From Thelephora terrestris (lineage: Eukaryota > Basidiomycota > Agaricomycetes > Thelephorales > Thelephoraceae), in contig WIUZ02000002.1 in the NCBI GenBank assembly GCA_015956445.1, positions 2,480,001 through 2,544,000 of the forward strand: a stretch of DNA of 64,000 nucleotides, read 5' to 3'. Of this stretch, positions 1 through 64,000 are shown piece by piece (positions within the stretch are counted from its first letter, which is position 1; the number at the start of each line of letters is the position of its first letter). Made by a program: the position numbers and the translations under genes. The notes beneath the pieces were generated by a model. That model was not told where the DNA came from and ran no database searches. It saw nothing but the letters and a program-made list of their open reading frames with translations.

Positions 1-300
1 GTTAGGTTAGGTTAGATTAGGTTTAGGTCAAGTTAGGTTAGGTTTAGGTTAGGTTAGGTTTAGGTTAGGTTAGGTTTAGGTTAGGTTAGGCCTAGGTTAG
101 GTTAGGTTAGGTTAGGTTAGGTTAGGTTAGGTTAGGTTAGGTTAGGTTAGGTTAGGTTAGGTTAGGTTAGGTTAGGTTAGGTTAGGTTAGGTTAGGTTTA
201 AGCTAGGTAGATCAGATTATATAAGATAAGGCTTGGGTAGGGTTTTTAGATTAGGATTAGGATTGGGTTAGGTTGGGTTTGGTTAAGTCACATCACAAAG
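1..300 (+). repeat. TTAGG-type tandem array, degenerate at both edges
   Basis: A nearly pure 5-bp TTAGG array occupies about 90-200, flanked by variants such as TTTAGG, GATTAGG and GGGTTAGG up to about 300. The G-rich strand is the plus strand at the left edge. A telomere at this edge would show the C-rich strand first, so this is more likely interstitial or subtelomeric DNA than a chromosome end. Related degenerate arrays recur at 49580-50790 and 60650-63735. Confidence 0.9.
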
Positions 301-329
301 ACTACATTTGGTAATGACTACAAACAGAA

Positions 330-660
330 ACATATTTGAAAAAAAAAACACATAAAAAAACATATTTGGAAAAAAAAACATAATTGGAAAAAAAAAACAT
401 ATTTGAAAAAAAAAAAAAACATATTTGAAAAAAAAAAACATTTGAAAAAAAAAACATATTTGAAAAATATGTCAAAAAAAACATATGTCAAAAAACATGT
501 CAAAAAACATATCAAAAAACATATGTCAAAAAAACATATTTCAAAAATTACCATTTTAGGAAATTACCATTTTAGGAAATTACCATTTTAGGAAATTACC
601 ATTTTGGGAAATTACCATTTTGGGAAATTCCTATTTTCGGATATTGCCAATTTTGCATAT
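330..660. repeat. A-rich tandem repeats and a 16-bp 'attaccatttt' repeat
   Basis: From 330 to 545 the sequence repeats AAACATATTTG or AAACATATGTC between long A runs. From 545 to 650 a 16-bp unit (aggaaattaccatttt) is repeated about five times. A similar motif appears at the extreme right edge (63985-64000). The ORFs here are low-complexity artefacts. From 661 to 856 I see no gene. Confidence 0.8.
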
Positions 661-856
661 TACCATTTTTGGATATCCATCAAATTCTTCCTAAAAAGGT
701 ATTTCCTAAAGCAGAAACCCACCCAGCTACCCAGTGGCCCCTTGAAGGGTAATACCCCACCATAGCACAGGCTGAAGGGGTTTTACCCTGGTCAAGTGAG
801 TTTTATTCCCCCACACCTTGAGTAAGTCAACCAGGGTATTACTTTTTGAGTAAGGA

Positions 857-1737
857 CTACTGCATAGCGTTTCTGATATTCCTGCTTTGCAGAATAAGTC
901 TCGTGATGATCATGATCGTGAGGAGGACGTTGAGCAAGGCGGTGATCGAATAGTACGAAATGCCGTAGTTGGATATAACCGTGTAGCTCGACAGAGCGCT
1001 GACCCGCAGTGAGCTCTGATAGATAAATGCAATGCCCGTCGCTATTTCAAAAACGTCAGCCAAGAATTTCGCTTTTGGCTTGTGTGGAGGAGTCGAGCAC
1101 GCACCCAACGAAGCAAGAAACACCAAGCCTGGTGATGCGATGGCCCAATAGTTCATGGCATAGATAACGGAACAGCGATAGAGCTAGATGAGCCACCTGC
1201 GTCGGTTATCTGAGCAACCGCATCGAACACAGGACTTACTAAAAGGCCATCGCCTAACCAGTTGTTCATAAGGGTCATAACGCCGGGGACGACACTGATT
1301 CCCTCGTGGAGAATGTGAAACTGATATCCGACAGGCCCAGGAGGTATAATGTCGCTGCCGGGGAACTCTCGATTATCGATCCAGGAAATGGATTGAAGGT
1401 CGAGGAAGACCCCAGTGTATATCGTCACGAACGAGAAGGTGACCATGGTGTGAACCAAAAGTCCCCACTTGATGCCCCACGTCGCGCGGTTGGCGGGATC
1501 GAACAGCGCATTCATACATTGGAAGAAGAGAGAGATGACGACTCCTGGGATGGTTGGGTTGAACGGTTGACGTGAGGGCAGGAGACAGGTGTACTAGTAT
1601 GTGTATGTTTGCCTACCATAGAGTATCGCGCCGATGAGAACCCCGGCGAAAAAGCACTTCTCATCAAAGTGCAAAAAGTATGGGATCTGCGGGGCGTTGG
1701 GATTATCGGACCAGGGCTTACCCCACGAGTCAGACAT
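857..1737 (-). pseudogene. Seven-helix membrane protein, copy I, C-terminally truncated
   Basis: This is the first of three minus-strand paralogues. It starts MSDSWGKPWSDNPNAP, has an intron after the first helix, then exons with the family motifs 'FFQCMNAL', 'DLQSISWIDNREFPGSD' and 'NNWLGDGLLV'. After further introns come 'YAMNYWAIASPGLVFLASLGA' and helices ending 'ITRLILQSRNIRNAMQ'. A stop follows directly, so the last helix or helices and the soluble tail seen in copies II and III are missing. It is probably a decayed copy. The family is a common uncharacterised integral membrane protein of Agaricomycetes; its function is unknown and I assign none. Confidence 0.7.
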
Positions 1738-2024
1738 TGCTCGATGACTCGGCGGGAGGGACAGGTGGGGGGAAATGATTGTAGGCGTTCAGTAGTAGGG
1801 AGAAGTTGAGGCCTAGGGGTCAATGAGTTCCCAGTTATATGAAAACATTGGGCGCTTGAGATGGGAAATTTGAAGCACTGAGATTTGCATGTTGCGTGCA
1901 GCACCGGGAAGACTCGTTTCTCCGGATCATACATCTTGCTCTGAGCAGCGATCGATCCGGCAATCTCCGTGTTCCGAGTGACATTGACCATGTTTCAACG
2001 TCACAGACATAACATAGCCAGATT

Positions 2025-2311
2025 CACTGGGTCCAGGGTAGAATAGGTTTTGGGGGATTATTCTAAACAATATTCTGAATATAATTAAAATAGTAAATGT
2101 ATTATTTTCAAAACAGATTCTGCCCACATTCAAGGAATATGCAAATGCAAATGAACTCTCAGCAGAGTTGGCTCTGGGCATCAGATTTGAATAAAATAAT
2201 CCTAGGATATGGCTAGAATATGTTTAAAATAAGACATGTTTATTATTCTGATTATATTCTGAATATTATTTAGAATAATCCCCAGAAACCTATTCTATCC
2301 TGGACCCAGTG
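2025..2311. mobile_element. CACTG-ended MITE, AT-rich, 287 bp
   Basis: The ends are inverted repeats beginning CACTGGGTCCAGG and running on for over 50 bp (tagaataggttt, ggggattattctaaa). The insertion is flanked by ATT on both sides, a 3-bp target duplication. It contains no coding potential; the interior is AT-rich. The CACTG start and 3-bp duplication fit CACTA/CMC-type elements. The 2312-2727 stretch shows nothing recognisable. Confidence 0.85.
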
Positions 2312-2727
2312 ATTGTCTGCCCACGTTGACTGGAGTATTGAACGCGCGATTACAAGCATAACCGAAATTCTGGAGGTTTCCACCGTCCGTTCTTGGTGTC
2401 AAATTGCTCATTAATTCATTGCTTCAGCTGCGTTGACTGAAAGCTACCGGCCGAGGCAAATGATCCTCTTCCCTCCCAGAAACTATGTGATACATGAGTA
2501 ATTTACTTGATATACGCTACGGAAGGCTACGAAGGAGAAGGCTGCGTTGCAGCAAACACAGCAAATAATTTGTGTCTACGAACATGACCGAAACTAGGTC
2601 AGACACCAGAAATGTTGAAATGCGCAAGGCGGGCGTTGGGCGTCGCCAAAACAGGTGGAACGATGATCTACGCCGAAAGGGGTGGAAAGTCTCGCTACCG
2701 CAGAGAAGTACCCAAGGTCCCTTATGC

Positions 2728-4027
2728 CTAAGCGTCATGATGTAGATCCACCGTAGTCTCATGCGCAACGCCAAGCCCGACAGGGATCTGCATGGTGGAC
2801 TGCCCACCGGGGTGGGTCCCATTTCCCTCCGCCGGCTCCGCGTAACTCCTAAAGCGAATCGAACTGTCGCTCCCAGAAAACGAAGTCTTGCTCGCCGCCA
2901 CATTCTGGCTGGCGACTCGCCGAGTGATGAGGAACGGAGCGATCGCCTGTTCATCATCGTGCATCAGGAATCGAGGTGGCTCAAAACAGCCGAGGTTCAA
3001 TAAACGGCACAAACCTGAGTCTGGACGAGGATCGGGAAGAAGGCGTTTGTGACGGGGCTTTGGGCACCCCAGAGTCCGAGAAATACCAGGAAAGTGACAG
3101 AGTATATGGCGTAAGACTCGACGATCATCATGATAACGGCGGTGTACGTTTTTCCAACACCGGCTGTGGCACCCATAACGTTTCGGATCTTGCTTCTGTG
3201 CAGGACAAGCCTTAGGATGATCGTAAGCGTGAGGAAGAGGTTGAGCGAAGCGGTGATCGCATAATATGAAATGCCGTAGTTGTTGAGAGCGATGTATCTC
3301 GACGGGGTGCTGAGCGGTTGTGAGCCCTGGTAGATGAACGCGATACCCATTGCTACGCAAAAGACATCAACCGAGGCTTTCGCTACTAGCTTGAGGAGGA
3401 CTCGAGTACGCACCCAAAGAAGCGAGGTACATCAAGCCTGGGAATGCGATGGCCCAGTAATTCATGCCGTAAATACCGGAGTAGCGATAAAACTGGAGAT
3501 GCAACATGCGTTAGATATTCGAGCAGACGAGTTGAACAAAGGACTTACCAAGAGGCCGTCTGCCAACCCGTTATTCAGGATGGTCAGGACAGTCTTATCG
3601 CCGCGGGGAGAATTTGAAGCTGGTACCCAATAGGTCCGGGAGGCAGCAAATCGCTGCCAGGGAACTCCCGGTTATCGATGAAAGAAAGGGATTGAAGGTC
3701 GAGGTACATCGCAGTGTATATCGTCACAAACGAGAACGTGACCGTGGTGTGGGCCACGAGTCCCCACTTGATGCCCCACGTCGTTGCGCGGTAGGCGGGG
3801 TCGAGGAGGGCATTCATACATTGGAAGAAGAGAGCGAGGACGACTCCTGGGGTGTTTGATTGAGCGGGCGAAGGGAGGACGAGGCCAGGTGCATATATTT
3901 GCGTACCATAGAGAATGGCACCGAAGAGAAGTCCGGCGAAAAAGGACTTTTCATCAACGTACAGCAGGTACGAGATTGGCGGGGCATTAGGATTGTCAGA
4001 CCAGAGCTCTCCCCCGGAGTCAGACAT
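2728..4027 (-). CDS. Seven-helix membrane protein, copy II
   Basis: A full-length member of the tandem family, read from 4027 (MSDSGGELWSDNPNAP) to the stop at 2728. Exons encode a first helix 'FFAGLLFGAILYG', an intron, 'FFQCMNALLDPAYR', 'YLDLQSLSFIDNREFPGSD', 'MNYWAIAFPGLMYLASLG', helices around 'YYAITASLNLFLTLTIILRL' and 'VESYAIYSVTFLVFLGLWG', and a hydrophilic tail ending 'ETTVDLHHDA'. About seven hydrophobic segments are visible. Introns of about 50-60 bp separate the exons at the same places as in copies I and III. The small insert 'MGATAGVGKTYT' looks like a P-loop but lies in a loop and is not conserved in copy III. Function unknown; plasma-membrane location is inference. Confidence 0.75.
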
Positions 4028-5765
4028 CACTCGCTGGAGGGAGTCCTAGGAGTTCGGTGGGAGGAAGTGGGGGCCAATGAGGGTACCGGCTATATAGCGA
4101 AAGCTTTGCCTCTGCGCACGTCGCGTACATCATCATCGGGCCCGGAGAGGGATGGTTTCCCGTGTAGCTCGTCGGCCCGTTCTTGCTCTGCGAAACGATC
4201 AACTCGGCAACCTCCGTGATCAATGTCATTTGTAATTCTGTGTCTAGAAACGGATCGCGAATGTGCACATTCAATCAGACGCCACAGTGTCCGAGAGATT
4301 CGGAAGGTTTCCAATGACCCGTCCCTGAGATCCGTACACATGACTCAGGTTCCTCGTCTACTGCTGCGGAGCGAATAAACGTCCGGCTGTGGCCACCCTT
4401 CTCAGAGATATGAGATATGAGATGAGGACAGAGGGTATGAATCAGGCTGTGAGCCACGAACGCCAAGCCACAAACAACAAAGACAGAAAACGTCATGGTG
4501 CCTTTGTCCAAGAAAGTCTTGAGAAGCAGCAGAGTGCGCCACATCCACATGCATTCAGTGCGGTATTAAATCAGACTCTATCGCGTACTCGTCGCTGTGT
4601 CAATCACTCAAGTTCATCGGTGGCGGTCCACCGGTGTCCTCTCATAAGGCGGCCCTGGTAAGTAGGGGTTCACTGCGCCAACTCATCAACACGGTGGAGG
4701 TCAGCGGCGATCGCCTGGGATTCACTGGAAACCAAAATCCTGTGATCAGTCGCGCGAACGAACCTGGATGTCCCTTCAGAGCATCCTCATGGGAACCGTC
4801 GTACGTCCGAAGGATATCTTGGACGAACTCATATCTGATCAAACGTCCTGGTAGTGGTGAAAATGATCGAAGAGTCATGCATGTGCCCATCCCCATCCTG
4901 TCACCTCTGCAGAACTCACCCTCGTAACTGCTCCACAATCTACAGCTCCGAAGGGTGTTCCTTGCCGACGGCCGTGAGCAAAAGTCACCCTCTGTCATGC
5001 CTTGTGCCGCAGGACATACTCCGGATGTTAGAAACGACTTGAAACTCTTGACCGATGATGCTCGTGCCACTCAACCGAGGTTCAGCGAGGAACTACCGAT
5101 TTGTGTCTTGGTAGGGGAAAATCTCCCAGTCTATCGCCTTCACCCCGGTTGGCTCAGGACCAAAGTGGGACCGGGCGAGCGAAGATTCGAATGGTAGCAG
5201 ACGTATGCAACTTATGGGGTCCGAGGCTGTCCACCAAGTTTTAATTTACTGTCGTGAGAGCAGGTAAAATCGCCTTGAGGACGGAGGCGGACCATCTTGA
5301 ACGCGTCGATTTTTGGCGCAGATGATCAAGCAACCGAGAGTGCGACGCGTTCTTGGTCTCGGATATTGCAGAAGACTTATTCCAGGACAAAGTTTTAGTT
5401 CCTAACAGGCTCAGGGCACCGCCGTCGTGGGATGAATTGCTGATACCGAGAGACTGAGCACGGTGCAGGAATGAGCGGTGAAGGGGCCAGTGTTGACACG
5501 CAATGTAAATTCGACCAATAATAGCGATGTGTTAATGGCATGCTCGCACACACCTCGACCGTGGGGTCAGCCGTGCGATTTATCCAGCAGACCCGGAAAG
5601 AGAGGGAAAGAGTCTGGGAATCGCGACGATCAGGAAGCAACGCCTCCATCCTCTTGAACGCGTCGAACTCGAAGTCTCGACCGATGATGTCACGCGACAT
5701 CATCACCTCCTCGCATTCGCTCTCCAAATCCCCCTCGAGTAGAGACCATAAACTAAAGAATCGAA
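4028..5765. other. Intergenic, no recognised gene
   Basis: The stretch separates membrane-protein copy II from ETR1. Short ORFs on both strands do not resemble any family I know. The best candidate is a minus-strand ORF start at 5727, divergent from ETR1 (MESECEEVMMSRDIIG...), about 57 codons to a plausible splice donor near 5560. It could be the first exon of an unknown gene sharing the ETR1 promoter; support is weak. Confidence 0.35.
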
Positions 5766-7192
5766 ATGCTACGACTTTCTAAACCCCAAACGTCCACCTG
5801 GAAAAGGACGCTCACCACCATGGCCACCAGAGCCATCGTCTACGAATCGGACGGGAATCCCGCCTCCGTCTTATCCGCAGTGACGTGCCCACCCCTTCCA
5901 AACCCGACCGGTTCCTCGATCGCCCTCAAGCACGTCTTGTCTCCCGTCCACCCCTCGGACATAAACGCCATCGAGGGCGTGTATCCTTACCAACCCCGAC
6001 CCAGGCAGCTCGACGTCGGCGGACGAGAGCGAACACTGCGTATTCCCGGAAATGAGGGTCTTGGCGAGGTCACGGACGTCGGGGAAGCCGTGAAGGGTCT
6101 CAAGAAAGGCGACTGGGTCGTCTTTGGGAAGAAGCAATCCGGAACGTGGTCAAGCGGCCAGATTCTCGAGGAGAAGGACGTGATCAAGGTTGACAGAGAA
6201 AGTGGGATATCCGCCGTGAACGCCGCAACTCTCGTGGTACGTTCTCCTCCAAAACACAAAGTCTGTCTTAGCCGGCCCCGTTAATTACTGAATTACGCAG
6301 GTGAACCCATTCACAGCGTATAACATGCTATCCGACTTTGTGGATCTGCAACCAGGAGACTGGGTTGTCCAGAATGGCGCCAACAGTGCGGTACGATAGC
6401 CCCAAACCACGAAGGGCTGTGTGGGCTTAACCAACACAGGTGGGACAAGCTGTAATTACGCTCGCGCGACTGCGAGGATTGCACACCATCAACTTCATCC
6501 GGAAACGGTGTGTACACGACTGCGATCGCACAGAACGTGAACCCTTGCCGATCTACGTTTCTGCAGGGAGGACCTCTCCGACGTTCAAACGTACCTCAAG
6601 AGTCTCGGAGCCACCCATGTCATGACTTACGACGATCTCGAAGACAAGACAATCACCGAACAAGTGAAGGAATGGACCGGCGGTAAAGTAGGTGTTGGCG
6701 CGGTTCCGTGGTGTCGTCCTTTGACGGTCTTGTAGGACATCCGGCTGCTTTTAAATTGCGTTGGTGGAAAGGCCACGACGCGGATGCTTCGCTTGGCTGG
6801 GAAGAACGCTCACTTTGTCACGTACGGTGCAATGGCCAAGGAAGCGCTCAGTTTCCCGCCTTCTGTGTTCATCTTCAACAACCTTACTGCGCACGGATTC
6901 TGGCAGACGGAATGGTTCAAACAGAAGAGCCAGCAGGAAAGCGCACGGATAATTGGGGAACTCGTCAAGTATATGGCTACGGGCAAGGTTTGTCGTGCGC
7001 CGTTTGCTGTATTCCTGGCTATGTGTGCTAAGAACTGGATAGTTCAAGGAGCCGAACCACGAGATTGTCAACATTAATGGGAAAATTAGTGATCAGGAAG
7101 CTACAACGATTATAAGGGATGCGATAAGTAAGGTAGCACACGGCTCCGGTGGGAAGAAGCTCTTGCTCCAGATGGATCCAGTACAACCATAA
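5766..7192 (+). CDS. ETR1: Mitochondrial trans-2-enoyl-CoA/ACP reductase (ETR1/MECR)
   Basis: The product is a medium-chain dehydrogenase/reductase of the last step of mitochondrial fatty acid synthesis, reducing trans-2-enoyl-ACP with NADPH in the matrix and so feeding lipoate formation. Six exons join in frame: introns 6237-6300, 6391-6439, 6508-6566, 6688-6735 and 6988-7042, all GT-AG. Diagnostic family stretches are '[13 protein letters not shown]', 'GNEGLGEV', '[16 protein letters not shown]', '[18 protein letters not shown]', '[14 protein letters not shown]', '[10 protein letters not shown]' and '[12 protein letters not shown]'. The basic, hydroxyl-rich N-terminus before an inner Met at 5820 looks like a mitochondrial presequence, so both starts are plausible. 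The frame is intact. It is the clearest single-copy housekeeping gene here; a broken copy of its tail lies at 9225-9690. Confidence 0.92.
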
Positions 7193-7411
7193 CCGTGTTA
7201 TGAATATTTGTAACAATTAGGGACTAGGAGAGCTTGGTACTTGGATGAGGGAGAAATAGCAGACAAAATGCAAGCAATCACAAATCGAAGTCTTGATATG
7301 CTAAGATTCTTATCTCGTCACCGGTTTCCAGCGGGAGCGGGTAAGAGTGACTATCTGTCCAAAAGAGAGACTCGGCCCGCGAGAAGGTACCGAAGGCCCC
7401 CAGCTGGACCG

Positions 7412-8733
7412 TCAATCACGGCAATGGAGGTCGACCGCTGTCTCAATCACAATTCCGGCCTCGGCGGGAATCTTCTTACATGCATCCATGGAAGTTGCAG
7501 GACATCCGTCGGGAGGGACCCCGTCGCCACTCGTTAACCCCCCTTGACTCCCAAAGTGAATCGAACTGATGTCCCCGGAGATGATAGTTATATTAGGCGA
7601 CGTGCTCCGGTTGGCGACCCGTATGATAATGAGAAACGTAGCGATGACCTGTTTGCAGTCACGATCAGACGACCACCTCTCGGTATTGCAGCGCAAAGTG
7701 GGACAAACCTGGATCTCTGGAAGGCTGGGGGAGAAGGTGCCCCAAACGGGACTACCGGCGGCCCACGTTCCAATGAACAGCAGAAAAGCAACAGAGTAAA
7801 GGGCACAAGACTCGACAAGCGAGGTAACAATGGCCCTGTACAATCCATTGATTCTAACCGGAGCGTTCATTGCCTTTCTGAGGTTCCTGTTGAGCAGGAA
7901 CAGTCGCGTGACGATCATGAGCGTGAGGAGAACGTTGAGTGCGATGGAAATCGAATAGTATGGAATCTCGTAGTGGGCTATTGAGGCACGGATGCGGAGT
8001 ATACCGATCGGTCGCGAGCCGTGGTAAACGAAAACGATACCAACCGCTATTTTGGCGAGATTAGCTGAAGGTGTTGCTACTCACCAGAGCACTCACCCAA
8101 AGAGGCAAGGTACATCAGGCACGGGAAGGCGATGATCCAGCAGCTCATGGAATAGACGATGTAACAACGATACAGCTGGAGGATCAGCCTATGTAAGAAG
8201 TTGAACCTGGGGACTGAGCTGAGTACTAAAGAACTCACCAAGAGACCATCGGCCAACCAGGTGTTCAAGAGGAACATTACAGCAGGGGCGACATTAATCG
8301 CCTGGGAGTATACGAAATCCTGGTATCCAAGAGGTCCAGGAGATAACAGGCCGTCCTCACCGGGGAACTCTCGGTTGTCAACGTACCCAGCGGACTGGAT
8401 GTCGAGGTTGATCGCCGTGTACACCGTCAGGATCGAGAACATGGCCACAACGTAGGCCACGAGAGGCCACTTGATGGTCCCCCTCGTGCGGTTGACATTA
8501 TTGATTAAGGCGACGATACACTGGAAGAACAGAATGACGACGATCCCTGGAACGGTGGTGTGGAACGGTTAGGGTGAACGGCTTGATGGCGAACGGGTGA
8601 GATTCTGTGTACCATAGGACATCACGGCGAGAAAGATTCCAGGGAACAAGGTCTTCTCTTCGCGGTACACCAGGGTTGGGATCTGTGGTGCGTTGGGGTT
8701 ATCGGACCAGGGCTTTGGTGGAGAGTCGGACAT
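7412..8733 (-). CDS. Seven-helix membrane protein, copy III
   Basis: Third member of the tandem family, from 8733 (MSDSPPKPWSDNPNAPQI) to the stop at 7412. It carries 'FFQCIVALINNVNRT', 'NLDIQSAGYVDNREFPGEDG', 'LLNTWLADGLLV', 'MSCWIIAFPCLMYLASLGE', 'YYSISIALNVLLTLMIVTRL', 'LVESCALYSVAFLLFIGTW' and a tail ending 'ETAVDLHCRD', with introns at the family positions. It is separated from copy II by ETR1, so ETR1 was either inserted into the array or the array was rearranged around it. No catalytic residues are recognisable. Confidence 0.75.
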
Positions 8734-10219
8734 CGCTCGTGTCTACACGATCGTCTGAACGATGAGCGGATGTGAGAGGGGAGGGCGAGGACCAGAATAA
8801 AGGAAAGGCGTAGGGAGGAGGTGAAGGGACTAGTTTTACCGTTTGGGGTACCCGGCTTTCATAAGTAGTGCGCTGCATCGCAACGTGAAACTTCGATCGA
8901 CCCCCGATGCTTCGCCGCGGAACAACAAAAGTGATGGCGCCGTCTCCCAGAAATGGAGCACGGACAGCCAAACCGAGTCTTTACACGCCGTACTCCCCGA
9001 TCACACGCATGGCTGCATCTAACCCCGAAGGCTTCGAACGACTGACCCTGAGTTTGAGCAACAAGTGTTTCGGGTCCCCACTTGTTCGTCATCAAGTGGC
9101 GCTTTTGTGGTGTTTTTGACCCATCGACACCCTTTGTGTGCCTTTCATCCCCCGCGATTTGGGACGCGCGTGTAGGGATCTGCATTAAGGAGGGGATATG
9201 AGGCCGGGCGATGCGGGTGTCAAAAGACGGGATGGTTCAAACAGAAGAGAGAGCAGGAATTGAAGCGCACGGATAATCGGGGAACGCGTCAAGTAAATGA
9301 CTACGGGCAAGGTCTGTTGTGCGCCGTTCGCTGTATTCCTGGCTGTGTGCGCTAAGAACTGGATGGTTCAAAGAGCTTCCCACCAGAGCCGTGTGCTACC
9401 TTACTTATAGACAATTTCGTGATTCAGAAGATCTTGCTGCAGTTGGATCCAGTACAGGTATAACCCTGCTATGAATATCTGTAACGATGAGGCTTACTAC
9501 CATGAGGGGTAAATAGCAGACAATACGCGAGTAATCGCCGGTCGAAGCCCAGAGATGCTGAAATTCTGTCGTCACCAGTTTGCAGAGGGAGCGGGTGAGA
9601 GTGGCATGTACAATGGGCCCAAAGGAGATCGGGACTGTTCCGCCCACGACAAGCAGTACCGAAAGCCCGGTGGACCGTCATCAGCAGATTAGTCCGGGAG
9701 AGATCTGGCCAGCTCTTCCCATAAACATCAGCAACATGGCAAATTCCTTTTTCAGCGCTTTAATCATTCTTATTTGAAAAAAAAGCAGAAAATAATAAAT
9801 AAGCCCCAAGTTGTCTAAGCCATGTCATTGACTTATGCAAGTCGTGAGACGGAGACCGCAAACCAAAAGACAAGCCCAAGAAAAGTGTCAAAATAAGTTT
9901 AATTTGAGTAATGACCGTGACATGACACAAGAGTTTAGGTAAGTGACTAAGAAGCGTGTAAGGTACGAGAGTTCATGATAATGGTGAGCGAGTGAGCCTA
10001 AGTGAATACGAGAGTTCTGTGATTATGGTGGATACGAGCGAGAGCCGACGTGATCATGGTTGATACGAGCGAGAGCCGAAGTGATTACGGGTCAATACGA
10101 GCGGGAGATGGATGCGAGTGAGTGTCGAGGAAGGGGAGATTGGTAAACGGATTCAAGTGAGCGTTGCAATGAAAACAGAGAGGGTAAATCAACATTGGAT
10201 GTAAAAGATTGCAATACTA
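8734..10219. repeat. Mostly non-coding; short minisatellite near 10003-10110
   Basis: Apart from the ETR1 duplicate, I find no gene. At about 10003-10110 a unit of about 31 bp containing 'gatacgagcgagagccga' occurs three to four times with drift. The 9690-10000 stretch is AT-rich and unremarkable. Confidence 0.5.
9225..9690 (+). pseudogene. Rearranged duplicate of ETR1 3' end and downstream DNA
   Basis: The stretch matches ETR1 exon 5 end, intron 5, part of exon 6 and about 230 bp of its downstream flank (6910-7430). It starts at 'gatggttcaaacagaag' and keeps the intron, so the copy was made from DNA. Within it the segment equivalent to about 7056-7160 is inverted, with an internal deletion: 'ccaccagagccgtgtgctac' at 9378 is the reverse complement of the ETR1 segment near 7135. 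Several frameshifts and stops make it non-coding. Confidence 0.85.
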
Positions 10220-12600
10220 TCAACAAACACGATCGGCGGCGGGAGAAGGAGGGTCAGAAGGGGGGAGCGGCACACGTTCTTCCTCCTCTTCAGGGACGTT
10301 GTTGTAGATGGCTTCCTCCCTTGAGACTTTCGCAGAGAATGAGGAAAGGGCGCTAAAGATCGAATTCCAGTGGTGCTCGTTGAGGTTGTTGGCAAGGTAG
10401 TCCATAAACTTCACAGTTGTGGGGCCCCAAAACTCGGTGTTGAACTGTTGGCCAGAGGTGATGAAATCACCCGTGGCATGCATCTTGTAAGCACGTTCGA
10501 CCTGATAAACACCCGGGTCAGTGATAGGAACAAATGCCGTGAAAAGGGGATGACATACAGCGGCAGTCGCAAGGGCAAGAACTCCGATCGGTCGGTCTCC
10601 AACTCCCGGGTCTTCGCAAGTTGGTGCTTCCATTATGCCTGATGAGGAATAGTAACTGAGGAGTGTTTCAAGGATGGGATCCGATTGAAAAACCCCGCGC
10701 CTCGTCTACATAGAAAGTCAGAAGAGAGTAGGGGAACAATACAAAAAAAAGACGTGCCGTTTTGTATCCACCAACTCCGGGGTGATTCGGAATGTCGCCC
10801 ACGACGTATTCGCACCAGATTATCGGATGGTCCCCATCAGACTTGAAAAGCTGTGTGATGTAGTCAGCCCTTGCATGGATGGTGTCGAGCCTCTTCCTGC
10901 GGAATGTGTTGGTGAGGTGTCGTTGAACGGCCGTGATAGCAGCAGAAGCGAGGTGGTTGCGAAGGACCCCAAGCGAGGAGATGGTCTTGTGAAGAGATAA
11001 GCATTTGAAAGAGTGCGAGCGAGAGATGCTTACTGGGTGATATACGGCGTCACTGTGCCGGATCCGTGCAGGGAAGATGGGATAAACGATGTCATATGAT
11101 GCTTGGATGGAATCCAGGTCTGGGTTAGTCCAGGGTGCCTCCGAATTGGCAACCTGCTTCATCACATAGCGGATGAATTCGTTACGGAAGCCGGCACGAA
11201 GATGTGCTGGGAGGTCTTTGATGCCAGGATACACTCTCGTCCCCTTCTGGACCCTTGCAAGGGTGAAAGTCGGGAGAGGGTTGTCCTCAAACTAGAGAAA
11301 GGGCGTTAACGAGTAAAAGAAGTGAGGGTTGGGCGATAAAGTAGCTTACACTTGCTGTGCTTGAAAACGAGCGAGGAATCATTGGAGCTGAGGCCGATCG
11401 TGGCAACCCGCTGCGGTCCAGAGTTCGAACCGAGGCTGAGGCTGAGCGTGCCAACTTGCTGTGGTTTGGGGTTCGAGCTGAGGCCGAGCGTGGCACTTCT
11501 TCATGGTCCGGAGTTCGTAGGTTGAGGGTCACAGATCGGGGCTGTAAGGTGCCATAGGGCGACTGGATCATGGTTCTCCAGTCGTCGACAAGCCCCGTGG
11601 CAGACACTGGGGGCAGGGGCACCTGGAATCAGTGATTACATCTTGATTACATGGTGAATTCATGTGCACTTTTCAATAATTGTAATCGCCGGTTCCAGGT
11701 TGATTACATTTCAAATGTTACCTTGACATGTAATCCAACCAATGTCCACCAATTCCATTTGAAATGTTCTCAAGAAATGTTTCTGGGATGCTTTTGACCT
11801 GTCAGCAAAAATGATACTGCAATGTAATTAGCATGTTCTTCAATCATCTGAGATGTAATCTAAATGCACTCAAAAACATGAGATGTTTTCACAATGTACC
11901 CACTGCACACATTTGGGAAACATTGCTTGGGAACATCTTGAGGAAATTTCAAATGGAGTTGGTGGCAACGGTTGGATTACATGTCAAGGTAACATTTGAA
12001 ATGTAATCAACCTGGAACCGGCGATTACAATTATTGAAAAGTGCACATGAATTCACCATGTAATCAAGATGTAATCACTGATTCCAGGTGCCCCTGCCCC
12101 CAGTGAGAAGGTTGTGCCATTGATGAGGACTCAAATGGGTCGATTGCCCGTGATCGCTTCAACCTAAAAGCGTGCCATCAGTAGGTACAGGGGAGGTTGG
12201 AAAGTTGAGGGAACAGAACGGACTTGGATGTTGTATGAGAGCTCGATTTCTTCCGTTTGGTACCGACCGGTGGCGTCTCGTCAACGTCGGTTGTGGGTTC
12301 GGTATCACCACCGGCATCGAGCGAAGCTTGCGCGAGATTGTCACCCGATGAAGATTCGTTGGAACGGCTCTGAGAAAAATTGAGTGCTCTAATGAGGAAG
12401 GGGGCGGAGAATCAGCTTACATAGATAGCTTCCTGGGCAGCACGGAGCTCGGCCTTCAAAGTGGCAATCTCCTTAGCCATTGTCATCTTCACTGGCTTTG
12501 CTGGGCGAGAGAGGCCGACGGATGCGAGTTGTGAAGGTGTCATATCCGGGGCCCCAGGGTGCGCACTCTTGTTTTTTGAGCGAGTAGCTGGTGGAGGCAT
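10220..12600 (-). pseudogene. DUF6532-like transposon-associated gene, split by a MITE
   Basis: Reading from 12600 (MPPPATRSKNKSAHPGAPD), a low-complexity N-terminus is followed by short introns, a MITE (11605-12105), Ser/Arg/Pro-rich repeats, then a conserved core. The core includes 'VYPGIKDLPAHLRAGFRNEF', 'ARADYITQLFKSDGDHPI', 'GVFQSDPILETLLSYYSSSG', 'RPIGVLALATAA' spliced to 'VERAYKMHATGDFITSGQQF', and a Glu/Pro-rich tail ending 'ADRVC'. The order and spacing resemble the DUF6532 proteins that are multi-copy and transposon-linked in agarics; that name is from memory and needs a profile search. The gene is divergent from the Plavaka transposase at 13214, about 600 bp away. The MITE may lie in an intron or break the gene. 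Confidence 0.6.
11605..12105. mobile_element. 501-bp CACTG-ended MITE, copy 1
   Basis: The ends are inverted repeats beginning CACTGGGGGCAGGGGCACC and continuing through 'tgattacatcttgattacat'. Flanks carry AGA on both sides, a 3-bp target duplication. The whole element folds on itself (the left and right halves are largely complementary). It has no coding potential. Copies 2 and 3 are at 37166-37666 and 54000-54500. Confidence 0.92.
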
Positions 12601-12789
12601 TGAGAGAGTTGTTGGTAGTGGGAGGGAAATAAGTATAGAATGAGACTGGGGTAACTTGGGAGAAAGGTGGGCTGTATTTATACGCCGAGAGAAACAGAGT
12701 GGGGTCCATGTCGGCTGGTGAGACGTCTTTGAGGCACAAGATGCTGCAGGTCGGCAACGAGCACGGTGGTGCATGATGGGGGTTTGAAA

Positions 12790-13100
12790 AGGCGAGGCCG
12801 TACGTTGAATAAGTCGAGGTTGCGTGTCGGACGAGTCGAGGCTGCACATCGGACAGGTCGAGGCTGCGCGTCGGACAAGTTGAGGCTGCACTTTGGGTAA
12901 GTCGAGGCCGCGTGTCGAGCGGTTCACACCCGTCACGCGGCTTCGGCTCATCGCGCACAAGTCCCTTCTTCCCATTCTACGTGGCATCGATAAGCCACGC
13001 CGTCTCAACATTCCATCGATAAGCCGCAACTCCTATCTTCGCCGCAACTCCTATCTTCGCCGCAACTCCTATCTTCGCCGCAACTCCTATCTTCATCACG
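12790..13100. repeat. Short tandem repeats between divergent transposon genes
   Basis: About 12805-12915 holds four to five copies of a 27-bp unit containing 'gtcgaggctgcgcgtcggac'. About 13028-13098 holds four copies of the 18-bp unit 'cgcaactcctatcttcgc'. Both lie in the roughly 600-bp gap from which the DUF6532-like gene and the Plavaka transposase diverge, so they may sit in a shared promoter. Confidence 0.75.
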
Positions 13101-13213
13101 TCAAGTTGAAGAAAAGCTGCGGAACCTCAGCGTGGCATTGATAAGCCCACAGCGTTCCCTTCAAAAACTCCCTCTCCGACGACCTCTCTCAGCCTCCAAC
13201 CCTCTCTTTGAGG

Positions 13214-16200
13214 ATGCTATTTCCATGCAATCAGTGTTCACAGAGGTGTAAGAACCTCAGCGGGCTCAAACGGCATCAAAACTCGGCCCACCAAGATCAC
13301 CCCAGGCTCAGTATCCTCATAACCGAACTACGCAGGACTTATCACCCGAGTCTGAGTGGTACGTATAGCGTCCTCGCTCCATTACGCTCCCCTCATTCTT
13401 CACAGGCCTGCGGTGTGATAGGCATGGAGAATTTGTCCTACCAAGTGTTCCACCAGAAGCCCCAACCACCAAACTCGACAGCGACTGGACCCCTTTTTCA
13501 TCCCACGCCGGGTTTGAACTTGCCGAGTTTATGTTCACCGACGCCGAACTTTCGCGAAGAAAGATCAACAATCTCCTCGACTTATGGGCTGCCACGCTCG
13601 TCCCCCATGGCGACTCACCACCCATCGCCAACCACCGAGATCTCCATTGCCAGATCGATGCAATCAAGGTGGGCGACGTCCAGTGGGAGAACGTTCGCTT
13701 GAAGTATGACGGACCCCTCCCCGAAACGACCCGTCCTCCAGAGTGGAAGACCACAGACTATGATGTCTGGTATCGGAATCCTCGCGAGGTTGTCAAGAAC
13801 CTCCTCGCTCGTCAGGATCTCGAAGGCCACATCGACTATGCAGCATATCGAGAGTTCAACGGCGAGCAGCGTCAGTACAGCGATATGATGTCCGGTAACT
13901 GGTCTTGGGAACAGTCCGTATGTTTGGACCTCCTTATTTCGCTCACTCTTTTTCTAACCCTTTCGACAGGACTCCATCGCAGAGGACCCATCAACTCACG
14001 GTTGTATGTTCGTCCCAATCATATTAGGCTCTGACAAAACAACAGTTTCCGTCGCTACAGGCCAAAATGACTTCCACCCCCTATATCTTTCAATCGGTAA
14101 CGTTAAGAATCATATTCGTCGCGCGCACAAGAATGCACTTGTTTTGATTGGTTTCCTTCCAATCCCGAAAGGTCTTCGATAAATATTTTATGTTATTAAA
14201 ATATTCTAACATTCTACGATAGGCGCGAAGAAAGACACCGACAACGAGGAGTTTCGATCGTTCAAGAGGGGCCTAACCCATCGATCAATTGCCACAATCC
14301 TGCTGCCGCTGAAACCCTACATGACCACCCCCGATATCATCATGTGCCCCGACCGTTACTTTCGCCGTGTCCTCTACGGCCCCGGACCGCATATCGCCGA
14401 CTATCCTGAGCAGTCGATCCTTGCATGGATCCTCTACGGATGGTGCCCAACATGCTTTGGTCTCCCAGATTCCCTCGACACGCCATGCCGCCACCGGTGC
14501 GCAGCCCACACTGAGGTTTTGCTGGGACTGCATGATGAGGAAACTTTGCGAAAGTCGTACGGGATTGCACCCAGTGCCATGGTAAGTATGGATTTCCTTG
14601 CAAACAACATTCTATTGATTATACCCAGCCCTACACATCATACTTTCCAAGGGGTGACATCCACAAGGTGATCACCGTTGATCTACTGCATCAAGTGATC
14701 AAAGGTGTCTTCAAGGATCACCTCGTTGAGTGGGTCGGGAAGTATCTCGAGCATAGCCATGGAGCAGCAGCTGGCGCCCGAGTGACTGATGAAATTGACC
14801 GCCGGTGAGCGGCTATGTATTTACTGCCGGCGTTGTCCCCTGTCTCAACAGCGTTGAAATAGAATTGCACTCGCGCCTCCTTTTCCTGGTTTGCGAAGGT
14901 TCAAACAAGGCCGAAACTTTGCACAGTGGACTGGTGATGATTCGAAAGCCTTGATGAAGGTATATTTAATTAATTCTCAGAACTTCGCTGCCGCCGCTCA
15001 CACATTTAATCATAGGTTTACATGAATGCGATCCAGGCTTTTGTCCCCTCCCAGGTTGTCCAAACCTTCGCCGCATTCCTGGAGTTTTGCTACATCGCAC
15101 GCCGCAATGTCATCACTGAAGATTCCCTCAAACAGCTTGATGTTGCGCTCCACCGGTTTCACGAAGCGCGCCAAGTCTTTGCAGGAACGGTTCGGGCAGA
15201 CAATGCTTCGGCATTTTCTCTCCCCCGACAACACGCCATGGTCCACTATCATGCTCACATCGAGAACTTCGGCTCTCCCAATGGCCTCTGCTCGTCGATT
15301 ACAGAATCGAAGCACATCACCGCGGTGAAGCGCCCTTGGCGCCGGTCAAATAAACACAAGGCTCTCCCGCAGATGCTCAAATCCAATGAGCGCCTTGACA
15401 AGCTTGCTGCCGCACGAGCTGATTTTACGGCGCGTGGTATGTTGGCTGACTCGTGCCTGCTGCAAGCTATCAAGGGGGCTGTCATGGACTGCGACAGCGA
15501 AGGTTCCTCAGATGAGGTTGAGAGCGGCGCCGATGACACTGGCAGTGACACTTCTGACGAGATCTGGCATTTTGACACAGACTCCTCCGGCGTTCAAGAT
15601 CTTGGTGCAGTTATCCTCAACAACGCTGAACGCCCTTCCAATATCGATGATGACTACCCTCCCTCACCCCATCCGCCTTCGCCAATCCTGTTGGACGATG
15701 AAGATGACAACGACTACCCTCCCTCACCCCATCCACCTTCGCCAATCTCGTTGGAAGACGAAGACAACGACAACGACTGTGGGCCTGTTGAATCGGGACC
15801 CCTCATGAATGAGGTTCGTCTCATGAGTAAGAAAGGTCAGTGTCTACTACCCTGCAAGTAATTTACAGGCCGTTAATTCATACACAGCACCAACACGAAA
15901 ATACCCCACATCATTCAGCGCGCTTGGTATAAAAATTGGCCAACAGAATATCCTCCAGCTTGCACGCCGTTTCTTGTTCTACCAACTTAACCCAACGTCA
16001 ACCATCGAACCCGACGATCTGACTCTCTCTCTATGTCCGGCGATCTGGGATTCCAAAGTGTCTGTTTACCACTCAGCCACAGCCACATTCCGTGCCCCAA
16101 GTAACCCATCTGGTCCCGGCGGAATGTACTGAGAAGTAATCCGCTCGACTCCGTTCTGGCCAAGGGGTGATATCCCGGGCCCACGTCGGGACTGCATCTT

Positions 16201-16567
16201 CGTTGATATGGGAGATTCGGATAATGGGATGAAGGGGCTCCTCGTTGCCCGTGTCTACCTTTTTTTTAGATTTTCGTACGGCGGAATCAGCTACCCGTGT
16301 GCCCTCGTGCACTGGTATACAACCAGCGACAACCCCGACCCCGATACTGGCCTATGGATCGTGCAGCCGGAATCTGCTCACCAGGGAAGGCGTCATATGA
16401 GCATTATCCACGTCGACTCTATCATTCGCGGCGCACACCTTCTTCCAAAGTTTCTATCGGATGCGCCGGTCTACCGAGAAATTAATTATATGAATGTTCT
16501 CGATCTCTACTCTTCTTTCTACGTGAACAAGTTCATTGATCATCACGCGTTTGAAATAGCCTTTTGA
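13214..16567 (+). pseudogene. Plavaka-family transposase 1 (one nonsense codon)
   Basis: The N-terminus is a C2H2 finger (CNQCSQRCKNLSGLKRHQNSAH), typical of Plavaka transposases. Exons then give 'YDVWYRNPREVVKNLLARQD', 'DYAAYREFNGEQRQ', 'FVPIILGSDKTTVSVATGQN', 'DFHPLYLSIGNVKNHIRRAH', 'YGPGPHIADYPEQSILA', 'HKVITVDLLHQVIKGVFKDH', 'QWTGDDSKALMKVYMNAI' and 'LCSSITESKHITAVKRPWRR'; these are the conserved blocks of the RNase-H-like core. About eight introns of 45-60 bp. An acidic repeat (15650-15780, 'YPPSPHPPSPI' twice) precedes the C-terminal part. Near 16131 an in-frame TGA follows 'NPSGPGGMY', where CGA would be expected, so the copy may be inactive. Start at 13214 is the ATG nearest the finger. 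No element ends were found. Confidence 0.85.
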
Positions 16568-17036
16568 TGTACTTCTCTGTCACCTCGTTACTCGTCGCTA
16601 ATATAAGTCGGAGAAAACTTGCATTGTTTGATTGCGAACAAAGTTCAAACTAAGGTAAGAAAAGTGAAAAAGTACAAATAATCTCTTTGCTGTGTTGCTG
16701 ATGAAGGCCAGATATGCGGCCGTCTGTCCATACAGAGTTGATTGGCAGAGAGCTATACAGATAACCAAAGATCCGGGATTTCCTCGAGAGATCTGCCCCA
16801 CCTTTGTCACGAGCTGGGCAAATCATGAGCACCTGTAGGGCTATCAGGCCAGATCTCCTGAGGTGCGTGAACAGATATTATTTTAATATATTGCCCGTAC
16901 CAATTTCCACAAAATCAAATTATATAATATCCATTATTCATGATAAAAACAATTATTCAAATGATCACGATTTATTTTACTGCTAGTGGAAAATACAAAA
17001 TATCCTGCGTATATTAAACGGAATACACCAAGAGGT
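16568..17036. other. AT-rich spacer, no gene
   Basis: This stretch between Plavaka 1 and E2-A is AT-rich (notably 16870-16990) and has no recognisable coding content. It ends with GAGGT, the left 5-bp target duplication of E2-A. Confidence 0.6.
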
Positions 17037-18835
17037 TGTCAGGGCCACTCTACCCCAACAACTACCAGTGCACTGAGCCGACTCCGCAGAGTACTCACTA
17101 GTCCAACTAGCTTGTGAGAGAACGATCACGTCTCTATTCTTCCGGTAGGTTGTCCGAGGTCACTACAAGTCAGGTCGAAATCCTAAAGAGAAACCCAACC
17201 TAAACCGCACTTCGTTCGGTTTAACAAGCAAGGGTTGATCCCTACAACAGGATTTGATGACTCCACCAGTTGATCGACTGGACGCTCGAAGTGTTCTAAT
17301 ATGACTGCGGGGAGTCTATAGTTACGAGGCGCAGTTGACGCGCAGAGCGGGAGGGAGAGCAGATGGGGATGTCTTGGATCAAACAAGAAACTCTGACTTG
17401 ACCTTAACTGCAACTGGGCTGAGAAGGGCAGAGGATTTCCTGAGGTAACAAAACTAAGGTACTACAATACAGCCACAGTTGCTACTTATACTAAAGGAGT
17501 GGCCATGACGTCAATACCCTAATATACCCTTATCAAGTCCAGAACAAAGGGAGATAAGGAGTGTGAGAACGCTAAGTAAGGGAAGCGAACAAATATGACA
17601 CGTGGGAGAATAAAGGACAAAGGGCCTTACTAGCGTGTGAAGGATTGCATAAAAGATAACGAATGTCCGCACGAAACATAGGGGTAAAGATAACACTAGT
17701 CCTAAAAGAAATAGGGGCATGGTCATGAAAGTTCGTACCTGAATCTAGACCACACCCAAGGGTCAGGTGAGTCCGTCTCGTGGCTTCTGCGATTGGCCAG
17801 AGATATCGAGGACTCTACACATCCCTTGTTGTCTGTAGGTGGTATGATACCAACGGACAGGCAGTAACCTGGGAGTTGCAACCGTAATCGCTTGATCAGA
17901 CCCAGTCTTGATTAGGCATAGCACCTGGGAATATCGTTCTTCCTAAGTGGCACCAGGGATTATATTCTTCGGCCGCCGTTCTCGGCTCGGGCCTACTCTG
18001 CTTCCAAAGCACAACTAGATCAGATAGGGTTACTATCCGATTAGAAGCACAGTGTCCAAATGTTGATACCCCGTGCCCACGTGTGTGTTCCAGGGTTCAG
18101 GGTTGTTCGTAATCGTAAAGTCATGAGGGGTCGTAAAAAGGGGTTCGTGATGTCATAAAGGGGTCATCAGGGTCTTGAGACCTATTTTTAGTGCGCGCGC
18201 GTTCTAGGCGTTCCGGAACGAAGTTCTTCCAAGGCCGTCCCGCGGGCCGAGGTGTCAGCTTGATGTAGTAAGCCAACAATGATGGTACAGGGGCGGAAGT
18301 TGATGTGACCCGGACCAATGAGGTTCGTCGAGGTAGGTCACGTGAAGGATCACCGATCTAGGCTATAAGAAGGACGTCTTCTTGGAGCCATCCTTGATCA
18401 GCAACACCAGCAACTTCCCCATCATCTTACCAAAACATGTCCTTCCCCAACAACCATACCTACAAAGTTGCCAACGGCATCTCCACCATCTCCCATATTG
18501 ACCGTCGTGCCGCCGCTCGCAAGACCTACGCCTGTGCGGCTGGGACTCCTTATACCACGGATGACCAGGTATGGGGGAGACCTAGAGCTTCGTGTGTTCG
18601 CACTAACGCCTTCCTCTAGGTAGAGGAACGTTCTTTTGGCGTTGATGTCAAACTAACGTCTTCTAGATCTTGGAGGTCGTCACGGAAGTAGACCCCGAAC
18701 GTCTCAGGGAGACAATGCCTCATTTGGTGGGGTTGACCTGGGACGATGAGCTCTAGGTCCGTACGATCATCGCCGACTGTCGGAAAAACCCCAGAAGGGT
18801 TATTACGCATTATAATGCAATAATTTAAAAACCGA

Positions 18836-19060
18836 GTTGTAATTAAAACGTCTCATTACTATTTAAATTGCCGTTCGGCACACTCACATTGATATTTGAA
18901 CTATTATTTAAATTGCCATCCGGCACTCTCAAATTGTTATTTGGACTATTATTTAAATTGCCATTCGGCACACTCAAATTGTTATTTGAACTTCTATCAA
19001 ACTGCCATTCAGCGCGCCCGAATTACTAATCAAGATATCAATTCCCTCGTGTAGTTGCTA
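18836..19060. repeat. Subterminal tandem repeats of Plavaka 2
   Basis: About three to four copies of a roughly 60-bp AT-rich unit containing 'attatttaaattgcc' and 'ttcggcacactcaaattg' lie just inside the left end. Such subterminal arrays commonly serve as transposase-binding sites in CACTA-like elements; that role is inference here. Confidence 0.75.
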
Positions 19061-19122
19061 ACGGGTGGGCGCGTTTTAAATGGGGGGCAAGAGTTGTTAT
19101 TGACCATTACTTAATCAGAATG

Positions 19123-21260
<2,138 letters not shown>

Positions 21261-21330
21261 AAAAACGATATATTGCGCAGGGGAGAAAAAAACATTGTTC
21301 GAAAGTCGGGCAAATGATTAGTACATCTAT

Positions 21331-23178
21331 CTAGGCCCTATTCCTCAACTTCCTAGGAGAGGCGGGTCTGTTGACAGGAGTAGGCTTTGGGCGTCGAGAA
21401 ACCTTCTTGGTGGCAGGGGGATCACCAGCATCGCAATCTGAGGGACCTGCAATTGTCTTGGCCGTCTTCGCGCCCTTCTTCTCCCGAGGAGACTTCTTAG
21501 GCTTTGAGGCCTGGGAAATCTCCTCGATCTCGGTAGGGGAGGGGGAGGTGTTACCGACGATGACGATGTTGGAGACTTGAGACGTGGTTGCAGCAGCATG
21601 GGAGATGGTTGACGACATAGATATAGAGACGTGAAGTTCCGGCGGAGTGGACGGCACCTGGGGCGAAGGAGAGCGCGGGACCTGCCCGGTCTCTGCGTCT
21701 GTGTCACCCTCGGTGGTAGGTTCCCGGCACAGCCCACGCCTGAACTCCTCAAGCTCGGCGTCATAGACACCAGCGTCATCGATAAAGTCGTTCTTTGGGG
21801 GGGGTGCTGTGCCAAAGAGAGAAGCGTTGTAGATCCCAAAGATCCTCCTGTAGATGGGATCTGTAGATTCATCTGAATCAGATAGCATGCGCTTGTACGT
21901 CCTGAATGACGCCAGATAGTTGATTCCCGTGATGCTTCCCTTCTCTGCGAAATCCTGATCGGGTGATAACATACACCGAACCTGTGTATGATATTCATAA
22001 GTTTTTAATAACGTACACTATTGAAAAGTCTTACCATGATGGCTGCAAGTGCGATTGCACCTGCAGTGATCTCATGGAGCTCCCACTTCACTGCAATGGG
22101 CTTGGGGCCGGTGCTTCTTCCGCCAGTCCTGATTGATGAACGACCAAATAGAATTACCTTCAGCACCTGAGAATATTTAGTAAATTGTGCGGTGGCCACA
22201 GTGAAAAGACTTACATTTATTAATGCAGGATTCAAGAAGACGTCCTTAGAGTTGGTGGACCCTTCGGGGAAGAGGATTGGCGGGAAAATATGATAACTTG
22301 TCCCACCATTGCTCATTTTTGCACCAATGAGCTTTTGAAGCATTTGGACGTCTCCCCTGCCATCGAATTTCGACGGAAACCAGCCTGGCTCGAAGCCTTT
22401 CCCAAAGATAAAGGCCCCAGATTCTCGGAGGTGACTCATATGAGTTGAGCGGAGAGATGTCATCCTGGATTTCATCTGGGGTGGTTTGAGACGTTAGTAG
22501 ACGTAGACGTGGAGGAAGTGTTGGAAAAACTTACGAAGGATTGACCAGCCTTAGACAAGAAAGCCGGTACGGCCGAATGGGGAACATAGGACAAGACCTC
22601 TTCTCCGCCAGAATCGTGAGCCCTGATGGTGCCGGTTGCTACAACTGGGTCCCCCAAAAGGTGTTCACCAGAAACCGTCCATTTCGGCCATGGGGTACAC
22701 AAAACACAGATCTTTGCCCCGGCCTCTTGGAGCTCCCCCTGAACAGCGTCGTCGATTACCTTTTTCCCTGAAGTACGCGGCTTGTTGGAGGCGGATCCCC
22801 CATTGCGAACCTCCTCTCTCAATCGGGCCCGGTCATTACCCGCAGATAACTGCGCATCACGAAGAGCCTGTTGAGGTAGATAGATTTAAGTTTAATTAGC
22901 GTGTAACATGAAGAAAAAATCATCAGACTTACCGACAGGAGGGCATTTACTTCGGGCGGAGTGACGGTGGAACTCGTTCGAGCAGAGTTCGTGGCAGTCC
23001 TCGAACTTTTATTAGACGTAGCAGACTGCCGCCAACCTACCGCGTTAGACAAACAACGCCGATAAAGTCTGCGATGGCATACCGAGGTAGGGCGGATAGT
23101 TTCCACCTCGTTAATAGTCTCAGAGTCAGATACGTCGGATAGGGAGAACACCTCCATGGCGTACCGGCTCCCAACCAT
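21331..23178 (-). CDS. Plavaka-2 accessory protein, unknown function
   Basis: The gene starts near 23178 (or an inner Met at 23157) and ends at 21331 with a basic tail 'RPASPRKLRNRA'. Conserved-looking blocks are 'VCHRRLYRRC', 'VLCTPWPKWTVSGEHLLGDP', 'HLRESGAFIFGKGFEPGWFP', 'PKPIAVKWELHEITAGAIAL', and 'DFAEKGSITGINYLASFRTY', separated by introns of about 50-60 bp. The C-terminal part is rich in Ser, Pro and Lys, nuclear-localisation-like. It lies immediately downstream of the transposase on the same strand. I do not recognise a named family. The frame appears intact. Confidence 0.65.
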
Positions 23179-23400
23179 CCACAGTGGGTTTTATGTTGAG
23201 GGCTACATCAGAACGTGGTTGACTGATCGGAGAAGTTTGACATATGTTGCCCACGTTGGCCGCGTCGATTACTTAAAATAATAGACGTTCGGTTTTCATC
23301 TGAGGCACACGTAAATTCCTGACCAGTAGGTTTGCTTCCGGTGAAGACGACCTCCCAGGTTTCACTGAGAATTTGATAGAAATGGAATTTCTGGTAAATA

Positions 23401-26400
23401 TTACATAGGGTACTTTTTGAGTCGTAAATACATGTCAGCATCAATTGTGTCGATAACAAAATAATCATCTAAGTGGCTAGAATCTTCCAATAAAACAGCC
23501 CCACGCATGATACACTCTAGCGGTATCACCTCGCACCTCGTCTTGTGTCGGAAGCGCCACCTCCGGATCGATAATTCCTTATCAATCTTCTTTAAGGAGG
23601 CGTCGCGCCGGGTGCTCTTATCCAACGGCCGGACAAGAGCAAGGCGGTAGTTACGCCCACCAACCCGGCATACAAAGATGCATGCAAGCTTCGCAAATCC
23701 GCGCCCCTGCAGAAAGTTTACGATCACGAAGTCGTACCGCGGGTTCCCGTGGAATACGGGATTACAGCGTAGGTAATCCGTGTGAAGTTGCCAATCGACG
23801 ACCGATTCGTACCCCACCTTGAGGAGCATATATTCCGTGATCTGTATGTAACAATTTAAGTAAACCTGGATAGTGAAACGCAATATAATAAATGAAATAA
23901 ACGAACGTACCTCATGCGAACCGTTGACGACCGGCGTATCTGGACCTTCACTCAACGCCTGGATCGCACGTGAGGTGCGAGCACAAAAGCTTGTGAACAG
24001 AGAGTCCCCGCTTTTGCCCTCAAGGAATGCTTCAATACTTTTCACCTCTTTCTTTGATCCAAGGATGCTGCTGTAATTGATATCGGATGATATCCGGTAA
24101 GTTTCCTCCTCCACGCAATCAATATACCCCGTGCTTCTGGTGACAGGATCTATGGCGTCTTCGGCGTTCCTCTTCTCGATCTTGGAAAATTCGTCAAGCC
24201 GCTGGACCTGGGATCCAATATATCCCAGGACCAGATCGTTGTGATCGGCTCTGAGAATCTAATTAAATTTTCATTCAATTTTGTGTAAGCGTAGCGTGTA
24301 ATTGTTACTCACCTGTGTGCCAATATCTTTGAAGTTTGTGATGTTCTCGAGAGCGTCCCCCAGGGGGCCGTGCATCTTTTCAAATGTCTTACTCGTAAAA
24401 TTTCGCGTGACACCCTTGGCCTGGATGTCGTCGAAAAGATGTTTGATGAGGTGCATCTTCGGAAATTTCCATTCCCCCTTTTTGTACCCCTGACGTATTG
24501 AAGAATATCAGTAATAATATTAACTTTAAGCATGGGAAATTACGACGTACATGTGCGAGTTTGAAGAATTTCTTTGCTGTTTCTCGACCGTACTCAATTG
24601 TGAGGTCGGAGTGAACTTCGAGGGACGCTAACATGTCCAGTTCGACATAAGTGCAAACACAACGGAGGAGGCGACAGGAACTATCGTCCTCTCCGAGTGT
24701 GTTTCGCAACACCGGGACACATATCTGATGTGATCACGACATGTGTAAGTAGCGTGTAATATTAATACATGTCGTATTACATACCTTTGACATATGTTCC
24801 CACTTTGTTCCGTCCGTAAAATCTACCGAAAGGTATGCTGAGAAATGATTGAAATTTCTCCAGCGTGGCATACTATTTGCCCTGTTGTAAATTGTGAGTG
24901 ACACGCCAAAGCAGAATGTGATTAAAGGGAACGGGAAAGTACATGGCGTCAATTGTAGTACATGCATCCCTACCCAGCTCATCGGTGTGTGCCTTGATGT
25001 ACGCCCAGAGATGTTGTCGAAATAGCCCACCGGGGAAGGTGTGGAGGCGATCAAATGATAAGGCGTCATATGGATCTGAATTTTCGATCTTCCAGAAAAC
25101 ATTCTGCAAGAGGCGTTAATACTGGTGGAAAAATAATTCAAGATGGCGGAATCAAGGACGTACATCAACATCTCGCATCCCAGACCCTTTTAATATCTCC
25201 TCCTTGTCCTTCAAAAGTGCTTGTTTCCGTGCTTCTTTGAGTATGACGTCGGCAGCTTCGATCGTCCGGAGGGGCGCTTCCGCAGAGAAGTTGTCTAGTT
25301 CGACATCGGCAATTAGGCATCGAGGGCAGCAATGCAAGCCGGGAAATCCACGGATTAGCGCCATGACACACCTGATCGTTCGTGTCATTTGTTGTATTCT
25401 AAGTTGATAGTTGTAGTTACTTACTGCTCCTCATAGTCTGCAGCGAGAATCAATATTAGCGGGAAAATATGCCGTTTCACCCCATCCCCGCACTCCACCC
25501 AATATCCGACCTTTGAGAGATTTTCGATCGACTCGAGTAATTTGTAGAAAGATGCGTGCCAAATCACGCGCTTGAAGTTGACCCAGTTGGGCGAGCCCTT
25601 ATTCTTTGCGTCGTCTTCAATCTGTACTTAAATTAGATTTGTTTTAAGTAAGAAAATTATTTGAAAAATACAATGGGAAGCCATCCGACAACACGAGCAC
25701 CCCCAAACTCTTCGCCGTTCCTTATCTTCACTGGAAGGTTGAGAATCCTGGCCATCACAGGGTATCCCTTCTGCGTCCCGAATGATGAAAGTTTGGTCTT
25801 GTCCGCATAAAGTTCGAGGCAGACCATTTTTGCTCCCTCCGGCAAGGCTGACTTAATGTAACACATCAGTACAATCATGAGATAGATATTAATAATTAGC
25901 CTTTACCTGTACGTCCCAGAAGCGCTTCCCAGTCCACGGTTCGGTGTACATTTGAGTGTATTTACCGTTGCAGAACCTGGAGACCTTCTGGGCGTCCCAC
26001 TCAAATTGTTTGATGAGCTCCGGATCAACCAGATGGTCCATGATCCAGTCCCACAGTGGGCGGCACTGGGTTTCGTATGTATATTCCTTCTTATCGTAGG
26101 TACGGGTGATTTGATGGCGCTGAAACTGAGAGCTAAGGTCATAATTTATTCGGTTACTTATGATGGACACACACGTACCGGAGTGAACAAACCGCTGGCA
26201 TTCCCCAGCGCAGCTTTCATGTTGTCGTAGTTACGGAACGTGAACGCGCCCGGTGCGGCCTCTTGGCAACGCCTGATCAACTTGATCAACCTGTTGACCT
26301 GTTTCTTGTTGAGCATGGCGTCGTGAACAAACTCTGTGAATTCAAAATCTTCTCGTGAGGAAAAAGGGAGCCACGGGTCCTTATCAGGTGGGGCTGTTGG

Positions 26401-26922
26401 TTCCGAAGGGCCGCCCAGAACGTCTTTGTATTCCATAGGGTCGAATATACGAGATGCCCGGCCACTCTGAGGGTGGTATTCAACAAAGATATCCCCATCG
26501 TTGGGGACCTGCCCTGGATCAATCCGCTGTGGATTAAAACATCTGCGAAAAGACCTAGTTCTGTGTGCTTACCACCCTCACTTGGGCCTGCTAGATCAGG
26601 AGATCCGACGTCCGATCCTTCGACATCTTGCACGTCGTGGTCACGATCCTCTGCGATCTCGCCAATCTGGATCTCTTCTGTGATGTTGGGATTAGTACTA
26701 TGCCACCCACAACGTAGATTAAATCATACCGTCGTCTCCACTTTGATCGGGATCTATGATTCCCTCGTCTGTGTCGATAGTGGGGGAGGGCGTCCGTGAC
26801 CCATTTTTCTTGCGGCATGCTAGGTCATGCCTCCCAAACCCTCTCGCATTCCACTTCTCACCACATCGGGCACAAGTAATTTCTTTGGACGTGGGGCGTC
26901 GTTTTGACCGCTTGGGAGGCAT
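23401..26922 (-). CDS. Plavaka-family transposase 2, apparently intact
   Basis: Starts MPPKRSKRRPTSKEITCARC, with a CxxC...HxxxxC finger (CARCGEKWNARGFGRHDLAC). After about eleven introns the exons give 'FEFTEFVHDAMLNKKQVNRL', 'FCNGKYTQMYTEPWTGKRFW', 'LELYADKTKLSSFGTQKGYP', 'GGARVVGWLPI', 'GLHCCPRCLIADVELDNF', 'DALSFDRLHTFPGGLFRQHL', 'KKGEWKFPKMHLIKHLFDDI', and a C-terminal domain ending 'DTIDADMYLRLKKYPM'. The Asp-containing 'YADKTKLS' and 'DRLHTF' blocks are hallmarks of the Plavaka RNase-H-like core. No stop was seen inside exons, so this may be the one potentially active transposase in the window. Confidence 0.87.
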
Positions 26923-29680
26923 CAGAAGATTGTAACCACGTTATTATTTGCTCTCGCGAATCTCAATGACTTAGGTAATTGACAGCTTCAAATTTATATT
27001 TAAATGTTGACCCTTGACATTCCATTAAGAAGGCGTTACAAATAAATAATAACCGACGTCAAATTATAATGCTTCGAGGATTTTTCCGACACGAGAAGGT
27101 GGCATTCCGAATGAGGGGTAGGTTCGGGGAGCTGGAGCATCCGATCAAGAAGGAGCTCTGGTACACCCTTCAGAGGGGAATCTACGATCAGGATCTATTG
27201 GAGCACGGAGCGACCGTTCCTCGGGCTGTCCGCCATGCTACCGCTTCCACTAGTCTCTTGTGGTCGCTCGTTCGGGAGGGAGAAAGCCGGGTAGGCTTTC
27301 TGTCTGAATATGCGAGTATGACTCTCGACTAATCAGACTGCCTAGGTTGAACGATTGGAGCGTGAGGTGAAAGAGGCGAAGGCAGACGTCCTTCGTCTGT
27401 CAGCGGAGGGTCTTCAGATGAAAGAGACCTTGGCAGCCTTCCAACAAGGAACGAACGAGGCGTTGGAGGCAATGGTCGCCAACCATCAAGAGTTGATCGC
27501 CGGTCTGAAGGTTAGGGACAACAACATCAAGGGGGCATTGGCCAGGAGGGATGAAAAGGTAGCTTTCCTCATCTCGAAGACGAAATGAGGGAAGCTGACA
27601 CTTCTTCTAGACGGAAGAACTCGAGAACGTGGTGGCTGTGTTGACAGCGCAGGTCGAGTCCTTGCAGGACAAGACCTGCAACTGCAAGGAGGGTCCCAAA
27701 TTGGTTGGTCAGGGGACCGCCGATGTTCCGTTCGAGTTGGAGTACGCCGACGAGGTGGTACTCCCATCTCCTAACCCATCGTCCTATGCGACGCCTCCGA
27801 TCGAGAATGCGGTTCCCGTTCCGACTCCAGGTCCGGCTTCCACCTTGGCCGCTTCCGACAAGGAGAACTGTGGGCGCTGCGTCTTGCAGCCGATCCATCA
27901 GTTGGTGAAGATCGAGGATGAGGTCATGGAGGTTGACCGAGCCGAAGATGCTCCGAGGGTCGCCGAGGTACGTCCGGTGACTAAGGGGCAACGATGCAAA
28001 CACTCTCGACGCCGTCCTGCTCATCGCATGGCTCCATCAGCTAATCCCTATCCTCGTCCAGTCGAGTCGGATGGTGACCAGTCTGGTCGAGGTGGGGGAC
28101 GAGAGTTCCGCTATCAGGTCAACCGTCCCTACCGACAGGTCGAGTCGGAGATCCAGCTTCGCCACCAGCTTCGACTCGCAAGACAGGATTCCGCCCAGGG
28201 GTCCGACGAGGGAGACGGAGGGTCACTTGCCGACTACGTCGATATTGCTGTCGAGCAGTCACCCGGTGATGGCAATGTGGGACCAAGTGTTCCAGAGTTC
28301 AGTGACATCTGGGAGGCTGATCGGTCCGCTCGAAGGTATCTCTTCCTATCGGCTTGAACTAGTCGTTCAGCTGAGCGCCGAAGATGGTGACGCCATGTTC
28401 GGGGAGGTTCTTGCGAGGAGGGGCCAGCACTACGATCTCCGGGATGGACAGTTGATGACCTTCAGGCCTGCCGTAGATAGAGTCGACTTTTGATGGGATT
28501 GGGATAGCACTTGTATAGCTCGTTGTGGATTCGCTGGGAATAGTACGCGCGTGTGTGTGTTTCGAATGATTGGTGTGAAGGATTCAAAACATAAGAATTG
28601 GTAAGAAGAGTTCGAAGAAAGAGCGTGTTAAAAGTTTAAAAATACCATGTTCCTGACAGAGGTAGCAGACGGCAACGGTAAACAATGGGGAGCAGCAAAA
28701 AATGAATACGAGGAAGGCATGCTGGCGACAGAGGCGGTCCCAGCTCAGAAGGTGTTTGAGGACGGCACGCCGCGCGACTTCAAGGAGGGCACAGCGAGAG
28801 GTGGGAATTGCGATAGGAGTCAGGAGGGGGGGTTGTCGTCTAGGGACAGGAGGGCGGGGATTTCATCATCTGCCGGGATCGAGTCGGAGTCGATTGTGGA
28901 GGCACAGATCTGGGGTGCAATAATGAAACAAGGGCGGAAGAGTTAACAAAATCAATGATCGGTCCACACTCACCTGGGACTCTCCCCGACTGACCCTGAA
29001 ATTGCTGAGGGTTTGAAAGCTGGTTTTGATCTGCCGGTGGCCTCGTCTAGATAAGCGGGTGAATAAACACAATGACTGTAGGCGTATGAGGTTGTTAATC
29101 ATTCAAAACCGACATAATTGTTAAGAGGGAACTCACTGTGAGTGGATTGGGTGTGGCGGACCCATCTGGGTAGATCGACTTGAAGCTGCCGTGATAGTGA
29201 TAAAGACGATGATCAGTCTTGCAGAAAATAATCATGACCGTAATGGGAGGTAGTAAACATACCGTGAAACTGTCTTGTGATCAGAGGAGAAGACGACGAA
29301 AGATCTCCGAGAAGGGAAGCCCATCGAGACTGAGAATGTGATAGAAGGTGGAGAGGATGCAGACAGGGCAGATTTGGTGAGGCCCGAGATTATAAATGCC
29401 CGGGCAGGAGAAACACCCTTGTTTCTCACGAACGTGGGAGTGCCTACAGCCCGGAAGAGGCCATTATAGTTGTTCAATTTTCATATTTTGGGCGGCTCCT
29501 GTTTTGAGTGACTCCCGCTTTGATGTAATCATGTAATCATGATTACAACATCATGTTGACTTCTGTACTATATATTCCACGATACCGTGTACTTCTCGAT
29601 AGCGATCCCTCTTCTCCCCGACAATCATCACGCTCTTGTCCTTTCTGTCCCATTTCTGAGTGTTGCCACCTCACGGCGGC

Positions 29681-30896
29681 CAGTAGTACTTATTAAAATG
29701 ATTAAGACTTTGTGATGTTTTGTCTTAAAAGTGAATGATTTTTCTCATGAGTTCCTCAATGCCCCCAAGGGGGCAAATTTTACTCATAGAGTATTAATCA
29801 AAATTATGGGGGGGACTAGGACCCAGGTGACCGGGCACTGGTGTTCCCAATTAGGCAGGTGCCGATGGTGTGGATGACCCGGGAGAGTGGATTGCTTATA
29901 TAATGAAAAATAGACTGTGGGAATTTCCGATCAAAATTTTCCCAAAAGGAAAATTTTGATGGCTGATATAAGCAGGTCATGTGACTGACCAAAAAAGGAA
30001 ATTCCTTTTTAGGAAATTTTGATGGCTGACATAAGCAGGTCATGTGACTGAAAAAGTGGATGTTGCTTATGTAATCAGGTCATGTGACCGACCAAAAAAG
30101 GAAAGTTTTGATGGCTTACATAAGTGTCTCAAAAATGCTTTTGAAGGGGTCTTTCCTCAAAAGGAAATTCCTTTTTAGGAAATATTTGATGGATTACCAA
30201 AAAAGGAAATTTTGATGGCTTACATAAGTGGCTCAAAAATGCTTTTTGCAAAAATTACTGAAAAAGAAAATTTCCTTTTTTGGAAAGTCTTTCCCAAAAA
30301 GGAAATTTTCTTTTTCAGTAATTTTTGCAAAAAGCATTTTTGAGCCACTTATGTAAGCCATCAAAATTTCCTTTTTTGGTAATCCATCAAATATTTCCTA
30401 AAAAGGAATTTCCTTTTGAGGAAAGACCCCTTCAAAAGCATTTTTGAGACACTTATGTAAGCCATCAAAACTTTCCTTTTTTGGTCGGTCACATGACCTG
30501 ATTACATAAGCAACATCCACTTTTTTCAGTCACATGACCTGCTTATGTCAGCCATCAAAATTTCCTAAAAAGGAATTTCCTTTTTTGGTCAGTCACATGA
30601 CCTGCTTATATCAGCCATCAAAATTTTCCTTTTGGGAAAATTTTGATCGGAAATTCCCACAGTCTATTTTTCATTATATAAGCAATCCACTCTCCCGGGT
30701 CATCCACACCATCGGCACCTGCCTAATTGGGAACACCAGTGCCCGGTCACCTGGGTCCTAGTCCCCCCCATAATTTTGATTAATACTCTATGAGTAAAAT
30801 TTGCCCCCTTGGGGGCATTGAGGAACTCATGAGAAAAATCATTCACTTTTAAGACAAAACATCACAAAGTCTTAATCATTTTAATAAGTACTACTG
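29681..30896. mobile_element. 1.2-kb near-perfect palindrome (foldback)
   Basis: The arms of about 600 bp start CAGTAGTACTTATTAAAATG and meet near 30287 at 'gaaagtctttccc'. The arms contain 'ggcaggtgccgatggtgtgg' and repeated 'gtcatgtgactgacc' motifs. The two 75-codon ORFs at 29816-30043 and 30534-30761 are the same sequence on opposite strands and are not genes. TTCTGAG occurs near both outer sides but is not adjacent on the left, so I do not claim a target duplication. Confidence 0.85.
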
Positions 30897-31125
30897 TTCT
30901 GAGACACTGCACAACACGACGTACGCCTAGAAGACCGTGGCGGCCGGTACCTTTAAATTGTGTTACTTTGGTAGATGTCAAACACGCACCTGGATCGCAG
31001 CATAACATATTGTCGAGGGGATGACTTTCTCCATGCCATGGATTCTTGAATTTCCCCACTTTAACGAGACCTTTGCACCTGTCGCAGCGGAAGGCGCAAT
31101 GAAGACGAGTTTGTAGACCTGAATA

Positions 31126-32068
31126 CACTGGGGACAAGCCCCCACTTACTGACCAGATACTTTTTGAATACATTGTAGTTCCATGTCCAATGTACTAACA
31201 CTTTGCTGGGTGAGAACAAGGTGAGTTCTTTTGGAATGTACGGAACAATGTAACTACTACTTTCCAGCTCAGTACATTGTGGAAACATTCAAAAAGGACT
31301 AAATCATGTGATCACAATGTCCCTGATTAGTAATCGTCCTGTACTTTTTGGTTGTCCCAAAGAAAGTGATCAACAAGTACCTGCACTGCAAATTGTGGTT
31401 TCAATCAAAATTTACTGGGTCATGTGACTACAAAGTACCAAACTGGTGAATGCTGAGTACTTCTGGAATGTCCTGAGCACATGTGTCCAAATTTTACCCG
31501 AGTGGCTCAAAGAAAATGTGATCACAAAGTACTGAGACTGAGTAAATCCTGAACACTTTTTGAAAGAAACCAAAATATACTGAATTGTTTAAAAAGTACT
31601 GAGTGGCGATTCAGTACATTTTGGTTTCTTTCAAAAAGTGTTCAGGATTTACTCAGTCTCAGTACTTTGTGATCACATTTTCTTTGAGCCACTCGGGTAA
31701 AATTTGGACACATGTGCTCAGGACATTCCAGAAGTACTCAGCATTCACCAGTTTGGTACTTTGTAGTCACATGACCCAGTAAATTTTGATTGAAACCACA
31801 ATTTGCAGTGCAGGTACTTGTTGATCACTTTCTTTGGGACAACCAAAAAGTACAGGACGATTACTAATCAGGGACATTGTGATCACATGATTTAGTCCTT
31901 TTTGAATGTTTCCACAATGTACTGAGCTGGGAAGTAGTAGTTACATTGTTCAGTACATTATGAAAGAACTCACCTTGTTCTCGCCCAGCAAAGTGTTAGT
32001 ACATTGGACATGAAACTACAATGTATTCAAAAAGTACCTGGTCAGTAAGTGGGGGCTTGTCCCCAGTG
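31126..32068. mobile_element. 943-bp CACTG-ended foldback element
   Basis: The ends are CACTGGGGACAAGCCCCCAC and its complement; the arms pair nearly to the centre at about 31600. ATA flanks both ends, a 3-bp target duplication. It sits in an intron of the accessory gene remnant (the acceptor 'ttcag/gtctacaaa' is at its left border on the minus strand). It shares the terminal CACTGGGG with the 501-bp MITE family. No coding content. Confidence 0.9.
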
Positions 32069-32392
32069 ATAGAAATGATTAGTTGACAACCTATTGCATA
32101 GGAGCAACGGATGACTTACTGATAGCAAAAGTGGGCCTCGGAAGAGGCCCTGTGCGAGGGAGCCATCCATGACGTCTTCGTCGTAAAGGAATGCTGGAAA
32201 CTTTGGATCACCTTTGCTGTCGATCAATGAGAGCCCCCCGTTGCGCAATTTCATTCTGGAACTGAACGGCGTAAGTTGTTAGGCCAGGGACCCCACATAA
32301 AATGTTCAATCACTTACCTCTCTGGGTCTGTCTCAAACGTGGTTAGGTGGTCGATGGGCACAGCAGCCTTGTGGTGGTGAGAGTCTCCCAGC

Positions 32393-35309
32393 TGTCAGGG
32401 CCACTCTTCGCCCTTCAGGTACCAGTGCTGTTGGTGAGTCGCAACTCCAACCAACAAGAAACAATGGGGCAAAGGGGGAACGACTTCCCTATATCCACCC
32501 AAAGTCTACGTGGTCCAAAACGCGATGGACGAGCGTTCTCCGGTAGGTTGTCCGAATTCACAGCAGGAGTGCCGAGCCTCTATCAGATCAATCCCTATCG
32601 TCTTCTGAGGGCAGAGATAAGAGCCCGAGGATGGCGCCTCAAACTGGTGCTTGATTAAGAGAGCGGCGAGGAACTCCTTTTTGTAAGCGCGTTCGCCGAT
32701 TCTTAATGCAAGGCTGAGAGAGAGAGGAGAGCGAATGTGTTCAGAGAGTTACTCGATAAGCTCTTCAGTGGCCTACAGCAAATACACCAATGCTGCAAGG
32801 AGAAGAGGACTTCCCGAGATATCAAAGATGGGGAGTCCCCAGCTACTCTACTGGTACCTATATAGGAGAGCGGCCGGGACAGAGATAATCCTATCTAATA
32901 ATAACTCGGAGCAAAGAAGGGCCGAGAGTAAGCTAGAACAGTAAGCGGCCCGAAACAGAGAATAGAAATGGTAAAGGAATGACTAATGGGTCAGGGTTCA
33001 TGAGAGAATAAGAAAGGGGTCATGACGTTGTGTGGGAAAGGAATGACAAAGAACAATATCACATGTGAAGACTGATCAATAAGAGGACGATGCGTCAGCT
33101 CGTCCGCTCGGGACAACAAAAGACCGAGTGGGGCTTGAATGGTTGAAGCGAATGTATGGGGAGTCTGGGCCGGTGAAACGATGGACCGATCCAATGGCGA
33201 ATAGGGCGCAAGCGCTCTTGATGGTTGGATAAAGCGTAGCGCGAACCGGCCGTTGGATCCATCAAACTCCCTTCTTCTCAAACCAACAATCCTACCAACC
33301 AACTACTCATCCATTATGCCCATGATCTCCGATCGTGTCTTCCGTGCTGAGAACAGCACCGCTACCATCGAGTCCGCGGATCCTCGGTCCGTTCAGAACA
33401 AGGGGTACTTACTGCCGAACGCCAATGTGGTGTACCCTAGTTATCGCGAGGTGCGACGTCACGTGTTGCCGTTTGCTGGCAACAACTGACATCGTGTTGT
33501 AGATCTTCGCGGTTGCCGATAAGGTGGATGCTCGACAACTGGAGGCAACGATCGCCAGGCCTCCCCACTACTTGACCATGGATGACGAGTTGTGGTACCA
33601 CAACTTGATTGACCACAAGTTACAGGAGTCTATGCGCGGGGTCACGTTTGACACCGAGTTGTGTATGCCATGGGAGACTCCGGTGGTGTCATCGTTGTGG
33701 GGTCTTCTGAAGATGGGAATCTACGACCTGGGAAACGGCGAAGGAAGGTGGCTGGGAGCGACTCATTCGCAACATTACACAGCAGCCGTTGGTCACCGCC
33801 TTTGGTTCCTTTTGAGGACAGAACAGAAAGCGGTGAGTCGGTCTGTGCATCCCGCTTGTGGGATAACACTGACAGGCTTGTAGAATGAGCGGCTGAAGCG
33901 TGAAGTGAAGGAAGCGAAGGACGATGCCCGTAGGATGTACTCGGAAGCGTTGGACACAAAGAAGACGCTGCTCCTGATGAACGATACACTCCGCGTGACG
34001 TTTGAGAGCGAGATGCTGGCGATGCGCGAAGAACACAACCGATTGGTTGAGTCATTGAAGGAACGGGACGACACCATTCAGCGAGACCTGATCGAGGTCG
34101 ACCGATGGCTCAACCGTCATCGAAGGGCCTTGAATGAGTTGGATACCAAGGTCGGTGTGTCTTCCCCTGGTCTTGATCCGAGGGGGCTCATACCACTTCT
34201 AGGTTGACACGTTGGACGACGCCTTGCCGTTGTTGGGCGCTCGGGTCGAATCGATGAGCGAGCGGTTGTGCCATTGCCGCACTCGTTCGGTGGCTGCGGT
34301 TCGCGATGAGTCTGAGGACGAGTCGATACCGGATCGGATGGCTTCCCCAATAGGTGGGATGTCAGTTGACATATTTGGCTTGTCCACTGACATCCTTTTT
34401 AGCCTCCGACAGTTCATACCGTACACCGGCGCATACTGATGGCGGGGAAGAGGTCGTCCGCGAGACGTCTGAGGAGACGGCCGTGAATCCGGCTAGCAGT
34501 TCTCCTGAGTTGGAGTACACGGGGGAGAACGAGGTGGTTGTTCCGGTTCCGCCTCCGTCGATCTCGCCGGTGCGTGGGCAACGTTCTATCCGTGCTCGTT
34601 GTTGGGTTCCTTATCGTGGGGCACTTCGTCCAGCGCACCGCATGCGTCCCAGTAATCCCAACGCTGTCCGCCAGGGTGGAGACATTGAGTCCACCGTCCT
34701 ATTCCGATGCGACGATGCTACAGTGTCGCGTGGATCACGGCGAGCTGATTCCGGTGGAGTCCGTCAACGTGAACGGCTTAACCGACCTTACGCTCTTGTC
34801 GGTCCAGCGTGCAGCGGAGGCCGTTCGCCTGGTGGCTCAACTGACCGAGAGAGTGGAGGGTTGGTCAGTCCAGAGGACTCTGGATCAGACTATGGTCGAT
34901 TCAGCGAGGAACCGCCTGCGCACTGAGGTTCAGCTGGCCATAGCTCATCGTCTGGAGGAAGCTCGGGTCGTCGAGATGGTCGACGAGGAAGTCGTCGAGA
35001 GTGCCTCGGAGGGGACGGAGGAGGAGGTTGCCAGTGCTGAGGAGTACTGGCAGACCAGGTCTTGACGGCTAGGGTTTGTACACCTTGGTCCTTGTCCATA
35101 GAGTCCGTGCGGATTCAACTCCGTCGGCTGTTCGTCGTGTGTGCGTCCGTGTGTAATATTATCTGTGCCTTTGTCTGTGTTCTTTGATGACGTGTGAGTT
35201 CGTGATAAGGGGGGCTGATAAGATAAGAAAGGGGTATGGGTAAGGAAAGTGGGCGAAAGTTGGATGTAAAAAATGGTTCAAAAAGGAAATAGAATTCAGC
35301 ACGCTGACA
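32393..35309 (+). mobile_element. E4: TGTCAGG...CTGACA element (2.9 kb)
   Basis: The left end TGTCAGGGCCACTCTTCG resembles E2 (TGTCAGGGCCACTCTACC); the right end is 'attcagcacgctgaca'. CCAGC flanks both sides (32388-32392 and 35310-35314). The 5' leader keeps the E2 motif 'ccggtaggttgtccga'. It carries a single five-exon gene. It is a divergent paralogue of E2, inserted in the accessory gene remnant. Confidence 0.9.
33316..34926 (+). CDS. E4 coiled-coil protein (468 residues), unknown function
   Basis: Exons 33316-33450, 33503-33832, 33884-34150, 34203-34353 and 34403-34926 join in one frame of 469 codons. Order: a short polar N-terminus; a globular block with 'HYLTMDDELWYHNLIDHKL'; a long charged coiled coil from 'NERLKREVKEAKDDARRMYS' to 'RALNELDTK'; a Cys pair 'CHCRTR'; then an acidic and Pro-rich tail with 'ELEYTGENEVVVPVPPPS'. 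The first three introns match E2 positions; the fourth (34354-34402) is absent from E2 and resembles an E1 intron. A second long frame overlaps the tail and runs to 35065. No enzyme motif is visible. Homologous to the E2 protein throughout; function unknown. Confidence 0.7.
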
Positions 35310-35888
35310 CCAGCCACGCCAGGACTTAGAGGCATCTGGATCTTTTACTTCTAAGTCTTGGTATGCATTTGCCGGAATTTTGCCGTTTTCGCCGAGCGGC
35401 AGGTACTTCTGTGGGATGAGTTTGACGATGGAGCGCTTGGTCGTCTTCGTGTCTGTTTGCCGAGCGCGAGACGCAAATGATTGGACCTAAGTGGTTTGAT
35501 GGGTTCCGCAAGTAATAGAAGCAGGAACAGCTTGCAATGACTCACTTGGCGCAAGATCTTCTGAATAAACTTTGATGGGACATCGGACTCGAGGCAGGAT
35601 TTGAGAAAGGGCAGATGACTGGTGATTGCGTTGAAGTCTGCCATGTAGATCTCTCGTTGGACCAGTGTGCTATAAGAAGGCACAGTGAATAATCATTGTA
35701 AGGTGGGCATTGGAGGCACTCGCAGGTCTTGGGCGTGGTCTTGTGCCTGTGTCAGGGCCACTCTACCCCAACAACTACCAGTGCACTGTCACGAACGCGT
35801 GACATAATGTCTAAAATCACACAGATAATTCAAGACATTGGTCTTATTCGCAATTGTAGTAATAATACAAGGGAAAACAAGAGGAAGA

Positions 35889-36756
35889 CTAGACAAGGAG
35901 GAAAGGATCTATCTTACAGACGCAATCCTGATCTATCGGACAATGATGAGCAAAGTGGAAAGGGTTGTACACCAACTGAGGGCAGTAAGTATAGTCCCGA
36001 GATACCAGGTCCACCCAGCAGTCCCGGCACCCTAGAACGTCATGCTCCAACCCATTGAACATATCCCTCCTCACTGAATCTAGCCCTTCACGAACTAGAT
36101 CGAATCCATACTTCTCCTGCAGACTTGCCACTTCCAACTTCAACCTCATTCGAACCTGATGACTCTTGCTTGAGGGACGACACTGTTGTCCAGAACGAGT
36201 CATCGGACTCTTGCGCTCTTTCTTCGAAGTCCTCGTCACCATCTGAGGAACTGGGGCAGGACTCCAGGGAGGGGATTGAGGAAGAGGGACTCCTCGATCC
36301 TGGCGGTGTCGGAGGGACAATGGGGGAGTGAGGAGCGGGGTCGGTGCAATACGCTCCTTGGCACTGGTGGCCAAAATAGCGGAAGAGAGATTCCTGGAAT
36401 GGTTTCCAATGTTCCAAGGCGAAGTGAGTAAAGTCTTCGTTAAGACTGTTAACGATAACATACATAACATCCATCCTGCTCTCCAACTTCTTAATACACT
36501 CCTCCCTCTCTCGCTCCATTGCATCCACTAATGGAGAGACACCAGGAGCCCATGGTCGAGCACGGTTAGGATCTTCATAACCGACTTCTTCCCAAACTTG
36601 AGGGGGAGCACTGTGAGCCGACAAGAACTCTATGGCAACCCGGTTGTCATGGGCGATGTTAGCAGGGGAGTCGTACAAGTGGTGAGCGGGGTCGTAAGGG
36701 GCGTCGTCTTTGTAAGAGACGGAGACGAAAGGGGTGGCTTCAGCGTTGAGAGACAT
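35889..36756 (-). CDS. E3-A leftward gene, unknown protein
   Basis: Starts at 36756 (MSLNAEATPFVSVSYKDD) and ends at 35889 ('CKIDPFLLV'). Blocks: 'HHLYDSPANIAHDNRVAIEF', 'DAMEREREECIKKLESRMDV' (coiled coil), 'FRYFGHQCQGAYCTDP' (Cys/His-containing), an acidic Ser-rich linker, and a C-terminal Cys-rich region 'DVLGCRDCWVDL', 'HFAHHCPIDQDCVCK'. The two long frames overlap around 36150-36240 and one must pass into the other through a short intron or a frameshift that I could not place; copy E3-B shows the same arrangement. Spaced Cys and His suggest a metal-binding fold, which is inference. Confidence 0.6.
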
Positions 36757-37165
36757 AGTAGTAGGGGTTGTTTGTAAGGGGAAAGAGTTGCTGTGAGTTG
36801 GTGGGAGTGGAAAGGAGGCGATAGGGAGAAAGACCAAACCATACCACGGGTTAAATACATCCAGATCAATGGAGTACCCAAACGGGCAAAGACAATACGC
36901 CATTACTCATTATCATCCCAAAAAGGATAAACGAACCCTCCACCCTAAATTGCAATTCCATCAAACACCGAGAAATCCCCACCGATCACGGGAAATCCCC
37001 ATTGCTCTTCTATTGACACCGTCAAACGTGAGAATTCCCCATCAATCATGGGAAATCCCCACCAGTCTTCTATTACTACCTTGAAACATGAGAAATCCCC
37101 ATTGTGCTTCTAATGACTCATCCACTATTGTTCTCCTGTTCTGCACTTGTTATTAATCGTTCTAA

Positions 37166-37666
37166 CACTGGGGGCAGGGGCACCTGGAATTGGTGATTAC
37201 ATCTTGATTACATGGTGAGTTCATGTGCACTTTTCAATAATTGTAATCGCCGATTCCAGGTTGATTACATTTCAAATGTTACCTTGACATGTAATCCAAC
37301 CAATGTCCACCAATTCCATTTGAAATGTTCTCAATAAATGTTTCTGGGATGTTTTTAACCTGTCGGCAAAAATAATACTGCAATGTAATCAGCATGTTCT
37401 TCAATCGTCCGAGATGTAATCTAAATGCGCTCAAAAACATGAGATGTTTTCACAATGTACCCACTAGGCACATTCAGGAAACATTGCTTGGGAACATCTT
37501 GAGGAAATTTCAAATGGAGCTGGTGGCAACAGTTGAATTACATGTCAAGGTAACATTTGAAATGTAATCAACCTGGAATCGGTGATTACAATCATTGAAA
37601 AGTGCACATGAACTCACCATGTAATCAAGATGTAATCACCAATTCCAGGTGCCCCTGCCCCCAGTG
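37166..37666. mobile_element. 501-bp CACTG-ended MITE, copy 2
   Basis: Same family as 11605-12105, with TAA duplicated on both sides. It lies in the intergenic region between the divergent E3-A genes, upstream of the plus-strand TATA box. E3-B lacks it, so it inserted after the E3 copies separated. Confidence 0.93.
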
Positions 37667-37771
37667 TAAGTCCCACCTCTCTGACTCATTTGACCTGCCC
37701 TAAATTACGCACAGACCATGTTGATTCCTGTTTGACTCGTTGTAGAATTATGACTCCTGTAGAGGATTGGG

Positions 37772-37778
37772 TATATAA
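37772..37778 (+). promoter_or_regulatory. TATA box of the E3-A rightward gene
   Basis: TATATAA lies 150 bp before the ATG at 37928, within 'gaggattgggtatataagga', followed by a pyrimidine-rich tract. The same string is conserved at about 59743-59755 in E3-B. Comparable TATATAA boxes precede E1 genes (41818-41824) and 'tataaga' precedes E2 genes (56891). Confidence 0.6.
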
Positions 37779-37927
37779 GGAAGAGCGTTCGCTCCTTTCT
37801 TTTCCCCATTCTCAATCTCTTCTGTACTCGTCTACCAAATACTTGGATAAACAAGTAAGCTGAGGAATTTTCCTCAAGGTCTTACCTTTTATCTGACTCA
37901 TTCAAGCAGGAATTCTCCTGCCAGTGT

Positions 37928-38581
37928 ATGTTCAGTGCCCCCAATCCATTCCCCTCTAACAGTCCTGTTCCCCGACCAGTCATACCCAATGCTCGACGCT
38001 CTATCTGGGAATATAAGCTCATCAGGAGCCTCCAGCTAAATAGAACCTCTGGTCTATTGGCTCACCACCCCTATTATCGTCCCTTCGCTGCCCTTGACGC
38101 CGGAGTAACTACTCCCCCCTTTTTATTAGGAGCTGATCATCAGTTTCTCTGGAAGTCTGATTTCACTGAGAGCGTGCTAGCCACTGTCTACTTCAGTATC
38201 AGCCCAGCCTTTTACTTTCCCACTCCACGAATCCACCTAACCACCAACATTCATACTCGCTGCCCTGCCATCATAGTTCTCTGGTGGGATATACCAACTG
38301 ACTTACCTTATCCGGTTATAGAATATCTTAACAGCTTTGAAGCCCTCAGCGACCAAGACTTCGAGCCTTTCATCCAACACCTGATCAAATTCTGCAACGA
38401 CTACAACGCTCCCATTCATCCCTATCAATTCGAGTCCCTGCTCGCTCTTGATATTCCCCCTCCTCTAGTTTCCACTCCAGGAACTCCTTTCCTCAAACCC
38501 CGTTCGGACACACCCTACCCTGCTAATCCTCTAGTGTCTCCCCTAAACAGTAAGCAGGCCCACAACCCTGACATGCACTGA
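37928..38581 (+). CDS. E3-A rightward gene, unknown 217-residue protein
   Basis: A single-exon frame with no coiled coil: 'SIWEYKLIRSLQLNRTSG', 'YYRPFAALDAGVTTPPFLLG', 'ESVLATVYFSISPAFYFPTP', 'PAIIVLWWDIPTDLPYPVIE', 'LSDQDFEPFIQHLIKFCNDY', then a Pro-rich tail. The frame runs through the element's right end and stops 8 bp outside it; in E3-B the related frame stops at 60523, 20 bp inside. The hydrophobic, aromatic composition suggests a small globular domain. I recognise no family. It diverges from the leftward gene with separate promoters. Confidence 0.65.
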   Translation: MFSAPNPFPSNSPVPRPVIPNARRSIWEYKLIRSLQLNRTSGLLAHHPYYRPFAALDAGVTTPPFLLGADHQFLWKSDFTESVLATVYFSISPAFYFPTPRIHLTTNIHTRCPAIIVLWWDIPTDLPYPVIEYLNSFEALSDQDFEPFIQHLIKFCNDYNAPIHPYQFESLLALDIPPPLVSTPGTPFLKPRSDTPYPANPLVSPLNSKQAHNPDMH

Positions 38582-40568
38582 GCCGACTCCGCAGAGTACT
38601 CACTAGTCCAACTAGCTTGTGAGAGAACGATCACGTCTCTATTCTTCTGGTAGGTTGTCCGAGGTCACTACAAGTCAGGTCGAAATCCTAAAGAGAAACC
38701 CAACCTAAACCGTACTTCGTTCGGTTTAACCAACAAGGGTTTATCCCTACAACAGGATTGATGACTCCACCAGTTGATCGACTGGACGCTTGAGGTGTTC
38801 TAATATGAACGCTGGGGTTCTATAGTTACGAGGCGCAGTTGATGCGCAGAGTGGGAGGGAGAGCAGATGGGGGATGTCTTGGATCAAACAAGAAACTCTG
38901 ACTTGACCTTAACTGCAACTGGGCTGAGAAGGGCAGAGGATTTCCTGAGGTAACAAAACTAAGGTACTACAATACAGCCACAGTTGCTACTTATACTAAA
39001 GGAGTGGCCATGACGTCAATACCCTAATATACCCTTATCAAGCCAGAACAAAGGGAGATAAGGAGTGTGAGAACGCTAAGTAAGGGAAGCGAACAAGGGT
39101 GACGCATGGGAGAATAAAGGACAAAGGGCCTTACTAGCGTGTGAAGGATTGCATAAAAGATAAGAAATGTCCGCATGAAACATAGGGGTAAAGATAACAC
39201 TAGTCCTAAAAGAAAAAGGGGCATGGGGTCATGAAAGTTCGTACCTGGGGATCTCACCCAAGGGCCAGGTGTCAATCTCCCTTTACATGGCCTCTGCCAG
39301 CTGGATTCAGGAGTAGAGACATTCAACATCCCTTGTTGTCTGTAGGCGGTAACAGCATCACGGACTAGTGGCAACCTCAACGTACGTCCGAACATGAGGA
39401 GGTCGGGCCTAGACTCATGGGACATGAGGGATTACAGATTCACCGGTGTTTCATGCTAATGGCTACTCCACATTCGCTGGGCTAAACAAAAAGAGTCTAA
39501 GGCACTCCTTCCAAATAACGGCAATTCCTTCCTCCGGTTAAGAGACTGTGATGTGACGGTCCACGTGTGTGATCAGGGTCCAGGGTTGGTCGTAATCGTA
39601 AAGTCATAAGGGGTTGTAAAAGGGGGTCGTGATGTCATGAAAGGGTCATCAGGGTCTTGAGACCTATTTTTAGTGCGTGCGCGTTCTAGGCGTTCCGGAA
39701 CAAAGTTCTTCCAAGGCTGTCCCGCGGGCCAAGGTGTCAGCTTGATGTAGTAAGCCAATGATGATGGTACAGGGGCGGAAGTTGATGTGACCCGGACCAA
39801 TGAGGTTTGTCGAGGCAGGTCACATGAAGGATCACCAATCTAGGCTATAAGAAGGACGTCTTCTTGGAGCCATCCTTGATCAGCAACACCAGCAACTTCC
39901 CCATCATCTTACCAAAACATGTCCTTCCCAAACAACCACACCTACAAAGTCGCCAACGGCATCTCCACCATCTCCCGTATCAACCGTCGTGCCACTGCCC
40001 GCAAGACCTACGCCAATGCGGCGGGGACTCCCTATACCACTGATGACCAGGTATGGGGGAGACCTAGAGCTTCGTGTGTTTGCACTAATGCCTTCCTCTA
40101 GGTAGAGGTTACGTTCTTTAGGGCGTTGATGTTCAGCTAACGGCTTCTAGATCTTGGAGGTCGTCAAGGAGGTGGACACTGAACGTCTCAGGGAGATGAT
40201 CCCTCATTTGATGGGGTTGACCTGGGACGATGAGCTCTGGGTCCGTACAATGATTGCCGAGAAGGTGGCCTTCCAGATGAGGGGTAGGTTCGGGGAGTTG
40301 GAGCATCCAATCAAGAAGGAGCTCTGGTACACCCTGCAGAGGGGAATCTACGATCAGGACCTGTTGGAGCACGGGGCAACCGTTCCTCGGGCCGTCCGCC
40401 ATGCCACCGCTTCCACTAGTCTCTTGTGGTCGCTCGTTCGGGAAGGGGAGAGCCGGGTGGGTTCTCCGTTTGAATATTCGAGTATGACTCTCAACTAATC
40501 AAACTGCCTAGGTGGAACGTTTAGAGCGCGAGGTGAAGGAGGCGAAGGCAGACGTCCTTCATCTGTCA

Positions 40569-40930
40569 CACAGTGGGCAATGGGGTCCAATCCAATCCGG
40601 ATTATCCCCTGTTTATGTTCCGATTAGGATAAATATTCAGTGTATTTCCTTATCTAGTATATACCTGAAAATCCGGGAATAATCCAACAAGGATTATTGT
40701 TTGAATATTTTTCAGATTATCTAAAATATTCCACTGTGCCAGCCAATCAGCTGGCTCCAATCACAATATTCCGTGCCGGAATATTTTACAAGTTTCCCAA
40801 CATTTTCTTAGCAATATTACCAAATATTTTCCAGTACTAAACCAATACCGAAAATGTAAGTAATATTTATCCTAATCAGAACATAAACAGGGGATAATCC
40901 GGATTGGATTGGACCCCATTGCCCACTGTG
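40569..40930. mobile_element. 362-bp MITE with CACAGTGGGC ends
   Basis: Long inverted repeats begin CACAGTGGGCAATGGGGTCC. TCA is duplicated on both sides (40566-40568 and 40931-40933), and comparison with E2-C shows a clean insertion in 'ctgtcagcggagg'. The core is AT-rich with 'cagccaatcagctggct' at its centre. No coding content. Confidence 0.92.
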
Positions 40931-41194
40931 TCAGTGGAGGGTCTTCATATGAATGAGACCTTGGCCGCATTCCAGCAGGGGACAAATGAGGCGTTGGAGG
41001 CGATGGTTGCTAACCATCAAGAGTTGATTGCCGGCCTGAAGGTTTGGGATAATAACATCAAGGGTGCTTTGGCCAGGAGGGATGAAAAGGTTCTTTCAGC
41101 CTTTGCAGGTTTATGCAATGACTGAGAGACTTCTTCTAGACTGAGCAACTCGAAGACGTGGCGGCCGTGTTGACTGCGCAGGTCGTGTCCTTGC

Positions 41195-43552
41195 TGTCAG
41201 GCCGACGCGACCTCTACAGTTCAATAGCACTCTTGCTATCCAAACCTATCACACTCAGGGGTCAAACACACAGTTATAGCCCTGTTGCAAACCCAGGGAT
41301 ATCGGAAGTCTCTTCACAGACTAGATTGGAAAGAAGGAGAAGGAAGGAGACAAGGGTCTTCAGGCACTCTTGCTCTAAGCACACAGCAGTAGAGGTCACG
41401 GAGAGTCTGAGATAACAAATCTAAGGAGTACAGGCTAAACTACTCTGAGTATATATACTACTTAGATTTGTGACGTCACAGTGACATGTAACTACTCTAA
41501 TGATACAAACACAGACAAACATGATCCGTGCACAGCACTGCATGGTCTGTGCGTTACGTGGTGACTAATGCTACAAATTATCAGCTGATAAACGAAAGTG
41601 TGGCGGCCAATAGCAATTTGAGAGCATTACAAAGCAGTTACAAAGCATGACGTAGCCTGAGAATGTTCGGAAGGAATGTGGGTATGGCTGACAGCCAATG
41701 GCAAAAGGGGAGCATATGACTAAGAAATAGGGGCATATGATGTCATGTGGGTCATGTGCAGTAAACAATAGAAATGATGACTCAACTCCTGAGTCGTGGA
41801 AGGGGCATGGCATTTGGTATATAACCAAAGGGGGTTGGATGACTGGGTCTCTCAACAAACCCACCTTTGTTACACATAGCCAACATGCCTCGTGCTCAAA
41901 CTCGTGTTCCCACTCGTCGCTCTTCTTCCTACTCTCCTGTTCAGGAGAACAACTTCAACATCAATCGTTTCTCCCATGCCCGCCGTGATCTGTCTCGTCC
42001 TTATCCCACTTTGGGAGCCGTTATGGATCGCACCGCCACCACCAACCCTAAGGAAGGGTTCTCTGATTTAGGTGGGGGTCCTGCTTGCGCATTCCGATTT
42101 AGGAAACCAAGCTAACTCCTTTTAGGTTTCAGGGACTTTCTCCAAGCCGCTTGTAGGGTGTCTCGGCGCAAGTTGGCGCGCATTGAGACCAACCCTTATG
42201 TGAATGAACTCCTCAATAGGGGTGTTGAGTTTGTGACTGAGGCCAACGAGACCTTCAACTCTGTGTTGGAGGCCAGCGTTCTCCATACGGGGAACATTGG
42301 GTCCATGTTAATGGATGAAGTGGCTCATGTCAACGAGCACATTGATGGTCGTCGTGAGGAGATAGAAGCTTTGGAGAATTGGAAGGAGGATATGCAAGGC
42401 GTCATTCATGGACAGGAAGATAGCATCGTTCGGCAGGGCGCCAACATCAATTTGGTGAAGGGAGAGTTGACCACTCTCAAGGACTTGGTCCGGGCTCTGG
42501 TTACTAAGACCGGAGAATTGGAGGACGATAAGGTAACGAGTAGCGGTTGAAGGTTTTTGATATCTTCTAACCCTATCCGTTTAGGTTCGCCTTAGTCGTC
42601 GTATTTCCGAGTTGACCAGAGAAGTCCGGGATCTCCAGAGGAGGTGCAGCGAGCCGGAGGTCCGAGTTGAAGAAGAGGAATTGGAAGTTCCGCATCGGGC
42701 CGGGTCACCAATAATCCCTAATCGGGCTGAGTCGCCACCTGCTCGTTTGTTGGTCCGTCACGAGAACAGGTTGGTTCCTGTTGATGATGAGGTCATTGAG
42801 ATCAGGAGCGACGAATTCTATCAGAACGTAGGAGTTGTCTGTAGGGATACTCCTCGTCCTGAGTTCGTGTCTACTCCTTGGAGTAGTCGTCGTCAATGGC
42901 CTGCCTTGGAGTATGATCCGTACGCCAAGTTCGTTCCCGATAGTGAACCAAACTCTGATACGGAGCTTCCAGATTACGATGACTTGTCGGACATTGACCC
43001 AAACGAGATTAGGGAGCAGAACTGGGTGAATGAGGAGTTGGTGAGGTTGGCCTTGGAGGCAGTACAAAGGATTCACAGAGATATTGATTAGATAACTCTT
43101 TTGTACTGTGGCTCCTTGGAATCAATCTTCGTTCTTGTCTATTGCGTGTCATCCATGAGTCGTAAAGCATAATGGTTTTCATAAGTCTAATCCAAGGGTC
43201 AGATTAATAAGCCGGTTGACTTCTGCGAGAGGTCAGCGCGCGACACTTATTAATACATCCCTTGTTGTCGGTAGCCTGAATATCTACTAGTCGTCCAGGG
43301 GCAACGGAGGGCCAGGTAGGGGGGATCTTCGTATGAAGGTCCGCTGGTACATGTTCACGTATCATACCTCGGGTCTTCTGGGGTATCTTGACTAGTAGCA
43401 CGTTCCACGTATTGGACTTTGAATCGTTGAGCATAGGGCATACTGCATAATAAACAGTTTACCGCTGTGTTTAGGGCAAGGCACCAACTGACTTAGTGGT
43501 GATGAGGCGTTAAATAAAGGAAATGAAGTGGGTAAATGGCGAAATCATCACA
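41195..43552 (+). mobile_element. E1-A: TGTCAGGCC...ATCATCACA element (2.36 kb)
   Basis: Left end TGTCAGGCCGACGCGACC, right end 'gaaatcatcaca'. CTTGC is duplicated (41190-41194 and 43553-43557), and the interrupted E2-B exon reads continuously once the element and one CTTGC are removed. It carries one gene and no recognisable enzyme frame. The termini are TG...CA, but the right end lacks the CCTGACA of E2 and E3. Confidence 0.95.
41885..43091 (+). CDS. E1-A coiled-coil protein (366 residues), one intron missing
   Basis: Exons 41885-42071, 42126-42532 and 42585-43091. Starts MPRAQTRVPTRRSSSYSPVQ, a basic Ser-rich N-terminus; then 'SRRKLARIETNPYVNELLNR', a long coiled coil to 'TLKDLVRALVTKTGELEDDK', and an acidic C-terminus with 'PNSDTELPDYDDLSDIDPNE'. 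Compared with E1-C, the 407-bp middle exon equals exons 2 and 3 joined (335 + 72), so one intron is absent with base precision, while intron 1 has a wholly different sequence. TATATAA at 41818-41824. Function unknown; the basic head, coil and acidic tail could suit a self-assembling or nucleic-acid-binding protein, which is inference. Confidence 0.75.
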
Positions 43553-44880
43553 CTTGCAGGATAAGACCTGCAACTGCAAGGAGGGTCCTGTGTTGGTTGG
43601 TCAGGGGACTGCCGACGTTCCGTTCGAGCTGGAGTACACCGACGAAGTGGTACTCCCATTGCCTAACCCGTCATCCTATGCGACACCTCCGATTGAGAAC
43701 TCTGTTCCCGTCCCAACTCCGGCCCCGGCTTCCACTTTGGCCGCGTCCGACAAGGAGAACTGTGGGCGCTGCGTCTTGCAGCCAATCCATCAGTTGGTGA
43801 AGATTGAGGATGAGGTCATGGTCGTTGATCGGGCCGAAGATGCTCCGAGAGTTGCCGAGGTACGTCCGGTGACTAAGGGACAACGTTGCAAACGCTCTCG
43901 ACGCCGTCCTGCCCATCGCATGACCGCATTGGCTAATCCTTACCCTCGACCAGTTGAGTTGGATGGTGACCAGTCTGGTCGAAGTGAGGAGCGAGGATTC
44001 CGATATCGGGTCCACCGTCCTTTCCAACAGGTCGAGTCAGAGGTCCAGCGAAGGCACTTCACCAGACTCGCAGTACAGGATCCCACCCAGGGGTCCGACG
44101 AGGGAGACGGAGGGTCGCTTGCCGACTACGTTGATAGTCCTGCCGAGCGGTCACCCGGTGATGGAGATGTGGGACCAGATGTTCCGCAGTTCGGTGACAT
44201 CTGGGAGGCTGATCAGACCGCTCGAAGGCATCTCTTCCTATCGGCTTGAGCTAGTCGTTCAGCTGAGTGCCAAAGACGGTGACACCATGTTCGGGGAGGT
44301 CCTTGCAAGGAGGGGCCAGCACTACGATCTCCGGGATGGACAGTTGATGACCTTTAGGCCTGCCGTAGATAGAGTCGATTTCTGATGGGACGTTGATAGC
44401 ATTTTGTATGGCCATGTAGTTCCGATTCACTGGGAATAGTACGCGCGTGTGTGTGTTTTGAATGATTGGTGTGAAGGATAAAGAATGTGAAGCATTCAAA
44501 CACAAGAAATGGTGAGAAGAGTTCGAAGAAAGAGCGTGTTATAAAAAGTTTAAAAATACCATGTTCCTGACAATATACAAGTCCATGAAAGGATTTGCAA
44601 CTTGACAGAGCCAACTCGATTTTTCCCTGATTTCTTTGTTCTCCTGAGGGGTGAGCTTGGGCTCGCTGAAGTGTAGGGTAAGCATGTGGTTATCGGATGG
44701 GGTTCGCGAGGTGCTACATACCTCTGGGGATTGTTCTCAGAAAGCTGCGTTGCCATGGTCGTTCGAGGGAGGGATTCAATGGGCGGTTGCACCCCTAATG
44801 TATCCCTCCTGTGCGGTTTATTTGTTTCAGTTAGCAAACTCCAAACAAGGATAGATCCAATGCACCAGTTGCATCCGCTG

Positions 44881-47303
44881 TGTGATGATTTCGCCGTTTA
44901 CCCCCTTTCATTTCCTTTATTTAATGCCTCATCACCACTAAGTCAGTTGGTGCCCTGCCCTAAACACGGCGGTAAACTGTTTATTATGCAATATGCCCTA
45001 TGCTTAACGACTCAAAGTCCAATACGTGGAACGTGCTACTAGTCAAGATACCCCAGAAGACCCGAGGTATAATACGTGAACATGTATCGGCGGACCTTCA
45101 TACGAAGATCCCCCCTACCTGGCCCTCCGTTGCCCCTGGACGACTAGTAGATATTCAGGCTACCGACAACAAGGGATGTATTAATAAGCGTCGCGCGCTG
45201 ACCTCTCGCAGAAGTCAACCGGCTTATTAATCTGACCCTTGGATTGGACTTATGAAAACCATTATGCTTTACGACTCATGGATCACATGCAATAGACAAA
45301 ATAGAAGATTAATTCCTTGGAAGCCAAATAGTACAAAAGAGTTATTTAATCAATATCTCTGTGAATCCTCTGTACTACTTCCAAGGCCGATCTCACCAAC
45401 TCCTCGTTCAACCAGTTCTGCTCCCGGATCTCGTTCGGGTCTACGTCCGACAAGTCATCATAATCTGGAAGCTCCGTATCAGAGTTTGGTTCACTATCGG
45501 GAACGAACTCGGCGTACGGATCATACTCCAGAGCAGGCCATTGACGGCGACTACTCCAAGGAGTAGAAACGAACTCAGGACGAGGAGTATCCCTACGGAC
45601 AACTCCTACGTTCTGATAGAATTCGTCGCTCCCGATTTCGATGACCTCATCATCAATGGGAACCAACCTGTTCTCGTGACGGACCAACAAACGAGCGGGC
45701 GGCGACTCAGCCCGATTAGGGATGATCGGCGACCCGGCCCGATGCAGAACCTCTTCCCCTTCTTCTTCTTCGACTTGGACCTCCGGCTCGTTGCACTTCC
45801 TCTGGAGATCCCGGACTTCTCCGGTCAATTCGGAAACACGACGAGTAAGGCGGACCTAAAAGGAACAGGGTTAGAAGACGACAATTATCTTCGATCCCAG
45901 TCCCAGTACCTTATCGTCTTCCAATTCCCCGGTCTTCGCAACGAGACTCCGGACCAAGTCCTTCAATGTGATCACCTCTCCCTAAAGGAAATGTTGAGTT
46001 AGAGATGACCAATATCTCCTGACCCCACATTTACCTTCAACCTGTCGATCGCCATACCATGCTGCTCCTGCTCATCCTCGATCTTCAAGATGCCTTCATG
46101 ACATCCAAGGAACTCCTTCTCCAATTTCTCGATCTCTTCTCGACGACCATCAACTCGCTCATTGACATGAGCAATCTCATCCATCAACATGGACCCAACG
46201 TTACCCGTATGGATAACGCTGGCCTCCAACACAGAGTTGAAGGTCTCATTGGTCTCGGTGACGAACTCGACACCCCTGTTAAGGAGTTCGGTCGCATAAG
46301 GGTTCGTCTCGATACGCGCCAACTTGCGCCGAGACACCCTACGAGAAGCCTGGATAAAGTCCCTAAACCTAAAGCGGAACGTCAGCAGACATGCTAAATA
46401 TGTCAACCGGCATCCCGAACCTAAGTCGGTAAAACCCTCATTAGGGTCGGCGGTGGCGGTCCGGTCCATGACGTTTCCCAAAGTGGGATAGGGACGGGAG
46501 GCATCACGACGAGCGTGAGAGAAACGGTCGATGTTAAAGTTGTTCTCCTGAACAGGAGAGTAGGAAGAAGAGCGACGGGTGGGAACACGAGTAGAAGCAC
46601 GAGGCATGTTGACTGTGTGTAACAAAGGTGGGTTTGTTGAGAGACCCAGTCATCCAACCCCCTTTGGTTATATACCAAATGCCACGCCCCTTCCACGACT
46701 CAGGAGTTGAGTCATCATTTCTATTGTTTACTGCGCATGACCCACATGACATCATATGCCCCTATTTCTTAGTCATATGTTCCCCTTTTTGCCATTGGCT
46801 GTTAGTCAGTCATACCCACATTCCTTCCGAACATTCCCAGGCTACGTCATGCTTTGTAACTGCTTTGTAATGCTCTCAAATTGCTATTGGCCGCCACACT
46901 TTCGTTTATCAGCTGATAATTTGTAGCATTAGTCACCACGTAACGCACAGACCATGCAGTGCTGCGCACGGACCATGTTTGTCTGTGTTTGTATCTTTAG
47001 GGTAGTTACATGTCACTGTCACGTCACAAATCTAAGTAGTATATATACTCAGAGTAGTTTAGCCTGTACTCCTTAGATTTGTTATCATCAGACTCTCCGT
47101 GACCTCTACTGCTGTGTGCTTAGAGCAAGAGTGCCTGAAGACCCTTGTCTCCTTCTTTCTCCTCTTCTCCAATCTAGTCTGTGAAGAGACTTCCGATATC
47201 CCTGGGTTTGCAACAGGGTTATAGCTGTGTGTTTGACCCCTGCATGTGATAGGTTTGGATAGCAAGAGTGCTATTGAACTGTAGAGGTCACGTCAGCCTG
47301 ACA
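44881..47303 (-). mobile_element. E1-B, inverted copy
   Basis: Reads as the reverse complement of E1: TGTGATGATTTCGCC at the left and 'gtcagcctgaca' at the right. CGCTG is duplicated (44876-44880 and 47304-47308). Without it, the ATGs of the leftward accessory gene (44756) and the rightward Plavaka 3 (47343) are only about 160 bp apart, so E1-B sits in a shared promoter. Two base changes are seen in the terminal 'ggtcacgtcagcc' relative to E1-A. Confidence 0.95.
45346..46607 (-). CDS. E1-B coiled-coil protein gene
   Basis: Same four-exon structure as E1-C, with start at 46607 and stop at 45346. The first intron is near-identical to that of E1-C ('ggttgacatatttagcatgt') and unlike E1-A. The second intron, missing from E1-A, is present here. 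The tail reads 'PNSDTELPDYDDLSDVDPNE'. No inactivating change was noticed. Domain layout as for E1-A. Confidence 0.75.
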
Positions 47304-49439
47304 CGCTGCAATCGTGCAACTCTAATCGCGACACTCGCAGGTATGATGCCCCATCTTTGCTACGAGGGAGATTGTGCAGGGCGAGAGTTTTCTTCAATCC
47401 GTGGACTCAGTATCCACATAAATAAAAGTCACCGGGACACCCCGGAAGGACAAACATCCCTTGGGAGCTCGAGGCTGTTGAAGCGCAAACACGACGAAGA
47501 GGAAGAGGAGGAACAACAAAGGCGAGATGTTGAAGCCCGTTTGGCATTGGAGACTGGATGATCAGCCAGAGCCACACCAGTATGTTTAATGAACTGAACT
47601 CACAAAATACGAGACAAGCTGATGGTGATGCCCAGATCCCACTGTTTGATTGTGCAATTGATACGGGACTTCAACATGCGGCGAGGACTCGGCGACTCCC
47701 TGTGCGTTTCCATGACCCTTTGCCTGTGCCATCACCACCAATCCTACGTACCGATGAACAAAATGAAGAGCCTGAGTGACAGAGTTCTCCTGGATCAGGA
47801 CGCGGCAGTCCCATCAAAAACTTGTGGACTATGACTAAGTCCAACTCCTTCAGGGTGTTCCGCAAGTACCTCACCACCTCCACGCACAACCCGCGTGATC
47901 CAGACACCTTCGCCGATGCTCACCCACCTTTGCCCACCCCCCAATCTCTTGGGTCTAACTTGATGGTGGTTATTCCTCCAGATCCTGGGGACGACCCCTT
48001 CTCCAACTCAAACAACCTCTCAGAAGATCTTATCCTTGCATGGCTGACTCGGGGACTCAGAAACACCCCTTTGGGAGTCAACGATCTCGTCCATAATGTC
48101 ATCAGGCCACAGGGTTCAGCTATCTTTTCTCCATGGGTCATGGACCATACATCGTGACAATTCTCCATGGGTCATGGGCCATGCAACGTTGTACAACACT
48201 ATCCTTTCCCCATGCCTCATGGGTTGTACAATGCTATCCTTTCCCCATGGGGCATGGGTTGTACAACACTATCCAATTCCCATGCCCCATGGGTTGTACA
48301 ACGCTATCTGTTCCCCATGGGTCACGGGTTGTACAACACTATCCAATTCCCATGCCCCATGGGTTGTACAACGCTATCCATTCTCCATGGGGCATGGGTT
48401 GTACAACGCTATCTGATTCCCATGGGGCATGGGTTGTACAACATTATCCGTTCCCCATGGGTCATGGGTTGTACAACACTATCCTTTCTCCATGGGGCAT
48501 GGGTTGTACAACACTATCCCTTCCCCATGCCTCATGGGTTGTACAACGCTATCCTTTCCCCATGGGGCATGGGTTGTACAATGCTATCCATTCTCCATGG
48601 GGCATGGGTTGTACAACACTATCCATTTCCCATGGGTCATGGGTTGTACAACACTATCCAATTCCCATGCCCCATGGGTTGTACAACACTATCCGTTCCC
48701 CATGGGTCATGGGTTGTACAACACTATCCGTTCCCCATGGGTCATGGGTTGTACAACGCTATCCTTTCTCCATGGGGCATGGGTTGTACAACACTATCCC
48801 TTCCCCATGCCTCATGGGTTGTACAACGCTATCCTTTCCCCATGGGGCATGGGTTGTACAACGCTATCCATTCTCCATGGGGCATGGGTTGTACAACACT
48901 ATCCATTTCCCATGGGTCATGGGTTGTACAACACTATCCAATTCCCATGCCCCATGGGTTGTACAACACTATCCGTTCCCCATGGGTCATGGGTTGTACA
49001 ACACTATCCGTTCCCCATGGGTCATGGGTTGTACAACGCTATCCTTTCTCCATGGGGCATGGGTTGTACAACACTATCCCTTCCCCATGCCTCATGGGTT
49101 GTACAACGCTATCCTTTCCCCATGGGGCATGGGTTGTACAACACTATCCATTCTCCATGGGGCATGGGTTGTACAACACTATCCATTTCCCATGGGTCAT
49201 GGGTTGTACAACACTATCCAATTCCCATGCCCCATGGGTTGTACAACACTATCCATTCTCCATGCCCCATGGGTTGTACAACACTATCCATTCTCCATGG
49301 GGCATGGGTTGTACAACACTATCTATTTTCCATGCCCCATGGGTTGTACAATGCTATCCAATTCCCATGCCCCATGGGTTGTACAACAGCATCTTGTGCC
49401 CATGGGGCATCAGTTGCAGAATGGTGTTCTTTCTCCATG

Positions 49440-50940
49440 TCCCATGGATTATATCACTATTCCAGGAAAGGAGATACTTTATAAATCAACCATTAGCTGT
49501 GTGAATTTGAAAAAATTAGACTCTGTTTGTATGCATGATAGACCATATATCAGTTTGTGGCTCTAACCTAATGGAAACTAAACTTAACCTGATAATAGCC
49601 ACAACCTAATCCTCAATCTAACCTGAGCCAATGTAAACTTGACCCATGAACCTAAGCCTAACCTAATCCTAAACCTGGTCTAATCCCAAATCTACTCCTA
49701 ACCTGACCTGACCTGACCTAACCTAACCTAACCTTATCTGACCTGAACCTACACCTAACCTAACCTAACCTAACCTAACCTAACCTAACCTAACCTATAC
49801 CTAAACTAACCTATACCTATACTAACCTATACCTAACCTAACCTGGTATGGGCAAACCTAACCTACCTATCATGACCTGTTTCAGCCTAATGTCATGTAT
49901 GCCAGCCAAGACTAACTTCACCCAGTTGCAAACATATGACTTGGGTCACAGGACCATAAAGCAAACTGCAGTCCCCTCACTCTGTGCCCAACCATCCGAT
50001 AAGCCCACGGACGCACATATATATCATCAGCAACCCAGCATCATGCTTATCACCCATGTTCAACCACAAACCACTCTCACCCTTTGTTCTGTGCCATCTC
50101 ACAGACAAACCACAACTCAAGTTCATCCACCTCCTTGGGCCCACAAGCAAGTGGACTACAAACATATGGTTTATAGACTTATAACATATTCCACACAAGG
50201 ATGAATATGGGTGGGTGAGCTAGAGTTATGGTTAGGCTTTGAGATGGCACAGAACAAAGGGTGAGAGTGGTTTGTGGTTGAACATGGGTGATAAGCATGA
50301 TGCTGGGTTGCTGATGATATATATGTGCGTCCGTGGGCTTATCGGATGGTTGGGCACAGAGTGAGGGGACTGCAGTTTGCTTTATGGTCCTGTGACCCAA
50401 GTCATATGTTTGCAACTGGGTGAAGTTAGTCTTGGCTGGCATAAATGACATTAGGCTGAAACAGGTCATGATAGGTAGGTTAGGTTTGCCCATACCAGGT
50501 TAGGTTAGGTATAGGTTAGTATAGGTATAGGTTAGTTTAGGTATAGGTTAGGTTAGGTTAGGTTAGGTTAGGTTAGGTTAGGTTAGGTTAGGTTAGGTTA
50601 GGTTAGGTGTAGGTTCAGGTCAGATAAGGTTAGGTTAGGTTAGGTCAGGTCAGGTCAGGTTAGGGGTAGATTTGGGATCAGACCAGGTTTAGGATTAGGT
50701 TAGGCTTAGGTTCATGGGTCAAGTTTACATTGGCTCAAGTTAGATTGAGGATTAGGTTGTGGCTATTATCAGGTTAAGTTTAGTTTCCATTAGGTTAGAG
50801 CCACAAACTGATATATGGTCTATCATGCATACAAACAGAGTCTAATTTTTTCAAATTCACACAGCTAATGGTTGATTTATAAAGTATCTCCTTTCCTGGA
50901 ATAGTGATATAATCCATGGGACATGGAGAAAGGACACCAT
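49440..50940. repeat. Palindromic TTAGG-like core of the foldback element
   Basis: Left to right: a junction sequence (49440-49565), a CCTAA-rich array (49580-49855), about 250 bp of unique sequence (49856-50101), a central spacer to about 50240, then the same parts in reverse (unique, TTAGG array 50480-50790, junction). The 49848-50204 and 50493-50179 frames are mirror images, not genes. Sequence divergence between arms is small. Confidence 0.88.
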
Positions 50941-51889
50941 TCTGCAACTGATGCCCCATGGGCATAAGATGCTGTTGTACAACCCATGGGGCATGGGAAT
51001 TGGATAGCATTGTACAACCCATGGGGCATGGAAAATAGATAGTGTTGTACAACCCATGCCCCATGGAGAATGGATAGCATTGTACAACCCATGGGGCATG
51101 GGAATCAGATAGTGTTGTACAACCCATGACCCATGGGGAACAGATAGCGTTGTACAACCCATGGGGCATGGAGAATGGATAGTGTTGTACAACCCATGCC
51201 CCATGGGGAAAGGATAGTGTTGTACAACCCATGCCCTATGGGGAACGGATAGCATTGTACAACCCATGGGGCATGGAAAATAGATAGTGTTGTACAACCC
51301 ATGCCCCATGGAGAATGGATAGCATTGTACAACCCATGGGGCATGGGAATCAGATAGTGTTGTACAACCCATGACCCATGGGGAACAGATAGCGTTGTAC
51401 AACCCATGGGGCATGGAGAATGGATAGTGTTGTACAACCCATGCCCCATGGGGAAAGGATAGTGTTGTACAACCCATGCCCTATGGGGAACGGATAGTGT
51501 TGTACAACCCATGGGGAATGAGAATCGGATAGCATTGTACAACCCATGGGGCATGGGAAATAGATAGTGTTGTACAACCCATGACCCATGGGAAATGGAT
51601 AGTGTTGTACAACCCATGCCCCATGGAGAAAGGATAGCGTTGTACAACCCATGACCCATGGGGAACGGATAGTGTTGTACAACCCATGGGGCATGGGAAA
51701 TGGATAGTGTTGTACAACCCATGGGGCATGAGAATTGGATAGCATTGTACAACCCATGGGGCATGGGAAATAGATAGTGTTGTACAACCCATGACCCATG
51801 GGAAATGGATAGAGTTGTACAACCCATGCCCCATGGAGAATGGATAGTGTTGTACAACCCATGGGGCATGGGCAACGAATACTATTCCA

Positions 51890-53505
51890 TTACCCATGGG
51901 TCATGGGTTGTACAATGGTATCTTTTCTCCATGGGTCATGGGTTGTACAACGCGTTGTACAACGTTGCATGGCCCATGACCCATGGAGAATTGTCACGAT
52001 GTATGGTCCATGACCCATGGAGAAAAGATAGCTGAAGGGGCTCCATGGGAAATAGATAGTGTTGTACAACCCATGCCCCATGGAGAAAGGATAGCGTTGT
52101 ACAACCCATGGGGCATGGGAATTGGATAGTGTTGTACAACCCATGGGGCATGGAGAATGGATAGTGTTGTACAACCCATGCCCCATGGAGAAAGGATAGC
52201 GTTGTACAACCCATGACCCATGGGGAACGGATAGTGTTGTACAACCCATGGGGCATGGGAAATGGATAGTGTTGTACAACCCATGGGGCATGAGAATCGG
52301 ATAGCATTGTACAACCCATGGGGCATGGGAAATAGATAGTGTTGTACAACCCATGACCCATGGGAAATGGATAGTGTTGTACAACCCATGCCCCATGGAG
52401 AATGGATAGCGTTGTACAACCCATGCCCCATGGGGAAAGGATAGCATTGTACAACCCATGAGGCATGGGGAAGGGATAGTGTTGTACAACCCATGCCCCA
52501 TGGAGAAAGGATAGCGTTGTACAACCCATGCCCCATGGAGAATGGATAGCGTTGTACAACCCATGACCCATGGGGAACAGATAGCATTGTACAACCCATG
52601 GGGCATGGGGAAGGGATAGTGTTGTACAACCCATGGGGCATGGGCAACAGATACCATTGTACAACCCATGGGGCATGGGCAACGGATACTATTCCATTAC
52701 CCATGGGTCATGGGTTGTACAATGGTATCTTTTCTCCATGGGTCATGGGTTGTACAACGCGTTGTACAACGTTGCATGGCCCATGACCCATGGAGAATTG
52801 TCACGATGTATGGTCCATGACCCATGGAGAAAAGATAGCTGAAGGGGCTCCATGGGAAATAGATAGTGTTGTACAACCCATGCCCCATGGAGAAAGGATA
52901 GCGTTGTACAACCCATGGGGCATGGGAATTGGATAGTGTTGTACAACCCATGGGGCATGGAGAATGGATAGTGTTGTACAACCCATGCCCCATGGAGAAA
53001 GGATAGCGTTGTACAACCCATGACCCATGGGGAACGGATAGTGTTGTACAACCCATGGGGCATGGGAAATGGATAGTGTTGTACAACCCATGGGGCATGA
53101 GAATCGGATAGCATTGTACAACCCATGGGGCATGGGAAATAGATAGTGTTGTACAACCCATGACCCATGGGAAATGGATAGTGTTGTACAACCCATGCCC
53201 CATGGAGAATGGATAGCGTTGTACAACCCATGCCCCATGGGGAAAGGATAGCATTGTACAACCCATGAGGCATGGGGAAGGGATAGTGTTGTACAACCCA
53301 TGCCCCATGGAGAAAGGATAGCGTTGTACAACCCATGCCCCATGGAGAATGGATAGCGTTGTACAACCCATGACCCATGGGGAACAGATAGCATTGTACA
53401 ACCCATGGGGCATGGGGAAGGGATAGTGTTGTACAACCCATGGGGCATGGGCAACAGATACCATTGTACAACCCATGGGGCATGGGCAACGGATACTATT
53501 CCATT
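51890..53505. repeat. Two tandem 807-bp blocks in the right minisatellite arm
   Basis: The blocks starting near 51890 and 52697 are essentially identical at 807-bp offset. Each contains a complete copy of the element's terminal inverted repeat ('gatagctgaa') followed by GGGGCT, which at the real end is target-gene DNA. The block was therefore duplicated after insertion, carrying a few bases of host flank with it. Confidence 0.88.
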
Positions 53506-53999
53506 ACCCATGGGTCATGGGTTGTACAATGGTATCTTTTCTCCATGGGTCATGGGTTGTACAACGCGTTGTACAACGTTGCATGGCCCATGACCCATGG
53601 AGAATTGTCACGATGTATGGTCCATGACCCATGGAGAAAAGATAGCTGAAGGGGCTCATCAGGCACCCAGAGTTCTCTCCCTTGACACTCAAAGACTTCA
53701 ATGCTGTTACCACAATCCGACGATTCAAACGAAAATGGATTTCAAAGCCAGGAGCAGGACTCAAGCTGGGCAATGGGTGGAAGGAGGGTTCAGTGCGCAT
53801 ACGGGTACCGTGTACGGGGGTGCAGAAGCAGGAAGCCAAGGCACCAGAGTTTATTGTTGAGGGAATACTCTACTGGGATATCATTGAAGTCATTACAACC
53901 GAGCTCGAGGACCCGGATGCCTTCGACAACATCCACATCACCCCGCACAAAGATTGGTGGGACCCAGGCCAGGGTGAAGATCCTATTCGTATCTACTCC

Positions 54000-54500
54000 C
54001 ACTGGGGACAGGGGCACCTGGAATTGGTGATTACATCTTGATTACATGGTGAGTTCATGTGCACTTTTCAATGATTGTAATCACCAATTCCAGGTTGATT
54101 ACATTTCAAATGTTACCTTGACATGTAATTCAACCGTTGCCACTAACTCCATTTGAAATTTCCTCAAGATGTTCCCAAGCAATGTTTCCTGAATGTGCCC
54201 AGTGGGTACGTTGTGAAAACATCTCATGTTTTTGAGCACATTTAAATTACATCTCGGACGATTGAAGAACATGCTGATAACATTGCAGCATCATTTTTGC
54301 CAACAGGTCAAAAGCATCCCAGAAACATTTGTTGAGAACATTTCAAATGGAATTGGTGGACATTGGTTGGATTACATGTCAAGGCAACATTTGAAATGTA
54401 ATCAACCTGGAATCGGCGATTACAATTATTGAAAAGTGCACATGAACTCACCATGTAATCAAGATGTAATCACTGATTCCAGGTGCCCCTGCCCCCAGTG
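54000..54500. mobile_element. 501-bp CACTG-ended MITE, copy 3, with mismatched flanks
   Basis: Same family as 11605-12105. The left flank (TCC) belongs to the Plavaka 3 gene and the right flank (TCA) to an E2 gene tail, and they do not match. The likely explanation is recombination between two MITE copies, joining two loci at this point. Confidence 0.88.
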
Positions 54501-56963
54501 TCAGTCAGTTGGTGCCGATCAAGGAGATGGTCGTGGACAGGGCCGAAGATGTTCCGAGGGTTGCCAAGGTACGTCCGGTGACTAAGGGGCAGCGTTGTAA
54601 ATGCTCCTGACGCTGTATCGCGCATTGCATGGCACCCTCGTCTTACCCTTATCTGCATCCAGTTGAGTTGGATGGTGACCAGTCTGGTTGGGATGAGGGA
54701 GGACGGTTCCGATACCGGGTCAACCGTCCCAACCGACAGGTCGAGTCGGAGGTCCAGCGTAGGCACCTCACTCAACTCGCAGTACAGGATCCCGCCCAGG
54801 CCTCTGATGAGGGAGACGGAGGGTCTCTCTTTGACTACATTGACAGTGCTGCCGAGCAGTCACCCGGTGATGGAGATGTGGGACCAGGTGTTCTGAAGTT
54901 CAGTGACATCTGGGCGGCTGGTGGGTCCCTTCGAAGGGCTCTCTTTGTATTGACTTGAACTAGTTGTTTCATTGAGTGCAGAGGATGGGGACGCCATGTT
55001 TGGAGAGATGCTCGCCAGGAGAGGCCAGTGGTTTGACCGGGATGGACAGCTCATGTGTTGGGTGCCTGTAGAAGATAAGATTGACTTCTGAATGGACTTG
55101 TATAAGCATTGTAGTATAGCCTTGTGGTTCTGGTTTGCTTTGAATGGATGGCGTGTTTCGTGTGTTGAATGCAAGGAATGAAGGAAAGGTGTCACGAACG
55201 CGTGACATGTTGGTCAAAATCACACAGATAATTCAGGACATTGGTCTTATTCGCAGTAATAAAAGTACAAAGGTAGTTAACAAACATTTTGGAACTAAAC
55301 TAGGACAAAAGGGTCTACGTCGCAAGCACAATCCTGAGTATACGGACAGCGATGAGCGAAGTGGTGAGGGTTATGTACACTCTGAGGGCAGTAAGCGTAC
55401 ACCCGAGTTACCGGATCTTGCCAACACTCTCGGCATCCCAACACGTCATGACTCAAGCTGTCATGCATCTCCCGCTTCACGTCCGACAACGCCTCACTCA
55501 CTAACGCGAACCCATAGCGGTCCTGAAGACTTGCTACCTCCACCTTCAACCTCATCCGAACCTGACGTGACTTGTCAGAGGGACGACAACGTTGACCAGA
55601 ACGAGTCATCGGACTCTTGCGGTTCTTCTTCTTCTGGGACCTCTCCACCATCTGACGAACTGGGGCAGGACTCCAGGGAGGGGATGGAGGGAGAGGAACA
55701 CCCTGATCCTGGCGGCGGCGAAGGGACAACTGGGGACTTGCAAGGGGGGTCGGTGCAATAAGCCCCTCGACATTGGTGTCCGAAATATCGGAAGAGAGAC
55801 GCCTGGAAAGGCCCCCAATGTTCCAAAGTGAAATGAGAGGAGTCCTCGTTCAAGCTGTTTGTCAGGGCCACTCTACCCCAACAACTACCAGTTCACTGAG
55901 CCGACTCCGCAGAGTACTCACTAGTCCAACTAGCTTGTGAGAGAACAATCACGTCTCTATTCTTCCGGTAGGTTGTCCGAGGTCACTACAAGTCAGGTCG
56001 AAATCCTAAAGAGAAACCCAACCTAAACCGCACTTCGTTTGGTTTAACAAGCAAGGGTTGATCCCTACAACAGGATTGATGACTCCACCAGTTGATCGAC
56101 TGGACGCTCGAGGTGTTCTAATATGACTGCTGGGAGTCTATAGTTACGAGGCGCAGTTGACGCGCAGAGCGGGAGGGAGAGCAGATGGGGATGTCTTGGA
56201 TCAAACAAGAAACTCTGACTTGTCCTTAACTGCAACTGGGCTGAGAAGGGCAGAGGATTTCCTGAGGTAGCAAAACAAAGGTACTACGATACAGCCACAG
56301 TTGCTACTTATACTAAAGGAGTGGCCATGACGTCAATACCCTAATATACCCTTATCAAGTCCAGAACAAAGGGAGATAAGGAGTGTGAGAACGCTAAGTA
56401 AAGGAAGCAAACAAATATGACGCGTGGGAGAATAAAGGACAAAGGGCCTTACTAGCGTGTGAAGGATTGCATAAAAAGATAACAATAGTCCGCATGAAAC
56501 ATAGGGGTAAAGATAACACTAGTCCGAAAAGAAAAAGGGGCATGGGTCATGAAAGTTCGTACCTGAATCTAGACCACGCCCAAGGGTCAGGTGAGCACCG
56601 TCTCTGAGCTTCTGTGATTGGCTAGAGATTGAAGGAACTCTACACATCCATGAGGGGTTGTAAAAAGGGGTTTGTGATGTCATAAAGGGGTCATCAGGGT
56701 CTTGAGACCTATTTTTAGTGCGCGCGCGTTCTAGGCGTTCCGGAACAAAGTTCTTCCAAGGCCGTCCCACGGGCCGAGGTGTCAGCTTGATGTAGTAAGC
56801 CGACGATGATGGTACAGGGGCGGAAGTTGATGTGACCCGGACCAATGAGGTTCGTCGAGGTAGGTCACATGAAGGATCACCGATCTAGGCTATAAGAAGG
56901 ACGTCTTCTTGGAGCCATCCTTGATCAGCAACACCAGCAACTTCCCCATCATCTTACCAAAAC

Positions 56964-58565
56964 ATGTCCTTCCCAAACAACCACACCTACAAAGTCGCCA
57001 ACGGCATCTCCACCATCTCCCGTATCAACCGTTGTGCCGCCGCTCGCAAGACCTATGCCTGTGCGGCTGGGACTCCCTATACCACGGATGACCAGGTATG
57101 GGGGAGACCTAGAGCTTCGTGTGTTCACACTAACACCTTCCTCTAGGTAGAGGAACGTTCTTTTGGCGTTTGATGTCAAACTAACAGCTTCTAGATCTTG
57201 GAGGTCGTTACGGAAGTGGACGTCGAACGTCTCAGGGAGACGATGCCTCATTTGAAGGGGTTAACCTGGGATGATGAGCTTTGGGTCCGTACGATCATCG
57301 CCGAGAAGGTGGCCTTCCAGATGAGGGGTAGGTTCGGAGAGTTGGAGCATCCGATCAAGAAGGAGCTCTGGTACACCCTTCAAAGGGGAATCTACGATCA
57401 GGACCTATTGGAACACGGAGTGACCGTTCCTCGGGCCATCCGCCATGCTACCACTTCCACTAGTCTCTTGTGGTCGCTCGTTCGAGAAGGAGAAAGCCGG
57501 GTAGGTTTTCTGTCTGAATATTCGAGTATGACTCTCGACTAACCAGACTGCCTAGGTTGAACGATTGGAGCGGGAGGTAAAGGAAGCGAAGGCAGACGTC
57601 CTTCGTCTATCAGCAGAGGGTCTTCAATTGAAGGAGACCTTGGCTGCCTTCCAGCAGGGGACGAACGAGGCGTTGGAGGCAATGGTCGCCAACCATCAAG
57701 AGTTGATCGCCAGTCTGAAGGTCCGAGACAACAACATTAAGGGGGCGTTGGCCAGGAGGGATGAAAAGGTCCTTTCAGCCTTTGCAGGTTTATGCAATGA
57801 CTGAGAGATTTCCTTTAGACCGAAGAACTCGAGAACGTGGTGGCGGTGTTGACGGCGCAGGTCGAGTCCTTGCAGGACAAGACCTGCAACTGTAAGGAGG
57901 GTCCCAAATTGGTTGGTCAGGGGACAGCCGATGTTCCGTTCGAGTTGGAGTACGCCGACGAGGTGGTACTGCCATCGCCTAACCCGTCGTCCTATGCGAC
58001 GCCTCCGATCGAGAACGCGGTTCCCGTTCCGACTCCGGCTCCGGCTTCCACGTTGGCCGAGTCCGACAAGGAGAACTGTCATCGCTGCCCTTTGCAGCCG
58101 ATCAGTCAGCTGGTGAAGATCGAGGATGAGGTCATGGAGGTCGACCGAGCTGAAGATGCTCCGAGGGTCGCCGAGGTACGTCCGGTGACTAAAGGGCAAC
58201 GATGCAAACGCTCTCGACGCCGTGTTGCTCATCGCATGGCTCCATCGGCTAACCCTTATCCGCGTCCAGTTGAGTCGGATGGTGACCAGTCTGGTCGAGG
58301 TGGGGGACGAGAGTTCCGCTATCGGGTCAACCGTCCCTACCGACAGGTCGAGTCGGAGATCCAGCTTCGCCACCAGCGTCGACTCACAATACAGGATCCC
58401 ACCCAGGGGTCCGACGAGGGAGACGGAGGGTCGCTTGCCGACTACGTCGACAGTACTGTCGAGCAGTCACCCGGTGATGGAGATGTGGAACCAGGTGTTC
58501 CAGAGTTCGGTGACATCTGGGAGGCTGATCGGTCCGCTCGAAGGTATCTCTTCCTATCGGCTTGA
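56964..58565 (+). CDS. E2-C coiled-coil protein (465 residues), unknown function
   Basis: Exons 56964-57095, 57195-57500, 57556-57768 and 57819-58565. Order: a 44-residue polar N-terminus ('NHTYKVANGISTISRI'); a block with 'HLKGLTWDDELWVRTIIAEK' and 'ELEHPIKKELWYTLQRGIYD'; a coiled coil from 'VERLEREVKEAKADVLRLSA' to 'IKGALARRDEK'; a Cys-containing 'LQDKTCNCKEGP'; and a Pro/acidic tail. The gap between exons 1 and 2 holds two complete introns back to back (57096-57146 and 57147-57194). A second frame overlaps the end and runs to 58701 ('MFGEVLARRGQHYDLRDGQ'). Homologous over its length to the E4 protein. No enzymatic motif. Confidence 0.75.
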
Positions 58566-58601
58566 ACTAGTCGTTCAGCTGAGTGCCGAAGATGGTGACG
58601 C

Positions 58602-58701
58602 CATGTTCGGGGAGGTCCTAGCGAGGAGGGGCCAGCACTACGATCTCCGGGACGGACAGTTGATGACCTTCAGGCCTGCCGTGGATAGAGTCGACTTTTG
58701 A
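58602..58701 (+). other. Conserved downstream frame of E2
   Basis: A frame of 32 codons from an ATG, continuing upstream in a frame overlapping the main gene, is kept in E2-A (28394-28493), E2-B (44286-44385) and, with many substitutions, in E2-D (about 54995-55091: 'MFGEMLARRGQ...DKIDF'). It may be a separate small protein or the true C-terminus reached by an extra splice or frameshift. Confidence 0.45.
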
Positions 58702-59899
58702 GGACGTTGTAGAAGCATTTGTATAGCCAGGTTGTTTCGTATTGCCGTGAATGTATGTGCGTTTGTGTGTTTTGAATGATTGGTGTGAAGGATAAGGAGT
58801 GTGAAGCATTCAAAACATAAGAAGTGATAAGAAGAGTTCGAAGAAAGAGCGTGTTATAAAAAGTTTAAAAATACCATGTTCCTGACACTGTTCATAATGA
58901 CGTACATGAGGTCCACGTGTTTCTCCAGCTTCGCAATCCTATCCTCCCTCTCCCTCTCCATGGCATCCAACAAAAGGACGGCCCCGGGTTGCCTAGCTTC
59001 GGGACCAGACCTAGAAGACCTGGTGTCCTCATACCCAGCCTGATCCCAGAATTGAGGAGGAGTGTTATGGGCGGTCAGGAAGTCGACGGCGACTCGATTG
59101 TCGTGAGCGATGTTTGAAGGGGAGTCGTAGAGGTGCTGTTCAACCTCATAAGGGCGGTTGGTCTTGAAGGAAGGGGAAAAGTCGAAAGGGATCGCGTTAG
59201 CGTTGAGAGCGGTAGCATGGACAGTGGAAGACATTGTATGGGAAGGTTGTTTATGAGAGGGGAGAGTAGTCAAGTATTGGTGGGAGTGGAAAAGAGGCGA
59301 TGGAGAGAAAAGACCAATAATCCCACTAGGTTATATATGCCCAAGTCAATGGGGCGCCCAAAAGGGGAAACAATAAAGCCATCACTCATTAAAGTCCCAA
59401 CTAAGGTAAACAAACCCTCAACCCCAATCGCAATTCCATCAAACTCTGAGAAATCCCCACCGATCACGAAAAATCCCCACCACACTTCTATTGCCACCAT
59501 CGATCCAGAGAAATTCCCATCGATCACGGGAAATCCCCAGCGCTCTTCTATTACTACCGTAAAACACGAGAAATCCCCTAATGCTTCCATCAGACTGTTC
59601 CTCTTATTATTCCCATATTACTAATTACTCTTTGTCGTCCTAAGTTCCCCTGACCTGACTCATTCGACCTACCCTAAACTACGCACAGACCATGTGGATC
59701 CCTGTTTGGTTCATTGTAGAATTATGACTCCTGTAGAGGATTGGGTATATAAGGAAGAGCGTTCGCTCCTTTCTTTTCCCCATTCTCAATCTCTTCTGTA
59801 CTCCTCTACCCACAATCCGAATAAACAAAGTAAGCTGAGGAATCCTCCTCACGTCTTATTTCTTCTGACTCATCTTAGTAGGAATACTCCTGCCAGTGT

Positions 59900-60523
59900 A
59901 TGTTCAGTGTCCCCGACCCTTTCCCCTCTACCAGTCCGGTTCAAAGACCAGTCGTCCCCGACACTAGGAGGTCTATCTGGGAGTATAAACTCATCAGAAG
60001 TCTCCAAGTAAACTGAACCGTCGGTTTACTCACCCATTTCCCTTACTACCGACCCTTTGCGGCCCTCGACGCCGGAGTTACCACTCCTCCCTTCTTATTA
60101 GGCGCAGATCACCAGTTCCTTTGGAACTCCAACTTTACTGAAAGTGTCTTAGCGACCGTTTACTTCAGTATAAGTCCGGCCTTTTACTTTCCCAACCCAC
60201 GCATCCACCTTACCACTAATGTCCACACCCACTCCCCTGCTATTATCGTTCTTTGGTGGGAAATACCAACTGAATTACCTTATTCTGTTATAGAATATCT
60301 CGTTAACTTCGAGTGTCTTAGCGATCAAGACTTCGAACCTTTTGTACAGCAATTGAGTCAGTTCTGTCAAGACTATCACTCGCCCGTCCACCCCCATCAA
60401 ACTGAGTCACCACTCTCGCTTGATATTCCTCCTCCTCTCATCTCTACACCCGGTACTCCGTTCAAAACTCGACCCGACACTCCTCACCCGTCCGCTAATC
60501 CTCTAGCACCCCACAAACAGTAA
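59900..60523 (+). pseudogene. E3-B rightward gene with one nonsense codon
   Basis: Corresponds to 37928-38581 of E3-A: 'SIWEYKLIRSLQVN', then TGA (60013-60015) where E3-A has AGA, then 'YYRPFAALDAGVTTPPFLLG', 'ESVLATVYFSISPAFYFPNP', 'PAIIVLWWEIPTELPYSVIE' and the stop 20 bp before the element's end. Most differences from E3-A are conservative, so the protein was under constraint before the nonsense change. Confidence 0.8.
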
Positions 60524-60855
60524 GCAGGCCCACAACCCTGACAAAAGGGAGTGTGAAGCATTCAAACATAAGGAATGGTAAGAAGAATTTGAAGAAAGAG
60601 CATGTTATAAAAAGTTTAAAAATACCATGTTCCTGACACTCACAGTGTGTTCCTGTAATCCAGTCATGTGCTGGTAAGCCAGGTGAGGTTGAGTTAGATG
60701 TTGGTCAGCTAGGGTATTTAAATTAAGGGTGGATTAGATAACAACTGATTAGATGAGGTCAAGTCAAGTTGCATCAGGATAGGTCAGGTGGACCACTTTA
60801 GGTTAGGTTGAGTGATCTGCGGCAGGCCGGGTTAAGGGCCAGGTCAGGGTAGGAC

Positions 60856-63287
60856 TGTCAGGCCGACGCGACCTCTACAGTTCAATAGCACTCTTGCTAT
60901 CCAAACCTATCACACGCAGGGGTCAAACACACAGTTATAACCCTGTTGCAAACCCAGGGATATCGGAAGTCTCTTCACAGACTAGATTGGAGAAGAGGAG
61001 AAAGAAGGAGACAAGGGTCTTCAAGCACTCTTGCTCTAAGCACACAGCAATAGAGGTCACGGAGAGTCTGATGATAACAAATCTAAGGAGTACAGGCTAA
61101 ACTACTCTGAGTATATATACTACTTAGATTTGTGACGTGACAGTGACATGTAACTACCCTAAAGATACAAACACAGACAAACATGGTCCGTGCGCAGCAC
61201 TGCATGGTCTGTGCGTTACGTGGTGACTAATGCTACAAATTATCAGCTGATAAACGAAAGTGTGGCGGCCAATAGCAATTTGAGAGCATTACAAAGCAGT
61301 TACAAAGCATGACGTAGCCTGGGAATGTTCGGAAGGAATGTGGGTATGACTGACTAACAGCCAATGGCAAAAGGGGAGCATATGACTAAGAAATAGGGGC
61401 ATATGATGCCATGTGGGTCATGCGCAGTAAACAATAGAAATGATGACTCAACTCCTGAGTCGTGGAAGGGGCGTGGCATTTGGTATATAACCAAAGGGGG
61501 TTGGATGACTGGTCTTCCAACAAACCCACCTTTGTTACACACACACACACAACCAGCATGCCTCGTGCTCAAACTCGTGTTCCCACTCGTCGTTCTTCCT
61601 CCTACTCTCCTGTCCAGGAGAACAACTTCAATATCGACCGCTTCTCTCATGCTCGTCGGGATGCTTCCCGCCCTTATCCCACTTTGGGAAATGTCATGGA
61701 CCGGACCGCCACCGCCGACCCTAATGAGGGTTTTACCGACTTAGGTTCGGGATGCCGGTTGACATATTTAGCATGTCTGCTGACGTTCCGCTTTAGGATT
61801 TAGGGATTTCATCCAGGCTTCTCGTAGGGTGTCTCGGCGCAAGTTGGCGCGCATCGAGACAAACCCTTATGCGACCGAACTCCTTAATAGGGGTGTCGAG
61901 TTCGTCACTGAGACCAACGAGACCTTCAACTCAGTGTTGGAGGCCAGCGTTATCCATACGGGTAACGTTGGGTCCATGTTGATGGATGAGATAGCTCATG
62001 TCAATGAGCGAGTTGATGGTCGTCGCGAAGAGATCGAGAAGTTGGAGAAGGAGTTCCTTGGATGCCATGAAGGCATTTTGAAGATTGAAGATGAACAGGA
62101 GCAGCAGGGTATGGCGATCGATAGGTTGAAGGTAAGAAAGTTTGGGTCCGGAGTAATTGACCTTTCTAACTCAAACTTTCTTTTAGGGAGAAGTGATCAC
62201 ATTGAAGGACTTGGTCTGGAGTCTCATTGCGAAGACCGGGGAATTGGAAGACGATAAGGTACTGGGACTGGGATCGAAGATAGTTGTCATCTTCTAACCC
62301 TGTTCCTGTTAGATCCGCCTTACTCGCCGTGTCTCCGAGTTGACCGGAGAAGTCCGGGATCTTCAGAGGAGGTGCAGCGAGCCGGAGGTCCGAGTCGAAG
62401 AGGAGGAGGGGGAAGAAGTTCTACATCGGGCCGGGTCGCCGATCATTCCTAATCGGGCCGAGTCGCCGCCTGCTCGTTTATTGGTCCGTCACGAGAACAG
62501 GTTAGTTCCTGTTGACGATGAGGTCATTGAGATCGGGAGCGACGAATTCTATCAGAACGTGGGAGTTGTCCGTAGGGACACTCCTCGTCCTGAGTTCGTG
62601 TCTACTCCTTGGGGTAGTCGCCGTCAATGGCCTGCTCTGGAGTATGATCCGTACGCCGAGTTCGTTCCCGATAGTGAACCAAACTCTGATACGGAGCTTC
62701 CAGATTACGATGATTTGTCGGACGTGGACCCGAACGAGATCCGGGAGCAGAACTGGTTGAACGAGGAGTTGGTGAGATCGGCATTGGAAGTAGTACAAAG
62801 GATCCGAAGAGATATTGATTAGATAACTCTTTTGTACTGTTGGCTTCCAATGAATCTTCTTTCTATTTTGTCTTATTGCGCGTGATCTATGAGTCGTAAA
62901 GCATAATGATTTTCATAAGTCCAATCCAAGGGTCAGATTAATAAGCCGGTTGACTTCTGCGAGAGGTCAGCGCGCGATGCTTATTAATACATCCCTTGTT
63001 GTCGGTAGTCTGAATATCTACTAGTCGTCCAGGGGCAACGGAGGGCCAGGTAGGGGGGATCTTCGTATGAAGGTCCGCCGGTACATGTTCACGTATTATA
63101 CCTCGGGTCTTCTGGGGTATCTTGACTAGTAGCACGTTCCACGTATTGGACTTTGAGTCGTTAAGCATAGGGCATACTGCATAATAAACAGTTTACCGCC
63201 GTGTTTAGGGCAGGGCACCAACTGACTTAGTGGTGATGAGGCGTTAAATAAAGGAAATAAAAGGGGGTAAACGGCGAAATCATCACA
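60856..63287 (+). mobile_element. E1-C: complete copy in a TTAGG-like array (2.43 kb)
   Basis: TGTCAGGCCGACGCGACC at 60856, 'gaaatcatcaca' ending at 63287, AGGAC duplicated (60851-60855 and 63288-63292). Same layout as E1-A with an intact four-exon gene. Because the flank is repetitive, the matching 5-bp duplication here is weaker evidence than for E1-A, but the ends are identical. Confidence 0.93.
61558..62822 (+). CDS. E1-C coiled-coil protein (367 residues), unknown function
   Basis: Exons 61558-61744, 61797-62131, 62187-62258 and 62313-62822 join in frame. The basic head (MPRAQTRVPTRRSSSYSPVQ), a coil from 'RKLARIETNPYATELLNRG' to 'LIAKTGELEDDK', a second short coil 'SELTGEVRDLQRRC', and an acidic tail 'DYDDLSDVDPNEIREQNW' make up the protein. 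Introns: intron 1 has an unusual donor (GTTCGG); introns 2 and 3 are ordinary GTAAG/GTACT. A TATATAA box lies before the ATG (about 61491). There is no known domain I can name. Confidence 0.77.
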
Positions 63288-63735
63288 AGGACTAGGTGAG
63301 GTTAGAATTGGGTTAGGTTTAGGGCAGGTTGGGTTTAGGTTTAGGTTAGGTTAGGCTAGGCTAGGTTAGGTTTAGTGCAGGCCAGGATTAGGGTAGGTTA
63401 TGTTTGGGATGTGTTAGGTTTAGGTTGAGGTTTGGGTTAGGTTAGGGTTAGTTTGAGGTCAGGTTAAATTTAGGGTTAAGTGTAGGTTTAGGGTTAGGTT
63501 CAGGTTTAGTGTTGGATTAAGGTTTAGGGCAGGTTTAGGTTTAGGTTTAGGTTTGGTGCTAGGTTAGGTTTAGGGCAGGCTAGGTTTAGGGCAGGTTAGG
63601 TTTGAGGTTATTTTAGGGTTAGGTTAGGTTGGGTTAGGTTAGGGTTAGGTTAGGTCGGGTTTAGGTTCAGTGTTAGGGTTAGGTTTAGGTTTAGATTAGG
63701 TTAGGCCCAGGATTAGGTTTAAAGCTAGTTTATGA

Positions 63736-64000
63736 CCACAAACCGGTCTGTACTGTATGATATAATGAATATTATAGATTTATTTGTGTTTCCTATTGTT
63801 ATTTATTTCTCTGGGATTTTTGTGGATTTTTTGGGGAAAAAATACATTGATATTGAAATTATGGGCTATTCAATGGATGAAAAGAAAGTTGAAATAATTT
63901 TCATAAAATATTTATCTATATTCTGGATTTTTTTATGATTTTTCCAGCCAGAAAAACAAATTTTTGGATATTTCTGAAATTGATTTACCATTTTGGGCAC
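63736..64000. other. AT-rich end of window, no gene
   Basis: The sequence is AT-rich with a 68-codon frame of low complexity that I do not support as a gene. The last bases ('taccattttgggcac') resemble the 16-bp repeat at 545-650, so the array-plus-'taccatttt' arrangement of the left edge may be repeated here. Confidence 0.5.

What the first reader, a model, noticed from the sequence alone, without database searches (positions are those of the whole stretch)
32393..63287. Four families of TG...CA elements with 5-bp target duplications carry their own spliced genes but no transposition enzyme
Eight copies with matched 5-bp duplications: E1-A CTTGC, E1-B CGCTG, E1-C AGGAC, E2-A GAGGT, E2-C CTGTT, E3-A TGCAC, E3-B AAAGG, E4 CCAGC. 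All start TGTCA; E2, E3 and E4 end (C)CTGACA, E1 ends ATCACA. 5-bp duplications with TG...CA ends are established hallmarks of retroviral-type integrase. Yet each 2.3-3.0 kb element holds one or two intron-bearing genes for coiled-coil or unknown proteins, and nothing resembling RT, integrase or transposase. Two explanations fit: giant gene-bearing solo LTRs, or a new class of non-autonomous element mobilised in trans by an LTR-type integrase. Either would be unusual.
Basis: partly seen in the sequence, partly recalled or inferred. Interest (0 to 1): 0.93.

Follow-up and report, generated by a model that had tools for sequence, protein, structure and literature searches.

The report
Giant retrotransposon ends carrying antisense genes
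Repeats of 2-3 kb in a soil fungus turn out, for at least two of four families, to be the oversized end pieces of retrotransposons, mostly left behind without the enzyme part, and they carry intron-containing genes that run backwards relative to the retrotransposon.

Summary
In detail: the TG...CA elements and their 5-bp duplications are real and recur genome-wide (E1 26 of 28 complete copies, E3 8 of 10). The genome is Thelephora terrestris. E2 and E4 are LTRs (3.3 and 2.9 kb) of two related Ty3/gypsy chromoviruses: 8 and 3 full elements exist, found by pol, PBS and PPT junctions alike, against 609 E2/E4-type LTR starts, so most copies are solo or broken LTRs. E1 shares their TATA/R-start motif in the same orientation and is very probably an LTR too, but no full E1 element was found; E3 stays unproven. 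The E2 and E4 genes lie in U3, antisense to pol, with GT-AG introns that the sense genomic RNA cannot splice, which explains how retrotransposed elements keep introns. The E1 gene has been under strong purifying selection (dN/dS 0.09; 24 of 30 copies intact), while copies are recombinant mosaics. Best reading: an LTR-borne antisense accessory gene, comparable to MMTV sag and plant/Boty antisense ORFs, but spliced and wholly inside a giant LTR, so solo LTRs remain gene loci. Protein function is unknown; a role in retrotransposition is inferred.

The parts
32393..35309 (-). E4: solo LTR (2917 bp, TSD CCAGC); strand given is the pol-sense strand of the parent chromovirus
33316..34926 (+). E4 gene, antisense to pol; modelled exons 33316-33450, 33503-33832, 33884-34150, 34203-34353, 34403-34926 (last exon uncertain)
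   Evidence: open frames and GT-AG borders; first two exons found in both LTRs of full element C5; product homologous to E2's (29% identity, E 5e-30)
32819..32829 (-). E4 R-start: 11 nt complementary to bases just after the 5' LTR, 35 nt after a TATA box (32859-32865)
35750..44572 (-). E2-B: E2 LTR interrupted by E3-A and E1-A; no matching TSD
35787..38573 (.). E3-A (TSD TGCAC), inside E2-B; contains a 502-bp foldback insert 37165-37666; LTR identity unproven
41195..43552 (-). E1-A (TSD CTTGC), inside E2-B; gene disrupted
44881..47303 (+). E1-B (TSD CGCTG); gene on - strand, so inferred pol sense is +; gene disrupted
   Evidence: (L013)
55190..60543 (.). E3-B (TSD AAAGG), interrupted by E2-C
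55860..58887 (-). E2-C: solo LTR (TSD CTGTT); lacks about 300 bp present in most other listed E2 copies
56964..58565 (+). E2 gene, antisense to pol; modelled exons 56964-57095, 57195-57500, 57556-57768, 57819-58565 (C-terminal end uncertain)
   Evidence: first exon found in both LTRs of full element C1
60856..63287 (-). E1-C (TSD AGGAC); strand given is the inferred pol-sense strand
61558..62822 (+). E1 gene: exons 61558-61744, 61797-62131, 62187-62258, 62313-62822; 367 aa
   Evidence: 30-copy alignment, codon-position divergence and dN/dS; homologous annotated T. terrestris proteins
61074..61119 (-). E1 TATA box (61112-61119) and TTTGTTAT R-start motif (61074-61081), inside a 70-nt segment with one letter only at 68 positions over 30 copies (27 of them without a gap there)
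17037..28658 (-). E2-A: E2 LTR (TSD GAGGT) interrupted by an 8.3-kb insert; 12-nt complement to the E2 PBS at 17445-17456

Best explanation
E1, E2 and E4 are giant LTRs (2.4-3.3 kb) of Ty3/gypsy chromoviruses of Thelephora terrestris that look self-primed; most copies are solo or broken LTRs, presumably through LTR-LTR recombination. Shown for E2 and E4; for E1 inferred from a shared promoter/R-start motif. Each LTR's U3 holds a spliced gene on the strand opposite to gag-pol (E1: inferred orientation). The sense genomic RNA carries the gene in antisense, so its introns cannot be removed and survive reverse transcription, and copying of U3 from the 3' LTR places the gene in both LTRs (follows from established LTR replication). 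The E1 gene evolved under strong purifying selection (shown), so its coiled-coil protein most likely helps or regulates the element's propagation, for example as a nuclear accessory or anti-silencing factor (inferred). A solo LTR therefore stays a complete gene locus rather than only a scar. E3 is TG...CA-ended with 5-bp duplications and a coding signal, and is probably an LTR of another family, unproven.
For: E4 copies in direct pairs flank an integrase on C5 and C12, and E4 LTR ends sit on the same PBS/PPT sides of a third pol on C23. The C5 internal region holds a gag frame with a CCHC knuckle (seen by eye) and pol with RT, RNase H, integrase and chromodomain, antisense to the E4 gene. E2 LTR ends bracket a sister pol (62%) on C1 with PBS and PPT. 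PBS-LTR junctions: 11 exact, 8 E2-type and 3 E4-type. LTR-PPT junctions include the same 8 and 3. Both match the 8 + 3 pol copies. Full elements have TSDs AACTG (C5), GTTTT (C12) and GATTA (C1), and LTR stretches 500/501 and 401/401 identical. First gene exons are present in both LTRs of C1 and C5. Self-priming complement 34-35 nt after the TATA-like box in E4 (11 nt) and E2-A (12 nt); same motif at 38-nt spacing in E1, E2-A and E4. E1: divergence cp1 5.1, cp2 3.2, cp3 17.3, introns 18.3%; 24 of 30 intact; median dN/dS 0.094, 406 of 406 pairs below 1. E2 and E3 copies show the same kind of codon pattern.
Against: No full-length E1 or E3 was found: with 204 E1 starts, none of the 11 exact junction hits is E1-type and the 3 weak ones were not followed, no flank of the 50 E1 copies read has the expected motif, and of 20 extra upstream flanks 18 are unlike any other and 2 are one inverted duplication, although E1 insertions look young. 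At the E2/E4 ratio (11 full in about 598 insertions) 3-4 full E1 elements would be expected; none has a chance of about 2% if the ratio is equal and the E1 PBS has the expected form. E3 lacks the R-start motif. E1's protein has no detectable homology to E2/E4's. The TATA-like box of E2 is weak (TATAAG; the TATA(A/T)A scan missed it). The E4 gene's selection was not measured. No expression data were seen. No known domain, so function is open.
Confidence: 0.86

Rival explanations
1. E1 (and perhaps E3) is an LTR-only mobile unit: LTR-like DNA with both integrase ends that is inserted as such, using the integrase of a full chromovirus in trans, rather than a solo LTR left by recombination.
For: 26 of 28 complete E1 copies have their own TSD; no E1-type PBS junction was found although the start occurs 204 times; copies carry few private changes (about 0.35-1% per site) and genes are intact in 24 of 30, so they are young yet not seen full-length. 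At the E2/E4 ratio 3-4 full E1 elements would be expected (chance of none about 2% under equal ratios).
Against: E2/E4 show the same kind of solo excess (11 full against 609 starts) with full parents known, so recombination can suffice, and the E1 PBS is only predicted. E1 keeps a promoter/R-start motif that makes sense for a full reverse-transcribed element.
Confidence: 0.1
2. The elements are DNA transposons of the Ginger or another TGT...ACA type (recalled) whose own coiled-coil protein is an unrecognised transposase.
For: TGTCA...TGACA termini, 5-bp TSDs, a gene with strong purifying selection in E1.
Against: E2 and E4 flank pol as direct repeats with PBS and PPT; terminal inverted repeats are only about 5 bp, and E1's two ends agree only in TGT.A; no transposase-like domain.
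Confidence: 0.03
3. The genes are a host gene family that the LTRs picked up and that selection keeps for the host, not for the element.
For: Intron-bearing genes with ordinary GT-AG introns and a TATA box 74 nt before the E1 start codon; strong constraint.
Against: E2- and E4-LTR genes are homologous to each other across two sister elements whose pols are 62% identical, so the gene was probably there before the elements split; database hits are T. terrestris hypothetical proteins (72 of 72 for E1, 70 of 71 for E2, the other an unnamed ENA contig), with no named relative in another fungus. Whether each of these lies in an LTR was not checked.
Confidence: 0.06

Closest known systems
MMTV sag (superantigen gene in the LTR U3 region; PMC4667437, passages read)
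   Same: Protein-coding gene mostly within U3 of the LTR; most sag-bearing contigs there had no other retroviral gene and were taken as solo LTRs (490 of 527); purifying selection reported for functional copies.
   Different: sag is in sense orientation (recalled) and the host is a vertebrate retrovirus; here the gene is antisense, has several introns, and lies in a fungal chromovirus.
Antisense additional ORFs of plant LTR retrotransposons (Grande gene23, RIRE2, Retand) and Boty brtn of Botrytis cinerea (PMC7264820, passages read; PMC8365987, passages read; Zhao et al. 2011 seen only as a citation)
   Same: Extra gene antisense to gag-pol, no clear similarity to other proteins, presumed role in retrotransposition.
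   Different: Those are described between pol and the 3' LTR; here the gene is wholly inside the LTR, so it is present twice per element and survives in solo LTRs.
HTLV-type antisense genes promoted from the 3' LTR (recalled; an antisense promoter in the HTLV 3' LTR is mentioned in a passage of PMC7264820)
   Same: Antisense transcription starting in an LTR, spliced accessory protein (recalled).
   Different: The HTLV coding sequence lies mainly outside the LTR (recalled); here the modelled exons are inside U3.
Tf1/sushi-type self-primed chromoviruses (recalled)
   Same: Chromodomain integrase, 5-bp TSD, start of the transcript complementary to the PBS.
   Different: Tf1-type LTRs are a few hundred bp and non-coding (recalled); here 2.9-3.3 kb and coding (E2, E4).
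VANC anti-silencing proteins of VANDAL transposons (PMC5735166, abstract and outline seen)
   Same: A possible functional parallel only: a TE-encoded accessory protein acting on the element's own DNA; here too the non-coding flanks (E1) are conserved.
   Different: DNA transposon of plants (recalled); no homology tested or claimed.

Membership tests
Ty3/gypsy chromovirus LTR (E2, E4) | Two direct LTRs flanking gag-pol, TG...CA ends, 5-bp TSD | tested here: met
   C5 and C12 (E4) and C1 (E2), TSDs AACTG, GTTTT, GATTA; gag read only in C5; the outer ends of the other 8 of 11 elements were not checked for TSDs
Ty3/gypsy chromovirus LTR (E2, E4) | RT, RNase H, integrase order with C-terminal chromodomain | tested here: met
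   Pfam scan of P0001, the E4-family pol (rve itself 25.5 bits, below its 32.6 cut-off); E2-family pol 62-63% identical from residue 5-9 to 1263, not scanned itself
Ty3/gypsy chromovirus LTR (E2, E4) | PBS after the 5' LTR and polypurine tract before the 3' LTR | tested here: met
   8 + 3 junctions of each kind at the pol copies; controls (reversed pattern, same mismatches) gave 7 and 14 hits against 14 and 34
Self-primed (Tf1-like) retrotransposon | First about 11 nt of the transcript complementary to the PBS | tested here: inconclusive
   Complement present 34-35 nt after a TATA-like box in E4 (11 nt) and E2-A (12 nt); transcript start and priming not tested
Ty3/gypsy chromovirus LTR (E1) | Full element with E1 LTRs around gag-pol | tested here: not met
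   None found by PBS-type pattern, by PPT-type pattern (the two hits with E1-like CATCACA are not E1 ends) or among 50 upstream flanks; so E1 is called LTR by motif, not a proven member
Ty3/gypsy chromovirus LTR (E3) | Full element, or R-start motif | tested here: not met
   No motif in E3-A; no shared internal flank by eye in the ends printed from 30 loci and the window; TSD 8 of 10
Solo LTR | Single LTR bounded by a TSD on both sides | tested here: met
   E2-A, E2-C and E4 in the window
Ginger-type DNA transposon | Transposase gene and terminal inverted repeats (recalled) | tested here: not met
   No integrase/transposase domain; ends match only about 5 bp
LTR-encoded accessory gene (MMTV sag kind) | Gene in U3 with a conserved coding frame | tested here: met
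   Gene lies between the pol-sense LTR start and the predicted R-start; codon constraint in E1 and E2
LTR-encoded accessory gene (MMTV sag kind) | Protein is made and acts in the element's life cycle | not testable with these tools
   needs RNA, protein and mobility data

The most novel reading that the evidence does not exclude
A retroelement whose selected unit is the LTR itself: LTR-only copies keep a working spliced antisense gene, supply its protein in trans, recombine as one pool, and (E1) spread without any full-length parent in this genome, moved by the machinery of sister chromoviruses.
Probability: 0.12. Interest if true: 0.92.

Novelty: new variant of a known kind. Interest (0 to 1): 0.7.

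Why it matters
Solo LTRs are normally read as dead scars. Here they keep a gene with introns and, in 24 of 30 E1 copies, an intact frame, so LTR-LTR recombination removes the enzymes but multiplies the accessory gene. It shows how introns can persist in a retrotransposed gene (by lying antisense), and it makes a question testable: do antisense genes of LTR elements help, or restrain, retrotransposition? It also warns gene annotators: 72 and 70 clusters of annotated T. terrestris 'hypothetical proteins' match the E1 and E2 genes, and many of these are probably LTR genes (not checked one by one).

Tried and rejected
Rejected: Ginger-like DNA transposon (paired LTRs, PBS, PPT found instead); TRIM/LARD (no paired LTRs without pol were seen, but this was not searched for as such). 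The PBS-like 54-bp match at window 35735-35788 is, on inspection, only the real E2-B start plus chance similarity. Two E1 copies with an identical upstream flank (C1:200884, C1:203566) are a local inverted duplication: the pattern occurs at only those two places. The PPT scan gave 34 hits against 14 for its control; 11 lie at the E2/E4 elements, 2 (C15, C24) proved E1-type LTR starts in near-identical flanks, 2 more with E1-like CATCACA are not E1 ends, and 19 were not looked at further. The PBS scan gave 14 hits against 7 for its control at up to 3 mismatches; the 11 exact ones are the elements, the 3 with 3 mismatches were not followed. A first self-priming test that demanded complementarity from the first base found nothing; the later test allowing an offset found it, so the offset was allowed after seeing the failure; in shuffles of the E4 stretch an 11-nt match occurred 2 times in 2000. 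For E2 the same offset test on the first 250 bases of the C1 LTR gave only one 11-nt match with a mismatch; the 12-nt match came from the longer E2-A stretch. The E1 motif was recognised after E2 and E4 were known. The C5:42583-type pol (35%) has no E1-E4 match in the 601 bases read downstream. Profile search against solved structures gave no match for the E2 protein and weak coiled-coil matches for E1's; PHROGs gave two weak matches of unknown function. Other papers looked at without use: PMC5408684 (passages), PMC10886601 (abstract and outline).

Limits: the genome search scores only the best candidates (40 for each long DNA query), so copy lists are lower bounds; the pattern scans list 100 of 204 and 100 of 609 places. 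E2 and E4 copies outside the window were seen only as small stretches. No RNA-seq, no second strain, no structure model.
Full report
WHAT IS THERE. The window is C12:2480001-2544000 of a 40.6-Mb, 60-contig genome. Matching proteins name it as Thelephora terrestris, and their contig lengths equal those of this genome. A ninth copy, E2-B (35750-44572, broken by E3-A and E1-A), has no matching duplication (GCCTG / ATATA), and E2-C sits inside E3-B. Genome-wide, of 30 fetched E1 loci (the best of 46 matches) 28 have both ends, and 26 of those have a perfect 5-bp duplication; two of the 26 are one segmental duplication. For E3, 8 of 10 copies with both ends recognised have it.

E4 AND E2 ARE LTRs. 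E4 copies occur as direct pairs around an integrase on C5 and C12. The C5 element runs 1119263-1130993, with duplication AACTG on both sides and a 5867-bp internal region that holds a gag frame with a CCHC knuckle (by eye) and a 1263-residue pol frame on the strand opposite to the E4 gene. Pfam finds RVT_1, RNase H, the integrase zinc domain, Tf2-1-like SH3 and a chromodomain; the integrase core itself scores below its cut-off. The C12 element has duplication GTTTT. A third pol on C23 has E4 LTR ends with the same PBS and PPT flanks. The E4 pol has 3 copies at 99-100% and 8 sister copies at 62-63%. On C1 the sister pol is bracketed by E2 LTRs, the left one 3301 bp, with duplication GATTA and an identical stretch of 401/401 bases; on C5 501 bases compared gave 500 identical. 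A pattern scan for PBS-LTR junctions gave 11 exact hits, 8 E2-type and 3 E4-type, plus 3 with three mismatches; its control gave 7 at up to three mismatches. A scan for LTR-PPT junctions gave 34 hits (control 14), of which 11, again 8 and 3, lie at these elements. Three counts agree on 11 full elements. The E2/E4 LTR start itself occurs 609 times with at most one mismatch (control 2), so at most 22 of these belong to full elements and the rest are solo or broken. That the ratio of solo to complete elements correlates with LTR length has been reported in plants (a passage of PMC7251063 citing Du et al. 2012).

E1. The E1 start occurs 204 times (control 1). No E1-type PBS junction was found, and none of the 50 upstream flanks read carries the expected motif. 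Of 20 flanks picked mostly from copies lying near another E1, 18 are unlike any other and 2 are a local inverted duplication. At the E2/E4 ratio 3-4 full E1 elements would be expected, so their absence is a point against the plain reading. But E1 shares the chromovirus promoter: E4 and E2-A both carry, in pol sense, a TATA-like box and, 34-35 nt on, a sequence complementary to the bases just after the 5' LTR (E4 11 nt, E2 12 nt), the self-priming arrangement known from Tf1 (recalled). E1 has such a box, the same 38-nt spacing and a TTTGTTAT motif in the same orientation relative to its gene, inside a 70-nt segment with a single letter at 68 positions over 30 copies, 27 of them without a gap. 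I therefore take E1 to be an LTR of the same clade whose full elements are missing from this assembly. E3 has neither a full element nor the motif, and stays open.

THE GENES. The E1 gene has four exons and three GT-AG introns of 52-55 nt and encodes 367 residues. Over 30 aligned copies (29 fetched loci plus E1-A; L004 left out as a duplicate) divergence is 5.1, 3.2 and 17.3% at codon positions 1, 2 and 3, 18.3% in introns, and 3.2 and 3.8% in the 5' and 3' non-coding parts. In 24 of 30 copies the frame is intact; GT-AG borders are kept in 30, 29 and 30 of 30 for the three introns. Median dN/dS is 0.094 and 406 of 406 pairs (29 copies, E1-A left out) are below 1. In the other frames (first 15 copies) it is above 1, apart from one reverse frame (0.17), as expected if its third positions coincide with the gene's. 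E2's three window copies show the same pattern (cp3 14-25%, cp1/cp2 4-8%), and so, more weakly, does the E3 minus-strand gene over 9 copies (18.7, 10.2, 29.8%). E4 had too few copies to test. E2 and E4 products are homologous (29-30% identity, E 5e-30 and 5e-31); E1 is not detectably related. No known domain was found beyond coiled-coil similarity. Database relatives of E1 and E2 are T. terrestris hypothetical proteins (72 of 72, and 70 of 71; for E2 only the 8000 best candidates were scored), while the E3 protein, of 35 hits, has 13 in T. terrestris and 20 on JGI contigs of at most about 12 kb.

YOUNG AND MOSAIC. Private changes per E1 copy are only 0.35-1.0% per site, so insertions look recent. 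Yet gene bodies differ by 17-18% at third positions and introns, and linkage between variants falls from r2 0.36 within 20 bp to 0.07 at 50-100 bp (222 sites, 29 copies, 0 of 1000 permutations as strong). The copies are short-tract mosaics, as expected from template switching during reverse transcription or from gene conversion; the data do not separate these. The low divergence of the non-coding flanks against introns points to strong constraint there or to homogenisation; this also is not resolved.

HOW IT MOST LIKELY WORKS. Shown: LTRs of E2 and E4 contain a gene antisense to pol, with open frames and GT-AG borders, whose first exon (C1, E2) or first two exons (C5, E4) are present in both LTRs of a full element, upstream of the predicted R-start and hence in U3. 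Follows from standard LTR replication: U3 is copied from the 3' end of the genomic RNA into both LTRs, so one template renews both gene copies; and in the sense RNA the gene's introns have no usable borders, so they persist. Inferred: the protein is an accessory or regulatory factor for retrotransposition, made from solo LTRs as well as from full elements. An anti-silencing role, as for VANC proteins of plant transposons (abstract of PMC5735166), is one guess; copy-number control is another.

KNOWN OR NEW. The parts have precedents: sag of MMTV lies mostly in U3 and is found mostly in solo LTRs (passages of PMC4667437); [quoted passage not shown] My ten paper searches (the held open-access library only, capped listings, one of them empty) listed no paper whose title, abstract start or passages I saw describe a spliced antisense gene wholly inside an LTR, or these Thelephora elements; one listed paper names T. 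terrestris together with transposable elements (listing only). I rate it a new variant of a known kind.

Noticed in passing
window 11604-12105, 37165-37666, 53997-54502: A foldback (MITE-like) element of about 502 bp with about 169-bp inverted arms, copies 94-96% identical, one inside E3-A; more than ten further matches in the genome.
   Followed up: no
window 48188-53521: 35-bp minisatellite arrays in inverted orientation (arms 48454-49797 and 50564-51907, 91% complementary) around interstitial telomere-like (AACCT)n/(AGGTT)n arrays.
   Followed up: no
window 29681-30896 and 31126-32068: Two stretches that match their own reverse complement at 99.6% and 96.6% (palindromes), upstream of the E4 insertion.
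   Followed up: no
window 18777-27091: An insert of about 8.3 kb inside E2-A, not identified.
   Followed up: no
G000:C23:1032750-1048088: Two E2 elements in tandem that seem to share the middle LTR (LTR-internal-LTR-internal-LTR), inferred from junction spacing.
   Followed up: partly
L066 (G000:C5:43900-44500): Downstream of a 35%-identical chromovirus pol there is a TATA box and an open frame for a basic protein on the pol strand (read by eye); possibly another coding LTR or a neighbouring gag.
   Followed up: no
L001-L030 (E1 copies): E1 non-coding flanks differ by only 3-4% while introns and third codon positions differ by 17-18%; cause (constraint or homogenisation) unknown.
   Followed up: partly
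L100 (G000:C15:670600-670760) and L101 (G000:C24:14740-14860): Two E1-type LTR starts in near-identical flanks near contig ends, probably a subtelomeric duplication.
   Followed up: no
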